From NCBI GenBank assembly GCA_946811185.2, contig OX328102.1, forward strand, positions 13,269,194-13,333,193: DNA of 64,000 nucleotides. Reading direction: 5' to 3'. Position numbers and translations under genes: made by a program. Below the pieces are notes generated by a model that had not been told where the DNA came from, ran no database searches, and saw only the letters and a list, made by a program, of their open reading frames with translations. The stretch is from Hippopus hippopus (taxonomy: Eukaryota > Mollusca > Bivalvia > Cardiida > Cardiidae). Positions 1 through 64,000 of the stretch are shown here, in pieces (position 1 is the first letter of the stretch; the number at the start of each line of letters is the position of its first letter).

Positions 1-439
1 TAGTCATCAGTTACAGCAAGATTTTTCTTAGGAAAAGACCACTGAAATTGTTATATTTGAGCTTTGTTTGTCGGTTTGTAATGAACTCATTCCTCAGTTT
101 AAGGGTTAAGTTCGGATTCTCTGAAACATTAACTGATCCCTGCTGTTCGGTCTTTAAACTGCTCTTTGCGACTAAGTGCACTTTTTGCTGACAATGTAGA
201 CCAGTAATTAATAAACTGCAAAAAAAAAAAAGTAGTCTGATCTTGAAATCTAATCCGTCCAAATGCACTTTTCCTGACAGTGTAGAATAATAACAGGCTG
301 CAAAAAACAAGTAGTCTGATCTTGGTCCTAATCGATTCTATACGTCGATTTCTTTTTTTTTTTTCTTATTAAAAAAATCCTTGCTATCGCAATATGAACA
401 GGTTGCTTAATACAGCAGAAATTCCGGCGTTCTGGGAGT

Positions 440-930
440 ACCGGTTTAACACTCAAGTATTCATACACTCCCGAGTCTAACGGACCTGAAAGAAAAGCCT
501 TTTGAAAACTTTGTTGGAAAGGGAGAAAATTCTTGTAACCAGAATTTTTTCCTGTTCCCACAATGTTTTCTACTTTTTCAAAGACAGCCATTATCATTTT
601 AGTTGTATTTAAGTTGTTGTCTGCAAATGCTTTTAATTTGGTTGAGTCCAAAATTTCGTCATTTGGTAACGAGTTTAACTTATGATGGGAAAATGTGCTA
701 TATGCCGTTAAATTAGTTAGCAAATAAATCCATGGTTTTACGACCCTGAGAAAGAAGGCTTTTGAAGACACACGGAAAGGTGATCGACAAGTTGTCATGT
801 TCTCACAATGTTTTCTACCCTTTCAAAAGCAAGTTTCATTATGTGCCACATTTGTCGTCTGCAAATGCTTTCAACTTGAAAAAAAAAAACTTAGAATTTT
901 GTCGTTTAGTATGTAGCTAAAGGTTATATC
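440..930. repeat. Diverged palindromic TTAA-type MITE copies
   Basis: A copy runs from about 441 to 681, between TTTAAC and TTTAAC ends, with the family's diagnostic core: an arm ending AACTTTGTTGGAAAGGGAG, a short spacer, then CCCACAATGTTTTCTAC. A second partial copy follows at about 728-925. The family is much better preserved at 54.5-64 kb. The two ORFs overlapping this stretch are translations of the repeat, not genes. Confidence 0.6.
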
Positions 931-1659
931 TTGATGGCGTAATTAGTCAGATTTTGAAAATTATAATATGTGTGTGTGGTTTGATCGTTTTGATTTGTAT
1001 AATTTCCACTTCCTACGATTGAAAAAATAAAAAAGTGGAGTAGAAGGAGAAATAAAACTGATTTATAGCACATACATTAATTCTAAATACTTCTCAGAAC
1101 CGATAGAGTAAAAGTATATTGAAAAGTTGCAGATTCAGCATATAAGAAAGCATCCATTTAAAGTTGGTTTTGATCGAAAAAAATGGAGAAAATGTTTTGT
1201 TCCGAATACTCCATAGACTGTTTGGCGCTGATTTCTATTTGGTAACGCTTTTGTTTAATGAGCGATGTCGCCTTTTCTGACAATGTCTACTACTATCAAT
1301 AGTTCTATCAAGATGTTTCCAGTTTAAGAGAGTCTAAAAGTTGCATACTCCTTTTTAGGAACAACTTAGGTCTTTCTATGCACTGAACTATATTTTGATA
1401 CATAAAGATGGATACAACCTTTTTGCGGTTATGCTTTATGCAGGTTGCGTCGTTTTAAATACGGAAGAATCAACAATTAGCCCCTCACTGTTTAGGCTAT
1501 TTCTTACCAATGAACAATTAATGTATAAAGTTGTTAAAAGGGGAACACTTGAAAGAAGGGAGCAACTGTTTGATTGATTTAAAAAAAAAAAAAGAAACGT
1601 TGTTTGGAAAAGTTACAGATCAACTGTATGGTCGTCAGAAGTCGTATTTTGTAGGTTAA

Positions 1660-2460
1660 ATTTGTCATTTAACCCTTCACCAAACGACAGAATTTTAGAC
1701 TTGTCTAAATTTAGGATATTTTCTTAAGACAAATAAAAGTTGACTCAAACGAAGAAAGTTGTCTAAAAGGATCAAACTCAGTGTGAGAAAAGGAGTAAAT
1801 ACAACAACTTTTTACAATTTGTTATCAAAAGCTTTCTACAACAGGATCGTTAAATCTCGGGACTGTGTCGTACAGGGTTAAGTATTACCTTTTCCCACAG
1901 AGCAATTTCAGAACATGCTATTTCTCTGGGATTTTTAAATAGTCTACACGTAAATGATAATTATGCAGCATCTAACTTTTTTTTAGTCATTGGTAAAGGA
2001 ATATTCGTTTGTTTTACTCCCTTTTTCCACTATATTCATAGTCTATGTCAATTTTAACCTATTAGATCTTGTATTGTTATTCTTTTTACGGTTAATAATC
2101 TTTGCAGGAGAAACTGATTGAGTGATGTAGAAAGTATTTTTTGAGAAGAAGGAGATAACTTGTAAAAAGTTAATGCACCCGTTCCATATTTTATCCTTAA
2201 CAATCAACCGCAGGGTCGTTAGAAGTCGTATTTGTACAGTAACAGGTTAAATTTGCTATTAAATCTTAACCAAAAGACAAAATTTCAGACTTGTTCTATT
2301 TGAAGTCATTTTCAAAAAAACATGACTCAAACGATGGAATTTGTCATTAAAAGAATTAAAACATTGCGAGAAAAGGAGAAAATGTTGTTAACCAGCATTT
2401 AAACCTTTTTCTTCAATGTTTTCAAAAGCATTCTCTATGATGCGACAGGTCAAGGACCGG
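1660..2460. repeat. Diverged TTAA-type MITE copies
   Basis: Starts such as TTAACCCTTCACCAAACGAC (from about 1672) and the CTTGTCTAAATTTAG arm mark degraded copies of the same palindromic family. A second one covers about 2264-2460. Nothing else is recognisable in this stretch. Confidence 0.5.
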
Positions 2461-4590
2461 TTTCATAATGCCAAGGAAACATGAATTTGTGAGCTGTTTC
2501 TAATTTCAAGTCTTAATCTTAGCGATTGTAAATCCATGGAAATAATGTCATAAATATCAAATTCTGGTCTTTTATTAGATCTATAAGATACATAATAAAA
2601 TATCTTGGGGATTCTGTCATGATCAAACAACCCGGGTATAGATTCCAGTTTATAACCATGTAGATACATGTATATCATAAACATAGTAGGGGGTCCGTTT
2701 GTCAATATAACATTACGTAACACAGCATAGATACCCGGGCAGCTTATCTAACAGTTAGATTCGGCCATCATCGGCAAAATCCGGCACAATCCGAACGATC
2801 ACGGAAAAAGAAAAAAAATTGGATAGGGGCATTAAAAAACTGTAAAAAGGACCAAAAGTTTATTTTTTAAATGACTCAAACTTATACCAATTTAAAGAGA
2901 AATGAATAAGCTTAATGACTTCACTTGAGATAATTTTGACTTTTCAACACAAAGAAAGAAAATTCAACAAATATTTCAGTTTTTAACTTCGGAAAATGTA
3001 TTTTTCCTCTTTATTCTATATAAACCATACCTACAATTTTAAAGTTAAAAAAGGACCAAAAGTTTCTTATACGAAATTTATGAAATTTAGTTCATTTGAA
3101 AGAGAATAAATTGAATTTTCTTACCACACTTGAGATAATTTTCAATTCTGAAAATTGATGAAGTTATAAGCGTTTATCTACCAAGGCCCTTCATAATTCT
3201 ATATAAAAAAATACAGGTAAAATAGGAAGATATCGATTTTTACATGTCCGCGAAAGTTGGCTATGGATACCAAAAAATTACTGGATCGAGTCCCTGTGCT
3301 CTTGACCGATGAATAAGTACCAACAGCATGCCCTGGGTCAGGATAGGCTTCAGTGGGCTTACCATCATGAAAATTCTGTAAGAGAATGATTCAGATAAAT
3401 GTTATGGGTTTCAACGCGAGCTATGTAACTTTAAACATGTGAATTACACCTCTTTACATATAAGATTTGTCTGTCATTGACAAATATGTATTTTATTTAA
3501 CTGTCTGAATGCTGACTTAACGTTATAGAGGAATCAATTCAATTAAGTAGGCGTTTGCAAGATAGAGTTTTATAATTTCTAAATTTTTATTCATCCACCT
3601 CGAAAACCAAAGTCTGTGACTTGTCAGATTTGATTCGGATCACTTGAAAGTCTTTGTATAGAAAAGATGTATAGACGGCCATACCTTACTACAAACGAGG
3701 AGTGCATATTTTCCATTAATCTTTTCCAACACTAAGCTGAATTTTTGGACGTCCGCAAGCTTTAATCCAACGTTTGCATCGTTCGAGCTGGTGTTTCGGC
3801 TTCGGAAACGGGTGAAACTCGATTCCTCCAGCTAAACGTTCACTGTATCTGCTGTCACTGTTACAGAGACCCCATTGACATCGTTTTACCATTGTATGCA
3901 GACTTTTTCATCCTACAATCACGAAATTATCGTCCATATAATCTATAGGGTACATCGGCGTGACGTCACTTCCCCTAGTAACAAGCGGCCGCCATTTTCG
4001 GAGGTGAAATTGATAACATAGCAACCATATATTTTTGTGCTGTTCGCAATTATTATCATTGAGAAAAACTACGTTTTTTTACGAATCAAAGCTATTAACA
4101 GTAAAGATAACTGTTAGAAATATACTTTAGAATAAGTATGACGAGTTGTCAATTCTTCTTTTAGACGATTTTCATCATATGGGCCTACCACAAATAGACC
4201 CACCATTCCAATGTAAAGCGGGTCTAGACTCTTCATTCATGAAATGAATATTTCAAACTCAGTCTATGTATCCTGGTTTTTTTTTTTTTTTTTTTGTCTA
4301 TTTCATGTCCGAGCGTAAAAAAGTGTAATCTACATTACCTTGCTCATTAAATTAAAAGAATGTTCGAACAATTGGTTCCCAAGGATTTTTTTTCTGGCCA
4401 TTTGACGCGATTTCCTGAATTTTCAAAGGCTGATAAACTATAAAACCACTCAAGTATCGTCATAAAGCATTACTAAACCTGTAGAATATCTTAGTATTTG
4501 ATGATGATCATTTTAATAGTCTAATATTTGACCGAAAAAAAGAAACTTTTTAAACATTGGCCCGAGACAGACTTAATAAGATCTAACCGG
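2461..4590. other. Intergenic; diverged about 190-bp tandem duplication
   Basis: No coding region is supported. At about 2835-3180 a segment containing AAAAAGGACCAAAAGTTT followed by ACTTGAGATAATTTT occurs twice in tandem with strong divergence. A T-tract lies at about 4279-4297. The rest is AT-rich sequence without recognisable structure. Confidence 0.4.
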
Positions 4591-4599
4591 TGTCAGGAG

Positions 4600-4995
4600 A
4601 AATCGTCCCCTGGAGAAATTGTCCCCAAACTGCTTGGGGACGATTTCTTTGGAGAAATCGTCCCCTGGGGACGAATTCTCTCGAGATGTCGTCCCCAAAT
4701 TAAATTTTGGAGATATCGTCCCCATCCCCATATTCAAAATTCATATAATCATGTTGTTGTTAAAGTTGTCTTTGAAAAACATTTTTTAAGTTTTTTTTTT
4801 CCTTCAGTATTTACTTTGTGTAACGATTTTCTTCAGTCAAGAGCAATTTAATTACACTGTCATTGTTTATACAGCAATTTTCACACTTACAAGTTGTTGT
4901 TAACACCTGTCACGCCTTCCACAGGTAGCTTTACACCTGAAAGATTTTTAATTTTTCCTGTTTGTTTGAATTGGATTTTAAACCAAAGCAATTAC
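4600..4995 (+). repeat. Interspersed repeat, left inverted partner
   Basis: Contains several short copies of GGGGACGA/TCGTCCCC (4604-4735), followed by a unique tail with ACACTTACAAGTTGTTGTTAA and ACACCTGAAAGATTTTTAA. The same order occurs reverse-complemented at about 22780-23095 on the other side of the Polinton-like element. Function unknown. Confidence 0.6.
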
Positions 4996-5030
4996 GAAAT
5001 ATATATGTTCATAAAATAGTAGTCATAGGT

Positions 5031-5346
5031 AGCACCAGCCCGCATAGCTTAATAGGTAGAGTGTACGACTCGCGAACGTGATGTTTCGAGTCACTTGAGG
5101 GTGTGGGTTCGATCCGCACGGCTGGCCATCTAAAATTACTAATAGTCTTTCGGATGAGACGTTAAACCGAGGTCCCGTGTGACGGTGCTATACACCGAGC
5201 ACGTTAAAGAACCAGGCGTAACTTAAGATGGGTTTCGTCCTGTATCTGCACTATCCCCCCTAACAATACTAACAGCCTTCAGTGGGCGTCGCCCATATGG
5301 GCAACCGGTGGCGACGATAAATAAACGCAAATTCAATCAATCAATC
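5031..5346 (+). mobile_element. tRNA-headed SINE (MetaSINE-like) with TSD
   Basis: The 5' head looks like a tRNA: CCCGCATAGCTTAATAGG (box A region) and GGTTCGATCC (box B). The body contains TTCGGATGAGACGTTAAACC and GCACGTTAAAGAACC, which I recognise as the central domain shared by mollusc MetaSINEs. The tail is (TCAA)n. A perfect 10-bp target duplication AGTCATAGGT flanks it at 5021-5030 and 5347-5356, so this copy is complete and directly visible as a retroinsertion. Confidence 0.8.
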
Positions 5347-5483
5347 AGTCATAGGTCATTAATTGGAATCAATATCTCTCTCCCTCCCTCTCTCTTTCTC
5401 TCAATCGGCATGGGTCTTTCATGTATTATAATGGGTGTCAGTCCGTAGAATTCGCTCTCCGTATGTCTCTGTCTCCGTATCTC

Positions 5484-5521
5484 TTCTCTCACTCTCTGTC
5501 TCTCTCTCTCTCTCTCTCTCC
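5484..5521. repeat. (TC)n microsatellite
   Basis: An almost uninterrupted TC run, embedded in wider pyrimidine-rich sequence from 5370. It is the source of the spurious Ser/Leu-rich ORF over 5435-5671. Confidence 0.85.
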
Positions 5522-5575
5522 TGCCATCACTTGGCAGGGAATATTAATTTTTGTTTTACTTATGTTAATTATACG

Positions 5576-5581
5576 GCCGTA
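5576..5581. repeat. Target site duplication, left (GCCGTA)
   Basis: Directly abuts the AGTAGTAT terminus; identical to 21342-21347. A 6-bp TSD is the Polinton norm. Confidence 0.85.
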
Positions 5582-5595
5582 AGTAGTATTGGAGA

Positions 5596-5634
5596 GTCAG
5601 ATGGGGCACAAATAGGCCATGTGCCCCATCTGAC
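5596..5634. repeat. Terminal hairpin palindrome, left
   Basis: GTCAGATGGGGCACA and TGTGCCCCATCTGAC are perfect 15-bp arms around a 9-nt loop, 14 bp from the element end. A second interrupted palindrome follows at about 5643-5700 (TGCCCCATTCTGCT ... AGCAGAATGGGGCA). Mirrored at 21289-21327. Terminal fold-backs of this type are expected at replication ends of TIR-bearing, PolB-replicated DNA; that role is inference. Confidence 0.75.
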
Positions 5635-6104
5635 TTACCCTGAGTGCCCCATTCTGCTAACCGGGGAGTGAAATGGGGCCCGGGTAAGCAGAATGGGGCA
5701 AAACCGGAAGTAGTTTTCGACAAACCGGAAGTGATTTTTAGTAAATGGAGTTATCTCCCCTGATTTTATCCTGAGAGGGGGGAAATGGGCGTGGCTTAGG
5801 AAAGTCACGTGACGTCGCCATGACGACACGTGACGTCACTTCCGGTTGACGTGACCTTCCGGTACCTATTCTCCTTACCCTGAGAGGGGGAAAGATGGGT
5901 GTGGATTAGGAAAGTCACGTGACGTCATGGTTACAGGGCAAAGACCATTTCCGGTTGATCTTAGACTGCACATGTTGCAGAGATTGGACAGTCCCTATCT
6001 GACTTACCCTGAGTGCCCCATTCTGCTTACCCTGAGTGGGGTTGTACTGACTGAAAGTCTTGAAAATTGACAATTTGAAAGATCACTCTTTCGTGTGGAA
6101 TGGT

Positions 6105-6120
6105 AGCCCTGAAAAGGGCT
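6105..6120 (-). terminator. Histone-type 3' stem-loop SL1
   Basis: On the minus strand AGCCCTTTTCAGGGCT: 6-bp stem, UUUC loop, then ACCATTCCACACGAAAGAGTG with a purine-rich GAAAGAG block about 12 nt downstream. Serves the left TIR gene. Confidence 0.8.
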
Positions 6121-6205
6121 GTTTGAGGAGGTTGTGTTTTTTAGGCACAACCTCCAACTTTTCTGCAGGCTGGACAGCTGCTTGCTGTCCGCCTCTTTAG
6201 CCTCC

Positions 6206-6451
6206 TCAATTCCGTCTCGTCCAGGTTAAAGTGCAGAGAGAACACGGCTCATTGTCGTCATCCCAGCATTCCGTCACTGGGATGACAAACTCCTTCTTTT
6301 CGTTGGCTGCCGATGCCGACATTGGTGGTGATGGTAGCCTTTCTTCTTCTGCCATCAAGTGGTTGAGCTGGTTGTTAACCCTCTCTAATTTCAATGAGAG
6401 GGTGGATACCGCTCTCATTAAGTTTTGAACTGATTTTCGAAGATCTTCCAT
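6206..6451 (-). pseudogene. TIR gene copy, frameshifted (coiled-coil/CxxC protein)
   Basis: Left-arm copy of the gene at 20358-20786. The first 37 residues are almost identical (MEDLRKSVQNLMRAVSTLS start, one H/Q change). A block of about 50 codons present in the right copy is then missing or replaced. The reading frame shifts by one base just after the WDDD acidic motif, so the conserved C-terminal helix and the SCPAC zinc motif are out of frame although their DNA is still present down to 6130. It retains its own TATA box (6484-6490) and stem-loop (6105-6120). Either a decayed copy or one expressing a truncated 81-aa product. Confidence 0.7.
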
Positions 6452-6483
6452 CGTTCAATTGAATAGTGAAAAATTTCACTGGC

Positions 6484-6660
6484 TTTTATAAGCTGGTGGG
6501 AGAATTGACCTACTTTGGTTCAGAATTAACGTTGACCAATCAAAATGTGTAATGATATAACGAACGAATCGATTGGACACTGTTAATTCTATGTCAAAGT
6601 AGGTCAATCCTCTCGTCAGAACTAGGATTGACCTACTTTGATTCAGAATTAAGAGCGCGT
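6484..6660 (-). promoter_or_regulatory. Palindromic promoter module P1 and TATA
   Basis: TATAAAA at 6484-6490 (minus). Upstream lies the inverted module: GACCTACTTTG, GAATTAACGTT and CCAATC on one side, GATTGG, TTAATTC and CAAAGTAGGTC on the other, around a central AATGTGTAATGATATAACG. A third GATTGACCTACTTTGA half-site occurs at about 6630. Drives the left TIR gene. Confidence 0.75.
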
Positions 6661-7118
6661 TCCCGGGCGAAAGCACCCTCGATGAAGAGGGGGTTTAAAC
6701 GCTATGTGTTATTAAGTGTAACTCTTAGAGGTAGAAATGCCAAAATTTGAAAAGAATAATCTTTCAGAATTAACGTTTTTTGACCAATCAGAAGCTTTGT
6801 TGCTTTAACGTTGACCAATCAGAAGCTTCGTTATATTTCTTTGTGTGCGTAAAAAAAGAAGCTAGAAGGAGAAGATTCGTGTTATGCTCAGGAATTGGAC
6901 TTAGTCTTTTTTTTTTGATATGGAATACAGTGTGAATTTAATACCCACACTGTCTCTGGTCAAGAGGTCTGGGAATAGACTTTTTTTTGTCTGGTTAGAG
7001 TAAAAAATTTGCAGTGGGACTGTGGACTTAGGCTTTTTTTGAGTATAACTCATTGGCTGAAAGTCTTTTGACTGAAAACTGACAATTCGAAAAGAAAGAT
7101 CTTTTCGTGGTGTTGGAT
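6661..7118. other. Conserved intergenic spacer of the element
   Basis: Contains a CCCTC-TTCAT-GAGGG hairpin within a GTTTAAAC-flanked block (about 6660-6705), two inverted-CCAAT (TTGACCAATCAGAAGC) sites and the segment GGTATTAAATTCACACTG-like with its CTCTGGTCAAGAGGTCTGG core (about 6930-6980). The same order recurs at 15840-16200, 16740-17170, 18330-18730 and 19700-20165. No ORF. Confidence 0.65.
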
Positions 7119-7134
7119 AGCCCTGAAAAGGGCT
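7119..7134 (-). terminator. Histone-type 3' stem-loop SL2
   Basis: Minus-strand AGCCCTTTTCAGGGCT followed by ATCCAACACCACGAAAAGATC. It lies 30 nt after the stop codon of the 7165-7473 gene. Confidence 0.82.
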
Positions 7135-7164
7135 GTTTTTCTGTTTTGGAATGTTTTCCAGCTT

Positions 7165-7473
7165 TTAATGAGAACAATTTGCATGGCAGATTGGACATGC
7201 TCCGACTCTTTTCGTGATTGTCATTGCTCCATTATTAAAAGTAATCCGTCTCCCGAGTTCCACATCAACCAAGATAATGTCAGGTGTTGTCTCTAGAACT
7301 AGTTCGACTATTTTTTCACCAAGATCTATGTATGTGCGTGATATTTGTTCTAGCTGTATTCTATTCTCTTCAATCCTGTTCTTTAGTATCAGTACTTGAT
7401 CACCACCAATCAGAAAGACTCGGAGAGCCTCAATAAGTCGATGATTCATTTGCTCCATTTTTTTCGTTAACAC
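7165..7473 (-). CDS. Small coiled-coil protein with C-terminal CPxC zinc motif
   Basis: 102 aa. Residues about 1-60 form a predicted amphipathic, Glu/Ile/Leu-rich helical region (repeated ...RIEENRIQLEQISRTY...). A short beta-like segment follows, and the protein ends in GACPICHANCSH, a Cys-x2-Cys plus Cys/His group that could bind zinc alone or as a dimer. The same plan, N-terminal coiled coil and C-terminal CPxC, is seen in the TIR gene at 20358, suggesting distant homology; I know no named family. TATA at 7535-7541 (minus), half promoter module at 7553-7585 and stem-loop SL2 30 nt after the stop support expression. Function unknown. Confidence 0.75.
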   Translation of the reverse strand: MLTKKMEQMNHRLIEALRVFLIGGDQVLILKNRIEENRIQLEQISRTYIDLGEKIVELVLETTPDIILVDVELGRRITFNNGAMTITKRVGACPICHANCSH

Positions 7474-7534
7474 TTATCAGTGCTATTCGAGATCTGAGTG
7501 TCGAATGATTTATTATTTGGAAAAATTCGACGAC

Positions 7535-7600
7535 TTTTATACGTTTGCAGTGGGATTGACCTACTTTGACTTAGAATTAAGAGCGCCATCCCGGGCGAAA
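7535..7600 (-). promoter_or_regulatory. Promoter P2 (TATA plus half module)
   Basis: TATAAAA on the minus strand at 7535-7541, then GTAGGTCAATCCC-type half-site (plus: GATTGACCTACTTTGAC, 7557-7573) and GAATTAAGAGCG. The second, inverted half of the module is missing here. Confidence 0.65.
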
Positions 7601-7836
7601 GCACCCTGAGCAAAGTTCTGTGAAAAAAAAGCTTAATGCATACATATGTGGAAAAATCTCTTTAGAACAGATCTATTTTGAATGAAGTAGAAAAGCATTC
7701 AATCGACCTAGACAAAAAGTGAAAATTAGAAGGCTTTTTTGAGTGTAACTCTTAGAGTGTAACTCTTTGACTGAAAGTCTTTTGACTGAAAATTGACAAA
7801 ATTTGAGGAAAGATAGATCTTTTCGTGGTGTTGGGT

Positions 7837-7852
7837 AGCCCTGAAAAGGGCT
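7837..7852 (-). terminator. Histone-type 3' stem-loop SL3
   Basis: Minus-strand AGCCCTTTTCAGGGCT followed by exact ACCCA, then ACACCACGAAAAGATC. It lies 20 nt downstream of the 7873-8013 stop codon. Confidence 0.85.
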
Positions 7853-7872
7853 GTTTGTACAGGTTCACTTTT

Positions 7873-8013
7873 TTAACCTCTTCTCTTTATTCTCCTATTT
7901 TCCATCGCATTTATTACTTGGAATAGATGCTCAACTTCACGCCTTATACGTCTAAGGTGTTCTCTTTCTTCTATCCAGTTCAGCAATGTAAGTAAAATTG
8001 TTAGTCCAAACAT
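7873..8013 (-). CDS. 46-aa basic helical micro-ORF
   Basis: A short ATG ORF (MFGLTILLTLLNWIEE start, ending NRRIKRRG) between a TATA box (8077-8083, minus) and stem-loop SL3. It has a hydrophobic N-terminus (residues 3-14, possible membrane anchor or helix core) followed by a strongly charged helix with REHLRRIRREVEHLF. Its length is below usual ORF cut-offs, but its position between a promoter module and a stem-loop, with stop-to-stem spacing of 20 nt, matches the other genes. No family recognised. Confidence 0.65.
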   Translation of the reverse strand: MFGLTILLTLLNWIEEREHLRRIRREVEHLFQVINAMENRRIKRRG

Positions 8014-8076
8014 TGTGCTGATTTGGTTTTAACTCTACAGCAGTTGAGTTCCGAATGAATGTGTTTCGCGATTGTC

Positions 8077-8276
8077 TTTTATAGTCTACAGAGCTATAGA
8101 AATAGTGACTACAAAAGTATTTTAACTATGATCACTGAGAATAGTGTTTTGCATAGAGGAAAATGCAGTTGGGTTAACGTTGTCCAATCAAAATGTGTAA
8201 TGATATAACGAACGATTCGATTGGACAACGTTAATTCTATGTCAAAGTAGGTCAATCCCCCTGCAAACGTATAAAA
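8077..8276. promoter_or_regulatory. Divergent palindromic promoter P3
   Basis: Two outward TATA boxes, minus at 8077-8083 and plus TATAAAA at 8270-8276, bracket a module at about 8170-8258: TTAACGTTGTCCAATC, the AATGTGTAATGATATAACG core, GATTGGACAACGTTAATTC, then GTCAAAGTAGGTCAATCC. It serves the 46-aa gene (left) and the 8379 gene (right). The left outer GACCTAC half-site is not visible. Confidence 0.75.
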
Positions 8277-8378
8277 ACGAACTTTTTTAATGATCGGGTT
8301 ATTTCACAATTAAAGCCAACAGATTCTTCTGTGGGGTGTTTGGAAAGCCAAAGACTGAGGAAAAGAAAAAAAAAAGAA

Positions 8379-8522
8379 ATGGAGGAGCAGATAGAGATGG
8401 AGAAGAAAAGAAAAGAAGAAGAAAGAAAAAGAGAAAAGTTCAAAGCACTGTGTGCTGTTTTTGAGAGGCGGGGGTACGAGTTTTATACTCGTACGCCAAA
8501 GATCAAGATGGGGAATATTTAA
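8379..8522 (+). CDS. Small Lys/Glu-rich coiled-coil protein, C-terminus altered
   Basis: 47 aa from the first ATG after the TATA box at 8270-8276: a highly charged helix (MEEQIEMEKKRKEEERKREK) followed by FKALCAVFERRGYEF. Paralogous, in inverted orientation, to the 51-aa gene at 15135-15290 (matching E/K helix, then TLCEFLKRQGREF and SLVWN). Here the frame closes early, at 8522. DNA resembling the paralogue's last codons (CTGGTATGGAATTAA) persists at about 8597-8611, and the stem-loop sits about 30 nt beyond that. The gene has therefore probably suffered an insertion or frameshift and has a long 3' UTR. Confidence 0.55.
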   Translation: MEEQIEMEKKRKEEERKREKFKALCAVFERRGYEFYTRTPKIKMGNI

Positions 8523-8641
8523 CCCGATCTAAAGGACTTCATGCCACCTACCGAGCATCGTGGGTGGCAAAAGAAGCTACAGAAGCTGTATCCTTCACTG
8601 GTATGGAATTAATTTATCCAGCCAGTGAATGGAGAAAAAAC

Positions 8642-8657
8642 AGCCCTTTTCAGGGCT
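8642..8657 (+). terminator. Histone-type 3' stem-loop SL4 with CAAGAAAGA
   Basis: AGCCCTTTTCAGGGCT, then ACC and, at 8667-8675, CAAGAAAGA, which is the classical sea-urchin-type histone downstream element sequence. Serves the 8379 gene. Confidence 0.85.
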
Positions 8658-8777
8658 ACCATTCCCCAAGAAAGAGCTTTTCTTTCGAATTGTCAATTTT
8701 TTCTCTCAAAAGGCTTACAGTCAAAAGACTTACAGTCTGAAGAAAAAAAGTCAAGCCCAGAATTATTTCATATGTTT

Positions 8778-8783
8778 TTTATT
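8778..8783 (-). terminator. Poly(A) signal AATAAA (minus)
   Basis: AATAAA on the minus strand in AATTGTTTGAATAAAAAAC, convergent with SL4 and positioned to end transcripts of the zinc-knuckle gene. The mirror copy at 14970-14975 ends the 14140 gene. Confidence 0.55.
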
Positions 8784-8978
8784 CAAACAATTTTGTACAA
8801 TGAAACAAGACATGAACTGTGAAAAAAACGATGGAATGAAAAAACAATATCTGTTAAAAACATTGGAATGAAAACATTTAAACAAGTCAACCTTTTTTGT
8901 TAAAACATTTTTTAAAAAACTTAAAACAATATTTTGCAACAGTTTTTTCAACAACCACTTTTTTTGTTGAAACTTTTT

Positions 8979-9230
8979 TCAGTGTGTTTTTCTTTTTTTC
9001 TTTGGAATGTCAGATTCACATTCACTGTTCCGTTTTCTTCCCCTTTCATCATTTTTTAATACCATATCTGGACAGGTCCAGATTTTATCCCCATGTTTTT
9101 TTGATTTGCAAAAGAAATACTTCTTTTTTTTTTCGCTTTCTCTTTTTTCGTTGTTTTGCTTTTTCTCCTCTTTGGTTGAAAGAGTCTCCTCTGAAGAAAG
9201 TTCGTTGTTTTTTAGTTCCAAAGTTGGTTG
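8979..9230 (-). other. Lys-rich open frame, possible C-terminal extension of zinc-knuckle gene
   Basis: An open frame of about 80 codons without its own ATG near the start. It is very charged, has an FFCKSKKHGDKIWTCP stretch resembling a degenerate second zinc knuckle (first Cys missing), and ends in PKKKRK, a textbook nuclear localisation signal. It lies in the -1 frame relative to the preceding zinc-knuckle ORF and overlaps its end. It may be reached by frameshifting or splicing, or be separated from it by a mutation. I could not find a splice pair that avoids a stop. Confidence 0.4.
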
Positions 9231-9235
9231 TTTTC

Positions 9236-9820
9236 TTAGATTATCGTTTGTAGATGTTCTGTTATTTTACAGATCTCTGTATCGCCGATAGTCGTGTTTT
9301 CGATCTGCATATTTTCGATCTGATTTTCACCCGACGATGTTGTAGTCTGTAGTGAACTTGTTTTCCATTTATTTTCGTTGCAGAATGATTTCAGAACACC
9401 AACGAATTTCATGTTCTGAAATTCACCACAAAATTCCATTGTTGGTGAAATTTTGATATCATGACTGCATGGGTTCACATAGACAAAAACGACTGTTTCT
9501 GTCTGCTTTTCTTTTTCTGGACAATTTCTAGCCCAGTGTCCTGATTTGTTGCATGTAAAACAAATATCTTTTCTCTTTCCATCCGGTTCATATCGTTTTT
9601 TGATCGCTGTTTGATTTAAAACTCTGTATCTGGTAATACGGTAAACGTCTTTTTCTGTTACATGTTGATGGGATAAAAATGATCCCACATAGTTCCCGAT
9701 ATGTTGAACTTGATACTTTAACGGAACATTGCTAATCTCGTAATCGTGGGTGTATGGGTTAACATACAGATACATCATCTTTCCTATCAGTGATGTATTT
9801 TGTAGCTTAAACTCACTCAT
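9236..9820 (-). CDS. Zinc-knuckle (CCHC) protein of the polymerase block
   Basis: 194 aa. A perfect CCHC knuckle CFTCNKSGHWARNCPE lies in the middle of the protein (about residues 88-103), preceded by a basic KKRYEPDGKRK patch. Two similar segments flank it: YLYVNPYTHDYEISNVP near the N-terminus and FVYVNPCSHDIKISP after the knuckle, an internal repeat of about 17 residues with a YVNP-x2-HD-x2-I core. The tail is Thr/Glu/Asn-rich. Likely a single-stranded nucleic-acid-binding protein acting with PolB, by analogy with other CCHC proteins. Divergent from polB (155 bp between start codons) with its own TATA at 9890-9896. No palindromic module and no stem-loop; the nearest signal is AATAAA at 8778-8783. 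Confidence 0.8.
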   Translation of the reverse strand: MSEFKLQNTSLIGKMMYLYVNPYTHDYEISNVPLKYQVQHIGNYVGSFLSHQHVTEKDVYRITRYRVLNQTAIKKRYEPDGKRKDICFTCNKSGHWARNCPEKEKQTETVVFVYVNPCSHDIKISPTMEFCGEFQNMKFVGVLKSFCNENKWKTSSLQTTTSSGENQIENMQIENTTIGDTEICKITEHLQTII

Positions 9821-9975
9821 TATTTTTTATCAACTGTACTGTCTGAAGTTGATCAGAAGAATGATATAGATTTCGTAGCTATCGTCTCTATTTATAAACT
9901 ATCGAGCTGAAAGGCTCTATAAAATGCCGAGTTTTCTGACTTACCGTATCATTGTCTTACATTCAGACATAAACG
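9821..9975. promoter_or_regulatory. Divergent promoter of the polymerase block
   Basis: Minus-strand TATAAAT (9890-9896) for the zinc-knuckle gene and plus-strand TATAAAA (9918-9924) for polB, only about 20 bp apart. None of the GGTCAATCC, AACGTTAATTC or CCAAT half-sites found at the small-gene promoters is present, so this is a separate regulatory class. Confidence 0.65.
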
Positions 9976-12900
9976 ATGGGTAAAAGAAAAAGAATAGTAC
10001 CCTATTCAGACAGTGAAAGTGACAATGAGTCATTTTCACCACCAAAAAAAATGAAAAAAGAAGAAAGTGACAGTGAAGACGATTTCTCTTCACCCAAGAA
10101 AAAACCTGTAAAAATGATTGTAGAAAGTGACAGTGAAGATAAAATCTCCTCGAAAAAAATGAACGTGAAAAGTGACAGTAAAGATGAAACACCTAAGAAA
10201 AAAACGATCATGAAAAGTGAAAGTGAAGATGATATCTCCTCGAAAAAATTGATTGAGGACCGAAAAGAAGAAAGTAACAACACTACTTTAGACATGAAAA
10301 GTCTGTATGACTTAACGGAGAAGGGAAAAAAGAAATCGAGGAAATTTAGAACAGAATCACATCTGTTGATGGCGTCTTTTAAGAAATTTGAAGAATTACC
10401 ACCCCATCAACTGATCGGATTATTTGATGAAGTTACCCATCAAATCATTCAAAAGTTAAATGCTGAACCGAAGGATATGATTAGAATTAGTATCAACCAC
10501 CCTTCATTGAAAATTGGGATTCATATTCCCTTTTTACCTACAGAACAGCTGAAAGGCAAAACTATTTTAAATGAGATTGAACGAGTTTTACAATCGAATA
10601 CAGATTTCGTCTTGAACGATGGATTCATGACATTTGACATTACACATACAATACCTCCAAGTGGTAACGGGAGAAAAAGATCATCAGAATTGGATTCAAA
10701 GGTTTTTGTCCGGAAGAAAAAATCAATTATTCAAATTAACAATCATGATCACCTATGTTTTGCAAGAGCAGTTGTGGTGGGCATTAGCTACAGTGAACGT
10801 GAAAACACCAAAGCATGGGATAGAAGATGGTTATGCATCAGAAAATCAGACACAATACTTCAAAAGACTGAAGCTGAGAAACTGTTGAATGAAGCTGGAG
10901 TTTCACCAACCCGGTCTGTAGGAATTGACGAATGCAAAAAAATCCAATATTTTTTGTATGAAAAGGGCTATGTCATTAAAGTTCATCAACAGCATTCAAA
11001 AGTGGAAAAAGTATTTGAACACCCAGAAGTGAAAGACGATAGTAAAATCATACATTTTTACTTTCATCAAAACCACTATGATTACATCAAATCCACTGCA
11101 GGTTTTCTTAGTTGTGCATGTTATTGTGAGTTCTGTGATGTGGGATACTCGGGACAGGAAAGTCATGCATGTTCAAATATCTGTAAAGGTTGTTATCGCA
11201 AAGGAAAATGTCCATCAGAATCAAAAGAATATGTTTGCAGTGGGTGTCATAGACGATTTTTCAGTGCTGCATGTTTGGCAAATCATAGAAATGTTCAAGG
11301 TAAAGAAAAGAAATCCATTTGTGAATTAGTAAAACTCTGTTTAAAATGTAGTCAACAATATCAAGTCAGAAAGAAAAATCATATCTGCCATGGAAAGAAA
11401 AAGTGTCATATCTGCAAGAAAATTGTTGACTTTTCTCATCGATGTTATATTCAACCTTACCAAAGTAAGACAAAGACCGATGACAAGACGAGTTGTTCTG
11501 TAGTCAAAAAACCATTGTTCATTTTCTTTGATTTTGAATGCAAACAAGACACAGGAGTACATATCCCGAATTACTGTATTGCACACAGGTCATGTGATGA
11601 ATGTATCGATAAACCACTTGATTTTCATTGTTCCACATGCAGTGAATTTAAAGAAGGAAGAGAAGTTATTTTTCAAGGTGAGGAAACTTTGAGTCAATTT
11701 TGCAACTGGCTCTTTTCAGAACATCATAAAGGAGTCACGGCTATTGCGCATAATTTCAAAGGCTATGACGGACAGTTTATTTTTGACTATGTTATCAAAA
11801 TTGGGCTAAAACTTCCAAGTTTGATCATGAATGGCAATAACATTATGAAGTTAGAACTGAATGGAGTGCGTTTGATCGATTCTTTTAATTTCATGAACTT
11901 CGGTTTGGCAAAATTTCCAGCTACATTTGGTCTTCAAGAAATGAAAAAAGGTTACTTTCCTCATTGGGCAAATACAGATGAATTCTGGGGTTACATTGGC
12001 CCCTACTTGGATATGTCTTATTACAAACCCGATTCAATGTCTGAAGAGGCCAGGTCAAATTTCATAGTCTGGTATAATGATAAAGTTCAAAGGGATGAGG
12101 AATTCAATTTTCAAAAAGAGATGGAAATGTACTGTAGGTCAGATGTTGATATCCTAAGACGAGGATGTGGTGAATTCAGAAAAGTGTTTATTGAACAGGG
12201 TGGCATTTGCCCATTTCTAGAGGCGGTTACCATTGCCGATGCATGTAACAAGGTTTGGCGAAGCAAATATTTGCCTGAAAATCAAATAGCTATCATTTCA
12301 AGTAAAGATGCATCCAGACGTCGCTTTTACATGAAAGCAATACGCTGGATCCAGAGCGTAGCTATGGAAAAAGGAATCAATATTCGCCACGCAAACAATG
12401 GTGGTGAAGTTCAGATCGGGAGATACAGTGTAGACGGATTTCACCGTCAATCAAACACTGTCTACGAATTTCTTGGGGATTTGTTTCATGGCTGTCCCGT
12501 ATGTTATACAGATCGAAAACAGATCAATCCCATCAATGGAAGATCGATGTCTGAATTGTATGAACGTACTTTTGAACGTTTAGGAGCTATCCAAAAAATG
12601 GGGTACAACGCAGAGTTCATATGGGAACATGAATTCGATGCTAAGATGAAGAAGTATAAAGAGTACAAAAAACTCATTGAAAACCTGTATCCAAATCGGG
12701 ATCCCATCGATCCAAGGGAGGGGTTGTCTGGAGGAAGATGTTATGCAATAAAAATTGCCTATGATGTCAAGGAAAAAAGTAAAAAGGAAATCAAATACAT
12801 TGATATTTGTTCTCTGTACCCTTATGTTTGCAAACACAAATCTTATCCTGTAGGTCAACCAAAAATCTTGACTACTGAGAATATTGACGTGAAGAATATT

Positions 12901-14073
12901 CGTCAGTATGAAGGAATAATTAAATGCAAAGTTTTACCCCCAGATGATTTATTTCACCCCGTTCTCCCAGTTCACTGTAACAACAAAATGATGTTTCCAC
13001 TCTGTATGAAATGTGCAGAAGAAAATTCAAACATTTGTAGACATAACAAAGAAGAGAGGGCTTTGGTAGGAACTTGGGTTACTTTTGAACTTTTTAAGGC
13101 TCTTGACTGTGGTTATCGGTTATTGTATGTGTATGAAATTTGGCATTTCGATTCTGTGTCGAATCAGTTCTTTAAAGGCTATGTGGACAATTTCTTGAAA
13201 ATTAAGCAAGAAGCTAGCGGATATCCCAGTTGGTGTCAATCAGATTCAGAAAAAGAACAGTTTATTCGTGAATATGAGGAGGCAGAAGGTATTCGTCTTG
13301 ATCCAAGTTGTATTCAAAAAAATCCTGGGAGAAGATCCTTTGCTAAGATTATGTTGAATTGTCTTTGGGGAAAATTAGCCCAGCGTGAAAAAATGACCCA
13401 GACGGAATACATCAACGATCCGTCTAAATATTTTGAATTGGTCACCAATCCAAATTTTATTGTGAAGCATGTAGAAATCTTTGACGATGACTGTCCATTC
13501 ATCTTGGTCAACTACGAAACAAAGTTGGAACATATTGATACTCACGCTACAGCCAATGTTATTGTAGGAGCCTACGTAACAGCTTATGCAAGGCTGGAAT
13601 TGTACAGCGTTCTTGAAAAGTTAAAGGATAGAGTTCTGTATTTCGATACAGATAGTTGCATGTACATTCATGATCCTGAATTATGGAACCCTCCCATTAT
13701 TAACAGCAGACTAGGAAAATGGACTGATGAAGAGCCTGATTGTAAAATCACTCATTTCAGAGGACTAGGACCAAAGAATTATGCTTACAAAATGAAAACA
13801 AAAGATGGAAAAATGAAAAGCAAATGTAAAGTGAAGGGAATTACTTTGGATTACAATACAAGTCAGGTGGTGAATTTCGATACATATTCAAAATGTGCTT
13901 TGAGTCGCACTACAGAAATCAAAATTGAATATGATTGTAGAATCAAAAGACATAGAGATAGAACGGTCACCAGTGAACCGCAAACAAAAACGTTTCGTTC
14001 TGTATACACCAAGAGAGTTATTGTAAATGATACTGACACTGTACCCTATGGCTATAAAACGTTGAGAAGATAA
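9976..14073 (+). CDS. polB: Protein-primed family B DNA polymerase (Polinton type)
   Basis: 1365 aa, uninterrupted. Residues 1-105 are an acidic/basic tail with repeated SDSED-type casein-kinase sites alternating with KKK patches (nuclear targeting likely). Residues about 380-500 hold a cysteine-rich region with at least three Cys-x2-Cys/His groups (CEFC, CKGC, CSGCH, CLKC, CHICKK). The 3'-5' exonuclease follows: Exo I FDFE (D519, E521), Exo II AHNFKGYDGQF (D598), Exo III YCRSDVDIL (D723/D725). Next comes the YEFLGDLFHGCP insert (about 831), typical of Polinton and linear-plasmid PolB. Polymerase motifs: A DICSLYP (D943), B KIMLNCLWGK (K1124), C YFDTDS (D1224, D1226). All catalytic aspartates are present, so replication activity is plausible. 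It should copy the element from its TIR ends by protein priming. ATG at 9976 follows TATA at 9918-9924. No stem-loop or AATAAA directly follows; the next gene is 66 bp downstream. Confidence 0.95.
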   Translation: MGKRKRIVPYSDSESDNESFSPPKKMKKEESDSEDDFSSPKKKPVKMIVESDSEDKISSKKMNVKSDSKDETPKKKTIMKSESEDDISSKKLIEDRKEESNNTTLDMKSLYDLTEKGKKKSRKFRTESHLLMASFKKFEELPPHQLIGLFDEVTHQIIQKLNAEPKDMIRISINHPSLKIGIHIPFLPTEQLKGKTILNEIERVLQSNTDFVLNDGFMTFDITHTIPPSGNGRKRSSELDSKVFVRKKKSIIQINNHDHLCFARAVVVGISYSERENTKAWDRRWLCIRKSDTILQKTEAEKLLNEAGVSPTRSVGIDECKKIQYFLYEKGYVIKVHQQHSKVEKVFEHPEVKDDSKIIHFYFHQNHYDYIKSTAGFLSCACYCEFCDVGYSGQESHACSNICKGCYRKGKCPSESKEYVCSGCHRRFFSAACLANHRNVQGKEKKSICELVKLCLKCSQQYQVRKKNHICHGKKKCHICKKIVDFSHRCYIQPYQSKTKTDDKTSCSVVKKPLFIFFDFECKQDTGVHIPNYCIAHRSCDECIDKPLDFHCSTCSEFKEGREVIFQGEETLSQFCNWLFSEHHKGVTAIAHNFKGYDGQFIFDYVIKIGLKLPSLIMNGNNIMKLELNGVRLIDSFNFMNFGLAKFPATFGLQEMKKGYFPHWANTDEFWGYIGPYLDMSYYKPDSMSEEARSNFIVWYNDKVQRDEEFNFQKEMEMYCRSDVDILRRGCGEFRKVFIEQGGICPFLEAVTIADACNKVWRSKYLPENQIAIISSKDASRRRFYMKAIRWIQSVAMEKGINIRHANNGGEVQIGRYSVDGFHRQSNTVYEFLGDLFHGCPVCYTDRKQINPINGRSMSELYERTFERLGAIQKMGYNAEFIWEHEFDAKMKKYKEYKKLIENLYPNRDPIDPREGLSGGRCYAIKIAYDVKEKSKKEIKYIDICSLYPYVCKHKSYPVGQPKILTTENIDVKNIRQYEGIIKCKVLPPDDLFHPVLPVHCNNKMMFPLCMKCAEENSNICRHNKEERALVGTWVTFELFKALDCGYRLLYVYEIWHFDSVSNQFFKGYVDNFLKIKQEASGYPSWCQSDSEKEQFIREYEEAEGIRLDPSCIQKNPGRRSFAKIMLNCLWGKLAQREKMTQTEYINDPSKYFELVTNPNFIVKHVEIFDDDCPFILVNYETKLEHIDTHATANVIVGAYVTAYARLELYSVLEKLKDRVLYFDTDSCMYIHDPELWNPPIINSRLGKWTDEEPDCKITHFRGLGPKNYAYKMKTKDGKMKSKCKVKGITLDYNTSQVVNFDTYSKCALSRTTEIKIEYDCRIKRHRDRTVTSEPQTKTFRSVYTKRVIVNDTDTVPYGYKTLRR

Positions 14074-14139
14074 TTCCATGTTACATTGTTTTGAACTGAA
14101 CGGTCCGAGTAAGACGCAAAATAATATCGCTGAAAAATT

Positions 14140-14805
14140 ATGCTACCTTTACCAATAGAACTACGTGAGAAGATTTATGGAGAATTCGTTCATCAGCACA
14201 CGCTCGATGAACGAACGCAACTTAACATTAAAATCTACTGTGTGAAACTTTGGATAGATAAATTGTACAGAGGTTTTGAAAAAGGAGATTCGTCCTGCAA
14301 GTTGTATGGTATACACAGCTTTATTGCGATGATAATAGACGATTCGGATTTAGATCTCATTCTGAAAGCTTATTTAACAGCTTGTTGGTGGAAAGACGGT
14401 GCTATCACTAAACAAATGCGATCCACAAGTCGATGGTGCTTTATTATCATAGGAAGAACAGACGAAAGTTTTATGAACGTTCTGAAAATGAAATCAGTTT
14501 TATTTAACTTTTACTTACGCTACAGAAGAGGATCTATTCAAAACGACGAGGAAATAGTGGATACCTTGGAAGGCTATATTTTATTTGATAGAGATGTTAC
14601 AGAAGAAAGTGTATATTCATCTCTTTCAACAAAAGGCGTTTTAAAACATGTTTTTCCATTTAGTGGAATGCGTGAAATCAGTGAGATGGACTGTGAATAT
14701 TCAATATATTTGGGTAATGACCAATTGCATACAGTTATTACGGAACATGAAGACAATGGAAAACTCGGGGCATTTGTGAATTTGCATTGTGAATTTGCAT
14801 TGTAA
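14140..14805 (+). CDS. 221-aa ORF downstream of polB, unknown function
   Basis: Tandem with polB (66 bp after its stop) and lacking an obvious TATA box, so probably co-transcribed or using an internal start. The N-terminus LPLPIELREKIYGEFVHQ looks vaguely like the first helix of an F-box, but the rest does not let me confirm that. The middle is Lys/Trp/Tyr-rich with alternating hydrophobic segments, and the C-terminus ends in GAFVNLHCEFAL. There are no zinc or catalytic motifs. It is followed by AATAAA at 14970-14975 rather than a histone-type stem-loop, placing it in the same expression class as polB. Confidence 0.75.
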   Translation: MLPLPIELREKIYGEFVHQHTLDERTQLNIKIYCVKLWIDKLYRGFEKGDSSCKLYGIHSFIAMIIDDSDLDLILKAYLTACWWKDGAITKQMRSTSRWCFIIIGRTDESFMNVLKMKSVLFNFYLRYRRGSIQNDEEIVDTLEGYILFDRDVTEESVYSSLSTKGVLKHVFPFSGMREISEMDCEYSIYLGNDQLHTVITEHEDNGKLGAFVNLHCEFAL

Positions 14806-14969
14806 AATGTTATATTGTACGAAATGTTATATTGTATGAAATGTTTTTATGCTAAATTGTTTTTTGCACAGATATTGTTTTTTTCATTTTCAATGTTTTT
14901 AACAGATATTGTTTTTTCATTCCATTGTTTTTTCACAGTTCATGTCTTGTTTCATTGTACAATTGTTTG

Positions 14970-14975
14970 AATAAA
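14970..14975 (+). terminator. Poly(A) signal AATAAA
   Basis: AATAAA 165 nt after the 14805 stop, convergent with stem-loop SL5 of the minus-strand gene. Likely ends polB/14140 transcripts. Confidence 0.6.
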
Positions 14976-15092
14976 AAACATATGAAATAATTCTGGGCTT
15001 GACTTTTTTTCTTCTGGCTGTAAGTCTTTGACTGTAAGTCTTTTGAGAGAAAATTGACAATTCGAAAGAAAAGCTCTTTCTTGGGGAATGGT

Positions 15093-15108
15093 AGCCCTGA
15101 AAAGGGCT
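15093..15108 (-). terminator. Histone-type 3' stem-loop SL5 with CAAGAAAGA
   Basis: Minus-strand AGCCCTTTTCAGGGCT, ACCATTCC, then CAAGAAAGAGC within 20 nt. It lies 26 nt after the stop of the 15135-15290 gene. Confidence 0.85.
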
Positions 15109-15134
15109 GTTTTTTCATTCACTGGATGGTTAAA

Positions 15135-15290
15135 TTAATTCCATACCAGTGACATAAAGTCGGGCGAAAACTCACGCCCTTGCCTCTTTAAAAACTCGCA
15201 GAGAGTTTTCATCCTCTTTTCCTCTTCTCTTCTTTCTTCTTTTTCTCTTTTCTTCTGATCTAGCTTCTCCTCCATCTCTCTCTTCATCAT
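15135..15290 (-). CDS. 51-aa Lys/Glu-rich coiled-coil protein
   Basis: Below ORF cut-offs but well framed: TATA at 15375-15381 (minus), ATG at 15290, stop 26 nt before SL5. Starts MMKREMEEKLDQKKREKEER, then a TLCEFLKRQGREF segment, and ends SLVWN. Inverted paralogue of the 8379 gene, and apparently the intact version. Highly charged single helix; function unknown. Confidence 0.65.
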   Translation of the reverse strand: MMKREMEEKLDQKKREKEERREEEKRMKTLCEFLKRQGREFSPDFMSLVWN

Positions 15291-15374
15291 TTCGCCCGTT
15301 CTCCTTCCAAAACACTTATTAAAATTTTTATTGTCTTTTATTGTGAAATAATCCGATAATAAAAAAAAGTTCGT

Positions 15375-15541
15375 TTTTATACGTTGACGGGAGGATTGAC
15401 CTACTTTGACTCAGAATTAACGTTGACCAATCTCAGAATTAACGTTATCCAATCAAAATGTGTAATGATATAACGAACGATTCGATTGGACGACGTTAAT
15501 TCTATGTCGAAGTAGGTCAATCCACCCTGCAAGCTATAAAA
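15375..15541. promoter_or_regulatory. Divergent palindromic promoter P4
   Basis: TATA boxes at 15375-15381 (minus) and 15535-15541 (plus) flank a complete module: GATTGACCTACTTTGAC at about 15396, two GAATTAACGTT repeats (one with TTGACCAATC), the AATGTGTAATGATATAACG core, CGATTGGACGACGTTAATTC and GTAGGTCAATCC. The best example of a bidirectional promoter in the element. Confidence 0.8.
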
Positions 15542-15579
15542 TTCCAATGTTTTATACATCAAATCATAATCGTTCCATC

Positions 15580-15786
15580 ATGGTACAGATTCTTCTCTGT
15601 CCGATGTGCGGTAGCAGATGCTATATAGAATGCGGAAAATGCCTTGCTATTCTGGACTACCTCAGCCAGAAGCGTAACTGTCCTGATCCTGATGAGGGAT
15701 TTTATGACGATGATGAAAGCTCGACAGTATGCTGTGAATACTGTGGATGTGAAATCATCCCAGTAAATCGTTTAGGAGAGCAGTAG
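15580..15786 (+). CDS. Small acidic double-CxxC zinc protein (copy 1)
   Basis: 68 aa counted from the ATG at 15580 (context CCATCATGG). The upstream in-frame ATG at 15547 lies within 12 nt of the TATA box and is probably untranscribed. It carries CPMCGSRCYIECGKC at the N-terminus and CCEYCGCE near the C-terminus, separated by a DPDEGFYDDDES acidic stretch: four Cys pairs, likely a zinc-ribbon-like fold. Paralogue of 18068-18274 (shared VQIL-CP, IECGKC, NCP-P-EGFYD). Followed by SL6 27 nt after the stop. Confidence 0.75.
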   Translation: MVQILLCPMCGSRCYIECGKCLAILDYLSQKRNCPDPDEGFYDDDESSTVCCEYCGCEIIPVNRLGEQ

Positions 15787-15813
15787 TCTTGATAGATGAA
15801 TATTCGAAAAAAC

Positions 15814-15829
15814 AGCCCTTTTCAGGGCT
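15814..15829 (+). terminator. Histone-type 3' stem-loop SL6
   Basis: AGCCCTTTTCAGGGCT, then AACCAACACCACGAAAAGATC. Confidence 0.82.
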
Positions 15830-15839
15830 AACCAACACC

Positions 15840-16200
15840 ACGAAAAGATCTTTCTTTTCAAATTTGTCAGTTTCTCATAAAGAGATACACACTAAGAGTT
15901 ACACTCTAAGAGTTATACTCCAAAAAGCCTAAGGCCACAGCCACTGCAATTTTTTTGCTCTAACCACACAAAAAAGTCTATTCCCAACCCTTTTTGACCA
16001 GAGACAGTGTGGGTATCAAGAAATCACACTGTATTCCATACCAAAAAAAGTCAAAAGCGTAAATCCTATCTTCTATCATTTCAGATTTATCAATTGTTTT
16101 TTGGATAAAAAAATGTAACGAACGTTCTGATTGGCCAACGTTAAAGCAACGAACCTTCTGATTGGTCAAAAAAACGTTAATTCTGAATCAAAACTAGTTC
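15840..16200. other. Conserved intergenic spacer of the element
   Basis: Carries the CTAACC(A)CACAAAAAAGTC, CCAGAGACAGTG and inverted-CCAAT (CTGATTGGTCAA) blocks also seen in the other spacers. No ORF. Confidence 0.6.
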
Positions 16201-16204
16201 TGAT

Positions 16205-16336
16205 GGGAGGATTGACCTACTTTGGTATAGAATTAACGTTACCCAGTTGAATCGTTCGTTATATCATTACACATTTTGATTGTTTAACGTTAATTCTAAG
16301 TCAAAGTAGGTCAATCCCTATGCAAGAATATATAAA
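16205..16336 (+). promoter_or_regulatory. Palindromic promoter module P5 and TATA
   Basis: GATTGACCTACTTTGG ... GAATTAACGTT, reversed core CGTTATATCATTACACATT, AACGTTAATTC, GTCAAAGTAGGTCAATCC, then TATATAAA at 16329-16336. Module orientation points to the right-hand gene. Confidence 0.75.
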
Positions 16337-16389
16337 GTCCGGACTCAATTGTAAAAAAGTATTATCAAGTAGATAACCAAATCATCAAC

Positions 16390-16683
16390 ATGCCTTCAAG
16401 AATAAGAACTCTTGACAAACGTTTCACTTTAAATGATGCTAAACGACGTTTTAGAAAAGCCTTTAATCAGATCGTCTTGCTGGAGCAACGTTTAGACAAG
16501 GTGAAGAAACGGTACAAGATGGCAGAACGTACAAACAACAGAGCGTTCCGCTATGACCTTCGAATGAAGCTTACAGTTATTGAAGGGACACTTGAAATGT
16601 TTTATGAATATGTCTTTTCCAAAGCTGACCAGATTATCGAACTTCACCGAGAGCTGTTCAACGATTCGTCTGATTCTGAATAA
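16390..16683 (+). CDS. 97-aa basic helical protein (paralogue pair, copy 1)
   Basis: Almost entirely predicted helical: a basic N-terminal third (RIRTLDKRFTLNDAKRRFRK), then LLEQRLDKVKKRYKMAERTN and VIEGTLEMFYEYVF, ending in an acidic DSSDSE tail. It shares with the 17407 gene the core motifs YKM-x-ERTNNR and VIEGTL-x-M, followed by QM/II-x-EL-x-RE. Size and charge pattern recall a small DNA-binding or scaffold protein, but it shows no histone-fold signature I could defend. TATA 54 nt upstream of the ATG; SL7 27 nt after the stop. Confidence 0.78.
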   Translation: MPSRIRTLDKRFTLNDAKRRFRKAFNQIVLLEQRLDKVKKRYKMAERTNNRAFRYDLRMKLTVIEGTLEMFYEYVFSKADQIIELHRELFNDSSDSE

Positions 16684-16709
16684 TTATTCAACTTGATTTT
16701 CTTCAAAAC

Positions 16710-16725
16710 AGCCCTTTTCAGGGCT
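16710..16725 (+). terminator. Histone-type 3' stem-loop SL7 with ACCCA
   Basis: AGCCCTTTTCAGGGCT directly followed by ACCCA, then ACACCACGAAAAGATC: the closest match to the canonical stem-loop/ACCCA/purine-block order. Confidence 0.88.
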
Positions 16726-16739
16726 ACCCAACACCACGA

Positions 16740-17170
16740 AAAGATCTTTCTTTTCGAATTGTCAATTTTCAGTCAAAAGACTTTCAGCCAATGAGTTATA
16801 CTCAAAAAAAAAGCGTAAGTCCACAGTCCCACTGCAATTTTTTTTTGCTCTAACCAGACAAAAAAAAGTCTATTCCCAGACCTCTTGACCAGAGACAGTG
16901 TGGGTATTAAATTCACACTGTATTCCATATAAAAAAAAAGACTAAGTCCAATTCCTGTGCATAACACGAATCTTCTCCTTCTAGCTTCTTTTTTTACGCA
17001 CACAAAGAAATATAACGAAGCTTCTGATTGGTCAACATTAAAGCAACAAAGCTTCTGATTGGTCAAAAAACGTTAATTCTGAAAGATTATTTTTTTCAAA
17101 TTTTGGCATTTCTACCTCTAAGAGTTACACTTAATAACACATAGCGTTTAAACCCCCTCTTCATCGAGGG
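16740..17170. other. Conserved intergenic spacer of the element
   Basis: Near-identical to the 6661-7118 (inverted) and 19700-20165 spacers, including CCAGACCTCTTGACCAGAG, CTTCTGATTGGTCAAC and the CCCTCTTCATCGAGGG hairpin at about 17155-17170. No ORF. Confidence 0.65.
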
Positions 17171-17189
17171 TGCTTTCGCCCGGGAACGC

Positions 17190-17351
17190 GCTCTTAATTC
17201 TGAATCAAAGTAGGTCAATCCTAGTTCTGACCTACTTTGACATAGAATTAACGGTGTCCAATCGATTCGTTCGTTATATCATTACACATTTTGATTGGTC
17301 AACGTTAATTCTAAGTCAAAGTAGGTCAATCCCTATGCAAGAATATATAAA
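17190..17351 (+). promoter_or_regulatory. Palindromic promoter module P6 and TATA
   Basis: Half-site GTAGGTCAATCC at about 17207, then GACCTACTTTGAC, GAATTAACGGTGTCCAATC, the CGTTATATCATTACACATT core, GATTGGTCAACGTTAATTC, GTAGGTCAATCC and TATATAAA at 17344-17351. Confidence 0.75.
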
Positions 17352-17406
17352 GTCCGGACTCAATTGTAAAAAATTATTATCAACTAGATAACCAATTCGA
17401 ATCATC

Positions 17407-17694
17407 ATGTTTACAAGAAAACTGACCTCGAGTGAACGCAAGATACAACGCAAAATGAATGTTGCCAAACGAGAATTTATGGAAGCCTACAAACAGATCG
17501 AGTTGCTAGAACATCGTCAAAATGTGGTAGAAGAAGCATACAAGATGTCAGAACGTACAAATAACAGATTGTACTGCTGTTACTTTGGGATAAAATTATG
17601 GGTTATTGAAGGAACACTCGATATGTACAGAGACTATACCCGCTGTAAGCGTGAACAGATGGATGAACTTGACCGGGAGTTTTTCGGCGAATAG
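17407..17694 (+). CDS. 95-aa basic helical protein (paralogue pair, copy 2)
   Basis: Paralogue of 16390-16683, with matching helical register and conserved YKMSERTNNR and VIEGTLDMY motifs. N-terminus FTRKLTSSERKIQRKMN is basic; the C-terminus ELDREFFGE is acidic. The 5' leaders after the TATA boxes are nearly identical (AGTCCGGACTCAATTG in both), showing a recent whole-cassette duplication with diverged coding sequence. Followed by SL8 42 nt after the stop. Confidence 0.78.
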   Translation: MFTRKLTSSERKIQRKMNVAKREFMEAYKQIELLEHRQNVVEEAYKMSERTNNRLYCCYFGIKLWVIEGTLDMYRDYTRCKREQMDELDREFFGE

Positions 17695-17735
17695 ATCCAA
17701 CTCTGAATATTTTAGAGTTGATTTCTTTAAAAAAC

Positions 17736-17751
17736 AGCCCTTTTCAGGGCT
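17736..17751 (+). terminator. Histone-type 3' stem-loop SL8 with ACCCA and CAAGAAAGA
   Basis: AGCCCTTTTCAGGGCT, ACCCA, then CAAGAAAGA starting 9 nt after the stem. All three parts of a histone 3' end are present in canonical order. Confidence 0.9.
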
Positions 17752-17957
17752 ACCCAACACCAAGAAAGAGTGATCTTTCTTCAAATTTGTCAATTTCCTC
17801 TAAGAATTACAATCAATCAGTTACAGTCAAAAAAGAGGTCCTTTGCATCAACTCTCTAGCTAAATCTTTCCCCAAAGAACAAAATCGTTCCTCAGACTAA
17901 GTCCAACAGTAAGTTTTGAGTAAGAAAAACCCATCTCTCCAATAAAACTAAAGATAT

Positions 17958-18029
17958 AACGAGCTTTTTGATTGGACAACGTTAATTCTGAGTCAAAAAT
18001 AGGTCAATCCATCCAGCAAAACTATAAAA
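17958..18029 (+). promoter_or_regulatory. Short promoter P7 and TATA
   Basis: Only the gene-proximal half of the module: GATTGGACAACGTTAATTC, an AGGTCAATCC half-site, then TATAAAA at 18023-18029. Confidence 0.65.
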
Positions 18030-18067
18030 GGTCAATGTTTTATACATCAAATCATATTCGTTCCACC

Positions 18068-18274
18068 ATGGTTCAGATACTTATTTGCCCTTTGTGTGCT
18101 CAAGCATGCGACATAGAGTGTGGGAAATGTACATTTCCCCTACAGTATCTTGGACAAAAGCACAACTGTCCAAATCCTGCTGAGGGATTTTATGATGAAG
18201 ACGATGACCCAGGGGTTTGGTGCGAATGTTGCTGGCGAGAGATCAGACCTGTAGTTTATACAGTCGATGAATAG
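18068..18274 (+). CDS. Small acidic double-CxxC zinc protein (copy 2)
   Basis: 68 aa from ATG 18068, which has a near-ideal context (CCACCATGG) and lies 39 nt after the TATA box. The longer in-frame extension to 17972 runs back through the promoter and is not used. It carries CPLCAQACDIECGKC, an acidic EGFYDEDDD stretch and CECCWRE. Paralogue of 15580-15786. Probably zinc-binding; role unknown. SL9 follows 27 nt after the stop. Confidence 0.75.
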   Translation: MVQILICPLCAQACDIECGKCTFPLQYLGQKHNCPNPAEGFYDEDDDPGVWCECCWREIRPVVYTVDE

Positions 18275-18300
18275 CATTGCCAGACAACAAGACTCAAATC

Positions 18301-18316
18301 AGCCCTTTTCAGGGCT
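18301..18316 (+). terminator. Histone-type 3' stem-loop SL9 with CAAGAAAGA
   Basis: AGCCCTTTTCAGGGCT, ACCATTCAG, then CAAGAAAGAGTGATC. Confidence 0.85.
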
Positions 18317-18329
18317 ACCATTCAGCAAG

Positions 18330-18730
18330 AAAGAGTGATCTTTCGAATTGTCAATTTTCAGTCAAAAGACTTTCAGTCAAACAGTTATACTCAAAAAAGT
18401 CTAAGTCCAATACAGACCTAGTTTTCTCTTTCAAAATCACACTGTATTCCATATCAAAAAAGACTAAGTCCAAATTTCTGTGCATAACACGAATCTTCTC
18501 CTTCTAGTTTTTCTTTTTTACTCACACAAAGAAAGAAATACAACGAAGCTTCTGATTGGCCAACATTAAAGCAACGAAGCTTCTGATTGGTCAAAAACGT
18601 TAATTCTGAAAGATTATTCTTTTCAAATTTTGGCATTTCTACCTCTAAGAGTTACACTTAATAACACATAGCGTTTAAACCCCCTCTTCATCGATGGTGC
18701 TTTCGCCCGGGAACGCGCTCTTAATTCTGA
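18330..18730. other. Conserved intergenic spacer of the element
   Basis: Shorter version of the spacer: it lacks the CCAGAGACAGTG block but keeps the inverted-CCAAT sites and the CCCTCTTCATCGATGG hairpin with one changed base. No ORF. Confidence 0.6.
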
Positions 18731-18731
18731 A

Positions 18732-18889
18732 TCAAAGTAGGTCAATCCTAGTTCTGACGAGAGGATTGACCTACTTTGACATAGAATTAACGGTGTCCAA
18801 TCGATTCGTTCGTTATATCATTACACATTTTGATTGATCAACGTTAATTCTGAACCAAAGTAGGTCAATCCTCCCACCAGCTTATAAAA
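18732..18889 (+). promoter_or_regulatory. Palindromic promoter module P8 and TATA
   Basis: Complete module (GATTGACCTACTTTGAC, GAATTAACGG, CCAATC, the CGTTATATCATTACACATT core, AACGTTAATTC, GTAGGTCAATCC), then TATAAAA at 18883-18889. Almost base-for-base identical to P9. Confidence 0.78.
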
Positions 18890-18958
18890 GCCGATGATAT
18901 TTTTCTAAATAATAAATTATTCGACTCTCAGCTCTCGAATAAAACGCTAACGGAAAAA

Positions 18959-19635
18959 ATGGATTTCAACTTAAATGGATTCAACTTGGACGGTTTCAAC
19001 ATAGACGAATTCCTACCAAAAGAAAACACTGGAGATATTCTATCATCAGCAATGAATTCAACACTCATCAACCCATCTACAGCGATGAATTCAACACTCG
19101 TCAACCCAACGACTGCGATAAATACAACACTCATCAACCCAAAGACCGTATTGGACGACGTTTTTGAAGAAGTAAGACAGCTGAATTCAAAACAAATTCT
19201 GTATTGACTCAGCTTTTAGAAGAACTGAAGACTTTCAACAAACATTTGGAGGAGATAAAGACCTTAAACACAAAAACTGAACAACTGAGCAGAAACATTG
19301 ACACATTATGTCAACAGAGTAAGCGAGTTTCACCTGTTCCTGTGCAGATTCCGGTGAAAATACCGATGGAGTTTGACTTTGATAAAACCAGTCTTCATAA
19401 ACTAGTAGAGTCAATCGTAACTGTTGTAAAGAAAGAAAAACAACATCCAAAGGAAAAACAGCGAAGAGCAACAAAAAGAAAATCAGAGGAAAGCAATGGG
19501 GAACTTCACAAAAAGCAAGGAGTTCTCAACAACTGGGCAATCTCGACAATGACGGGCCAGGGCAAATATGGAAAAAAGATTGATGACTTCGATGATTTCA
19601 AGATCCCGAAAAAACCAAAGAAAAGCTGTCAGTAA
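18959..19635 (+). CDS. About 210-aa Asn/Thr-repeat and coiled-coil protein, split by a 41-nt intron or frameshift
   Basis: The 5' part (18959-19207) has FNLNGFNLDGFNIDEF and three tandem repeats of a 13-residue unit, AMNSTL-NP-TA. The 3' part (to 19635) is in the -1 frame, has no ATG, and holds a coiled coil (LLEELKTFNKHLEEIKTLN), a Pro/Val linker and a basic tail with KRKSEE and KKPKK patches. Between them GAAGAA-GTAAGA ... TATTGACTCAG-CTTTTAG fits a 41-nt intron (19166-19206 approximately) whose removal restores the frame exactly. A -1 ribosomal shift or a plain indel are alternatives. TATA at 18883-18889; SL10 32 nt after the stop. Function unknown; a nuclear, multimeric protein is a guess. 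Confidence 0.65.
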
Positions 19636-19666
19636 AGGCGAAAAAAACATTCCAATACAGAAACAC

Positions 19667-19682
19667 AGCCCTTTTCAGGGCT
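19667..19682 (+). terminator. Histone-type 3' stem-loop SL10
   Basis: AGCCCTTTTCAGGGCT followed by AACCCAACACCACGAAAAGATC. Marks the inner edge of the right TIR. Confidence 0.85.
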
Positions 19683-19699
19683 AACCCAACACCACGAAA

Positions 19700-20160
19700 A
19701 GATCTTTCTTTTCGAATTGTCAATTTCCTCTAAAAGAGATACACTCTAAGAGTTATACTAAAAAAAAAAAGCCTAAGTCCACAGTCCCACTGCAAATTTT
19801 TTTTTGCTCTAACCAGACAAAAAAAAAAGTCTATTCCCAGACCTCTTGACCAGAGACAGTGTGGGTATTAAAATCACACTGTATTCCATGTCAAAAAAAA
19901 GACTAAGTCCAATTCCTGTGCATAACACGAATCTTCTCCTTCTAGCTTCTTTTTTTTACGCACACCAAGAAATATAACGAAGCTTCTGATTGGTCAACAT
20001 TAAGCCAACGAACCTTCTGACTGGTCAAAAAAACGTTAATTCTGAAAGATTATTCTTTTCAAATTTTGGCATTTCTACCTCTAAGAGTTACACTTAATAA
20101 CACATAGCGTTTAAACCCCCTCTTCATCGAGGGTGCTTTCGCCCGGGAACGCGCTCTTAA
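19700..20160. other. Conserved intergenic spacer in right TIR
   Basis: Mirror of 6661-7118, including the CCAGACCTCTTGACCAGAG block, two inverted-CCAAT sites and the GTTTAAACCCCCTCTTCATC hairpin block. No ORF. Confidence 0.65.
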
Positions 20161-20164
20161 TTCT

Positions 20165-20325
20165 GAATCAAAGTAGGTCAATCCTAGTTCTGACGAGAGG
20201 ATTGACCTACTTTGACATAGAATTAACGGTGTCCAATCGATTCGTTCGTTATATCATTACACATTTTGATTGGTCAACGTTAATTCTGAACCAAAGTAGG
20301 TCAATCCTCCCACCAGCTTATAAAA
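20165..20325 (+). promoter_or_regulatory. Palindromic promoter module P9 and TATA
   Basis: Same complete module as P8, with TATAAAA at 20319-20325; mirror of P1 in the left TIR. Confidence 0.78.
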
Positions 20326-20357
20326 GCCAGTGAAATTTTTCACTATTCAATTGAACG

Positions 20358-20786
20358 ATGGAAGATCTTCGAAAATCAGTTCAAAACTTAATGAGAGCGG
20401 TATCCACCCTCTCATTGAAATTAGAGAGGGTTAACAACCAGCTCAATCAGTTGATGGCAGAGGAAGAAAGACCACCACTACACCCACTAGTAAACTACAA
20501 GTTGGGGCTCGTCATCACACCAACAGAGTGGAAAAAAGACGAAAATAGATGCCCACTCTTTGAAGAAAGATTGCTCTTTCTTGATGGCGGGGTAGGTCTG
20601 AAGCCGACACCACTACCACCACTCAACGAGAAGAAGGTCGCCATTCCAGTGACGGAATGTTGGGATGACGATGACGAACCACCATTCTCTCTACACTTTA
20701 ACCTGAACGAGACGGAATTGAGGAGACTAAAGAGGCGGAAGGCAAGCAGCTGTCCAGCCTGCAGAAAAGTTGGAGCTTGTGTCTAA
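20358..20786 (+). CDS. 142-aa TIR gene: coiled coil plus C-terminal CPAC zinc motif
   Basis: The intact copy. Residues 1-40 form a heptad-type coiled coil (VQNLMRAVSTLSLKLERVNN), the middle is Pro-rich (PTPLPPLNEKK), then an acidic WDDDDEPP block, a basic helix LRRLKRRKASS and the C-terminal SCPACRKVGACV with three cysteines. The architecture parallels the 7165 gene. Placement inside the TIR means two copies per element, of which the left is frameshifted. ATG is 32 nt after TATA; SL11 lies 20 nt after the stop. Confidence 0.78.
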   Translation: MEDLRKSVQNLMRAVSTLSLKLERVNNQLNQLMAEEERPPLHPLVNYKLGLVITPTEWKKDENRCPLFEERLLFLDGGVGLKPTPLPPLNEKKVAIPVTECWDDDDEPPFSLHFNLNETELRRLKRRKASSCPACRKVGACV

Positions 20787-20805
20787 AAATACAACCTCCT
20801 CAAAC

Positions 20806-20821
20806 AGCCCTTTTCAGGGCT
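20806..20821 (+). terminator. Histone-type 3' stem-loop SL11
   Basis: AGCCCTTTTCAGGGCT, ACCATTCCACACGAAAGAGTG. Mirror of SL1. Confidence 0.82.
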
Positions 20822-20869
20822 ACCATTCCACACGAAAGAGTGATCTTTCAAATTGTCAATTTTCAAGAC

Positions 20870-21341
20870 TTTCAGTCAGTACAACCCCACTCAGGGTAAG
20901 CAGAATGGGGCACTCAGGGTAAGTCAGATAGGGACTGTCCAATCTCTGCAACATGTGCAGTCTAAGATCAACCGGAAATGGTCTTTGCCCTGTAACCATG
21001 ACGTCACGTGACTTTCCTAAGCCACACCCATCTTTCCCCCTCTCAGGGTAAGGAGAATAGGTACCGGAAGGTCACGTCAACCGGAAGTGACGTCACGTGT
21101 CGTCATGGCGACGTCACGTGACTTTCCTAAGCCACGCCCATTTCCCCCCTCAGGATAAAATCAGGGAGATAACTCCATTTACTAAAAATCACTTCCGGTT
21201 TGTCGAAAACTACTTCCGGTTTTGCCCCATTCTGCTTACCCGGGCCCCATTTCACTCCCCGGTTAGCAGAATGGGGCACTCAGGGTAAGTCAGATGGGGC
21301 ACATGGCCTATTTGTGCCCCATCTGACTCTCCTATACTACT
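20870..21341. promoter_or_regulatory. Element terminus rich in CRE, E-box and ETS-like sites
   Basis: GTGACGTCACGTG and CACGTGACTTTCC occur several times, with CCGGAAGT/ACTTCCGG repeats and CTTACCCTGAGT-x-GGGG repeats. Mirrored at 5582-6055. Could act as enhancer, replication origin or packaging end; function is inferred. Confidence 0.5.
21289..21327. repeat. Terminal hairpin palindrome, right
   Basis: Mirror image of 5596-5634 with the same 15-bp arms and 9-nt loop, followed inwards by the second GGGGCA palindrome. Confidence 0.75.
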
Positions 21342-21347
21342 GCCGTA
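21342..21347. repeat. Target site duplication, right (GCCGTA)
   Basis: Directly follows the ATACTACT terminus; identical to 5576-5581. Confidence 0.85.
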
Positions 21348-21443
21348 GATCTGTCTTTATCTTCGTAGATCCCCCCCTCCTGTCTCTCAATCTTTCAACA
21401 TGAGGATGTTGATTTGTTTTGAATATTTTTTTTTTTGTCCGTT

Positions 21444-21479
<36 letters not shown>

Positions 21480-22770
21480 CGGGCTTCTATTTTTTTTTTT
21501 GTATTGAGTTCTTGTTTTAGATAGCTGGGATTTATGTTTTACAGTTTTGGGTTCATTTCGGCCTTTCAATCCTGAACGTTTTCATTGACTTGATCACCGT
21601 AAGAGTGTTTATTGACTCGGATTTCTATATTCTGTACAAGTAAACATTTTCTAGACGATTCCTTGTTCAGAAACATTAACTGAAAAGGCTGATTACTTGC
21701 AGTCTACACATAACTTTCCTGCCTTTGTAAACGTAAAAATTCCGGACAGTGCTTTACAGAAATTTCTAAAACGTCCCTGAAAAGGAGGAAATACATTTAA
21801 CCAGCTCTAGGACTTTCTTCTTGCCGTGCATTTTTTCCCCTTGTACTGTTTATGTATGAGGTGATTTTTTTTAATTTTAGGACCATTGGTATCTTTATAA
21901 GCAGTGTTCCCACTAGCTTTTTATTTCAAGGGTACACTTACCCCCTGAGCTGTAAATCTGGGGGTAAGATTTCATATTAGAGGGTATGACAATAATGGTT
22001 CTCAACTAGAGGTAAAGCAATCAATATGGATGATTTGCAACACAAAAGTCTGTTATATTAAGATATCTGTGGAAATTTACTGCTTAAAGTCATTAAAAAG
22101 CTGAAAAGACGGTCTGAACTGACTCTGATCGGACAAAGTCAAAAGGAACATTTTGTTGTGTCATGGGTTTCCGTTTTTTTTGCACCGAGCATTTTTTCAT
22201 GTGTGTTAATTTATGGATAGGCATTTCCGCGTGATTTGACAATAATTTATTAATACGGGTAGCAATTAACTACAAACCCTATCAATTTACACAAGTAAAG
22301 CGGATAATGCCTTTTTTTTAACGTTTTTTTTTCTTACGTGAGGTCTCGCGTGTAACCAAAATTTGCTATGTGAATTTCAAATCTATAACGTGATTTACGC
22401 AATAATTTGCGTGAGTTCGAACACTGATAAGCCTTTCATTAATAGGGAAATAACTTATGTACTTAGTTCTTCGATGAGAGGATGAACCTTTGTTACAGTC
22501 ACTAAAATCAAATAAGCATAATCAATTTCTCTTGCCGACTGATGAGAGAGACAGAGAGGCAGAGAGACAGAGAAACAGTCAGACAGACAGGTGTTTGGAC
22601 AGGAACCCATATGCATTGCATAAATTTATCCTTGCCGAATGAGGGAGAGGTAGAGGGAGATGCAGACTCATAATTTTAGTACAAAAATCCATTTAACGAC
22701 CAATAAACTACTGTTTTAAGAACATAAATACCTTTAAATTGTTTTAAAATCAAAATCAGCCAGTAGAACT
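21348..22770. other. Intergenic with simple repeats
   Basis: (TC)n at about 21443-21476, a purine-rich GAGAGACAGAGAGGCAGAG stretch at about 22543-22590 and GAGGGAGAGG at about 22640. No coding or RNA gene recognised. Confidence 0.5.
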
Positions 22771-22779
22771 TTTTAAAAA

Positions 22780-23095
22780 TCTTTCAGGTGTAAAGCTGTG
22801 ACAGGTGTGAACAACAACTTGTAAGTGTGAAAATTGCCGTATAAACAATAACAGTGTAATCAAATAGCTTTTGACTGAAGAAAATCGTCTCACAAAGTAA
22901 TACTGAAGCAAAAATAAGATTAAAAATGTTTTTCAAAGACAACTAAGATAATAATATATTTGAATTTTGAAGATGGGGACGATATCTTCAAAATTTAATT
23001 TGGGGATGATATCTCCAGAGAATTCGTCCCCAAGTAAATTGGGGACGAATTCTCCAGGGGACGATTTCTCCACGGGACGATTTCTTCAGCATTCA
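22780..23095 (-). repeat. Interspersed repeat, right inverted partner
   Basis: Reverse-complement counterpart of 4600-4995: AAAAATCTTTCAGGTGTAAAGC, AACAACTTGTAAGTGTGAAAAT and then multiple GGGGACGA boxes. Flanks the Polinton-like element at roughly 0.6 kb (left) and 1.4 kb (right). Confidence 0.6.
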
Positions 23096-23453
23096 TCTAA
23101 CCCAGTACAAGAAAAAAGAAACAGGGTTTTTTCGACCCTGAAGAGAAAGTAATTTTAAAAATATTGCGGTGAAAGGAAAATACTAATCAGCATCCTTTCT
23201 TTTTTCTACAATATTTGCTTCTCTTTCAAAGACAAATATCGCTTTGGTATATCTCGTTCGAAAATTCTTTCTAATTTGGATAAACATGTTAGTTTGAAGA
23301 ATGAACTTACCCTCTGTAACCTGCGTAAAATTCCAAATCATAATCACAAATGATCAACGCAAGGGTGAATTAAGATCAGTAACAGACAAAAGGAGTCAAT
23401 GTAATGTGACACGTGTGCGTTAATTTTTACCAAGCAATTACATTACTGCTCAT

Positions 23454-25012
23454 GTGTCGCCCACCCTGCAGTGCGATACCGAGATCAAAGGAACACGGAG
23501 TTAAACCCTTCACCCATTTTGTGAAAATTCATATGACACGTACAAAGTATTTCTTAAAATCTCTTGAAAACTTAAGCTGGAATATAAATATTTTGTGAAT
23601 TGGGATAGAAAATTAAAAATTTGAATTGAAGCTGTGTTTCTTATGTTCATGAACTTGACTCTATTACAGTTATTCGTCTTTAGGAACAATGACTAAATGC
23701 GCAACATAAAAAGTTCAGTATTTTTCTTTTTAGATCGGGATTTTCTTAATATTCAAAGTATGCCTGAAGTGCTGTAATTTCAGTAAATGGACTGTCCCTG
23801 TCTCTTTGAAGACACTGAAAAGCTTCTTAACCCTTTACCAAACAATACAGAGTTTTAACAGCCCTGGAAACGAAGGTGCTTGAAAAAAAAGATGTAAAAG
23901 AAGGAAATGCTTGGAACCGGCATTTTCTCCTTTTCCCACGATATTTTCTACTTTTTCAAAAACAATTTCAATAATTTGACCGACGTCTAAACTGTCGGCT
24001 TCAAATGCTTTGGATTTCGATAGGTCCTAAGTTTTGCCGTTAACTAAAAGTTTTTAGACAAATAAGCCATCACTTAAATTGTTCAAAACCTTTTACCAAA
24101 TTGTAAAATCCTGACTTTTAAAGACCCTGAGAAAGATAGCTTTGAAAACATTGTAGGAAAAGAAGAAAATTCTAGTTACAAACATTGTCTCCTTTTCCCA
24201 CAATGTCTTCTACCCTTTTTTAACGAAATTCAATTTATGAGTCACACTTATTTTTTGTTGTCTACAAATGCTTTTAATTTGGACAAGTCAAAATTTTGTT
24301 GTTGTGTAAAGAAAAAAAAGTTATAAAAATTGCCATAGATGGTCTGATTGTTCAACACATGTCTGACATTGCCAAGTCGGTAAAATACAGGGCTTGAAAC
24401 CCAGGCATTGCTGGTTCGATTCATTTAAACTATTAATTCTTTGTCACACAATCACGAGTTAAAAAAAAGAAAGAAAAAGAAATCTTTTCAAAACATTGTG
24501 GGAAGAGGAGAAAGTGCTGGTAACCAGCATTTTCTCCTTTTCCCACGATGTTTTCTATTCAATTGAGTGTAAGTTTCATTAGTTGAGCCATATGAAATTG
24601 AAGTCTGCAAATGTTTTCAACTTGGAGAAGTCTTTTTTTCTGTAAAGGGTTAGAGTGTTGATAAATTTTTGTATAAGAAAAAAGAGATTTATTGTGTGCA
24701 AAGAGACAGCGACAGATCATTTACTGAAAGCTGGAACACCATAAAGTTTGAGTTTCTTGAAAAAATTCTGACCTCAGAATATATCAAATCCTCTTAGTTG
24801 CATTTTTTGCATCCCTGTTAATCGATGACTATCGTAACGACGAAGGTCAGTTCAAATTTTAAACCTTTTATTCCTTATAAAATGGTAGTTCAAGTTTCAT
24901 TTTTAGGAGAGAAATATGTGCTAAAACTGTTTTCATTATAAAGCTGGTAAAGGGTTAGCCGGGTGTTCCTTTGATCTCGGTATATCACTGCCGTAGTGGG
25001 TGATACATAGTC
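23454..25012. mobile_element. TIR-bounded element disrupted by MITEs
   Basis: Inverted ends of about 45 bp containing GATACCGAGATCAAAGGAACAC at 23477-23498, and its reverse complement GTGTTCCTTTGATCTCGGTAT at about 24963. The interior holds several copies of the TTAA-type palindromic MITE (for example 23827-24043) but no ORF. Probably a non-autonomous DNA transposon that served as a target for MITEs. Confidence 0.5.
23827..24043. mobile_element. Palindromic TTAA-type MITE
   Basis: TTAACCCTTTACCAAAC start, GGAAATGCTTGG/AACCGGCATTTTCTCC palindromic centre, TTAA at the right end. Further degraded copies follow at about 24085-24320 and 24480-24660. Confidence 0.6.
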
Positions 25013-25104
25013 TTTGCTAAGCACAAACTAACACACACGTATGGAAAGCCGTAGCTGTCTTATATCGTTCTTTTACAGTTCATTGCACCAAAATGTGTAT
25101 ATAT

Positions 25105-25275
25105 TAAATGAAAACATGTTTATATGGAACCAAACTGTGTTTGTATTAATGCATTTGTCCATATATGGAACCAAAGAAGCATGGTATTGCTTTGGTTCAT
25201 CAATATATTAAACCAAACTGTCTTTATATCAATGCATTTGTCCATATATTGAACCAAAGAAGCATGGTATGGTGA
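25105..25275. repeat. About 75-bp tandem repeat, two copies
   Basis: Unit includes AATGCATTTGTCCATATAT, GAACCAAAGAAGCATGGTAT and ATTAAACCAAACTGT; two and a bit copies. Confidence 0.6.
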
Positions 25276-25705
25276 ATTTCATTTCTAAAATGTCACCAAA
25301 TAACTACACGGGTATATTCAAGATAGCGTTTGTTTTCACCTTGGCCCATGTTGCTATCCCGTGATCACCGAAAATGCCCGGATGTCCGACGTTATCTATA
25401 ATATCTATCTGCTGGAATCGTGTTTGTTTGTCGAAGAAAAACGCCTGGATGTACTCAACAATCAGGTGCGCTCGGATTGAAGATTTTGATTGGATAACAT
25501 GTATCTTATCAGCTATCAATCGATAATAGTAGGCGAAGTTATCTACTGGTTAATTGGCCAAAATATTACGCTGCTCATAATATTAATCCACCATTCATGA
25601 AAACAGAGTTACTACCATCAACACTATTAATTGTCTCATTTTGTTCGCAGTTTTGGAATAAAATGTCAATAATTGCAAAAGGTTGTCGTTGAAAGTTGTA
25701 GGTAA

Positions 25706-25880
25706 AGCATAAAAGGAATATTATGTTGTAATAACTTTCCTGGTGCTTGTATTTACTTCTCACCGCGCAGGAAAATTTTGACATCCCGCTCGACCTACGG
25801 TCTCGGGCGATATCAAATTTTTTCACGCTGCTCGAATTAAATACAAGCACCAGGAAAGTTACTACAACATAATATTCCGT
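25706..25880. mobile_element. Short MITE with about 45-bp TIRs
   Basis: GGAATATTATGTTGTAATAACTTTCCTGGTGCTTGTATTTA at the left is inverted at the right (AAATACAAGCACCAGGAAAG ... ACATAATATTCC), enclosing about 80 bp. No coding capacity. Confidence 0.65.
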
Positions 25881-26800
25881 ATGTAGACTGCATGCACAGG
25901 GAACACGTATGTATTATGAGACCATAATAAAATGTAGACTGTGGTATGTAGAATACATGTATGTATTTCAAGGTCATAATTTAACGTAGACAGCGGTATG
26001 TAGAAAGTGTATATCGAGAAACTGGTTTAACATTCACAACGGTCCATACAGTTCATTAATATATTTCGAGACCATTATTTATCGTTCACAGCCATTTAAA
26101 GAGAACATGTTTGTATTTCGTGACCATAATTAAACGTTAACAGTGATACTGGGCAGGCTACATGTATATTTTTCGAGGCCTTATTTAAACGTTGACAACG
26201 GTATACAAAGTGCATATTTGTATATCGAGGCCATAATCAAACGTATATAGGATACATGCATGTATGCCGAGACCATTAACATTGACAGCGATATCTACGA
26301 TACATGTATGTAGATCGAGGCCATATTTAACCATAGACTATATTATCCTACAAAATTTGCTATGATTAAAAATGAGTATTATTTTACTACTTTAACCGAG
26401 CTACTTTTTCCTTTTTTTCCTTCTTAGAATTATCATTTATAAATCAGAAACCACTATATTCTCATTACAAAGGGAGATAATAATTACCTCCCTTTTCAGG
26501 AAACTAACAAATGTATCAACAAATAATTTCAAGATAGACATCAAAGGAATTTCTGGTCGGTTATAAATGTGCAAAAATATTATATCAGTATAAATCCTTA
26601 TTTATCAACTAATAAGAAATTTTATTCCATGTTGCACTAGAAGCGTTAGGATGGTAATACCTTAACGTCCACAGCGGTATGTAGATTACACGTACATTAT
26701 TCATGACCAGGATTAAATGTTAGCAAAGGTATATAGAGCGCTTATAGATCTGTCTCTCGAGACCATAATCAAACGTAGACAAGGGTATACAGAGTACATT
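25880..26800. repeat. Highly diverged minisatellite, about 60-bp period
   Basis: Recurring GTAGACAGCGGTATGTAG, ACATGTATGTAT-TCGAGGCCATAATTAAACGT-like phrases, with strong divergence; interrupted at about 26340-26640 by unrelated AT-rich sequence. Confidence 0.5.
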
Positions 26801-27214
26801 TTTTTTATTTCATGCTTTCCGGTAGGTTATCGAGAAATATCGGTGAAATATTTTTTGATATTTCATGGTTACGACCAGTGAAAATACCGATTTTTATGAA
26901 TGAATGAATGAGTAGTGTTTTATGGCCCGTCGACAGCTAAGGTCATGTTGGGCGCATTTACAAATTTAACCATGCCTAAAGTTCACAAAATACTGTGAGA
27001 TGTTGAAGCCTGATGTTTAGAGCAGTAACTATGAGGAAGCGACCTTGTTTCAATAATAAAAAAACTTTGCAAAGGCCAATAAGCCCTAAAATCTTAGCAA
27101 TTAAAAAAAAAAACCTCTAATGGAGTAAGAATCTCCCTATCAGGGAGGCAGAAAAATGTGTGTTAAGAGCGTTATTAAAAGGTGAAAAGTCAAGAAACGT
27201 AAAACTACGTAAAA

Positions 27215-28144
27215 CTACATTTTCTTAAAAAGGTTAACTTCCCTAAGAAATTCGAAAAGTGACTCCAACTTCACAGTATCAAACAGTCTTTTCAAACTGT
27301 CATCCTGAAAATACTTGTCTCTGATAGGTGCTAAATCTATGCACTCTATTAGTAAATGCTTGACGGTTATAATTATATTACATGGTATACACTGAGGAGG
27401 TTCTTCTCCTTTGAGAAGGTACGAATGCGTCATGTGTGTATGACCTATTCTCAAATGGGCCAAAACAATTTCTTCTCGGCGGCTTGACCGCAAGCCTGGA
27501 AGCCATTCACCTACATTTGGCTTCATACTAAATAATTTATTGTTTTGATTTGCCGGATCACTCCTAGATCTTTGCCAGACATCTTGAATAAAATCATTAA
27601 TAAGTGGTTTAAAATTGTTAAAAGGCACCTTAAAGGGTAAAACATCGAGTGATAATGCCTCCTTGGCAACTCTGTCTGCCTCCTCATTACCACAAATGCC
27701 AATATGACTGGGAAGCCAACAAAATACGACCTCATCATTTTCACAGATATTGGATATTTTGTCTAAAAGATTAGTAATAAGCGGGTTGTCTGTTTTCTCA
27801 AGTTCAAGTGCTTGCATGGCAGAGAGCGAATCAGTAAAAATAATGTAACGCCAGTAACCGTCTTCTTTTATATGATCAAGAGCGAGATCTATAGCCTTTA
27901 ACTCGGCCGAAAAAATCGATGATTTATCCGGAAGACGGAACTGATATAATTCGCCGTCTAGCACGGCAGCTGCAGCAATCCTGTCACCATCTTTTGAACC
28001 ATCTGTATAAATGGGTTCATAATTATAGTATTGCCTTTTTATTTCAAGATATTTACTTTTAAAAATCATAGGATCTGTAGTGGCTTTTTGATATGATGCT
28101 AAATCATATACGAATGTGGGACTGTTAGAAGTCCATAAAAGCAC
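27215..28144 (-). pseudogene. LINE ORF2 C-terminus: RNase H domain
   Basis: 309 aa open. RNase H1 signature: YTDGSKDGDRIAAAAV (first Asp), AELKAIDLAL (Glu), FTDSLSAMQAL (second Asp) and GNEEADRVAKEAL (last Asp), with WLPSHIGICGN before the last. All four acidic residues are present. The C-terminal part has CIPCNIIITVKHLLIEC, a CCHC-like motif usual at the end of such ORF2s. Start Met is internal; upstream thumb sequence is in the same gene but has a stop at about 28300. Confidence 0.8.
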
Positions 28145-28506
28145 GTCTTTTACTTTATTTTCCTCGATATCATTGAGATCAAAATCAAGACTTTGTATGT
28201 CGGCATCGCAACGAAGACTAAAAGGAGGGATGATCTTTTCCTTCTTTAAAAATGCGTCTTTGTACAGTGGTTCAAAAACAACTTTATAAGTTGGGTTTTA
28301 TGGATTTGACTTCAATTTTAGATAGTACTGCATGGAAAGTTTCTTTCGCCTGAGATTTAACGAAGGTTCATTTGCTTCAACATACAGCCTATTAATTGGA
28401 GAAGTTTTAAATGGACCTAATGCAATACGCAAGCCTTGATTATGAATAGTGTCAAGTTGGCGTAAATATGATTGACGTGCTGACCCGTATACGGCGCAAC
28501 AGTAGT

Positions 28507-29040
28507 CTAATTTAGATCTAGGCGGTCATTTACCATTCTTTCCATGGTTTTACAAATACAACTTGTTAAGGCTATAGGGCGGTAGTTGCTAGGATTTGTA
28601 GTATCTTTGTTCGGCTTAGGTATAGGAATAACTATAGCTTCTCTCCAAGAGTCTGGAAGAACACATGTCCTCCAGATTTGATTAAAAATTTGAAGTAAAC
28701 AATGGAGGGAACGATACGGTAAGTGTTTAAGGAATTGATAATGGATATCGTGAGAACCAACTGCAGTGTCATGACATTTTTTAAGAGCTTTTTTATGCTC
28801 TCTAAAGGTAAAATCTTTATTGTAGTGTTCCTTGTTACTGGATTTAAAATTCAATTTGGATTTCTCTTGTACGGACTGATGTGTTCGAAACGTGGATGAG
28901 TAATTTTCAGAAGCAGATTTCTTGGCGAACGTATCGGCCAGCACATTGGTAATGTCATGTTTAGAAGTGAAATTCCCATCATCTGTATCAAGATGACCAA
29001 CACTATTGGCAGTACATTTACCCTTAATTTTCCGTATCAT
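28507..29040 (-). pseudogene. LINE ORF2: N-terminal reverse transcriptase segment
   Basis: Contains SWREAIVIPIPKPNKD and PSNYRPIALTSCICKTMER, the classic RT motifs 0-1 of non-LTR elements. The frame then ends at the deletion junction, so the catalytic YxDD region is absent. Confidence 0.8.
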
Positions 29041-29627
29041 CTCCCATGTCTTTTTGACAGATGATCTAGAATTTAATCTGGATACATACTGTCGCCAAGA
29101 CGCACGTTTACTTTGTTTTATAGTTCGTCGTGCTCTCGCACGTGCAATTGTGAACCTTAAAAATTTTCCTGAGTAGGCCTCTGATTGAAATTTCTGAGAA
29201 CTGATTTTCGCTCAGATAAAGCCTTCTTACAATCATCGTTAAACTATGGCTTACTTGGATGCTTTAGTTTTGTCGACGTTCGAGGAATTGATTTCTCTGC
29301 AGCCGAGTAAAGTAAGGAAGTAAACAGTTCAGCTGGGTTTTCACATTCTTCAAAAGCATTGGGATCTATTAATTGTTCGCAAAGGATATTGAATTTTCCC
29401 CAGTTTGCTTTATGAATCTTCCAGCGTTCTGGACGTTCTTGTACATATGGTCCAACTTCCGATACAAGGATCGGGAAATGATCGCTTCCATGAAGATCGT
29501 CATCAACCTTCCAATTTAAATCAGTGAAAATTTCCGGACTGCATATACTTAAGTCTAAGGATGAATAAGAACCAGTAGCAGGATGACGGTAAGTTGAAGA
29601 TTTATCATTAAGCAGAACAAGGTCGTG

Positions 29628-30104
29628 TTAAGTAATAAATTCCTCAATCGTACGAGCCTTGTTATTCGTGTATGTGCATCCCCATAATGTATGATGGGAG
29701 TTAAAATCTCTCATTGAAATGAACGGTTTCGGTAATTGACGTAGCAGATCATCAAGTTCCTTGAGGTCAATTGGCGAACTACGTGGTACATAAATAGAAT
29801 GCAGTGTTACCGTCTTATGGAGGGAAATGCTTACCGCGACAGTTTGTAAAGTAGTTGCAAGGTTAAGAGAATGATGCGGAACATTGTTGTTCACATTTAA
29901 GGCTACACCTCCGGAAGCTTTATCGTTACCACAAAAGTGTTTTAAATAACTTGAGTGGTACTTTAAGGAGAATTTGTCGGAGTCCATAAGAAAGGTCTCC
30001 TGTAAACAAACTGCAACTGGTTTCTTTTCATTTATTAAAAGGCTTAATTCCTCGAAGTTAGCTTTAATGCTACGACAATTCCATTGCAGAATGATAGTAT
30101 CCAT
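29628..30104 (-). pseudogene. LINE ORF2: AP-like endonuclease, interrupted
   Basis: Starts ILQWNCRSIKANFEEL, then CLQETFL (catalytic Glu) and FISMRDFNSHHTLWG, where the usual GDFN Asp-Asn pair is degraded to RDFN. The C-terminal endonuclease motif SDHFPI lies beyond a stop at about 29500. Confidence 0.8.
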
Positions 30105-30146
30105 TACTAAATTTATAGTAAATAAGAACTAGAAGTATGTGCCAAT

Positions 30147-31070
30147 TCATTTCTTATTATTCAATTTTATAATACGATCTTGCTTGTTTGTGTTTGTTTC
30201 TGCATGGTCGTTTTCCGCCTCCATGTCTTCCTCAAGACATTGGAAGCGGTTGTGCTGTTGTACTGGGTCATCAGACCCCTTCGGAAGACGGTCTGAAATG
30301 ACCTTTTCTGAAGATTTGTTCGGACTTGGTTTTCGAACAGGCTTTTCTAGTTTTTTATTTGTTAAAGATTTTTGTGGTTTGACAGATAGTGAAGTCTGTT
30401 TCTCTGTTGAATCTGTTTGCACTGACGCATCGTTCGTTTGCGTTTGGGCATCTTTCAAATTAACTGTTTTGACTGTATTTGACCTTGTAACGCTTGAATA
30501 AGATGCACCCAATGCTTGTCGTGCATCCATGATCTTCCTTGCTTCTGCAAATGACAGGCTTTCGCGGTACTTTATTGTTATTATTTCTTTTTCCCTCTTC
30601 CATACTTTACATGAGCAGGATGTCGAATAATGCTCTTCGCCGCAATTAAGACATTCCTGGGGTTTGTCACAAGGGTAGGTATGGTATGTTTCAACTTCGT
30701 TCGTACCGGATCGTTTACAATGATCATCAGCATTGCACTGCCTCTCGTAATGGCCAAACGTAAAACATCTGTAACATTGCAGCAGAGGATTTGGGATACA
30801 GAGATCCACAGGAACTTCCATGTATCCAACTTTTAGTGTTTTTGGTAAGATTGCCGTTTTGAATTTCAGAATTATGGTATTCGTGTCCTTGCGGACACCA
30901 TCACGAAAGACACGAATACGTTTGGCCTCTATGACAGTCTGAGTCGATAATTCTGTAACGATTTCATCTTCATCTACTCCAGCTAAACCCGGACATCTGA
31001 TTATTCCTCTGGAAGAGCTTAAAGTGTTGTGAGTAGTGCATTTCGCGGGAATTTCGAAAAATTGTTTCAA
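30147..31070 (-). pseudogene. LINE ORF1 protein with CCHC knuckles
   Basis: 307 open codons. CYRCFTFGHYERQC and CLNCGEEHYSTSC are CCHC knuckles, preceded by an RNA-binding-like segment with LKVGYMEVPVDLC. The true N-terminus extends upstream to about 31340 but is broken by stops, one in VESTKPFARFLII and one near the VERAQH segment. Confidence 0.78.
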
Positions 31071-31570
31071 GCCTTGCAGGTTTTTTTAATGTTGCGCTCT
31101 TTCCACCTCTACAAGTAAAGTGCCATTTTTTAGTTTTTTGACAGACTTCGGGGAGCCTGCCACAGAAACAAGTACCTTTTCAATTACGAATGGTGACAGC
31201 TTAGCCAATGGTTTTTCAGGTTCTAAAGATTCAATGATCAGGAAGCGTGCAAAAGGTTTGGTCGATTCAACTTAAGCCTGTTCGTTATCAAATTCTTTGC
31301 GTGTTCGTTTTTTTTTTTTTTTTTGTTTGGGGATCCATGATTAAGCAGTTAAACTTCGTCATTTGCGGCCCCCACCCACCATGGAGTCCAACGAAGGGGA
31401 CATGACTAATAGAGCGGAGTATCCAGCTCTGCATGTCAGGGTTACCTAAATGATATACTCAGGCTATGCAAATCACAAAATTCGGCGAAGAAGATGCGTG
31501 CCAACATCCCCAGACCAGGATGTACCCACGTAAGTCAAAGCAAACCAAACAGCCCGCACAACTCAATTAG

Positions 31571-33490
31571 CCCATGAGCCTAAAATAGACTTGGGACTAA
31601 AATACATAAAGGAAGGAAATTAAAATGGACATACTGATGAAGTAGGTATATAAGCTAGAACAACACTGAATAGGTAAGCGATACATGCATTATCAGGAAA
31701 ACAACTGTGATACAGACAAAAATGGTTTTATTTTTGTTTAACATTAGGAGTGTTAGAGACTTTTAAACCTGTTCGAAATGCCCAAAATCTAAAAACGACC
31801 AGCCGATTGCACTAGACCGGGCCCATCTAGGCTCTCGTTTACACCGAAGCCGAGGCCGAAGCAGTGTGTTAAAGAGCTGGAGATCCCTCGGCTTCCCTCA
31901 ACTGCCAGGACCCTCTTTACCGGCTTACGAGGCTCCACCCACGGCAAACAGGCGGGTCCATTGGTAGGGTCCTACCACTCTGCAGGACGGCAGCCGGCGA
32001 ATTCTACCCCCCGTCCGGCTGGGGGACCGATTTTTATATTCTAACTCTTCAATTGAAGAGTTAAAAAACACTCGCCAGAGAACAACTGGTAACACCCCTT
32101 TCCGCCGATGGGACAAGCATTTGACTGTAAGGTAATAATTCGAACAGTCTGATAGAAGTATCTGTATCATGCTACATACCAAGCACTATTCTGGGCCGAA
32201 TGCTTTAGAACAAAATGATTTTAAAAGTTTTCTCTATAATAGCCCGTATGAATGTTGCTACCTGGAGGGCGGGTCCATTTTTGACCCAAGGTCTACGATT
32301 ACTAAAATCTTGGTAGAGGTCTACGAACAAAATCTACATACCAAATAATACAGGTCTAGGCCGAATGTTTATTAACAAGAAGATTTTTCAAGGTTTCCAA
32401 ACAAGTCTAGGCCGATTGTTTATAAACGAGTAAATATTTAAAGTTTTTGACAGAAGACCACTTTTGTGGAATCTTGTCTGGACAATTTGCTTGGATAAGC
32501 TGACCCAAAATGCATAAAAAAGGAAGGCTGGAAGCTGGGTTACTGTCGCAAAACGATGTTCAAGCCTACGTGACTACGTTGTGCAGCTGCAAAGGTTGAC
32601 CCTTCTCAACCACAGCTGTGCTGCCTGACAGGTGTGCCGTACTGTTCAAACCTCGGGCATACTCTAGTAATGACAGTCTCGTGCACGCTAAAAGGCCTAG
32701 TGAACATCACGATGGATAGTCGCCCTTATCCCAACTGTCCGCTGCCTTTATGCTTTCGATTCTTGTTGGCGTAAAGATTGAATACCCTACGTAGGTACAT
32801 GTATGGAACATGTTTGCAAAATATTATTGAAATCGTGACTTGCAGGGAAATTCTGTACCACATAAAAGCTTATTTGTTCACTTGAGACTATGTCCATAAA
32901 TTAAATTTACTATACGTCATGATGAAATATCGAAACTTTATAATGTAATGTAAAATGTTTGATGATAAGTAAACTTTGAGTAGTACAGATTCTACGAAAC
33001 TGCGTTATGATTCATATCCTTTACCTTCTACTGCTGGTGACTGTAGGATATTATGCTGATATTATGCTATCAATTTGTAGGAGGCAGTTGAAAACGCATA
33101 AAATTGTACGGCGGTCAACCGGACACGACGTGTACGAATATATGTAAGGGTATATTATCAGTCATGTCTGTTATGAGCATTGAAAATTTAACTTTTCCCA
33201 AATAGACTAATGCAATAGTATCGGTGAATTTCTTACTCCAAATGTATTTCTTACTCCAATGTAAAAATCACAGGTAAAGCTCAAAGGCCACAGTACATGG
33301 ACTTCTGTTTTTCACGCTCGCACGCGCGCGCGCCTATGTGTGCGTGCGTGACTCTATTTGTCATGTAGTTCTCAAAATACCATGCGTTCCTAGTGTCGAC
33401 CGATTACAACGATGACAGCACTTTGATTATTTGAGCAAGTGAAAACATATTAAAATAACACAAACACTGATTTATTTCTTTTTTCTTTTT
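31571..33490. other. Intergenic; possible LINE 5' region and simple repeat
   Basis: GC-richer blocks at about 31800-32130 and 32500-32790 differ from the surrounding AT-rich DNA and may be retroelement 5' UTR fragments. A short (CG/TG)n run lies at about 33318-33350. No gene recognised. Confidence 0.35.
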
Positions 33491-33935
33491 CAGAAGTTAC
33501 AGAGACGAGACCGTGAAAAAACGCTTGGTTCACAAATTGACAGGCCACATGATTCAACCTATATAGAAATCCTAAAACATTTTTAAAAAGTATTAATATA
33601 TTCCTTAAATTTGAATAATCAGTGTCGAAGAAAGACTATATTAAAAGTGGACTACTCAAGCAAGCCGAGTAACAAGCTGTGCTCCTTTTCACAAAACCAG
33701 ATACCTTTAATATTTAGCATAGTTCAGTACTAGCGTTAACTGTAAAGTTAGAAACGGATAGTCTACTGGCAGGTTTGTGAAACAATACTTTGACAACTGA
33801 AACAGTACCAAGGTCTTACTTTACATTACGATTCGGAGCAACAAACTGTATTGCTGAAAAGATTGCTTTTAAGAACTTAATACTAGTTATCTCTCATTTA
33901 TATAGTATGAAGGATGTTGGAAAGCTGTAGCAGAC
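33481..33935 (+). other. Probable 5' UTR exon and acceptor of the RING gene
   Basis: TTTCTTTTTTCTTTTTCAG at about 33475-33493 is a strong 3' splice site, after which the sequence runs without intron signals to the ATG at 33936. Inference only. Confidence 0.4.
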
Positions 33936-35051
33936 ATGGCAAAACCTTCGAACTGTGATTTAGTCAATCTCTATTGCCCAGAAAGTTTATTTGAGTGCCA
34001 GATATGTATGGAAATATTTCAAAGTCCACGACTTCTACCTTGTCAACATGTATTTTGTGCAAACTGTTTAACTGCAATTATAAAAAAGTTGACTATAAAT
34101 GGTAGTGCAAAAGGAACAAGCTTTAAATGTCCGGTTTGTCGCCATAAATATCCCGTAGATAATAGAGAAGGAAACAACTTTGAAGACCATTTACTGAAGT
34201 TTCCAGAAAGTTTACTCCTGAAATCTTTATTGGAGTACAGGGAGAATCATACTGTACAGAAAAAAGATGTTTGTGTCGGCACTAGTGTCAAGAAGACCAC
34301 ATCATCGTCATCACAAACTGAGTGCCGGACTGACACAGACTTAACTGGCTTGTTTTACGTTAGGCTATGTCATCGGTTTCGAAATGTGTTGGTCAGCGTA
34401 GGATCTGCTTGCCTCACACGATTGTGTTGTCTGTGGAAATTTAGGAAATATATGTTGTATTTCATCCTATTTACGGCGTCATTTACAACTCTAATGTTCG
34501 TGTATTCATTATTACCAACAGTTGCCGTGCCGAAGGACATCCAAGTTTTCAGAATTTACTTTGAACAACAGGCCTTTTTCTACTTAGTGTTACTGCCAGT
34601 GATTTGTGGTTTGTCATATATTACTTTTGCTTTCTTGATTCTTATGTCACATGAAATCTATTCATCAATTTTGGGTGCATTGAAAAAGGTTACTGATATA
34701 TTTACAACTTCTACTACAAAACCATACTCTCTTAAGACCAAAATGGTAACATGGTATAACTTTTCTGGTGAAAACATTAAGTTGGGTTGTGTATGTGGTG
34801 CATTCACCTTTATGACTTTTTACATTAACATACCTTATTTACACTCTGTTTTAGGTATTTTTCTTGATTTCGTCACTTTGTGTTTCGGTTTTACATGGAT
34901 AATTGCATTGTATTGTCTAGCGGTACTTATTACTGTTATGTTAGCAGCCATTTTTTATCGAGCGCATTGGATTAGGAATTTGGAAATGAAGAGGATACGG
35001 AGACAACATTCTCGTCGCGGTGAAACTAGGAGAGTCTATTTCAGAAGATAG
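33936..35051 (+). CDS. RING-finger E3 ligase-like multipass membrane protein
   Basis: 371 aa, uninterrupted single coding exon. N-terminal C3HC4 RING: C21, C24 (CQIC), C36, H38, C41, C44 (CQHVFCANC) and C65, C68 (CPVC), with the TRIM-like spacing and PRLLPCQH signature. A Ser/Thr-rich linker follows (residues 113-135), then four hydrophobic segments at about 173-193, 212-238, 286-306 and 311-345, and a strongly basic C-terminus RRQHSRRGETRRVYFRR. Expected role: ubiquitin ligase anchored in an internal membrane with the RING in the cytosol. Related RING-plus-TM proteins are numerous and lineage-expanded in bivalves; no one-to-one orthologue claimed. AATAAA follows at 35119-35124. Confidence 0.85.
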   Translation: MAKPSNCDLVNLYCPESLFECQICMEIFQSPRLLPCQHVFCANCLTAIIKKLTINGSAKGTSFKCPVCRHKYPVDNREGNNFEDHLLKFPESLLLKSLLEYRENHTVQKKDVCVGTSVKKTTSSSSQTECRTDTDLTGLFYVRLCHRFRNVLVSVGSACLTRLCCLWKFRKYMLYFILFTASFTTLMFVYSLLPTVAVPKDIQVFRIYFEQQAFFYLVLLPVICGLSYITFAFLILMSHEIYSSILGALKKVTDIFTTSTTKPYSLKTKMVTWYNFSGENIKLGCVCGAFTFMTFYINIPYLHSVLGIFLDFVTLCFGFTWIIALYCLAVLITVMLAAIFYRAHWIRNLEMKRIRRQHSRRGETRRVYFRR

Positions 35052-35118
35052 GTGCAGTACCTTATATCTTGCCTTATTTATGCACGGTGCAAACATGAAA
35101 TGCGAGAAAAAGCGGATA

Positions 35119-35124
35119 AATAAA
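35119..35124 (+). terminator. Poly(A) signal of RING gene
   Basis: AATAAA in GGATAAATAAACACG, 68 nt after the stop codon. Confidence 0.65.
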
Positions 35125-35384
35125 CACGATACACATGGAAAAGCTCAAACAAGTTCTCTTTGTAATACGCTTTACTACTTGATAGATTAATCATGGCAAA
35201 ATTGATGAACTGTGCTGTGTTACGAAAAAGAGATTCAAAGAAGTATGTACCGAGGGACTATTTTGCGTAAAAATGTTTTTATTCATACTGCTTTACTTGA
35301 TCACAAGATTTATTTTTACTTATTTGCTGAAATGTGAAATCAGCAAATCTCTATTATGAATATCGATTACTACAAAACTGTAGC

Positions 35385-35645
35385 CCGCCCGGGTGGCTCA
35401 GTGGTGAGCGTGTCGGACTCATGACCTGGTGGTTATGAGTTCGATACCCGGTTGAGGCGAACTTTCCGGCGTATTTTCGCCTCTCACCTCTGCTGAAGCA
35501 TGTGAGAAAAGTAGTCGGTGGCTTTGGAAAGAAAGTTGTGTTAGTACTGGTGTGAGAAAGCCAGGAAACACATGTGCGTCACCAACCGCCATGATATGAC
35601 CTGAGCTGTTAAAGTGGCGTTAAACCCCAATACAACCAACAAAAC
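35385..35645 (+). mobile_element. tRNA-headed SINE, second family
   Basis: tRNA-like head GCCCGGGTGGCTCAGTGG (box A) and GAGTTCGATACCC (box B). The body ends in GTGGCGTTAAACCCCAATAC and an AACCAACAAAA tail. Distinct body from the SINE at 5031. Confidence 0.7.
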
Positions 35646-35649
35646 TGTA

Positions 35650-37125
35650 TTTTGAGATTGCTTCTCTACATATATGTAAATCGAATCTTGTGATCTACAT
35701 TTTCGACAGTATTGGCACCATAAAATACTAATAGGGTTGTGATAGTGGCGTATTGCTCTATCCGTTCACCAAGTGGGTCATTAAACTAACTGCCAAATGA
35801 AAAGTATACATGTGGGTCGTTCTATGTTTTTTTCAGCATGCACACCTTAAAAAGTCTAAAAACTTAAGTCTTGTGACGTGAGCGATTTTTACACAGTTTC
35901 TTTACAAGGAAAAGTGTACTGCAGCGAATCAAAACTGAAGCTTTATTCAGATTTTTTACTTTTTATAATCAGAGTGTTTGCGCTTACGGTCATTCACCTA
36001 ACAGACCAAATTTGAACAGTATTAGACACACATGAAACACGAATATCAAATTAAAGATATCAAATGTGATGATTGTATTCAGCACTGAAAATGGATCTTG
36101 AGGATTATTTCTTTCCCTAAAAACCCTATTTTATCGGAATGTACGAAGATTTTTAAAGAAGTTGAGCTGTAATAATCAATATCTTCCTTAGATTTGGGTT
36201 TAAATGTAATATTTTCAGATCACAATGTATACCAAAAAAACATTAAAAAATAGTTTTCCATGTTGGCCCTGTCTAAATGCCTGTCTAAATGTTGAGAGAG
36301 AGAAACAAATGACACTGAGCCTGTTAGGTGAAATGACTTAACGATAGGTCAATGACATTTTAGTTAAGGGAATGACAGACAGCTGATTCCTGGCAAAATA
36401 AATTCCCTTTATTTCCAGTTTGTAGCGTTCAAATGTTCATTCTATTGAAAATACGATTTTCCTGACTAACACTTGATTAACAGGAGCATTAATAATAGAA
36501 GGCTTTGATCATACTTGACCATAGTACATTACTTATTAAGATTTCCAGGAAGGAGTGGTTGAGCGTAATTAATGTACATTGTAGAACATGTGTCACAATC
36601 GATGTAAAATAAATAGATTTAAACTTACAGACAGAGTACTAGTATTATGGTCTGAAATTGCTTGCTTTTCTGTTCACATACTGGTTCAAAATTATTTGTT
36701 TGGTTCTCAAGTCAAATATGAATGACAATAAGACAACTGAATCTTATTTAGCAGACAAGTGATCTTATGCCATTAGGGATAAAGGATAAACAAGTTTTTT
36801 TTTCTTGAAACCGTTTATATTTAGCTGGAATAAAGCAGAGCGATTAAATGATATCTGAACGCCAATAGGCCTTTCGTGAAACTATCTACCGACATTTGAA
36901 AATAATAACCGTTAAAATGTTAACAACCTTCAAATAGTTTTTCTTCCGAATTTTTCCGAATTCTCGTAAGCTATTTTTTTTTGCCAGTGTGTGTAGGGGA
37001 AAAATAACTTCCTCATATCCTAATTCGTTTGTGTCGGGAGGCACCTGTAAACACAAGTTGAAAAATATTTGGACACGTACATGTATCTATATTCTCTGGC
37101 AAATCTATCGTCGTAATATGAACAT
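35650..37125. other. Intergenic, AT-rich
   Basis: No gene, RNA or clear repeat seen. Confidence 0.4.
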
Positions 37126-37129
37126 TTAT

Positions 37130-37437
37130 TGTATTTGCGTTTACGTATTGTCGCCACCGGTTGCCCATATGAGCCACGCCCCAGAAGACTGTTAGTTTTG
37201 TTACGGGGGATAGTGCAAGATACAGGACGAAACCAATCCTACGTTATGCCTAGTTCTTTAACTTGCTCGGTGTATAGCACCACCACACGGGACTTCGGTT
37301 TTAACATCTCATCCGAAAGACTATAACTAATTTTAGATGGCCAGTCGTGGGGCTCGAATCAGCACCCTCAAGTGACTTAATACATGATGTTTACAAGTCC
37401 TACGTTCTACCACCTGAGCTATGCGGGCTGGTCTTTT
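37130..37437 (-). mobile_element. MetaSINE-like copy, reverse orientation
   Basis: Reverse complement of the 5031-5346 family: GCCACCGGTTGCCCATATG, TCTTTAACTTGCTCGGTGTA, CTCATCCGAAAGACTAT and a CCTGAGCTATGCGGGCTGG tRNA-like head. More diverged than the first copy. Both ORFs over it are spurious. Confidence 0.72.
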
Positions 37438-37721
37438 ATGAATATGAAGTATATTTAGCCGCTACAACTGAATATAAGAATTTCACTTTGGGTCATTTGT
37501 AATGATTATATTAGTAAGTCATTTTAACAGACTTACCATTATTTTACTGAGTTGACCTTGGGTCAAAAATTTGTAAAGCAAATTAAAAACTAGTATTATG
37601 AACATACTGACGGTCTTTGAATATATGCGACTTCTCAAGTTCGTGCATTTGTCGTTTATCAAGGAATCGGTAAAGGTTTTAGCTAGGAATCGTTATGAAT
37701 TAACGATGCCAAAATCTAACA

Positions 37722-38250
37722 AGAGGGCCATTGGCCCTAACACGTAAAGTCATCCAGGGTTGATTAAGCTGAGAAGTTCCCTATTTAAATTATGTGAAAC
37801 ACATGAGTGTTAGTGACCTACTTTTTGACTAGACATGACCAAATTTCAAACTTCTCTGAGATGTCATCGAGATAAACATTTTGACCTAGTTTCATAAGTA
37901 CCTGGCTGAAAATGTGGCCTCTAGATTGCACACAAGGTTTGGCCCAGTGACCTACTTTTTGATCCTACATGACCCAATTTCAAATATGTCTGAGATATTA
38001 TCAAGACAAAAATTCTGACCAGGTTTCAAGAGTATCAGACTGAAAATGTGGCCTCTAGACTGCACTAAAGGTTTTCTAAGATTTAGCTCGTTGACCTACT
38101 ATTTGACTCGACATGAACCAATTTTGAACTTGTCCGATATATCATCGTGACAATCACTTTGACCTAGTTACATGAGTAATAGGCCGAAAATGTGGCCTTA
38201 ATCTGCACAAAGTGTAGCGAAGACGACAAAGCTATATCGGATATAATTCA
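37722..38250 (-). repeat. Tandem-core repeat fragment, about 140-bp period
   Basis: Three units containing GTGACCTACTTTTTGA, GAAAATGTGGCCTCTAGA. Reverse orientation of the array at 51.1-52.7 kb (there CTCTAGAGGCCACATTTT); begins with CAAGAGGGCCATTGGCCCTAA, the same edge as at 52.7 kb. Confidence 0.7.
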
Positions 38251-38291
38251 GGAATAAGAACAACTGGAAAACCATCTCTCCTTTTAACTAT

Positions 38292-38884
38292 TGTTATTTA
38301 AAAAGGATATACATGTAACCTGTTTTCAGAGTTTTCTAGAAACATAAAGAACATTCATTGGTTTTTCCATTGTGGTTATTTTTAGAAACAGGATTGTTAG
38401 TAAACAAGTTGTTTATCAATCCATTTCTATAAATAGCTTGTTGTCATCTTTCTAGAAAAGACTGATCTAGAATTTTCCAAGCTGATATAAATAGGAGTGA
38501 CTTACTTGGTGATTTTTGATTTTGAAGTTAGACTTGTGGCTTGGAGGATACAGAATTAGTGCAAAGTGTTGGATTTAATTTGGAATATACATTCGTAAGT
38601 TGGAATCATTTATTTTTATTAAACAGGTTGCTCATATCTATCTGCAAGTTAAAACTATTGTTAATTTAGGTTTCAGGAACCGGAAATTTCATATTTTCTG
38701 TAGTCTAAACTAAATTCTTAATTTTGAGGGACTTATTCTATTTCTTGTTCTAAGATTAAAAATTGTCAAATTTCATTCAGTCTTAACTCTTATTGTACTC
38801 TTTTGTCTTTGTTCATTAATAAATATTGTTAATTGTTAAAGGCTTGTTGCTGGTTTTCTTTCTCGTTACGCTTGGCTCGTAACA
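38292..38884 (+). repeat. 5' LTR
   Basis: TGTTATTTAAAAAGG start, GGCTCGTAACA end; TATAAATAG promoter-like site at about 38485-38495. Confidence 0.85.
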
Positions 38885-38887
38885 GAA

Positions 38888-38905
38888 ATTTGGGGCTCGT
38901 CCCGG
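38888..38905 (+). promoter_or_regulatory. Primer binding site (tRNA-Pro-like)
   Basis: TTTGGGGCTCGTCCCGG beginning a few bases after the 5' LTR closely resembles the tRNA-Pro primer site of gammaretroviruses. Confidence 0.6.
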
Positions 38906-39040
38906 ATTGATCATCTAGTAATTTTGGATATACTTTGAAATTATTTTGAACTTATTACAGTATTAAAGTTTATTAGATAATAAAAAATAATAAAAAATTA
39001 AAATTTGATTTTCATTCTACTGAACCAGCAAAAAGCAATC

Positions 39041-40704
39041 ATGTCTTTTGATCTTGAAAAATTTATTGCTGAGCCTTCTCAGGAGTTGTTAAATTTGGCT
39101 AAAAAGTCTGATTTATTAGATCTTGCTTCTCATTATAAACTGACTGCCATTAAAGGTACTATGTTAAAGCATGAAATTAAGAATTCTATTGTTCAGTTTT
39201 TAGTAGATGAAGAAATACTTGACTCGTCTGCTCTGTCTCTTATTCTTGTTTCTCAGACAGACCTTAAAACTAATATTGAGTTAGAAAAATTAAAACTACA
39301 GATGGAAAAAGAAGAAAAAGAATTAAAATTAAAATTAGAACAAGAAGAAAGAATGAAAGAAAAAGAATTAGAGCAAGAAGAAAGGATGAAAGAAAAAGAA
39401 TTACAGTTAGAGTAGAAAAAGAATTAGAGTTAGAGTTAGAAAAAATGCATGTTAAAGAAAGAGAGAAAGAAAGGCATTTTCAGTTGAGAATGAAAGAATT
39501 AGAAATTGAAAATAAAGAAAAACAATCTTTGCATATGATTAAAGATTTTGACATAACAAAACACCTCAGACTTGTTCCACCATTTCAAGAACAGGAAGTT
39601 GATAAATACTTTTCACATTTTGAAAGATTTGCCGAAAATTTGAAGTGGCCAAAAGAACACTGGACCTTACTCTTGCAAAGCGTTGTAACTGGAAAGGCTC
39701 GCGATATTTTTTCTCAACTAAGTAATGAACAGCTTTCTAATTATGATAATGTTAAAGAATTGATTCTAAAGGCTTATGAACTGGTACCTGAAGCATACAG
39801 ACAAACATTTAGGAATTGCAGGAAAGAAAATGGTCAAACCCATGTTGAATTTGCTAGAACTAAAGAACAATTATTTGATAGGTGGTGCCATTCAAAGGAA
39901 ATAGGTTCAAATCATGGAAAACTTAGACAACTACAATTAGTTGAAGAATTTAAAAGGTGCATTAATTTAGATATAAAAACTTTCTTAGATGAGAAAGAAG
40001 TTGAAACTTTAGAAGAAGCTGCTTGCCTAGCAGACAACTTTGCCTTGACGCATAAGGTCTCTTTCATAAACAAATCAAACCCTCGAAAACCTTTTTATTC
40101 ATCTACTGGTTCTAAACCAAATTTTAGTCAAAATAATGACAATTCCAATCAGAATAGTCCCAAACCCAAGTCTCCTTATGAAGCCAAAGGTCGAAATCCC
40201 TTATCTCGACCCACTTGTAATTATTTCAAAGAATTAGGTCATATTATTTCTAAATGTCCTGTTTTAAAAAGAAAACGGGAAAAACAAGAAAATTTTAAGC
40301 CTACAGGCTTTACTTCATTAAAGTCTACACGTCAGTCATGTTTTAAGGTCCAAACCCTTGTCCAGGTCAAAGTACCTGAGACTGATACTGTTATGGAGAT
40401 TTATGAACCATTCTTGTCAGATGGTTTTGTGTCACTAAAAAGTGATTTTACCCAGTCTACCCCTACTGAAATTTTACGTGATACTGGAGCTTCTCAATCT
40501 CTTATTTTAGCAGATGTCCTGCCTTTTTCTGAGAAGACTTCTTCTGGGACAAGTGTCCTTATTCATGATGTAGAATGTGGAATAGTTAATGTTCCGCTTC
40601 ATAACATTTATTTGTCTTCAGACTTAATTAATGGTCCAGTGACTGTTGGTATTAGAAAAAAGTTACCTTTTAAATGTGTTCATTTGTTATTAGGCAATGA
40701 TTAA
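39041..40704 (+). pseudogene. gag-protease region
   Basis: A gag-like ORF begins at ATG 39041 (MSFDLEKFIAEPSQELL) and breaks at 39415 in a Glu/Lys repeat by a frameshift. It resumes at 39445 and continues to 40704 through LRLVPPFQEQEVDKYFSHFE, a degenerate zinc knuckle (CNYFKELGHIISKC, second Cys replaced by Phe) and an aspartic protease with RDTGASQSLI and LLLGND. Confidence 0.8.
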
Positions 40705-40752
40705 GCCGGAGATAAGGTAATTGTTAATCCACTTGTAACTGGCACACCTTGC

Positions 40753-41590
40753 ATGGATCAATCACCCGATCCGATTGAGGAAGAAATTCCTGACCTTTAC
40801 CCGTCATATGCAGTTACTAGATCTATGGCAAAGAAAGTCATTTTGATTGAAAATCAGTCTGATATTGACTTACCTGATTCTTTGTTGGGTCATCTATTTA
40901 AAAATGAAATTAACAGATCTATTTCACAAAACCCGACTGAAAGTCAGACAAATTCTAATCATAATTCATCAGAATTGGATTACACATCTTCACTTTTAGT
41001 AAATGAAGGTCATGGTACAAGGTCAAGGTCAAAACTAAGTGAAGACCAACACAATGCTCCAGAAATAGCACCTTTATTTCAAAAAGCTGTTAGTGAAACT
41101 GATCTTTCACAGGAACCTGTCTGTTTTTATATAAAAAATGGAATATTAATGAGAAAGTGGCGCCCTCCTGAAGTCTCTGTTGATGATGAGTAGGCTGTCA
41201 ATCATCAAGTTGTCATTCCTAAATCTTATAGATCAGAAATATGAAGCTTAGCTCATGTACCAGCTATGTCAGGTCATTTAGGTATCAATAAAACCTATCG
41301 AAAAATTCTTAATCATTTAGAGAAATTCAATGTAAAATAAAAGAAAGATAATTATGACAAGAACACTAAAGACAGAAATTTTAAACCTGGAGATAAAGTT
41401 TTAGCTCTTCTACCAGTTCCTGGTAGGCCTCTACAAGCAAGATATTTTGGTACTTATTCTGTAGAGAAAAAGGTCAGTGACTTGAATTATGTGATAACAA
41501 CTCCTGACAGGCGGAAACAAAAGCAATTATATCATATTAATATGTTAAAAGAATATGTTGATAGGATAATTCAAATATTTCACCAATAAA
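40753..41590 (+). pseudogene. Linker and integrase fragments
   Basis: 40753-41193 ends in CFYIKNGILMRKWRPPE, the segment that precedes the integrase zinc domain. Then follows HVPAMSGHLGINKTY (H2C2 region, about 41250-41310), a deletion of the DDE core, and the integrase C-terminal domain with NFKPGDKVLALLPVPG (about 41370-41545). Confidence 0.75.
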
Positions 41591-41761
41591 TGTAATTTCC
41601 TCAGTCCCTCAAAATCAAAATCACATTAACCATGAAGACATAAATTGTGAAGAAATGAACTTTGATAAGTCTAATCCCATTTGTTCAAAACTTCAGAATT
41701 CTGACATTTTAAAAAATTTAGATAAAAAAGCTCTCACATTTATATAATAATCAAAAAGATG

Positions 41762-41793
<32 letters not shown>
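41762..41793 (+). repeat. Poly(A) tract
   Basis: About 33 consecutive A residues inside the retrotransposon, between integrase and RT remnants. Confidence 0.9.
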
Positions 41794-41796
<3 letters not shown>

Positions 41797-41855
41797 CTGA
41801 ACATGAGCACCTGTTCCCTGCTATTCCAACACGGACAGATACAATATACCATGAT

Positions 41856-42260
41856 GTGGACATTGAAAATTCAAAACCAGTGAAACAACATCCATATCGA
41901 ATGAATCCCAAGAAACTGGAGCATCTTAGAGAGGAAATCAAGTTTCGATTGGACAATGACTTTATTGAACCTAGTCAAAGTGAAAGGAGTTCTCCCTGTA
42001 TTCTTGTACCAAAGCCTGATGGAACTTTTCGTATGTGCACTGACTATAGAAAAGTTAATACTGTGACCAAGACTGATTCGTTTCCAGTGACAAGAGTAGA
42101 TGGCTGCATTGACAATATTGGTCATGCAAAATATGTAACCAAATTTGATCTTCTAAAAGGATTTTGGCAAAATTCCTCTCACTGAAAGACCTAAAGAGAT
42201 CTCTACATTTGTAACGCCTGATGGACTATATTATCCCTGATGCTTTGTCTAGAGTTTAAC
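41856..42260 (+). pseudogene. Reverse transcriptase N-terminus fused to RNase H tail
   Basis: PYRMNPKKLEHLREEI, SPCILVPKPDGTFRMC and YRKVNTVTKTDSFPV are Gypsy RT motifs. After KYVTKFDLLKGFWQ the palm is lost and IIPDALSR appears within about 60 bp, followed by a stop. Confidence 0.8.
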
Positions 42261-42390
42261 TTGTAAATAGTTAACATTTGTCTCTATGTATAGTGTATTT
42301 TTATGTACATTTATGTGCAATGATGTTTTCTATCTTCAGACAAAAGAAAGTTTTACTTCTTAAAACGTTCTTTTCCTTTAGGAGGGGAAG

Positions 42391-42983
42391 TGTTATGTAA
42401 ATAGGATATACATGCAACCTGTTTTCAGAGTATTCTAGAAGCATAAAGAACATTCATTGGTTTTTCCATTGTGGTTATTTTTAGAAACAGGATTGTTAGT
42501 AAACAAGTTGTTTATCAGTCCATTTCTATAAATAGCTTGTTGTCATCTTTCTAGAAAAGACTAATCTAGAATTTTCCAAGCTGATATAAATAGGAGTGAC
42601 TTACTTGGTGATTTTTGATTTTGAAGTTAGACTTGTGGCTTGGAGGATACAGAATTAGTGCAAAGTGTTGGATTTAATTTGGAATATATATCCGTAAGTT
42701 TGAATCATTTATTTTTATTAAACAGGTTGCTCGTATCTATCTGCAAGTTAAAACTATTGTTAGTTTAGGTTTCAGGAACCAGAAATTTCATACTTCTTGT
42801 AGTCTAAACTAAATTCTTAATTTTGAGGGACTTATTCTATTTCTTGTTCTAAGATTAAAAATTATCAAATTTCATTCAATCTTAACTCATATTGTACTCT
42901 TTTGTCTTTGTTCACTGATAAATATTGTTAATTGTTAAAGGCTTGTTGCTGGTTTTCTTTCTTGTTACGCTATGCTCGTAACA
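42391..42983 (+). repeat. 3' LTR
   Basis: TGTTATGTAAATAGG start, GCTCGTAACA end; same length as the 5' LTR. Confidence 0.85.
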
Positions 42984-42999
42984 CTATTCCCTTGTTAAT

Positions 43000-43400
43000 C
43001 AGAATAATACATTCCATCCAAATACCAAATACTTTATTGACTACTTTAGTAAAAAGAAACTGAACCTAACCCTTGAAACCTTGCCTTTATATCCATTTTT
43101 CCTGTCAAAATACGAAATAACTTTAGAATAATGCATACCACTGATACCATGATAATCTTGCTGTTTGTATAAGAATCATAACTATGGAATGGCAAGTGGA
43201 GCAAATACTATAAGGAGCATTTGTTTTACATTTAAAAAAGGAGGAGCAATTTCTCATAGAGTGGATAAGGAGCAATAAGTCATCAAACAAGCAGGAAAAG
43301 GAGCGATGTAATATGGAGCAATCAATAACCTACTTGCAAATTAAGTAGTATAAAAAAAGATAAATCCATAATTCAGTATAAATTTTTGTGATCTTCACGA
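43000..43400. other. Intergenic
   Basis: No recognisable feature. Confidence 0.35.
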
Positions 43401-43419
43401 CAGTCCCACTGGGATTAAC

Positions 43420-43755
43420 GAACTTCAGTCAAAGTTCTATGGTTCATTTTTCAAACTCATGGTTCTCCTGTGCCGCTGTCACACAAGTGTACATAAGTTC
43501 GTCGTTAAGGTATCTTAAGCATCTCGTCACCTTGACAGTATGAACTTTGTACACAGTCCTTACTTTGGACAGTTCCACGGTCGTGTTAAGATCTTCTGTA
43601 ATGGTTTCTTCAGAGAGCCCTCTCCACTGTAATTAGATCCTCTATATCCGTGACTTTATCCTCAACTAATTCAAACTGACCAGTATACTCGTCCAATGCA
43701 TTTACTATATCCAAAATACTGTCATCGTCACTAATGTCATCGGATAATACATTCG
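43420..43755 (-). pseudogene. Coding remnant, unknown (acidic coiled-coil-like)
   Basis: On the minus strand an open acidic stretch (DDISDDDSILDIVNALDEY, VEDKVTDIEDLITVE) meets a stop at about 43618. A second open stretch continues in another frame (EETITEDLNTTVELSKVR, VTRCLRYLNDELMYTC). Composition is protein-like and unlike the surrounding AT-rich DNA. Possibly an exon with a frameshift or a transposon fragment; no family recognised. Confidence 0.35.
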
Positions 43756-44837
43756 AATTCATCTTATTAGACTTGTATTATTTGTGCCGAGCGTGGACTT
43801 GGACCGTGGACTACGGACTAGCAGGGGTTATCTCAAACGTAAATAATAATGGACTCAAACATTTGCTTTTTGGATTATTTGAATTGTACTTTACGCCACT
43901 TTCAGCAAATGTTCAATTATTTCACGGCGAATTTTCACTCATTCACGGTAACTGGGTTACAAATCAGTACTAAGCCTTAATCTTTTAAGAGAACGATGAT
44001 TGAAATCAGTAACCGGATTAATTCAAAATATTCGCAAATGTTTGGTGGAGGCTGGGTCAATGCCGGTAAAGGAGCAATTATGAAGTTTCTCATACTTAAA
44101 TTCACGTCTGCAAATGAAAAGTGCTAGGTCAAAAATATAGGTAAAAGTGATGATTATTTATTATGAGTCGTATTTATAAATTTTTCGTTACCTGGCGATG
44201 TCATTTCGTGTTTGCAACAGGCGACATTTGAAAACACTGTGACTTGAAATGAGCCAGTTTACCCTTTCCCTCAATCATTTCAATTTCATTAAGACATCCA
44301 ACTTATATATAAAAAAATGGTATTTTCACCTATATGGTTGCAAAGTAGTCTGTTATTGATTCGTCGCAGGCCATAAGACATTAATGGAGACTCGGTCAAT
44401 CAACCATCTTTATAGGCCCAAATAACTGCCAAAAGTAACCAAAGCGGGTTCTGAATGCATTTAAATCTTAAATGATACCATTTAAAAGTTTGAAAATTAT
44501 TGTGCAGGTGACAATCTGTTATTGTACGGTTGGTTCAAGTTGTAATCGCGAGCAGAAAAATGAATTTTAAAGTGGGCCAAAAGTTGCCAGGTCGCATCAT
44601 TTTATGGTTATTCTTTACCTGATTTCAAAACGCATTGTTCTGCCAGCGACTGACCGCACAATCACCGGTTGTCATCTTCTCAATAATTTCTATACTTTTA
44701 ATAGGTATGATTTAAATTCAAATGCATTTTGACCCGTTTCGACAATTGTTGGGGCTATAGATATACCAAAACCACAAGCCAAATAGATGCTTGATATGCA
44801 CGGAGAAGAAACAAACGGAGTCAGTTGAATTTGTCTC

Positions 44838-45014
44838 CCGTATTCACCGACCATTCTTCAGAACGTTCTTAGTCTTTTACTTTCTAGAATTGTCTATACT
44901 CGAAAGTTATACGACTTCTAATTGGCTAAACCATTTGGAAGTTGTGTTACTTTCAAATTTAGGAAATCTTTGGGAATAAGAATAACAACTTTCTTACGAA
45001 TTGTTGGTGAATAC
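44838..45014. mobile_element. Short TIR element (MITE-like)
   Basis: GTATTCACCGACCATTCTT at the left is inverted at the right (CGAATTGTTGGTGAATAC), with ACGTTCTTAGTC and GAATAAGAATAACAA arms inside. A relative with the same arms is at about 54910-55070. Confidence 0.5.
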
Positions 45015-45939
45015 GGATCCAGGGCAACGTTCCTGAGTTCAACAGAGCAAACCGATTGCAGTCGTATCCATATGGTCGTACTACTTTCACGTGCATTGTA
45101 AAGTAGACCGATTATGTACATTGTGCGACAGTCACGTGCATAGGAACAGAAACGGAAATTTTATTTCGAGACATAAGCATACAAGCTCAATGGTCATAAC
45201 AGTTAATTACAAAGCATGCAATACATATGACATAATTATTATTTTTTCAATATTCAAATTTTGAATAAAATGAATTACCTAACTGATTAAATGGACATTG
45301 TTTCTAAAAATCTTAAAATGTGAGAGTACTTTAAAAACTATGAATCCTTTTTCTGTAATGTTTTGTATCATTAAATGAATTAAATTTGGTTGAAAGCTTT
45401 TGACAAATTTTGACAAGGTTGCACGCTGTATGAAAACTAACATGATTGCATCTTAACTAATACCCGTGTTCCTTGATAAATCCAAGTTGTTACATTACAT
45501 GTAAAGATTAATAAGGAAATGCCAGACTCTGTATCTATTGACCCATTACTGAAAGTATTGAGATTTTAATATGTCCGCATTTAAAGTTTTAAGTAGCACT
45601 GTGACAAAAAATGATACATTGCATTTCAGAATAATTTAATATCAGTTGTTTTCATGAACATTGCCAAGTTCTGATTGGCTGAAAAATTTTTTCATAGCTC
45701 CATGAAAAAAAATCACGTTGTGCCGGAACTACTTTCGCTGAAGGTTACTTTTGCGGGTCCTACACACTGCTGTGTTCATTTACTTTCGTTCTATTGGTTA
45801 ATTTTCAGTATTGGGGATCTGAAAACTGCTTCCCTATTGTATTCTTGCGCCATACAAATATGTGTGGAAGGTCTTTAGAAACTCCAACGTTAGATTTAAA
45901 AATAAAGAAAATGAATGCAGTTTGAATTATTTCCGTAGA

Positions 45940-46185
45940 TGTATGTTGTCTGTAATATTAAATTATAAGGAATGAAGAAAATTTTCTTTTTTTCATAGAG
46001 GTATGAAAAAAAAACAAACAAACAAACAAAAAAAAAAAAAAACCTAATCACACTTTTGTATGAAACCGCTTCGCGGTTTCATACAGTGTGATTAGGTTTT
46101 TTTTTTTTTTTTTTCATACCTCCATGAAAAAAATAAAATTCTCTTCATTCCTTAATTGATTTTACAATACAAATTACTCTAGATA
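45940..46185. repeat. Long near-perfect palindrome (hairpin MITE)
   Basis: Arms AAGGAATGAAGA-AATTTTCTT..., CATAGAGGTATGAAAAAAA and CCTAATCACAC ... GTGTGATTAGG fold around the centre GAAACCGCTTCGCGGTTTC. The right arm ends CTTCATTCCTTAATTG. Confidence 0.75.
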
Positions 46186-47290
46186 GTAATAACTGATTAC
46201 ATAGACTTTTTATAAAAACTTCTGAGAACTATAAGAATTCAGCTTATTGTACGTCTTCAGAGCAAAATATGTTTGGTATACTCAAATGCTTTTCAATTTC
46301 TATACCTATGTCCACGTTTAAACCCATTCCTAAATTTATGAGACTTTTTTACCCAGTCTACAACCTTTGAAAATATTGTGACACAAAATAAGACTATGTA
46401 AAAGTGTTAGTACAAAATCTAAATAGCTTATCTGACAATATACTGTATATAGATATTTTAATTAACCCGTTACTGTGAAGATACGACTTTTATTTGTTTT
46501 TGCAAGTTTTGGGCTTTTGAAAACATTGTGGCAAATTGTATCATTTTATAAAAGGTAAAGAAATGTAATAACAATCATAATACATATTTACATACATATA
46601 ACTGTACCAATACATCTTTCTTTTCTTGTAATTTATACTTTTGAAAACATTGTGACACACGATATAATTATGTACAAGCGTTAATACAAAAGTTAAATAG
46701 CTTATCAGACAATAGATATATTCATGTGTTTCATTTAACCCATTACTGCAAAGATACGACCTTTTTGTTTTTGAGAGTTTGGGGCTTTTGAAAACATTGT
46801 GGTAAATTGTATCATTTTATAAGAGATAAACAAAGAATTGTAACAGGGAATCGTAATACATATTTACATACACATAACTGTACTAATACACCTTTCTGTT
46901 TTTGTAATTTATACTTTTAAAAACATTAAGACAACGGCAGTGACAATACACGTAAAGATTAATACGGCAATGTAAGAGTTGATCAATATTCTTAATTATG
47001 ACATAGGAATCTGGATTATCATATAAAATTATCTGAAATATGGATAATTAACATGAAGCAGGAATATAAAATTTTAATGGAAATGCAGAAAAGCATTTAC
47101 TGTAAACAGAGAATAGGATTTTGTACCAAGTAATTAACCCTTTTCCATTTAAAGATCCTAGGAAATAAGACTTTTGAAATGTATAATATATAAGCATTTT
47201 ATCATTTTCCCTCAATGTTTTCTAATCCCTCAGAAACAAATTCAATTATTTGAGCCATAATTAATTTGCTGTTTGCAAGTGGTTTAAATT
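46186..47290. other. Intergenic with a repeated about 300-bp segment
   Basis: The stretch from about 46380 (GAAAATATTGTGACACA, AAATAGCTTATCTGACAATA, CCCGTTACTGTGAAGATACGAC) recurs at about 46640-46900 with the same order. AAAACATTGTGACA phrases relate it loosely to the MITE family. Confidence 0.45.
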
Positions 47291-47753
47291 TAAACATGAC
47301 TAAAGTTTTTGTTATTTGGTAAAGATTTAAAATTAAATTGACATTTCTTTTTCCATTTGACCACACCTTCTGTAAGTTTTGAGACGACCCCTTACCTTTA
47401 ATAGGAGTCCACTGTCCACAGTCGTGTTCGAATTAAATAATAAAGGTCTATTACCTTTAATTGTGAGGTCGGAAGCTTCAATGGATGACATCTTATGTTT
47501 TCTTATTAAATGATTTTTAAGCTTGCTCCGTCTTGTAAATGTTTTTTTCACAATCATGAACTGGACATTCCAAAGAAGTTTTCTTCTCGTGTTCTTCATG
47601 AAGAAAATTCGAATCTTTATTTATTTCAATTGGGTACAGCAAGCACAACGGTCGTCCAAGAACTTTTCCGAACTGCGTGTAACGTTAGCAGATCTGATCT
47701 GGCCATCTACACTTTTCACTAAATTCACAATTTTGCCTATTCGGCAATTTCCT

Positions 47754-48074
47754 CTAGGTAGCTAGTCTTAAAACCATGTCCACCAATTCAGGAGCGAAAC
47801 TTGTTTTTGGTTTGCTGCTTTTCAACCGTGTTTGTTTTCTCTTTTCTAAGCTCGCTAGGTACTCCTCGCGCCATATCTTCCAGAAATTTTCTCGGAGTTT
47901 TTGGCCTTTTTTCCAAGCGGCGAGTATTTTTTCTGCAGAGGAGGTTACTTGTGGTTTGTAAGTCTTGTCACTGTCATTCTCTATTACTTCCGGTATTCCA
48001 GTTCCTGGGTTTAAACATAGGAAATATCCCGGGGTTATAGCTATCGTTGAATTTATATCGTCCTCCACATACAC
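47754..48074 (-). pseudogene. BEL/Pao integrase C-terminal domain
   Basis: NFWKIWREEYLASLEKR is the signature of the domain that follows BEL/Pao integrases; continues out of frame into a RIGKIVNL...DGQIRSANV segment at about 47740-47650. Confidence 0.75.
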
Positions 48075-48863
48075 TACCGGTCAAGAGTTAACTACAGCCT
48101 CCACTTCTTTCACACTCGTTATTAACTTGTCATTATCAAGTAAGTTCCGATCGATGGCTTTTCTTAAAGATCTTTTGTATCATTCCACCAATCTTTTATA
48201 GAATCCCCCCATCCATGGGGCTTATTCTACGATAAATTCCAACTTGATACCCACATTTAAGCTGTAACTTTGAACCTCTTCATTGATTATGATGTCAGTC
48301 CAAATCTGTTCTAACGTTTCACTCGCTAGTTTGAAATTAAGCATTGTCACTCACTGTTGTAATGTGGTGTTCTTCTACACGAAAGGAGTCTAACTAGGCA
48401 GTTTAAGAAGGCACCTTTTGACATGTAAGATGCTATGTCAAGATGAACTGCACGTGTAAATGTGCACGTGAAAAAACAAACCTATACAAATAGTGATCCA
48501 AGGTAATCAAGTACAGTATGGAAAAATGGGGTTGATTCAGATACACATGATTTCGGTAAAGGGGGCATTGTTGGCATCTTATAATGTCCGCCTTTTAAAC
48601 GTCTACACACCAAACATGAATTTAATATTCTTATGACAACAGCTCTACCACGGAGGAGAATCTGTATCTCACTCTACTCAATGTTTGAGAAACGCCACAA
48701 TGAATTTTCATTATATGTACTTGTTCAACTATAAGGTTGGTAATTGTACTTTGGCTGGGAAGTAAAATAGGAACTCTTGATGCTTCTGACAGATATGCAT
48801 TTTCTAATCAATCTTTACACTGTAAGATACCTTCTTCATGGATGTAAACTCTCAGCTGTTCTT

Positions 48864-49250
48864 TCAGATAGTTTCTTTTGTTTTCCGTAATTGCCTCAAA
48901 AACTTCACCAAAGTTGTCTCGCTGTGTAAATTTAAACCCATTTGCTGAGCCTGTTCTATTTCTCCTGTGTTTAAAAACTTTGCCAAATACTTCCTGTCCT
49001 GGAGTTTCCGAATTAATATAGTAGCCACTGCAGTTAGTCTCAAAAGCTTCCTTGCTGCTGAATATTGTCTGATACCTGTTCCGATAGGAGAATGATTTTG
49101 ATAATTCTCTGTGTCAGGCGTTGCTTCTTTATGTGAACTAAGATTACTCTCAACTTTGTCTTTTGCAACTTCATTTTCTTCTGTATCTTTAGCGTTTGCT
49201 TCTCCGTTATCGTACGAATCACACTCCCAATCACTGTTCACTTTTGACAT
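48864..49250 (-). pseudogene. BEL/Pao pre-integrase segment
   Basis: Acidic linker followed by YSAARKLLRLTAVATILI, typical between RNase H and integrase in this superfamily. Integrase fragments (WMGGFYKRLVE-like) follow at about 48240-48100. Confidence 0.6.
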
Positions 49251-49497
49251 CCATTCTGGTCCATTTCACCACATCGAATTTTCTGATAACTCTTTCAGTT
49301 CACACCCACGGCTTGAAATGTCTGCTAGATCGTCTTTTGATGCAAGATGGTGAAGTAGTACATCTTCATGGTTTTTTATTTCTTTAAATTTGTTTGTCAC
49401 AAAACGTTCAGTTGCTTTGTTGCAGAGATCAACTTCAAAACACAATGGAATTCTGTCAAAACATGTGTGTTTCTTATTTCCAGAATTAGTTGTTCCT

Positions 49498-49906
49498 TCA
49501 TACATCCAAACATGTAACACCAATGAGTAAGGCCATTAACTCTAATCTTGGAATAGTTGATCCAGAGGTGGGAGCAATGCGTGTTTTAGAAAAGTTCGTA
49601 TATGATCTCCTTTCGTCGTCACTTCTTTGCACGAGATAAAATGTTTGTCCAGTATGCCCTACTTGATGCATCTCAAAGTCATACGAGGTCACTCGAAACG
49701 CTTGTTCCTTTAACAGGAACACATCTTCGAACTTGTATATCTGAAATTCTTAACAAATCCTCTTTAAGGAGAAGCCACTTTTTAACGTCGCTTTCATCTA
49801 TTGGTTTATCCCAATCCATTTTCTTGATCCATATGTTTTGTAGCAGTAGCTTCCCTCTTAATGTAATGGGTGAAAAAAAGTCCCCGGGGTCAAACACTGA
49901 TGCCAC
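49498..49906 (-). pseudogene. BEL/Pao RT-RNase H region
   Basis: SVFDPGDFFSPITLRGKLLLQ and, in another frame, FSKTRIAPTSGSTIPRLELMA are hallmark Pao phrases marking the end of RT and the start of RNase H. Confidence 0.8.
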
Positions 49907-50024
49907 TTGTTTAAGACTGTTCTTTTGGTTAGGAGGGTATCTTCTAAACCCTTAAGTGAATTTTAATCCTAGTGTATCTGGTGTATTAGTCTGTTCCATA
50001 AAAGAAATATAGAACTTTTACTGG

Positions 50025-50492
50025 TCATTCACTGGCTTTGTCGCTCTCAGAAATTGTTTTGTTGAACTCATGACTGTTAGTAGCCCATTCTCGGAGATTC
50101 ATACTTGCCTCAGAGAATATACGCTTAGATGTGTCATAAAGAAGAACTGATTCTTCTTCTGAATTTGATCCTGTGATAATATTGTCCACATAAATGTCTC
50201 TTTTCAGCTTCTTTGCTATATCCGAATTATAAGAATCTAGGTAGTGATCAACGGTTGCTTCTAAAAAGAAAGGGTTGGAGATAACACCAAATGGCACCCT
50301 ACAGAAACGACACTGAATTTTTGAATCTGTCGGATTGAGCTCTACATTTTTCAGCCACAGGAATTTCGTACTTTGCTGAAGACTCACTTGAAGGAAGGCC
50401 TTTTCAGTGTCAGACACTATACCAATTTTGTAAAGTCTGAACCTTAGAAGAATCCCACATAGGTCATGTAATAACACCGGTCCTCTATGCAT
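50025..50492 (-). pseudogene. BEL/Pao reverse transcriptase
   Basis: HRGPVLLHDLCGILLRFRL, DTEKAFLQVSL (catalytic Asp), FCRVPFGVISNPFFLEAT and RDIYVDNIITGS (the YVDN form of YxDD) identify a Pao RT. Confidence 0.88.
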
Positions 50493-50625
50493 TATCTCAT
50501 TAAGGCTCTTATTTTCAGGTCATGTAATCGCTGTCTGTTGGGTTTAATCACTGCGTGGTGCAGTATATAGTGTTTAATACCATTACTATATGTCCTATAT
50601 ATTTTCTATAATGTTTTTCTTAATT

Positions 50626-53185
50626 AGTCCCCTACCGGCGAAGCCGAAGGGGCTTTAGGTTTGCACTCCGTCCGTCCGTCTGTCCGTCTGTCTCTCCGTC
50701 CGTCTGTCTCTCAGTCTGTCCGTCAGTCCTCCGGCAAATCAGCTTTCCCGACTTTTTTTCTAAACGCGGGCAGATATTGAGATGATTTTTGGTGTGTAAG
50801 TCAACCACCATGACTTACAGATCAAGTTCGAGTTTCGTTCCAGTCCACTGACTTTTGACGAAATTACGGGCCTTGGACTTAGAAAATTTCATTGAAAAGC
50901 AGTTTTCCGGACCTTTTTTCTAAACGCTGGCAGATATTGAGCTGATTTTTGGTGTCCAAGTCAACCACCATGAGTTACAGATCAAGTTTGAGTTTCGTTC
51001 CGGTCCACTGATTTTTGACGAAATTACGGGCCTTTGACTTAGAAATTTTCTCCGAAAAAACAGTTTTCCGGACTTTTTAGCTCACACGAAGTGCTCAATG
51101 TGAGCTTTTGTGATCGTGCTGTGTTAGTCGTCCGTCGTGCGTTGTCCGTCGTCCTGCCTTGTTTACGCTCTAGAGGCCACATTGTAGTCCGATACTCATG
51201 ATAATTTGTCAGAATGTTTGTGTTGATGATATCTCGGACGGCTTAAAAAAATGGGTCATGTCGGGTCAAAAACTAAGTCACTGGCTCAAATCTTAGAAAA
51301 ACCCTGTGTACGCTCTAGAGGCCACATTTTCAGCCCAATACTCTTGAAAATTGCTCAGAATGTTTATCTTGATGATATCTCGAACCAGTTAAAAAATGGG
51401 CCATGTCGGGTCTAAAACTAGGTCACTGGGTCAAATCTTAGAAAAACCTTGTGTACGCTCTAGAGGGCACATTTTTAGTCAGATACTCCTGAAACTTGGT
51501 CGGAATGTTTATCTTAATGATATCTCGGACGAGTTCGAAAATGGGTCAGGTCCGGTCAAAAAATAGGTCACTAAGTCAAATCTTAGAAAAACTTTGTGTA
51601 CGCTCAAGAGGGCATATGTTTAGTCCGATACTAATGAAACTTGGTCAGAATTTTTATCTTGATGATATCTCGGAAGAATTCGAAAATGGTTCAGGTCCGA
51701 TCAAAAACTAGGTAACTAGGTCAAATCTTAGAAAAACCTTGTGTACGCTCTAAAGGGCACATTTCTAGTCCGATACTCATGAAAATTGGTCAAAATGTTT
51801 GTCTTGATAGTATCTCGGACGAGTTCGAAAATGGATTAGATCCGGTCAAAAACTAGGTCATTAGGTCAAATCTTAGAAAAACCTTGTGTACACGCCAGAG
51901 GCCACATATTTAGTCCAATGCTCTTGAAAGTTGGTCAGAATTGTTTGTCTTGATGATATCTCGTACGAGTTGGAAAATGGGTTAGATCAGTTCAAAAACT
52001 AGGTCACTAAGTCAATCTTAGAAAAACCTTGTGTACGCTCTAGAGGCCACATTTTTAGTCCAATACTCTTGAAAGTTAGCTAGAATGTGTGTCTTGATGA
52101 TATCTCTGACGAGTTCGAAAATGGGCCATGTCGGGTCAAAAACTAAGTCACCAGGTCTTACAAAAACCTTGTGTAAGCTCTAGAGGTTACATTTTCAGTC
52201 CAATACTCTCAAAAGTTGGTCAGAATGTTTGTTTTGATGATATCTCGAACGAGTTTGAAAATGGGCCATGTCTGGTCAAAAAACTAGGTCACTAGGTCAA
52301 ATCTTAGAAAAACCTTGTGTACACTCCAGAGGCCACATTTTCAGTCCAATGCTCTTGAAAGATGGTCAGAATGTTTGTTTTGATAATATCTTAGACTAGT
52401 ATGAATATGGGTTATGTTGGATAAAATACTAGGTCATTAGGTCAAATCTCGGAAAAACCTTTTGTACACCCTACAGGCCACATTTTCTCTCAAATACTTA
52501 TGAAAGTTTGTCAGAATGTTTGTCTGGATAATTTCTACATGTCAAGTAGGCCGCTGAGACAAATTCTCGAAAAAGCTTGTGTGCACTCTAGAGGCCATAT
52601 TTGTAAGTCCAATACTAATGAGTGTTTGTCAGAATGTTTGTCTTAATATCTCTGAAGAGATTGGAAATGGGTCATGTTTGATCAAAAGGCTCAGGTGAGC
52701 GACTTAAGGGCCATCATGGTCCTCTTGTTTTTTAAACGCTGGCAGATATTAAGCTGATTTTCGGTGTGTAAGTCAACCACCATGAGTTACAGATCAAGTT
52801 CGTTTCGTTCTAGTCCACTGATTTTTGACAAAATTACGGGCCTTGGATTTAGAAAATTTCACCGAAAAAACAGTTTTCCAGACTTTTTTTCTAAACGCTG
52901 GCAGATATTGAGCTGATTTTTGGTGTGTAAGTCAACCACCATGAATTACAGATCAAGTTCGAGTTTCGTTCCAGTCCACTGAAATTACGGGCCTTGGACT
53001 TAGAAAATTTCACTGAAAAAAACAGTTATCCCGACTTTTTTTCTAAACGCTGGCAGATATTGAGTTGTGTTTTGGTATGTGAATTTACCACCATTGCATG
53101 CACTCCCATATATGATCAATTTCGAGTTTCGTTCCAGCCCACTGATTTTTGACTAAATTACGGGCCTTGAAAATTTGCTTTTACA

Positions 53186-53216
<31 letters not shown>

Positions 53217-53217
53217 C
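50626..53217 (+). mobile_element. Tandem-core repeat element, about 160-bp units
   Basis: Starts with CCCCTACCGGCGAAGCCGAAGGGG (a hairpin), a (CCGT/CTGT)n stretch, then units with TCTAAACGC-GGCAGATATTGAG and TTACAGATCAAGTTCGAGTT. It ends with a GTGTTT-CAC-AAACAC hairpin at about 53193. Split by the 51077-52729 insertion. Lies within the BEL/Pao relic. Confidence 0.7.
51077..52729 (+). mobile_element. Nested tandem-core repeat, 145-bp units
   Basis: Begins AGCTCACACGAAGTGCTCAA with a GCTCACA...TGTGAGC hairpin and ends GGCCATCATGGTCCTCTTG. The core is about 10-11 units of about 145 bp containing CTTGTGTACGCTCTAGAGG and TGATGATATCTCGGACGAG. Inserted into the 160-bp-unit element at 50626-53217. 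Confidence 0.75.
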
Positions 53218-53434
53218 TCAGTAAAACTTCTTCAATGAACTTACACTGACAAGGAAAAATATTTATATATCTGGCTTACATTAAAGCATTGCATACAAAG
53301 ACAGACACGATGTTTATAATTCTGAAAGGGGGTCAGATACGATCTTTCTCCTCCACAGAGTTTCACAAACTATACGTGCCAGCGATATATACGGCCGGTA
53401 GGGAACTGGGTATTGCTATGCAGTATCAGAATGC

Positions 53435-54297
53435 TTATGTGATCTTCATGATATCGCTGTATTTCTGCATAGTATCAGGTTTTGTTCGTAGTCTTGAGAC
53501 AAATGATTTTAATCGTCCGGCAGCTAGCTGGCGATCATTTGGTATATCTGGAGGCTCCTTTTTCAATGGCCATGTCACACGGTAACGTTTATCTTTAAAT
53601 GTCAATGTTTCTTTGAATCGTTTTATGGCTAAGTGGTCATCGGTATTGTTCACATTATCTGAAATGCCGAGTGATTCCAGATTCCAAAAGTCTTCTAAGT
53701 CTGGTTTTCTGATGATTTCATTGTCAACATTTCTGATAGATTGTTTCTGTAAGTCATGATCAACATGCAGATGTCCTTGGAATTTTCTTCAACTTCCTGG
53801 GTTCTTCCGGTAAGAATCCAACTGAGTTTTGATGATAACAAATAGGGTCCAGGTTGAACATCTCTCTTGTGCCATGTTACTAAATCCAGGTAGTAGTCAT
53901 TTCCAGTCAACAAATCTACCCTATCCGCCTCTTTTTCTTTTGGTTTATTGTCAGCAAGAATTTGGTTCTCTGACAGATCATTGAACTTTTCTTGTCCAAA
54001 AGGCTTATTGGACGCTTCTGGATTGTTCTGGTAGTGTTAGGACAACGTTTGCAGAAAGTTTGATTTCTTCTGTACTTCTTAATCTCATGTTGAACTTTGT
54101 TGGTTAAGTTTTTATCCATTTAGTTTTATCACTTCCGAATGTGACCAATCGAATTTCCTTTTATTGACCCCTTTGTAAGTCAAGTGATTTAGCCAGTTGT
54201 TCGGAAATGTAAGTTCTTTGTGATTCCGAGTCATGTAGTATCCTTCATGTTCCTTTTTAACAAATAGGTCTTTAACAACTGTATGTGCTTTTTGCAT
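53435..54297 (-). pseudogene. BEL/Pao protease-side fragments
   Basis: MLTGNDYYLDLV and LLSSKLSWILTGR (53913-53820) and KRYRVTWPLKKEPPDIPNDR (about 53600) are the protease-to-RT linker phrases of the superfamily, now in three frames. Confidence 0.65.
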
Positions 54298-54567
54298 CTA
54301 TAAATTTTCATTTTAGGAATGAAGAATGTTTTCTTTCGTCTCTGCAAATGCCTCCACATTCGTTGCAATGAAAACAGAATTTACACTATCTTCTCAACAT
54401 GAGCACTTTCTCTGTGAAGTGTTTCTTTAACTTTTTCTAAGATTTGGCCCAAAAGTTCAAATCCGAGCTCAAGTGAATTCAAATTTTAAAAGCGTTACGG
54501 AAGGTGGAGATGAAGTAGGTTTCAACCCGAGTTCATGCCGGGCTCATCTGAAGCCACAGTCGGTACT

Positions 54568-54833
54568 TGAACCCTTTACCACACAATATAGAGTTTAAAC
54601 GACCCTGAAGGAGAAGGCTTTCAAAACATTGTGGGAAAGGAAGAAAATGCTTGTAACCATCATTTTCTCTTCTTCCCACAATGTTTTCTAACCTTTCAAT
54701 GACAGTTTTTTTTTGTTTTTTTTTTTGTTTTTTTGTTTTTTTTTTTGCTTTTTGCATCCAATCCATTATTTATTCGTCCGCAAATGCATTCAATTTGGAC
54801 TAGTCTAAAAATTTGTCGTTTGATAAAAAGTTG
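54568..54833. mobile_element. Palindromic TTAA-type MITE
   Basis: ACCCTTTACCACACAAT start, AAACATTGTGGGAAAGG arm and its inversion, T/G-rich insertion at 54707-54750, GTCGTTTGATAAAAAG end. Confidence 0.6.
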
Positions 54834-55079
54834 AATTACTTTTGGTCACTTGCATATTAAAGCCGAGCCCAAAGTAATTTAAAACATTAATTCCGACTTC
54901 ATGGTCCATATCCATCGACGTTTCTTAAGAGTATTCTTAGTCTTATTCTCCTGTCTAAATTTAAAAGTAACCAAATGCTTTAACCAATCAAAAGCTGTGT
55001 TGCTCCCAGATTTAGAAAATTCTGGAGAAGAAGACTAAGAACCTAACGAATGGTGGTTGAATACGGACCCGGATGAGCT

Positions 55080-56180
55080 CGGCTTGAACGCAAGGTGACA
55101 CAGCTTTATGTCCACCTGCCGAAAAGGATATGGGGTAAGTTCCTTTGAGCCATAGTTTGATATGAGATTAGCTGTTTTCATCTTTATGAAATGTGGTTAT
55201 GTCCCAAATTTGCCGTTTTTGTTAAATTAAAATGGAGGCCGTAGAGTACAGTGTATTTTCAGTATATATGGAGAAAGAAATTTGTTCTATTCGGTTGAGG
55301 AGAAAAAATATCCACCCACCCACCAAAACATAGTCATTATCTTCTCCAAATGCGAAGATAATGTCCGTGAATACACGCAGGTCTTGTCAATTGCAGGAAT
55401 AGTAAAGTTCTCGAACAAAAAGCTGAGTGGTAGAAACCTTACTTTACACTGAATATTCAACTTATCTGAGAATAACTGTTAAGCATCAAAATAAATCACT
55501 CTCCCTGATATCTGAACATTTTCTATCCAAAAAACTGGAATACCTAACACCAATTATGTTGGGGAGGGGGGGGGTCGTAGTTTTAACATCAAGGGAGGTA
55601 AATAGTAACAAACTTTAGATCTCTTATGAAAGAAGTTATTTTCCTTGTGCACTACATAAATTTTAGTCGCTCTATAGGCGTGATCCCAGGGCTATAATTT
55701 CACGAATTTTGGTAGATGTCTATTAGATGAAGCTACATGCCAAAATGGATAGTCCTAGGCGTTATGATTTCAAACAAGAAGATTTTTGAAGATTTTCAAT
55801 ATTTTTCAGTTTTGTTGCCATGGCAACTAGAGTTTTTAATAGAATCAAATTATTTGAAAAATTTTGAAGAGAACGTGGCAGGATCATCTTTATGAAGTTT
55901 CATCAAAATTAGATGGGTAGTAAAAGTTAATGCACGCCTGAACAGACGGACTGACGGACACATGGCCAACACTGACTTGACTCTTAACCAGATGGCAATA
56001 TTCAAAGATACATCTAAACTCGTTTTCAGCCTATTCTTAGCCAATTTCATCTTTATTCTATCAAACTATAATCATTTTTGTATTGTCATGCTATATGTTG
56101 CCTCTGACGGTTGCATGGACTACGACTGATAGAAAATATATTTCATTTTCTGGAGGCCTCCAATGAAATCACTGTTGTCT
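55080..56180. other. Intergenic
   Basis: A G-tract lies at about 55562-55573; no gene or clear repeat. Confidence 0.35.
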
Positions 56181-56190
56181 TTTTTTTGGT

Positions 56191-56419
56191 TTAACTCATT
56201 ACCAAACGACAATATTTTAGGCTTGTCCAAATCGAAAGCATTTGCAGACGACAAAATAAAAGTGACTGAAAATTTGAAATTTGTTTTGTGAAGTGTAGAA
56301 AACATTGTGGGAAAAGGAGAAAATGCTGGTTACCAGCATTTTCTCCTTTTCCCACAATGTTTTCTAAAGGCTTCTTTCTCAGGGTCATCAAAAGTAGGGA
56401 TTGTGTGGTAATGGGTTAA
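56191..56419. mobile_element. Palindromic TTAA-type MITE, well preserved
   Basis: 229 bp between TTAA and TTAA. TIRs TTAACTCATTACCA / TGGTAATGGGTTAA; centre is a perfect palindrome around GCTGGTTACCAGC with GGGAAAAGGAGAAAAT arms. Confidence 0.8.
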
Positions 56420-57491
56420 AATCAAAGACAAATCCCTTGAGTTTCTTTATCCCTTATACCATATATATTAGTAATTTATCTGTTTACACCACTGACTAAA
56501 TTCTGAGTCATTATACACACTATCAAGATTTAACAGTGTATTTTTCTCTCTGGCTGTAAGGATGTATCTTCAAGATTTGCCCAAATTGAGTTTATTTGCA
56601 GACAAAATCAAATGCCACTAAAATGACAGGATTTAACTTTGAAAGGGTAAAAAGCTCTGTGCTGGTAACCAATATTTTCTTCTTTACTCATATAAGCCTT
56701 CTTCCTCAGATTCATGAAAAACACAGGCTGGTTTGGTAATGGATAAAGAGAAAAGAAACAACTCTGTCAAGTATTAAAGTCTTCTTTATGTCCATAATTT
56801 ATACATTACGTATTAAAAATATAAAATGTTGCGTGCCTATCTCTATTGCTAAAAACAAGCATTTTCATGTAATTAAAACAAGGTCACAGGTTACTAAGTG
56901 TGACTTTACCCTTCAACAAATGGCAAAATTTTAGACTGGTCTAAACTGAAAAAATATGCAGACAACAAATTAGACATGGCTCAAATGGCCAGACATGTCT
57001 GTGATAGGATAAAAACGATTGTGGAAAAGGACAAAATGCTAGTTACTAGCATTTTCTCCTATTTACACTATTTTTTAAATGCCAGTTTATCCTATAAAGT
57101 CAGGAATGTTTGGTGAAGAGCTAGTGTGATTTTCCAGACAGTGTAGATTAAGTTCAGAATGATCACTCTGATCTTTGATCTACACTGTCTCATACAGTGA
57201 CTTTATTTCATGCAAAATCCACTTCAAATTGCAACATTTGGTTTTAAACTACTGGCAGGAAATGTCATATCAAATCTTTACTATACGACAAAATTTTAGA
57301 CTTGTCCAAATTGAAAGCATTTGCAGACAAAAATTACATAAGGCTCAACGGATAATTTTTGTCTTTAAAATGGTAGAAAACATTGTGGAAAAAGGAGAAA
57401 ATGCTGGTTACCACCATTTTCTCCTTTTCCCATAAAGCTTTCAAAAGCCTTCTTCCTGTGGTGAAAGGTAAAAAAAGAGTCTGCACTTACT

Positions 57492-57721
57492 TTAACTCTT
57501 TACCAAACAAGAAAACTTTGGAATAGACCAAATGGAAAGCATTTGCAGATGACAAAATTAAAGTAGCCCAAATAATGATTTTTGTATTTAATAGGGCAGA
57601 AAAAATTGTGGGAAAAGGAGAAAATGCTGGTTACCAGCATTTTTCTCCTTTTCCCAAAATGTTTTAAAAAGCCCTCTTCTTTAGGGTTGTTAAAAGTCTG
57701 GATTGTGTGGTAAAGAGTTAA
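57492..57721. mobile_element. Palindromic TTAA-type MITE, well preserved
   Basis: 230 bp between TTAA and TTAA, TIRs TTAACTCTTTACCA / TGGTAAAGAGTTAA; same palindromic centre. Two degraded relatives precede it at about 56905-57125 and 57263-57470. Confidence 0.8.
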
Positions 57722-58948
57722 GCTATAATACCGGTACTTATCATTCAAATTAAAAAACAATGCATGTACAACAAATGTAATCCTCCGCAAGATGAAACAT
57801 GTACCTATATACACAAAGTTATGGCCTATCACAATGTATTTAAATGTATGTGGATTAACAACAGGATTTACACAAAAAAGACACACACTAACATACAGCA
57901 AAATCTTCAAAATTTTAACATGTTTTTTGAAACAAGTGAAACAGCAATTTTGTTTGCTCCTGCACTCAAAAAGAACTGCTACCCCATTACTTTCCAAAGC
58001 AAAAAAACATTTTTTCAACCTATAACAACTACTGACCCAATAGATATGTGCATTCCTCATTTGAGCACATATTAAACTTGAAAATTGTTCCATAATAACT
58101 CTATCAAACAATCCCATCTTTAACCACCCTGCTGAAAACAAACTTTGAAAAATGAATTGTTGATACTGGTAGCCAGCCTTTTCTCCTTTCCCCTAATTTC
58201 TTTTCTACCCTTTCAAAGGCTTATTCCATCATTCAATTTGGCAGAGGCTAAAATTTCGTCGTCTGGCACAGAATGACAGATACATGTACATGTACATAAT
58301 TATATGCCAGCCAAAGGGACCATCTTAGGCGTCCTTATTCCTTTACAACAGAGGCCTGACTTATAATGACCCTAAAGATGAAGGCTTTTGGAAATATTGT
58401 GCGAAAATGAAGAAATGCTAGTAAGCACTGTAGGAAAAGGAAAAAATGCTGGACAATGCTGCATACCAGCATTTTCTCCTTGTCTCACAATATTTTCCAA
58501 AGCATTAACTTCCAGGGTCATTCAGCCTTAGTGTGTTGTTAAAGGGTGAAATTTGGATCACAAAGTAGTGAATGTGAGTCAACAATTTTAAACACAAACA
58601 ATCAATCAATCAATCCTTTTCAGACACATTCTTATTCATACTAGAACCAAACAAATATAACAAAAACAAACAAAATAACTATAATGACCCTATGACAACT
58701 TTATATAAAGAAACATTGCGGAAGAATTTATCACCGATAATTGTGAAAACAAGAGCTTGTTTCCATGGTTTTGATGCATAAAAATGTTGCAACAAAAAAG
58801 AAATTGCTTAACTTAACGATTTCTTGTTGTGCCACAATATTTTGTAAGTGATCTGCAAGTGAAAAGCAGTCATCTGTAATTGTGACAACATGGTAAATAC
58901 AAAATCTACTGAGAAAACTCTCTGCATATTTTGAAGACTGGGATCTAC

Positions 58949-59169
58949 TTAACTTTTTACCAAATGACAAAGTTTTAGACTGGAGCAAATTGAAAGCAGT
59001 TGCAGACAACAAATTATCTGTACCTCAAGTGATGATTTCTGTCTTGGATGGGGAAGAAAATATTGTAGGAAAAGGAGAAAAAGGGGGTAACCAGCATTTC
59101 GCCTTTTCCTACAATATTTTCAGAAGCCTTCCTCCTCAGGATCATTAAACTTGTGTGGTAAGAATTTAA
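58949..59169. mobile_element. Palindromic TTAA-type MITE
   Basis: TTAACTTTTTACCAAATGAC to TGTGTGGTAAGAATTTAA; central arms GGAAAAGGAGAAA and inverted CGCCTTTTCC. Another degraded copy at about 58370-58550. Confidence 0.7.
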
Positions 59170-59716
59170 CTTTCCATTACTAATGAAGAGTTGAATATTT
59201 GTTGCAGAAGGCATAGATCAACTTAAAATCTAACCAGTCCAAAAAATGCCAACTAAAAACTTTAAGACATTGAAAAAAGTAGAATTTTATTTGTGTTGGT
59301 ACTGAAATGGTTAAACCATCATTACCTAAAAATGACTCTACAACCTTGCTGTTTACTGCTTTAGGAAACCGTTGTGGAAAAAGGAGCTATTGCTTGATAA
59401 CTACGGAGACTTTAACACACATAATTTCTTTATTTGGCAAAACATTTTTTTCAAAAAAGGTTGGCTAATGAATGAAATAAGTTCTCTGCATTTGATAATG
59501 GTTGAACCTGCAAGAGTGCTACATATAGGTACAACGTATTATATGCTTGAAGATTGTGTAGATCAATATCAGACTGCAAAATGTGCAATCTGATCTTTGA
59601 TCTACACAGTCTTTTTCAAAATGCTAGCCCCTTTCTGACCTAACAGCCCTGAAATTTCAATATATAGACTGATGTAACAAAAAAGTCCATTATAATTCAT
59701 TTAGCACTCACAGGGG

Positions 59717-59944
59717 TTAACTCTTTACCAAGCAATCCATGGTTTTCATGACTCTGAGAAAGAAGCCTTTTGAAAACATAGTGGGAAAAGGAGAAAATGC
59801 TGGTAACCAGCATTTTCTCCTTTTCCCACAATGTTTTCCATCCTTCCAAAAACAAATTTCCATTTTTGAGTCACTTTCATTTTGTCGTCTGCAAATCTTT
59901 TCAATTCGGACCAATCTAAAATTCTGTCGTTTGGTAAAGAGTTA
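59717..59944. mobile_element. Palindromic TTAA-type MITE
   Basis: TTAACTCTTTACCAAGC to GTTTGGTAAAGAGTTAC, one TTAA end mutated to TTAC; perfect central palindrome. Confidence 0.78.
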
Positions 59945-60317
59945 CACCCCTTCTCAAGCAACAAATCTTAGACTCTTCCAAACTGAAGGCATCTGCAGAC
60001 AACAAATCTGAAAGTGGTACAAATGAACTGAAGTTCTTTGACTCTACTTTTCCCATAATGATTTCTAAAGACCTCTAATTCTTTGACAGGTTAGAAAACA
60101 TGTGGGAAAAAGTAGAAAGTGCTGGTTACCAGCATTTTCTACTTTCCCAATAATGTATTCAAAAGGCCTCTACCTAAAACTTGTTAAAACTCGGATTTTT
60201 TGGTGAAAGTTGAAGATGACATATGAGTAAGCTTTTACAGCTGTTTTAAAACTACTATGGAATCTGTAGACATATATTTTAAAAGCATAAAAGCATCAAC
60301 ATAAAACATATACATGT

Positions 60318-60543
60318 ATAAACCCTTTACCATACAGTCCCGAATTTTGACAACCCAAAAGAAGCATTTCAAAACATTGCAGGAAAAGGAGAAAATGCTG
60401 GTTACCAGCATTTTCTCCTTTTCCTGCAATGTTTTCTTACCTTTCAGAGGCAAATCCAATGATTTGATCCATATGTAATTTGTCATTTGAAAATGCACCC
60501 AAATTGGGCAAGTCTAAAATTCTGCTGGGTGGTAAAGGATTAA
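60318..60543. mobile_element. Palindromic TTAA-type MITE
   Basis: ATAAACCCTTTACCATAC to GGTGGTAAAGGATTAA; central arms here have GCAGGAAAAGGAG and the matching CTCCTTTTCCTGC, a compensated variant of the usual GTGGG/CCCAC. Confidence 0.75.
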
Positions 60544-61824
60544 AAATTGGGTTTAACCCTTACAGTGCCAGGCTGAACACAATTTTAGATGCTTTTGCAG
60601 ACAGTTTACATCCAGATCAGATTGCAAAGAATTTACAGTCTGATCCTGAATACATACTTTCTACAACACTGAGAGATGTACTGTAAAAACAAACGCATGA
60701 AACTGCAACACCTTGGTTCCCTTACTTTTACTAAAAAATGTCAATTTATCTGTTTACCACATGATAAAAATGGAACTTGTCCACATTAAAAAATGTGCAG
60801 CTCACAAATCAGATGTGATTTAAAAGATTCAGTATGTCATAGTAAAACAATGTCAATGTAAAACTTACAAAACATTGCAAGAGAAGGAGGAAATGCTAGT
60901 CAACAGCACATTTTCCTTTGCCCACAATGTTTTCAAAAGGCTTCGTCCTCATGGTCATTAAAACAAATCATTTTCAGTAAAAGGTTGATCTATTAGGCAC
61001 TGTAAGAAATAAAAGAGTATTGCACACAAATCCTGTTACAATCAAAAAACCCTATTCTTCGCTTTAAAACTATCACTAAAGTAAACTAGTTTTTTCCATC
61101 AGCAAAGTGTGCTAAAAGAACTGTCAATAGTATCGCGTAAATAGTTTTATTTGTCCTGTAACATGTTGAACATAAAGCTTTAAAAAGAAGCAAAAAATAC
61201 TAAGAACTGTGATAAAATGTTTTATCTTTATATGTCTTATGCACTTTTTGCTCCAACAATATATAAAGAAAGAGTTTTACCTTTTCCCCACACCTGTATA
61301 TGAAAACACTGTGACAAATGAAAAATTGAATGATAAGAACAATATCTTTATTTATCCCAGTACTTTCTTTACATTCTCTTTATCAAAAGTTTGTGCTTTT
61401 TTCCTTACATCTTTATAGAGCTGAATAAACCTAATGGACATTTCCAGTCTAGAAACAGAACCTAAAGGATTGCAATTTCAAAGGTGCTTTTGCACAGAAT
61501 GCCCAAGCAAGGCAAATCAAAGATCAGACTGCGTGTTTTATGCAGTATGATCTTGATCTTCATTGGCTGCATAGGAAATTATAGTTGTGAAAGGTGCTAT
61601 CAGGGTTAAAATTTCATCCTAAATAATCACTCTTCTTTCCTTTGACAACAAGCATTAAAAATAAAAAATAAAAACGCCCATCACTTTCTCTTTTTCCCTT
61701 GTTGTTTGATACCTTTTCCAAGACAAAAACTGTCGACTGAGCAACACTAAGCTTGTTGCCCACAAAGTCTAAAGTTTGGTCTTTTCTTTAAGGGTTAGCA
61801 CAGACAGAATGTGAGAACACCTGA

Positions 61825-62090
61825 AATTTTCCTCCAAAGTCAGGTGAGGACATTTGGAAATGTTCCTCCCAAGTCAGGTGAGGACACTTGGAAATGTTCC
61901 TACCAAGACAGGTGAGGACACTTGGAAATGTTCCTACCAAGACAGGTGAGGACACTGGGAATGTTCCTCACAAAGACGGTCAGGAAACTAGGAAATATTC
62001 CTCACAAAGAAGGTGAGGAAACTTAAAAGTGTTCCTCACACAGACAGTGAGGAAACTTGGAAGTGTTCCTCACTAGGAATGTAACAGCCA
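61825..62090. repeat. 34-bp minisatellite
   Basis: About seven units of GGTGAGGACACTTGGAAATG plus TTCCTACCAAGACA, more diverged towards the right. Lies just 3' of the MITF-like coding exon on the minus strand, so probably in its 3' UTR. Confidence 0.8.
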
Positions 62091-62114
62091 TTACATGAAT
62101 TTTGATATCAACCA

Positions 62115-62408
62115 CTAATGGTGCAACCCAAAGTCCATTTGGTCATCTTCCATATATGGACTGACTGGTTGAGATGACAACATAGGGTCTGATGACAAGT
62201 CTGGCGTGTCATCCATGTATTCATCCAGGTTCAGTGTCGTTGAAAATGGAGGTTTTATCTGTACACAGGCATTCTGATCCACGGTTTCTTTTTTTACAGG
62301 TTGTATAGTTAAGTTATGCAACGCATCTGGTTGCATGGTTGTGAGAGGGTTAATATCTTCTTGAAGACCTGTTTGTATACCTTGGGACTGGATGAATAAC
62401 TGTAGTTG
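62115..62408 (-). CDS. Last coding exon of an MITF/TFEB-family-like transcription factor
   Basis: 97 codons plus stop after a 3' splice site (ACTTTCTATAG, exon from 62408); the preceding exons lie beyond the window's readable features. The C-terminus has MDDTPDLSSDPMLSSQPVSP, which matches in order the conserved C-terminal block of MiT/TFE factors (MDDT, then DPLLSS, then VSP). It also has an upstream VKKE motif like their SUMO site and an acidic end MEDDQMDF. The bHLH-zipper is not in view. Family assignment rests on this one motif block. The Ser-rich terminus of vertebrate MITF is replaced by a Met/Asp-rich tail. Confidence 0.6.
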   Translation of the reverse strand, partial: QLQLFIQSQGIQTGLQEDINPLTTMQPDALHNLTIQPVKKETVDQNACVQIKPPFSTTLNLDEYMDDTPDLSSDPMLSSQPVSPYMEDDQMDFGLHH

Positions 62409-62462
62409 CTATAGAAAGTACAGAAACAATAAAATAACCCAATGTACATTTGCAAGTTTTGT

Positions 62463-62645
62463 TTAACTCTTTACAACGCAACAAAAATTCAGACTTTGTC
62501 CAAATCTAAAGCATTTGCATACAACAAATCCAGTGTAGTCCAAAAATTACCTCTGGTAAACAGCATTTTTTCTTTTTCTCCGAATGTTTTCAAAAGCCTG
62601 TTTCTTTAGGGTTATTAAAGTTGGGATCATGTGATAAAGGGTTAA
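62463..62645. mobile_element. Palindromic TTAA-type MITE, internally deleted
   Basis: TTAACTCTTTACAACGC to GTGATAAAGGGTTAA; the left half of the central palindrome is missing. Sits in the intron upstream of the MITF-like exon. Confidence 0.65.
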
Positions 62646-63319
62646 GTTAAGAGGTTTAAATACCCTGGAGCGAGAGAGACCTTTTGATAACTTGGAGGGC
62701 AAAGATGAAAATACCGGTAACCTATATTTTCTCCTTTTTCCACAATTACCCTTTTTTAATCATTTGCTGTCAGCTATATTTAATTCATCGTCTGAAAATG
62801 CTTTCAGTTTAGACAAGCCTAAAGTTTGTTGTCTGGAAACAATTATACTCATACTGAGCCATTGAGCCAATAGCATATATATGGGTCCATAAAATCCATA
62901 AAGTCTAGCTACAGACTGAATTATGAGGTATACTGGACCTTGGGCATGCAGAAAACTGACCAATAGCAAAAAGTTTTGGCCCAGGTCAGCCTGCACATAA
63001 TACGCAGGCTGACCTGGCTAGAGGCTTTTTGCAGATGCATTAAGCCTTCTTTTCACAGAGCATGAATCAAATGTTCATGTATATTAAACTACAATTTGTG
63101 TTGATTATCTAAAGCTTACAATATTTTCTGAGGTTGTCTGCTGTGAATGGTGGTTACCTTTGTTTTCTACTTTTCCATAATGTTTTCTACCTTTCCAGAA
63201 CCACATCTCATGATTTCAGCTACATTAAAGGAAATTTTCCTCTGCAAATTTTTCATAAAAAACAAGCTTAAAATTTTGTCATCTGGTAAAGTTAGCCACT
63301 CTATATCCTATTCAGTTGA

Positions 63320-63760
63320 ATACTTTACCCTTTACCAAGCAATTCCATTTTATACAATCCTGAAAGAGAGCTTCTGAAAATGTTGTGGAAAAAGGGTAAA
63401 AATGCTGGTTAGCAACATATTTCTCCTTTCCTGTAAATTTTTCTATCCTTTCAAAGACAAATCTGATCATCTGAGTCAAATTTACTTTATCACCCATAAA
63501 ATACTTTCAATACAGACCAATCTAAAATGTCTGGTAAGAGTTAGCTCTTTACCAAACAGCATAAATTTAGACTTGTCCAAATTATAAACATTTGAAAATG
63601 AAAAAGTAAATGTGAATCCAATTATCTAATTTGTCTCTGAAAGGATAGAAAACAGTGAAAAAAAGTTGAAAATACTGGTTACCAGCATTTTCACCTTTTC
63701 CCATTATGTTTTATAAAGCCTTTTCCTCTGCAGTAGTTAAAACACTTAGTATGTATATCT
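63320..63760. repeat. Two adjacent diverged TTAA-type MITE copies
   Basis: About 63325-63545 (CCCTTTACCAAGCAATTCC to TGTCTGGTAAGAGTTAG) directly followed by 63545-63740 (CTCTTTACCAAACAGC onward). Confidence 0.6.
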
Positions 63761-63805
63761 ATTTGTACTCATGGTTGCCAGCATTTTCACCTTTTTCCAT
63801 AATGT

Positions 63806-64000
63806 TTAACCCTTTACCACACAATGCCAACTTATAACAACCCCGAGAAAGAATCCTTTCGAAAACATTGGGGAAAAGGAGAAAATGCTGGTAACCAGCA
63901 TTTTCTCCTTTTCCCACTATGTTTTCTACCTTATCAAAGAAAAAATGTATCAACTGAGCCACAATGAAATTGTCGTCTGCATATCCTTTCAATTTGGACA
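63806..64000. mobile_element. Palindromic TTAA-type MITE, cut by window edge
   Basis: TTAACCCTTTACCACAC start and perfect GGTAACC-centred palindrome; the right TIR is outside the window. Confidence 0.75.

Follow-up and report, generated by a model that had tools for sequence, protein, structure and literature searches.

Replication-dependent histone mRNAs carry a stem-loop bound by SLBP, are cleaved after ACCCA, and have a downstream element that pairs with U7, in this order. The Polinton/Maverick family is recognized by a gene for DNA polymerase B (PolB), long terminal inverted repeats, a 6-bp target duplication and AG ends, and the hallmark of the adintoviruses is the presence of adenovirus-like capsid genes together with PolB and an integrase. 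Some viruses and transposons make use of promoters or poly(A) signals of their hosts. Among the papers listed in our literature searches, there was no report of an element that uses a histone 3' end on non-histone genes. Here, we describe such a candidate in a 64-kb stretch of host DNA, probably of an invertebrate animal, that was analysed as a whole (the window). The reading that we favor, with a probability of about 0.88, is that the small genes of this element carry histone-type 3' ends (11/11) and promoters (9/11) and are predicted to be transcribed and processed by the histone machinery of the host.

Borders and class of the element

The earlier note had placed a DNA transposon at 5582..21341, and this was borne out. 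The element comprises 15,760 bp, both limits are exact, and the 6-bp target-site duplication GCCGTA is present on the left (5576..5581) and right (21342..21347) flanks. AGTAGTAT is the terminal sequence read at either end. It starts the left terminal inverted repeat (5582..6781, plus strand), which is in blocks 93 to 99% complementary to the right end; the right repeat covers 20028..21341 (minus strand). A PolB of 1,365 amino acids is encoded at 9976..14073 on the plus strand (PF03175, E = 1.4e-39). The earlier name "Polinton" therefore stood as far as PolB, terminal inverted repeats, 6-bp duplication and AG ends are concerned, all of which are Polinton features, but not as to relatives of integrase, capsid and protease. 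Three Polinton integrases, two of which retrieve one another at about 1e-111, gave a best E value of 0.52 in tblastn against the window. With two candidate capsids and one candidate protease as queries, the same kind of search gave nothing better than 0.41; these queries had been named by place and by eye, and divergent small proteins could escape them. Likewise, the adintovirus combination of PolB, integrase and adenovirus-like capsid genes was not found in the element by Pfam and tblastn. At least 109 integrase copies are present elsewhere in the host genome, and one host stretch of 7 kb that carries an integrase contained no hairpin of the histone type. As read from its sequence, the element is mobile DNA of a Polinton-like kind that carries PolB.

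PolB has two neighboring ORFs. One encodes 194 amino acids with a CCHC zinc knuckle (9236..9820, minus strand) and has no stem-loop after it; the other encodes 221 amino acids (14140..14805, plus strand), has no Pfam family and is followed by AATAAA at 14970. An inverted copy of 14961-15029 (97%) lies at 8724..8792 on the minus strand; it contains an AATAAA (8778) past the leftward 194-aa ORF and faces the stem-loop at 8642. Neither a stem-loop nor a histone-promoter match was found for PolB in the hairpin scan and in the comparison with the host histone unit, and all three ORFs are without histone-type signals.

Small genes and their hairpins

Eleven copies of AGCCCT-TTTC-AGGGCT, on the coding strand after small genes, had been noticed earlier; all 11 were located as exact 16-mers within the element, at the positions given before, and 11/11 follow a small ORF. 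With up to 3 mismatches allowed, the window contained 12 matches, whereas shuffles gave an expectation of 0.43; the additional match, with 3 mismatches, is at 36081, outside the element.

To the left of PolB, three of these genes are on the minus strand. The ORF at 6206..6451 (81 aa; TATA box 39 nt before the ATG) is a relative of the ORF at 20358 with the frame changed at its end; its upstream stretch resembles the host H1, H2A, H2B and H4 promoters, and its stem-loop (6105..6120, minus strand), 85 nt past the stop, resembles the host H2A 3' end. The ORF at 7165..7458 (97 aa; TATA at 83 nt) has an upstream stretch similar to the host H1 and H2A promoters and a stem-loop at 7119..7134 (minus strand), 30 nt past the stop, around which positions 7077-7168 match the host H4 3' end at 71% over 93 nt. 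For the ORF at 7873..8013 (46 aa; TATA at 70 nt), no histone-promoter match to the host histone unit was found at E ≤ 0.01; its stem-loop (7837..7852, minus strand) lies 20 nt past the stop, is followed by ACCCA, and scores highest with Rfam among all eleven (31.7 bits). The fourth gene, on the plus strand (8379..8522; 47 aa; TATA at 109 nt), has an upstream stretch similar to the host H2A promoter and a stem-loop at 8642..8657 (plus strand), 119 nt past the stop and followed by CAAGAAAGAG.

To the right of PolB, the ORF at 15135..15290 (51 aa; TATA at 91 nt; upstream stretch similar to the host H2A promoter) and its stem-loop (15093..15108), 26 nt past the stop, are on the minus strand, and all further genes, stem-loops and promoter stretches are on the plus strand. 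A small Cys-rich ORF at 15580..15786 (68 aa from the second ATG; TATA at 45 nt; upstream stretch again H2A-like) is followed after 27 nt by the stem-loop at 15814..15829. Its paralogue at 18065..18274 (69 aa from the second ATG; TATA at 42 nt; pN 0.26, pS 0.86) gave no histone-promoter match to the host histone unit at E ≤ 0.01 and has its stem-loop at 18301..18316, 26 nt past the stop, with CAAGAAAGAG thereafter. The ORF at 16390..16683 (97 aa; TATA at 61 nt; upstream stretch similar to the host H2A promoter) has 10 database relatives with 61 to 70% identity and a stem-loop at 16710..16725, 26 nt past the stop and followed by ACCCA. Its paralogue at 17407..17694 (95 aa; TATA at 63 nt; dN 0.40, dS 1.09) is preceded by the promoter stretch GGTC...TTAATTCT...AAAGTAGGTCAATCC...TATATA (17287..17351), which matches the host H2A promoter at 79% over 67 nt, and its stem-loop (17736..17751) lies 41 nt past the stop, with ACCCA and CAAGAAAGAG after it. 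Two ORFs of 82 and 89 amino acids in different frames (18959..19635; TATA 76 nt before the first ATG) are probably a single interrupted gene, with an upstream stretch similar to the host H1, H2A and H4 promoters and a stem-loop at 19667..19682, 31 nt past the stop. The last ORF (20358..20786; 142 aa; TATA at 39 nt) has upstream similarity to the host H1, H2A, H2B and H4 promoters, and its stem-loop (20806..20821), 19 nt past the stop, resembles the host H2A 3' end. The promoter module GAGGGTGCTTTCGCCCGGGAACGCGCTCTTAATTCT at 20129..20164 matches the host H1 promoter at 89% over 36 nt, and its first 27 nt match the host H4 promoter at 96%. No histone or other family was found for the small ORFs with Pfam (142-aa ORF) or PHROGs (six small ORFs, none better than E = 0.04). 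A TATA box within 160 nt before the ATG is present in 11/11 hairpin genes versus 11.8% of random element stretches.

The spacing from stop to stem, earlier given as 20 to 42 nt for nine copies, was recomputed as 19 to 41 nt in 9/11, the same within one base; the remaining two have 85 and 119 nt. Directly past the stem, ACCCA, which had been ascribed to the best copies, was found in 3/11 (7837, 16710 and 17736), ACCAT in 5, and ATCCA, AACCA and AACCC in 1 each. A downstream purine tract is present in 11/11. Both motifs described before were recovered, CAAGAAAGA in 4/11 and GAAAAGA in 5/11, but did not account for the other two copies, which carry CACGAAAGAG. The second-pair G-C was indeed kept, with G as second stem base in 11/11. 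According to PMC10388802, SLBP binding requires G at position 7, the site of its only base-specific hydrogen bonds. We read position 7 as the second stem base, whereas the altered pair of the element is the first. The Rfam model RF00032 (Histone3) scored 11/11 element hairpins with 22.2 to 31.7 bits (E = 9e-6 to 0.033), all below its gathering score of 34, and at the default threshold of Rfam the window gave zero matches.

All 11 stems are identical, without covariation inside the window. Hairpins are also identical beside paralogous genes (15814/18301 and 16710/17736) though the preceding genes have strongly diverged (pS 0.86 and dS 1.09). Intergenic modules common to some of the genes are almost unchanged, in blocks of 98 to 99%. 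In 11/11 window copies, the purine tract can fold on itself into a second hairpin, which might hinder U7. Since AATAAA or ATTAAA also occurs downstream of several hairpin genes, polyadenylated read-through of these genes is possible.

Likeness to the histone genes of the host

The host has a tandem histone cluster of five genes, each of which ends in a stem-loop of the element's kind, with stems GGCCCT or GGTCCT and loops TTTA, TATC or TTTC, 28 to 39 nt past the stop. The first stem pair is A-U in the element versus G-C in all five host genes. TGTCA follows the stem at +31 to +35 nt in the host histone genes versus +33 to +39 nt in the element (11/11). RF00032 scored the host stem-loops with 30.0 to 35.2 bits (n = 6 on host sequence L060, where H3 is present twice), 5/6 being below 34, and this range overlaps the 22.2 to 31.7 bits of the element. 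The host U7 gene was searched for in the host genome and not found.

When the 8.5-kb host histone unit was compared with the element, 63 HSPs were obtained at E ≤ 0.01: 39 in promoters, 21 at 3' ends, 0 in coding regions and 3 elsewhere. The rest of the window gave 4 HSPs, all outside promoters and 3' ends, and each of 20 shuffled elements gave 0. All 39 promoter HSPs are co-oriented with, and not more than 700 nt upstream of, a hairpin gene, and they cover 9/11 genes. Each of the 21 3'-end HSPs overlaps a hairpin in the same orientation, and together they cover 11/11 hairpins; their sources are H1, H2A, H2B and H4. Chance placements agreed with these rules in 25.1% (promoter) and 2.6% (3' end) of cases. 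All 60 classified HSPs are thus located at hairpin genes, none of the 63 involves the PolB region, and the matches in the histone unit outside promoters and 3' ends are confined to one stretch near 2542-2635. Furthermore, the element contains 17 copies of TAGGTCAATCC and the histone unit 4 (4/4 on the strand of the genes), versus 0 elsewhere in the window. H3 had no promoter or 3'-end match to the element at E ≤ 0.01, and the longest word that it has in common with the element was no better than in shuffles (20/200 reach the same length). The best single match of the histone unit was stronger in the remainder of the window (E = 1.6e-10, intergenic) than in the element (E = 1.5e-7), and therefore single E values do not set the element apart; it is the number and placement of matches that distinguish it. 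Since the promoter matches precede hairpin genes and the 3'-end matches coincide with the hairpins, the element copies the regulatory framework of replication-dependent histone genes both upstream and downstream. The earlier note had read the hairpins as histone-type 3' signals and suggested comparing them with the species' own histone genes; the same kind of stem, a similar spacing and an equally placed TGTCA support that reading, which is extended by the histone-like promoter stretches of 9/11 hairpin genes.

Copies of the hairpin in the host genome

The exact 16-mer occurs 5,922 times in the host genome versus 0 times for a reversed control. Among 30 sampled sites, a preceding ORF of 60 aa or more was found on the strand of the hairpin in 28 and on the other strand in 1. 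When only the loop and inner pairs served as anchor, 84 distinct sites were obtained, of which 65 retain all four outer pairs via four stem sequences with compensatory changes; 19 are not fully paired, 8 of these being one unrelated repeat. Some genome copies contain tandem double stem-loop arrays. At the other hairpin sites, the strict purine-tract pattern was present in 20/30. The exact promoter motif was found at only 7/30 other hairpin loci (controls, 0/30), and the promoter likeness is therefore shown only for the subfamily of the window element.

Discussion

We propose that the element promoters answer the S-phase histone transcription factors of the host, probably in the histone locus body. 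The stem-loop would be recognized by host SLBP and the purine tract by base pairing with the U7 snRNP, and cleavage would occur about 5 nt past the stem. The mRNAs would have no poly(A) and be destroyed once DNA synthesis stops, and the small proteins would be coupled to S phase, a time at which an element that encodes a DNA polymerase can replicate. For PolB, expression would follow the ordinary polyadenylated route. Non-polyadenylated, S-phase-limited expression of the small genes is thus what the sequence predicts.

The best surviving alternative, which we nevertheless regard as unlikely, is that captured histone regulatory DNA serves the element as DNA only, helping it to replicate, to evade silencing or to recombine between modules, and that the mRNAs are polyadenylated. 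The blocks of 98 to 99% indicate that modules spread by recombination or duplication, and AATAAA or ATTAAA downstream of several genes would suit this view. However, the hairpin follows an ORF, on its coding strand, in 11/11 cases here and 28/30 elsewhere (opposite strand, 1/30), stem complementarity is kept via compensatory changes, TATA box, short spacing and downstream motifs follow the order of histone genes, and PolB and its neighboring ORFs are free of any such signals. Somewhat less probable again is that the hairpins are mainly decoys that soak up SLBP or U7 and disturb the host histone supply: the number of genomic copies and the tandem arrays in some of them are in line with it, but the window copy has one stem-loop per gene and no array, and a pure decoy needs no histone-type promoters. 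That fragments of the element invaded the histone spacers, and that the histone genes thereby acquired their likeness to it, is improbable. Sequence alone gives no direction, and the element is abundant in the genome, but the matches are at working positions of 4/5 histone genes (H1, H2A, H2B and H4), only the one stretch near 2542-2635 is matched elsewhere in the unit, the stem-loop is a general histone feature (RF00032), and the PolB region is in none of the 63 matches. Chance hairpins, or a functionless short repeat spread by duplication, would fit the identical stems in the window but are very unlikely at the sequence level, given 0.43 hairpins expected in shuffles, covariation among other genome copies, conservation beside diverged genes and likeness to host histone 3' ends.

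Carrying the favored reading further, we consider it fairly probable that the element is a counterfeit histone array, in which accessory genes with histone promoters and 3' ends would be transcribed only in S phase in the histone locus body and would yield the first non-histone animal protein-coding mRNAs that end in an SLBP-bound stem-loop, possibly in competition for SLBP and U7 (about 6,000 stem-loops per genome). If so, these are natural stem-loop genes with non-histone bodies, in which S-phase control can be separated into promoter, 3' end and protein, and poly(A)-selected RNA-seq would have missed them. Such an element suggests how mobile DNA could be synchronized with replication of the host genome, and it implies a possible burden on the host histone supply.

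Comparison with known systems

Viruses and transposons with borrowed promoters or poly(A) signals are like the element in their use of the host expression machinery. With Polintons/Mavericks and adintoviruses, it has in common a PolB of the DNA_pol_B_2 type, long terminal inverted repeats, the 6-bp duplication and AG ends; unlike them, the window copy has no integrase, capsid or protease that was found in our searches, and its genes use histone-type 3' ends. A distant Polinton-like contig (L002, from an assembly labelled CALIZB010000033.1) has genes for PolB, an rve integrase and TBP, and a Histone3 stem-loop that exceeds the gathering score (35.8 bits) and lies 28 nt past the stop of an 89-aa C2H2 gene. 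Its PolB is 37% identical to that of the element, and there too the stem-loop follows a small zinc-finger gene, but it differs in its integrase and TBP genes and in having a single such stem-loop on the contig. On the reading as a counterfeit histone array, L002 suggests an ancient strategy, or one that evolved repeatedly. The contig ends close to the zinc-finger gene, whose placement inside the L002 element is putative. Animal replication-dependent histone genes are matched in TATA box, short ORF, a stem-loop 19 to 41 nt past the stop (9/11), purine tract, TGTCA distance and the promoter modules of host H1, H2A, H2B and H4. In contrast to histone genes, the hairpin genes of the element encode ORFs without a histone family match, have A-U as first stem pair and a palindromic purine tract, and sit on a mobile element present in very many copies.

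Histone-type hairpins end the small genes of the element

The element extends exactly from 5582 to 21341, has GCCGTA on either side and the termini AGTAGTAT, and inverted repeats cover more than 1 kb of each of its ends. Eleven copies of the hairpin AGCCCT-TTTC-AGGGCT had been reported within it, each just downstream of a small gene and on its coding strand. Indeed, all eleven were exact and correctly placed (chance expectation of 0.43 with three mismatches), and in each case the hairpin followed a small ORF on the coding strand. The stop-to-stem spacing, which the earlier note had put at 20 to 42 nt for nine copies, was 19 to 41 nt in 9 of 11, with 85 and 119 nt in the other two. All eleven hairpins matched the Rfam Histone3 model (RF00032) with 22.2 to 31.7 bits (best E value, 9e-6), under the curated score of 34. 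The stem was invariant within the window and was identical even beside strongly diverged duplicated genes. The paralogous pairs had a pS of 0.86 and a pN of 0.26 in one case and a dS of 1.09 and a dN of 0.40 in the other, values that suggest that these small ORFs are under purifying selection. The 97-aa product had ten database proteins at 61 to 70% identity, and its AlphaFold model is a two-helix hairpin (pLDDT of 89), a shape common to many unrelated proteins. Two small genes, at 18959 to 19635 and 6206 to 6451, are apparently broken by frame changes in the window copy.

The element also encodes a DNA polymerase B (PolB; 1365 aa; PF03175), and its two other ORFs of >150 aa are 221 and 194 aa long, the shorter one with a zinc knuckle. 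Neither a stem-loop nor a histone-promoter match was found at PolB or these two ORFs, which favors a role of the histone signals in the small genes over a general property of the element DNA. AATAAA is present at 14970, downstream of the 221-aa ORF, and at the mirror position 8778, downstream of the 194-aa ORF; each site lies within an inverted cassette pair in which a stem-loop faces the AATAAA on the opposite strand. The designation "Polinton" is borne out by PolB, the inverted repeats and the GCCGTA flanks but not by further genes, since no relatives of an integrase, a capsid candidate or a protease candidate were found in the window copy. Named relatives of PolB occur in oysters, clams, beetles and others; together with the host histone genes, they point to an animal, likely an invertebrate, as the host. 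Internal hairpins (GCCCCATTCTGC...) occur in the terminal repeats (5620 to 5700 and 21220 to 21300; 5770 to 5900 and 21030 to 21150), as do several motifs of the types CACGTGACGTCA and ACTTCCGG, which resemble host promoter sites. The microRNA families matched by the long inverted repeats were dismissed as chance, because all scores were far under the cutoffs.

Host histone genes share this type of 3' end

A tandem histone cluster was found via PF00125 on host contig C15 at about 40.57 to 41.47 Mb (150 matches scored). Its 8.5-kb unit contains H3, H4, H2B, H2A and H1, and in all five genes a stem-loop lies 28 to 39 nt past the stop: GGCCCT-TTTA-AGGGCC for H3, H4 and H2A, GGCCCT-TATC-AGGGCC for H2B and GGTCCT-TTTC-AGGACC for H1. 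The comparison with the species' own histone stem-loops, which the earlier note had proposed, came out in favor of its reading. The host stem-loops scored 30.0 to 35.2 bits with Histone3, a range that overlaps that of the element. The common element variant AGTCCT/AGGACT differs from the H1 stem solely in the first pair. Moreover, TGTCA starts 33 to 39 nt past the stem in 11 of 11 window copies and 31 to 35 nt past it in all five host histone genes. We had considered the purine tract plus TTGTCA as a built-in U7-like segment, but since the host genes share TGTCA at an equal distance, this idea was dropped and the segment is better viewed as part of a histone-type 3' end. In each of the eleven window copies, the purine tract is palindromic; its own complement follows, so that a second hairpin is possible about 10 to 40 nt past the stem (e.g., 16738 to 16757), which might control U7 access. 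Apart from the five genes, locus L060, which carries the histone unit, has an extra promoter-like stretch with GTAGGTCAATCC between H4 and H2B (2542 to 2635).

Likeness to histone genes includes the promoters

The histone promoters contain words already seen in the repeats of the element. The longest shared words were 14 to 17 nt for H4, H2B, H2A and H1, lengths reached in 0, 0, 0 and 1 of 200 shuffles, respectively; the 12-nt word of H3 was reached in 20 of 200 shuffles and was not counted. The element has 17 copies of TAGGTCAATCC and the remainder of the window has none; the histone unit has 4, all on the strand of the genes. When the unit was aligned to the element with gaps allowed (E ≤ 0.01), 63 matches were obtained, which are not mutually independent because the modules of the element are duplicated. 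The sequence upstream of histone genes (1,235 bases) accounted for 39 of them and that downstream (650 bases) for 21; the coding sequence (2,052 bases) had none, and the remaining 4,563 bases of the unit had 3. No match to the element was seen for H3 in the promoter or 3'-end comparison. The other 48 kb of the window gave 4 matches, all to other intergenic DNA of the unit, and 20 shuffled elements gave none at E ≤ 0.01. The best match outside the element (E = 1.6e-10) was stronger than the best within it (1.5e-7), and thus, number and placement count rather than the best score. All 39 promoter matches preceded a hairpin gene by at most 700 nt and had its orientation (9 of 11 genes), and all 21 3'-end matches spanned a hairpin on the same strand (11 of 11 hairpins); random placements would do so in 25.1% and 2.6% of cases, respectively. 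The H2A promoter (79% over 67 nt) and the H4 3' end (71% over 93 nt) gave the best matches. A TATA box was present 39 to 109 nt ahead of the ATG in 11 of 11 genes; among 160-nt stretches drawn at random from the element, 11.8% contained one. Against a general reading, the promoter motif was found at only 7 of 30 other hairpin loci.

Hairpins are abundant in the host genome

The 16-mer occurs 5,922 times in the 1.07-Gb host assembly, and its reversed control does not occur. Its first 100 places fall into 22 clusters, of which the larger span 9 to 13 kb in most cases; if these places are typical, extrapolation gives about 1,300 clusters genome-wide. In the first 30 of the 5,922 sites, which are all on contig C1, many within shared element copies, and hence neither random nor independent, an ORF of ≥60 aa preceded the hairpin on the same strand in 28 cases (26 at 27 to 49 nt) and on the opposite strand in 1. 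Most of these ORFs belong, by eye, to the gene families of the window. TTGTCA was present within 75 nt at 29 of 30 other element sites.

Variation of the stem was analyzed in 84 distinct sites from these 30 loci, anchored on CTTTTCAG only, so that pairs 1 to 4 were tested; identical contexts and sites too near a locus end were left out, and many sites come from tandem arrays and are hence not independent. All four outer pairs were intact in 65 sites, and 8 of the other 19 are one unrelated repeat. The paired sites comprised AGCCCT/AGGGCT (30), AGTCCT/AGGACT (20), AGCTCT/AGAGCT (14) and AACCCT/AGGGTT (1); thus, pairs 3 and 4 vary on both sides with pairing retained. In some element copies, a pair of stem-loops (AGCTCT and then AGTCCT, with a distance of 24 nt) plus the purine tract recurs in tandem every 96 to 159 nt after one gene (L037, 2270 to 2950; also L016, L027, L032 and L038).

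A histone stem-loop on a distant Polinton-like contig

With a PolB alignment, four genome contigs with PolB relatives were found (L001 to L004), likely eukaryotic contamination of the bacterial-labeled assemblies they come from, and one of them, L002, has a Histone3 match. On L002, the PolB (37% identity) is accompanied by genes for a TATA-binding protein (TBP) and for an integrase that has rve and chromo domains. Near the end of this contig is an 89-aa C2H2 gene, which by its place likely lies inside the Polinton-like element; 28 nt past it comes GGCCCT-TATC-AGGGCC, which scores 35.8 bits with Histone3 (above the gathering score) and is identical to the host H2B stem. A 42-aa ORF ending 6 nt ahead of the stem was rejected in favor of the C2H2 ORF. 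This stem had escaped a manual scan of all four contigs because its loop, TATC, does not fit the T[TC][TC]C loop that was required along with a perfect 6-bp stem. L001, L003 and L004 had no Histone3 match at E ≤ 1. The host has at least 109 integrase genes, and the 7 kb examined around one of them likewise contained no Histone3 stem-loop. The trait therefore seems confined to some Polinton-like lineages. Also contrary to our reading, the part of C1 that the listed hairpins span includes two integrase places, but the closest hairpin is 104 kb away from one and 911 kb away from the other.

Viral contigs contained no relatives by PolB alone, the PolB alignment or the L002 integrase and no match to the exact stem with ACC or to the canonical GGCYCTTTTCAGRGCCACC; a looser stem pattern had four matches there, all imperfect stems taken as chance. 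The stem-plus-tract pattern had no match in genome contigs. TBP relatives are present in L002 (7189 to 7695; PF00352; E = 1.2e-27) and in the integrase-bearing host stretch L094 (4141 to 4704); they are 37% identical to each other, hinting that Polinton-like DNA may carry a transcription start factor of its own. L094 also has an ORF (2390 to 2779) that by eye resembles a BIR (apoptosis inhibitor) domain.

Proposed route of expression

RF00066 had no match in the host, but since a control likewise matched nowhere, this absence carries no weight; the U7 Sm site pattern had 83 matches, versus 94 for the reversed control. One place, L093, has GCTCTTTCTAAATTTGTCTAG and 25.9 bits with RF00066 but no strong 3' hairpin and was not counted as a host U7. 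No similar case was found in titles and abstract openings of the listed literature on Polinton/Maverick, transposons, histone stem-loop, stem-loop binding protein (SLBP) and viral mRNA, and none of the best matches listed for Polinton, histone, stem-loop, S phase and polyadenylation contained "Polinton".

The sequence comparisons demonstrate a likeness of the small genes to histone genes, its placement and its conservation. The element promoters would respond to host histone transcription factors in S phase, and the resulting mRNAs would have no poly(A) tail and be degraded once S phase is over. The stem, which retains the G at the second position that PMC10388802 describes as required for SLBP binding, would be bound by SLBP. 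The purine tract would serve as the pairing site for host U7, with cleavage near the fifth base past the stem, the place reported for histone pre-mRNA in PMC6303110.
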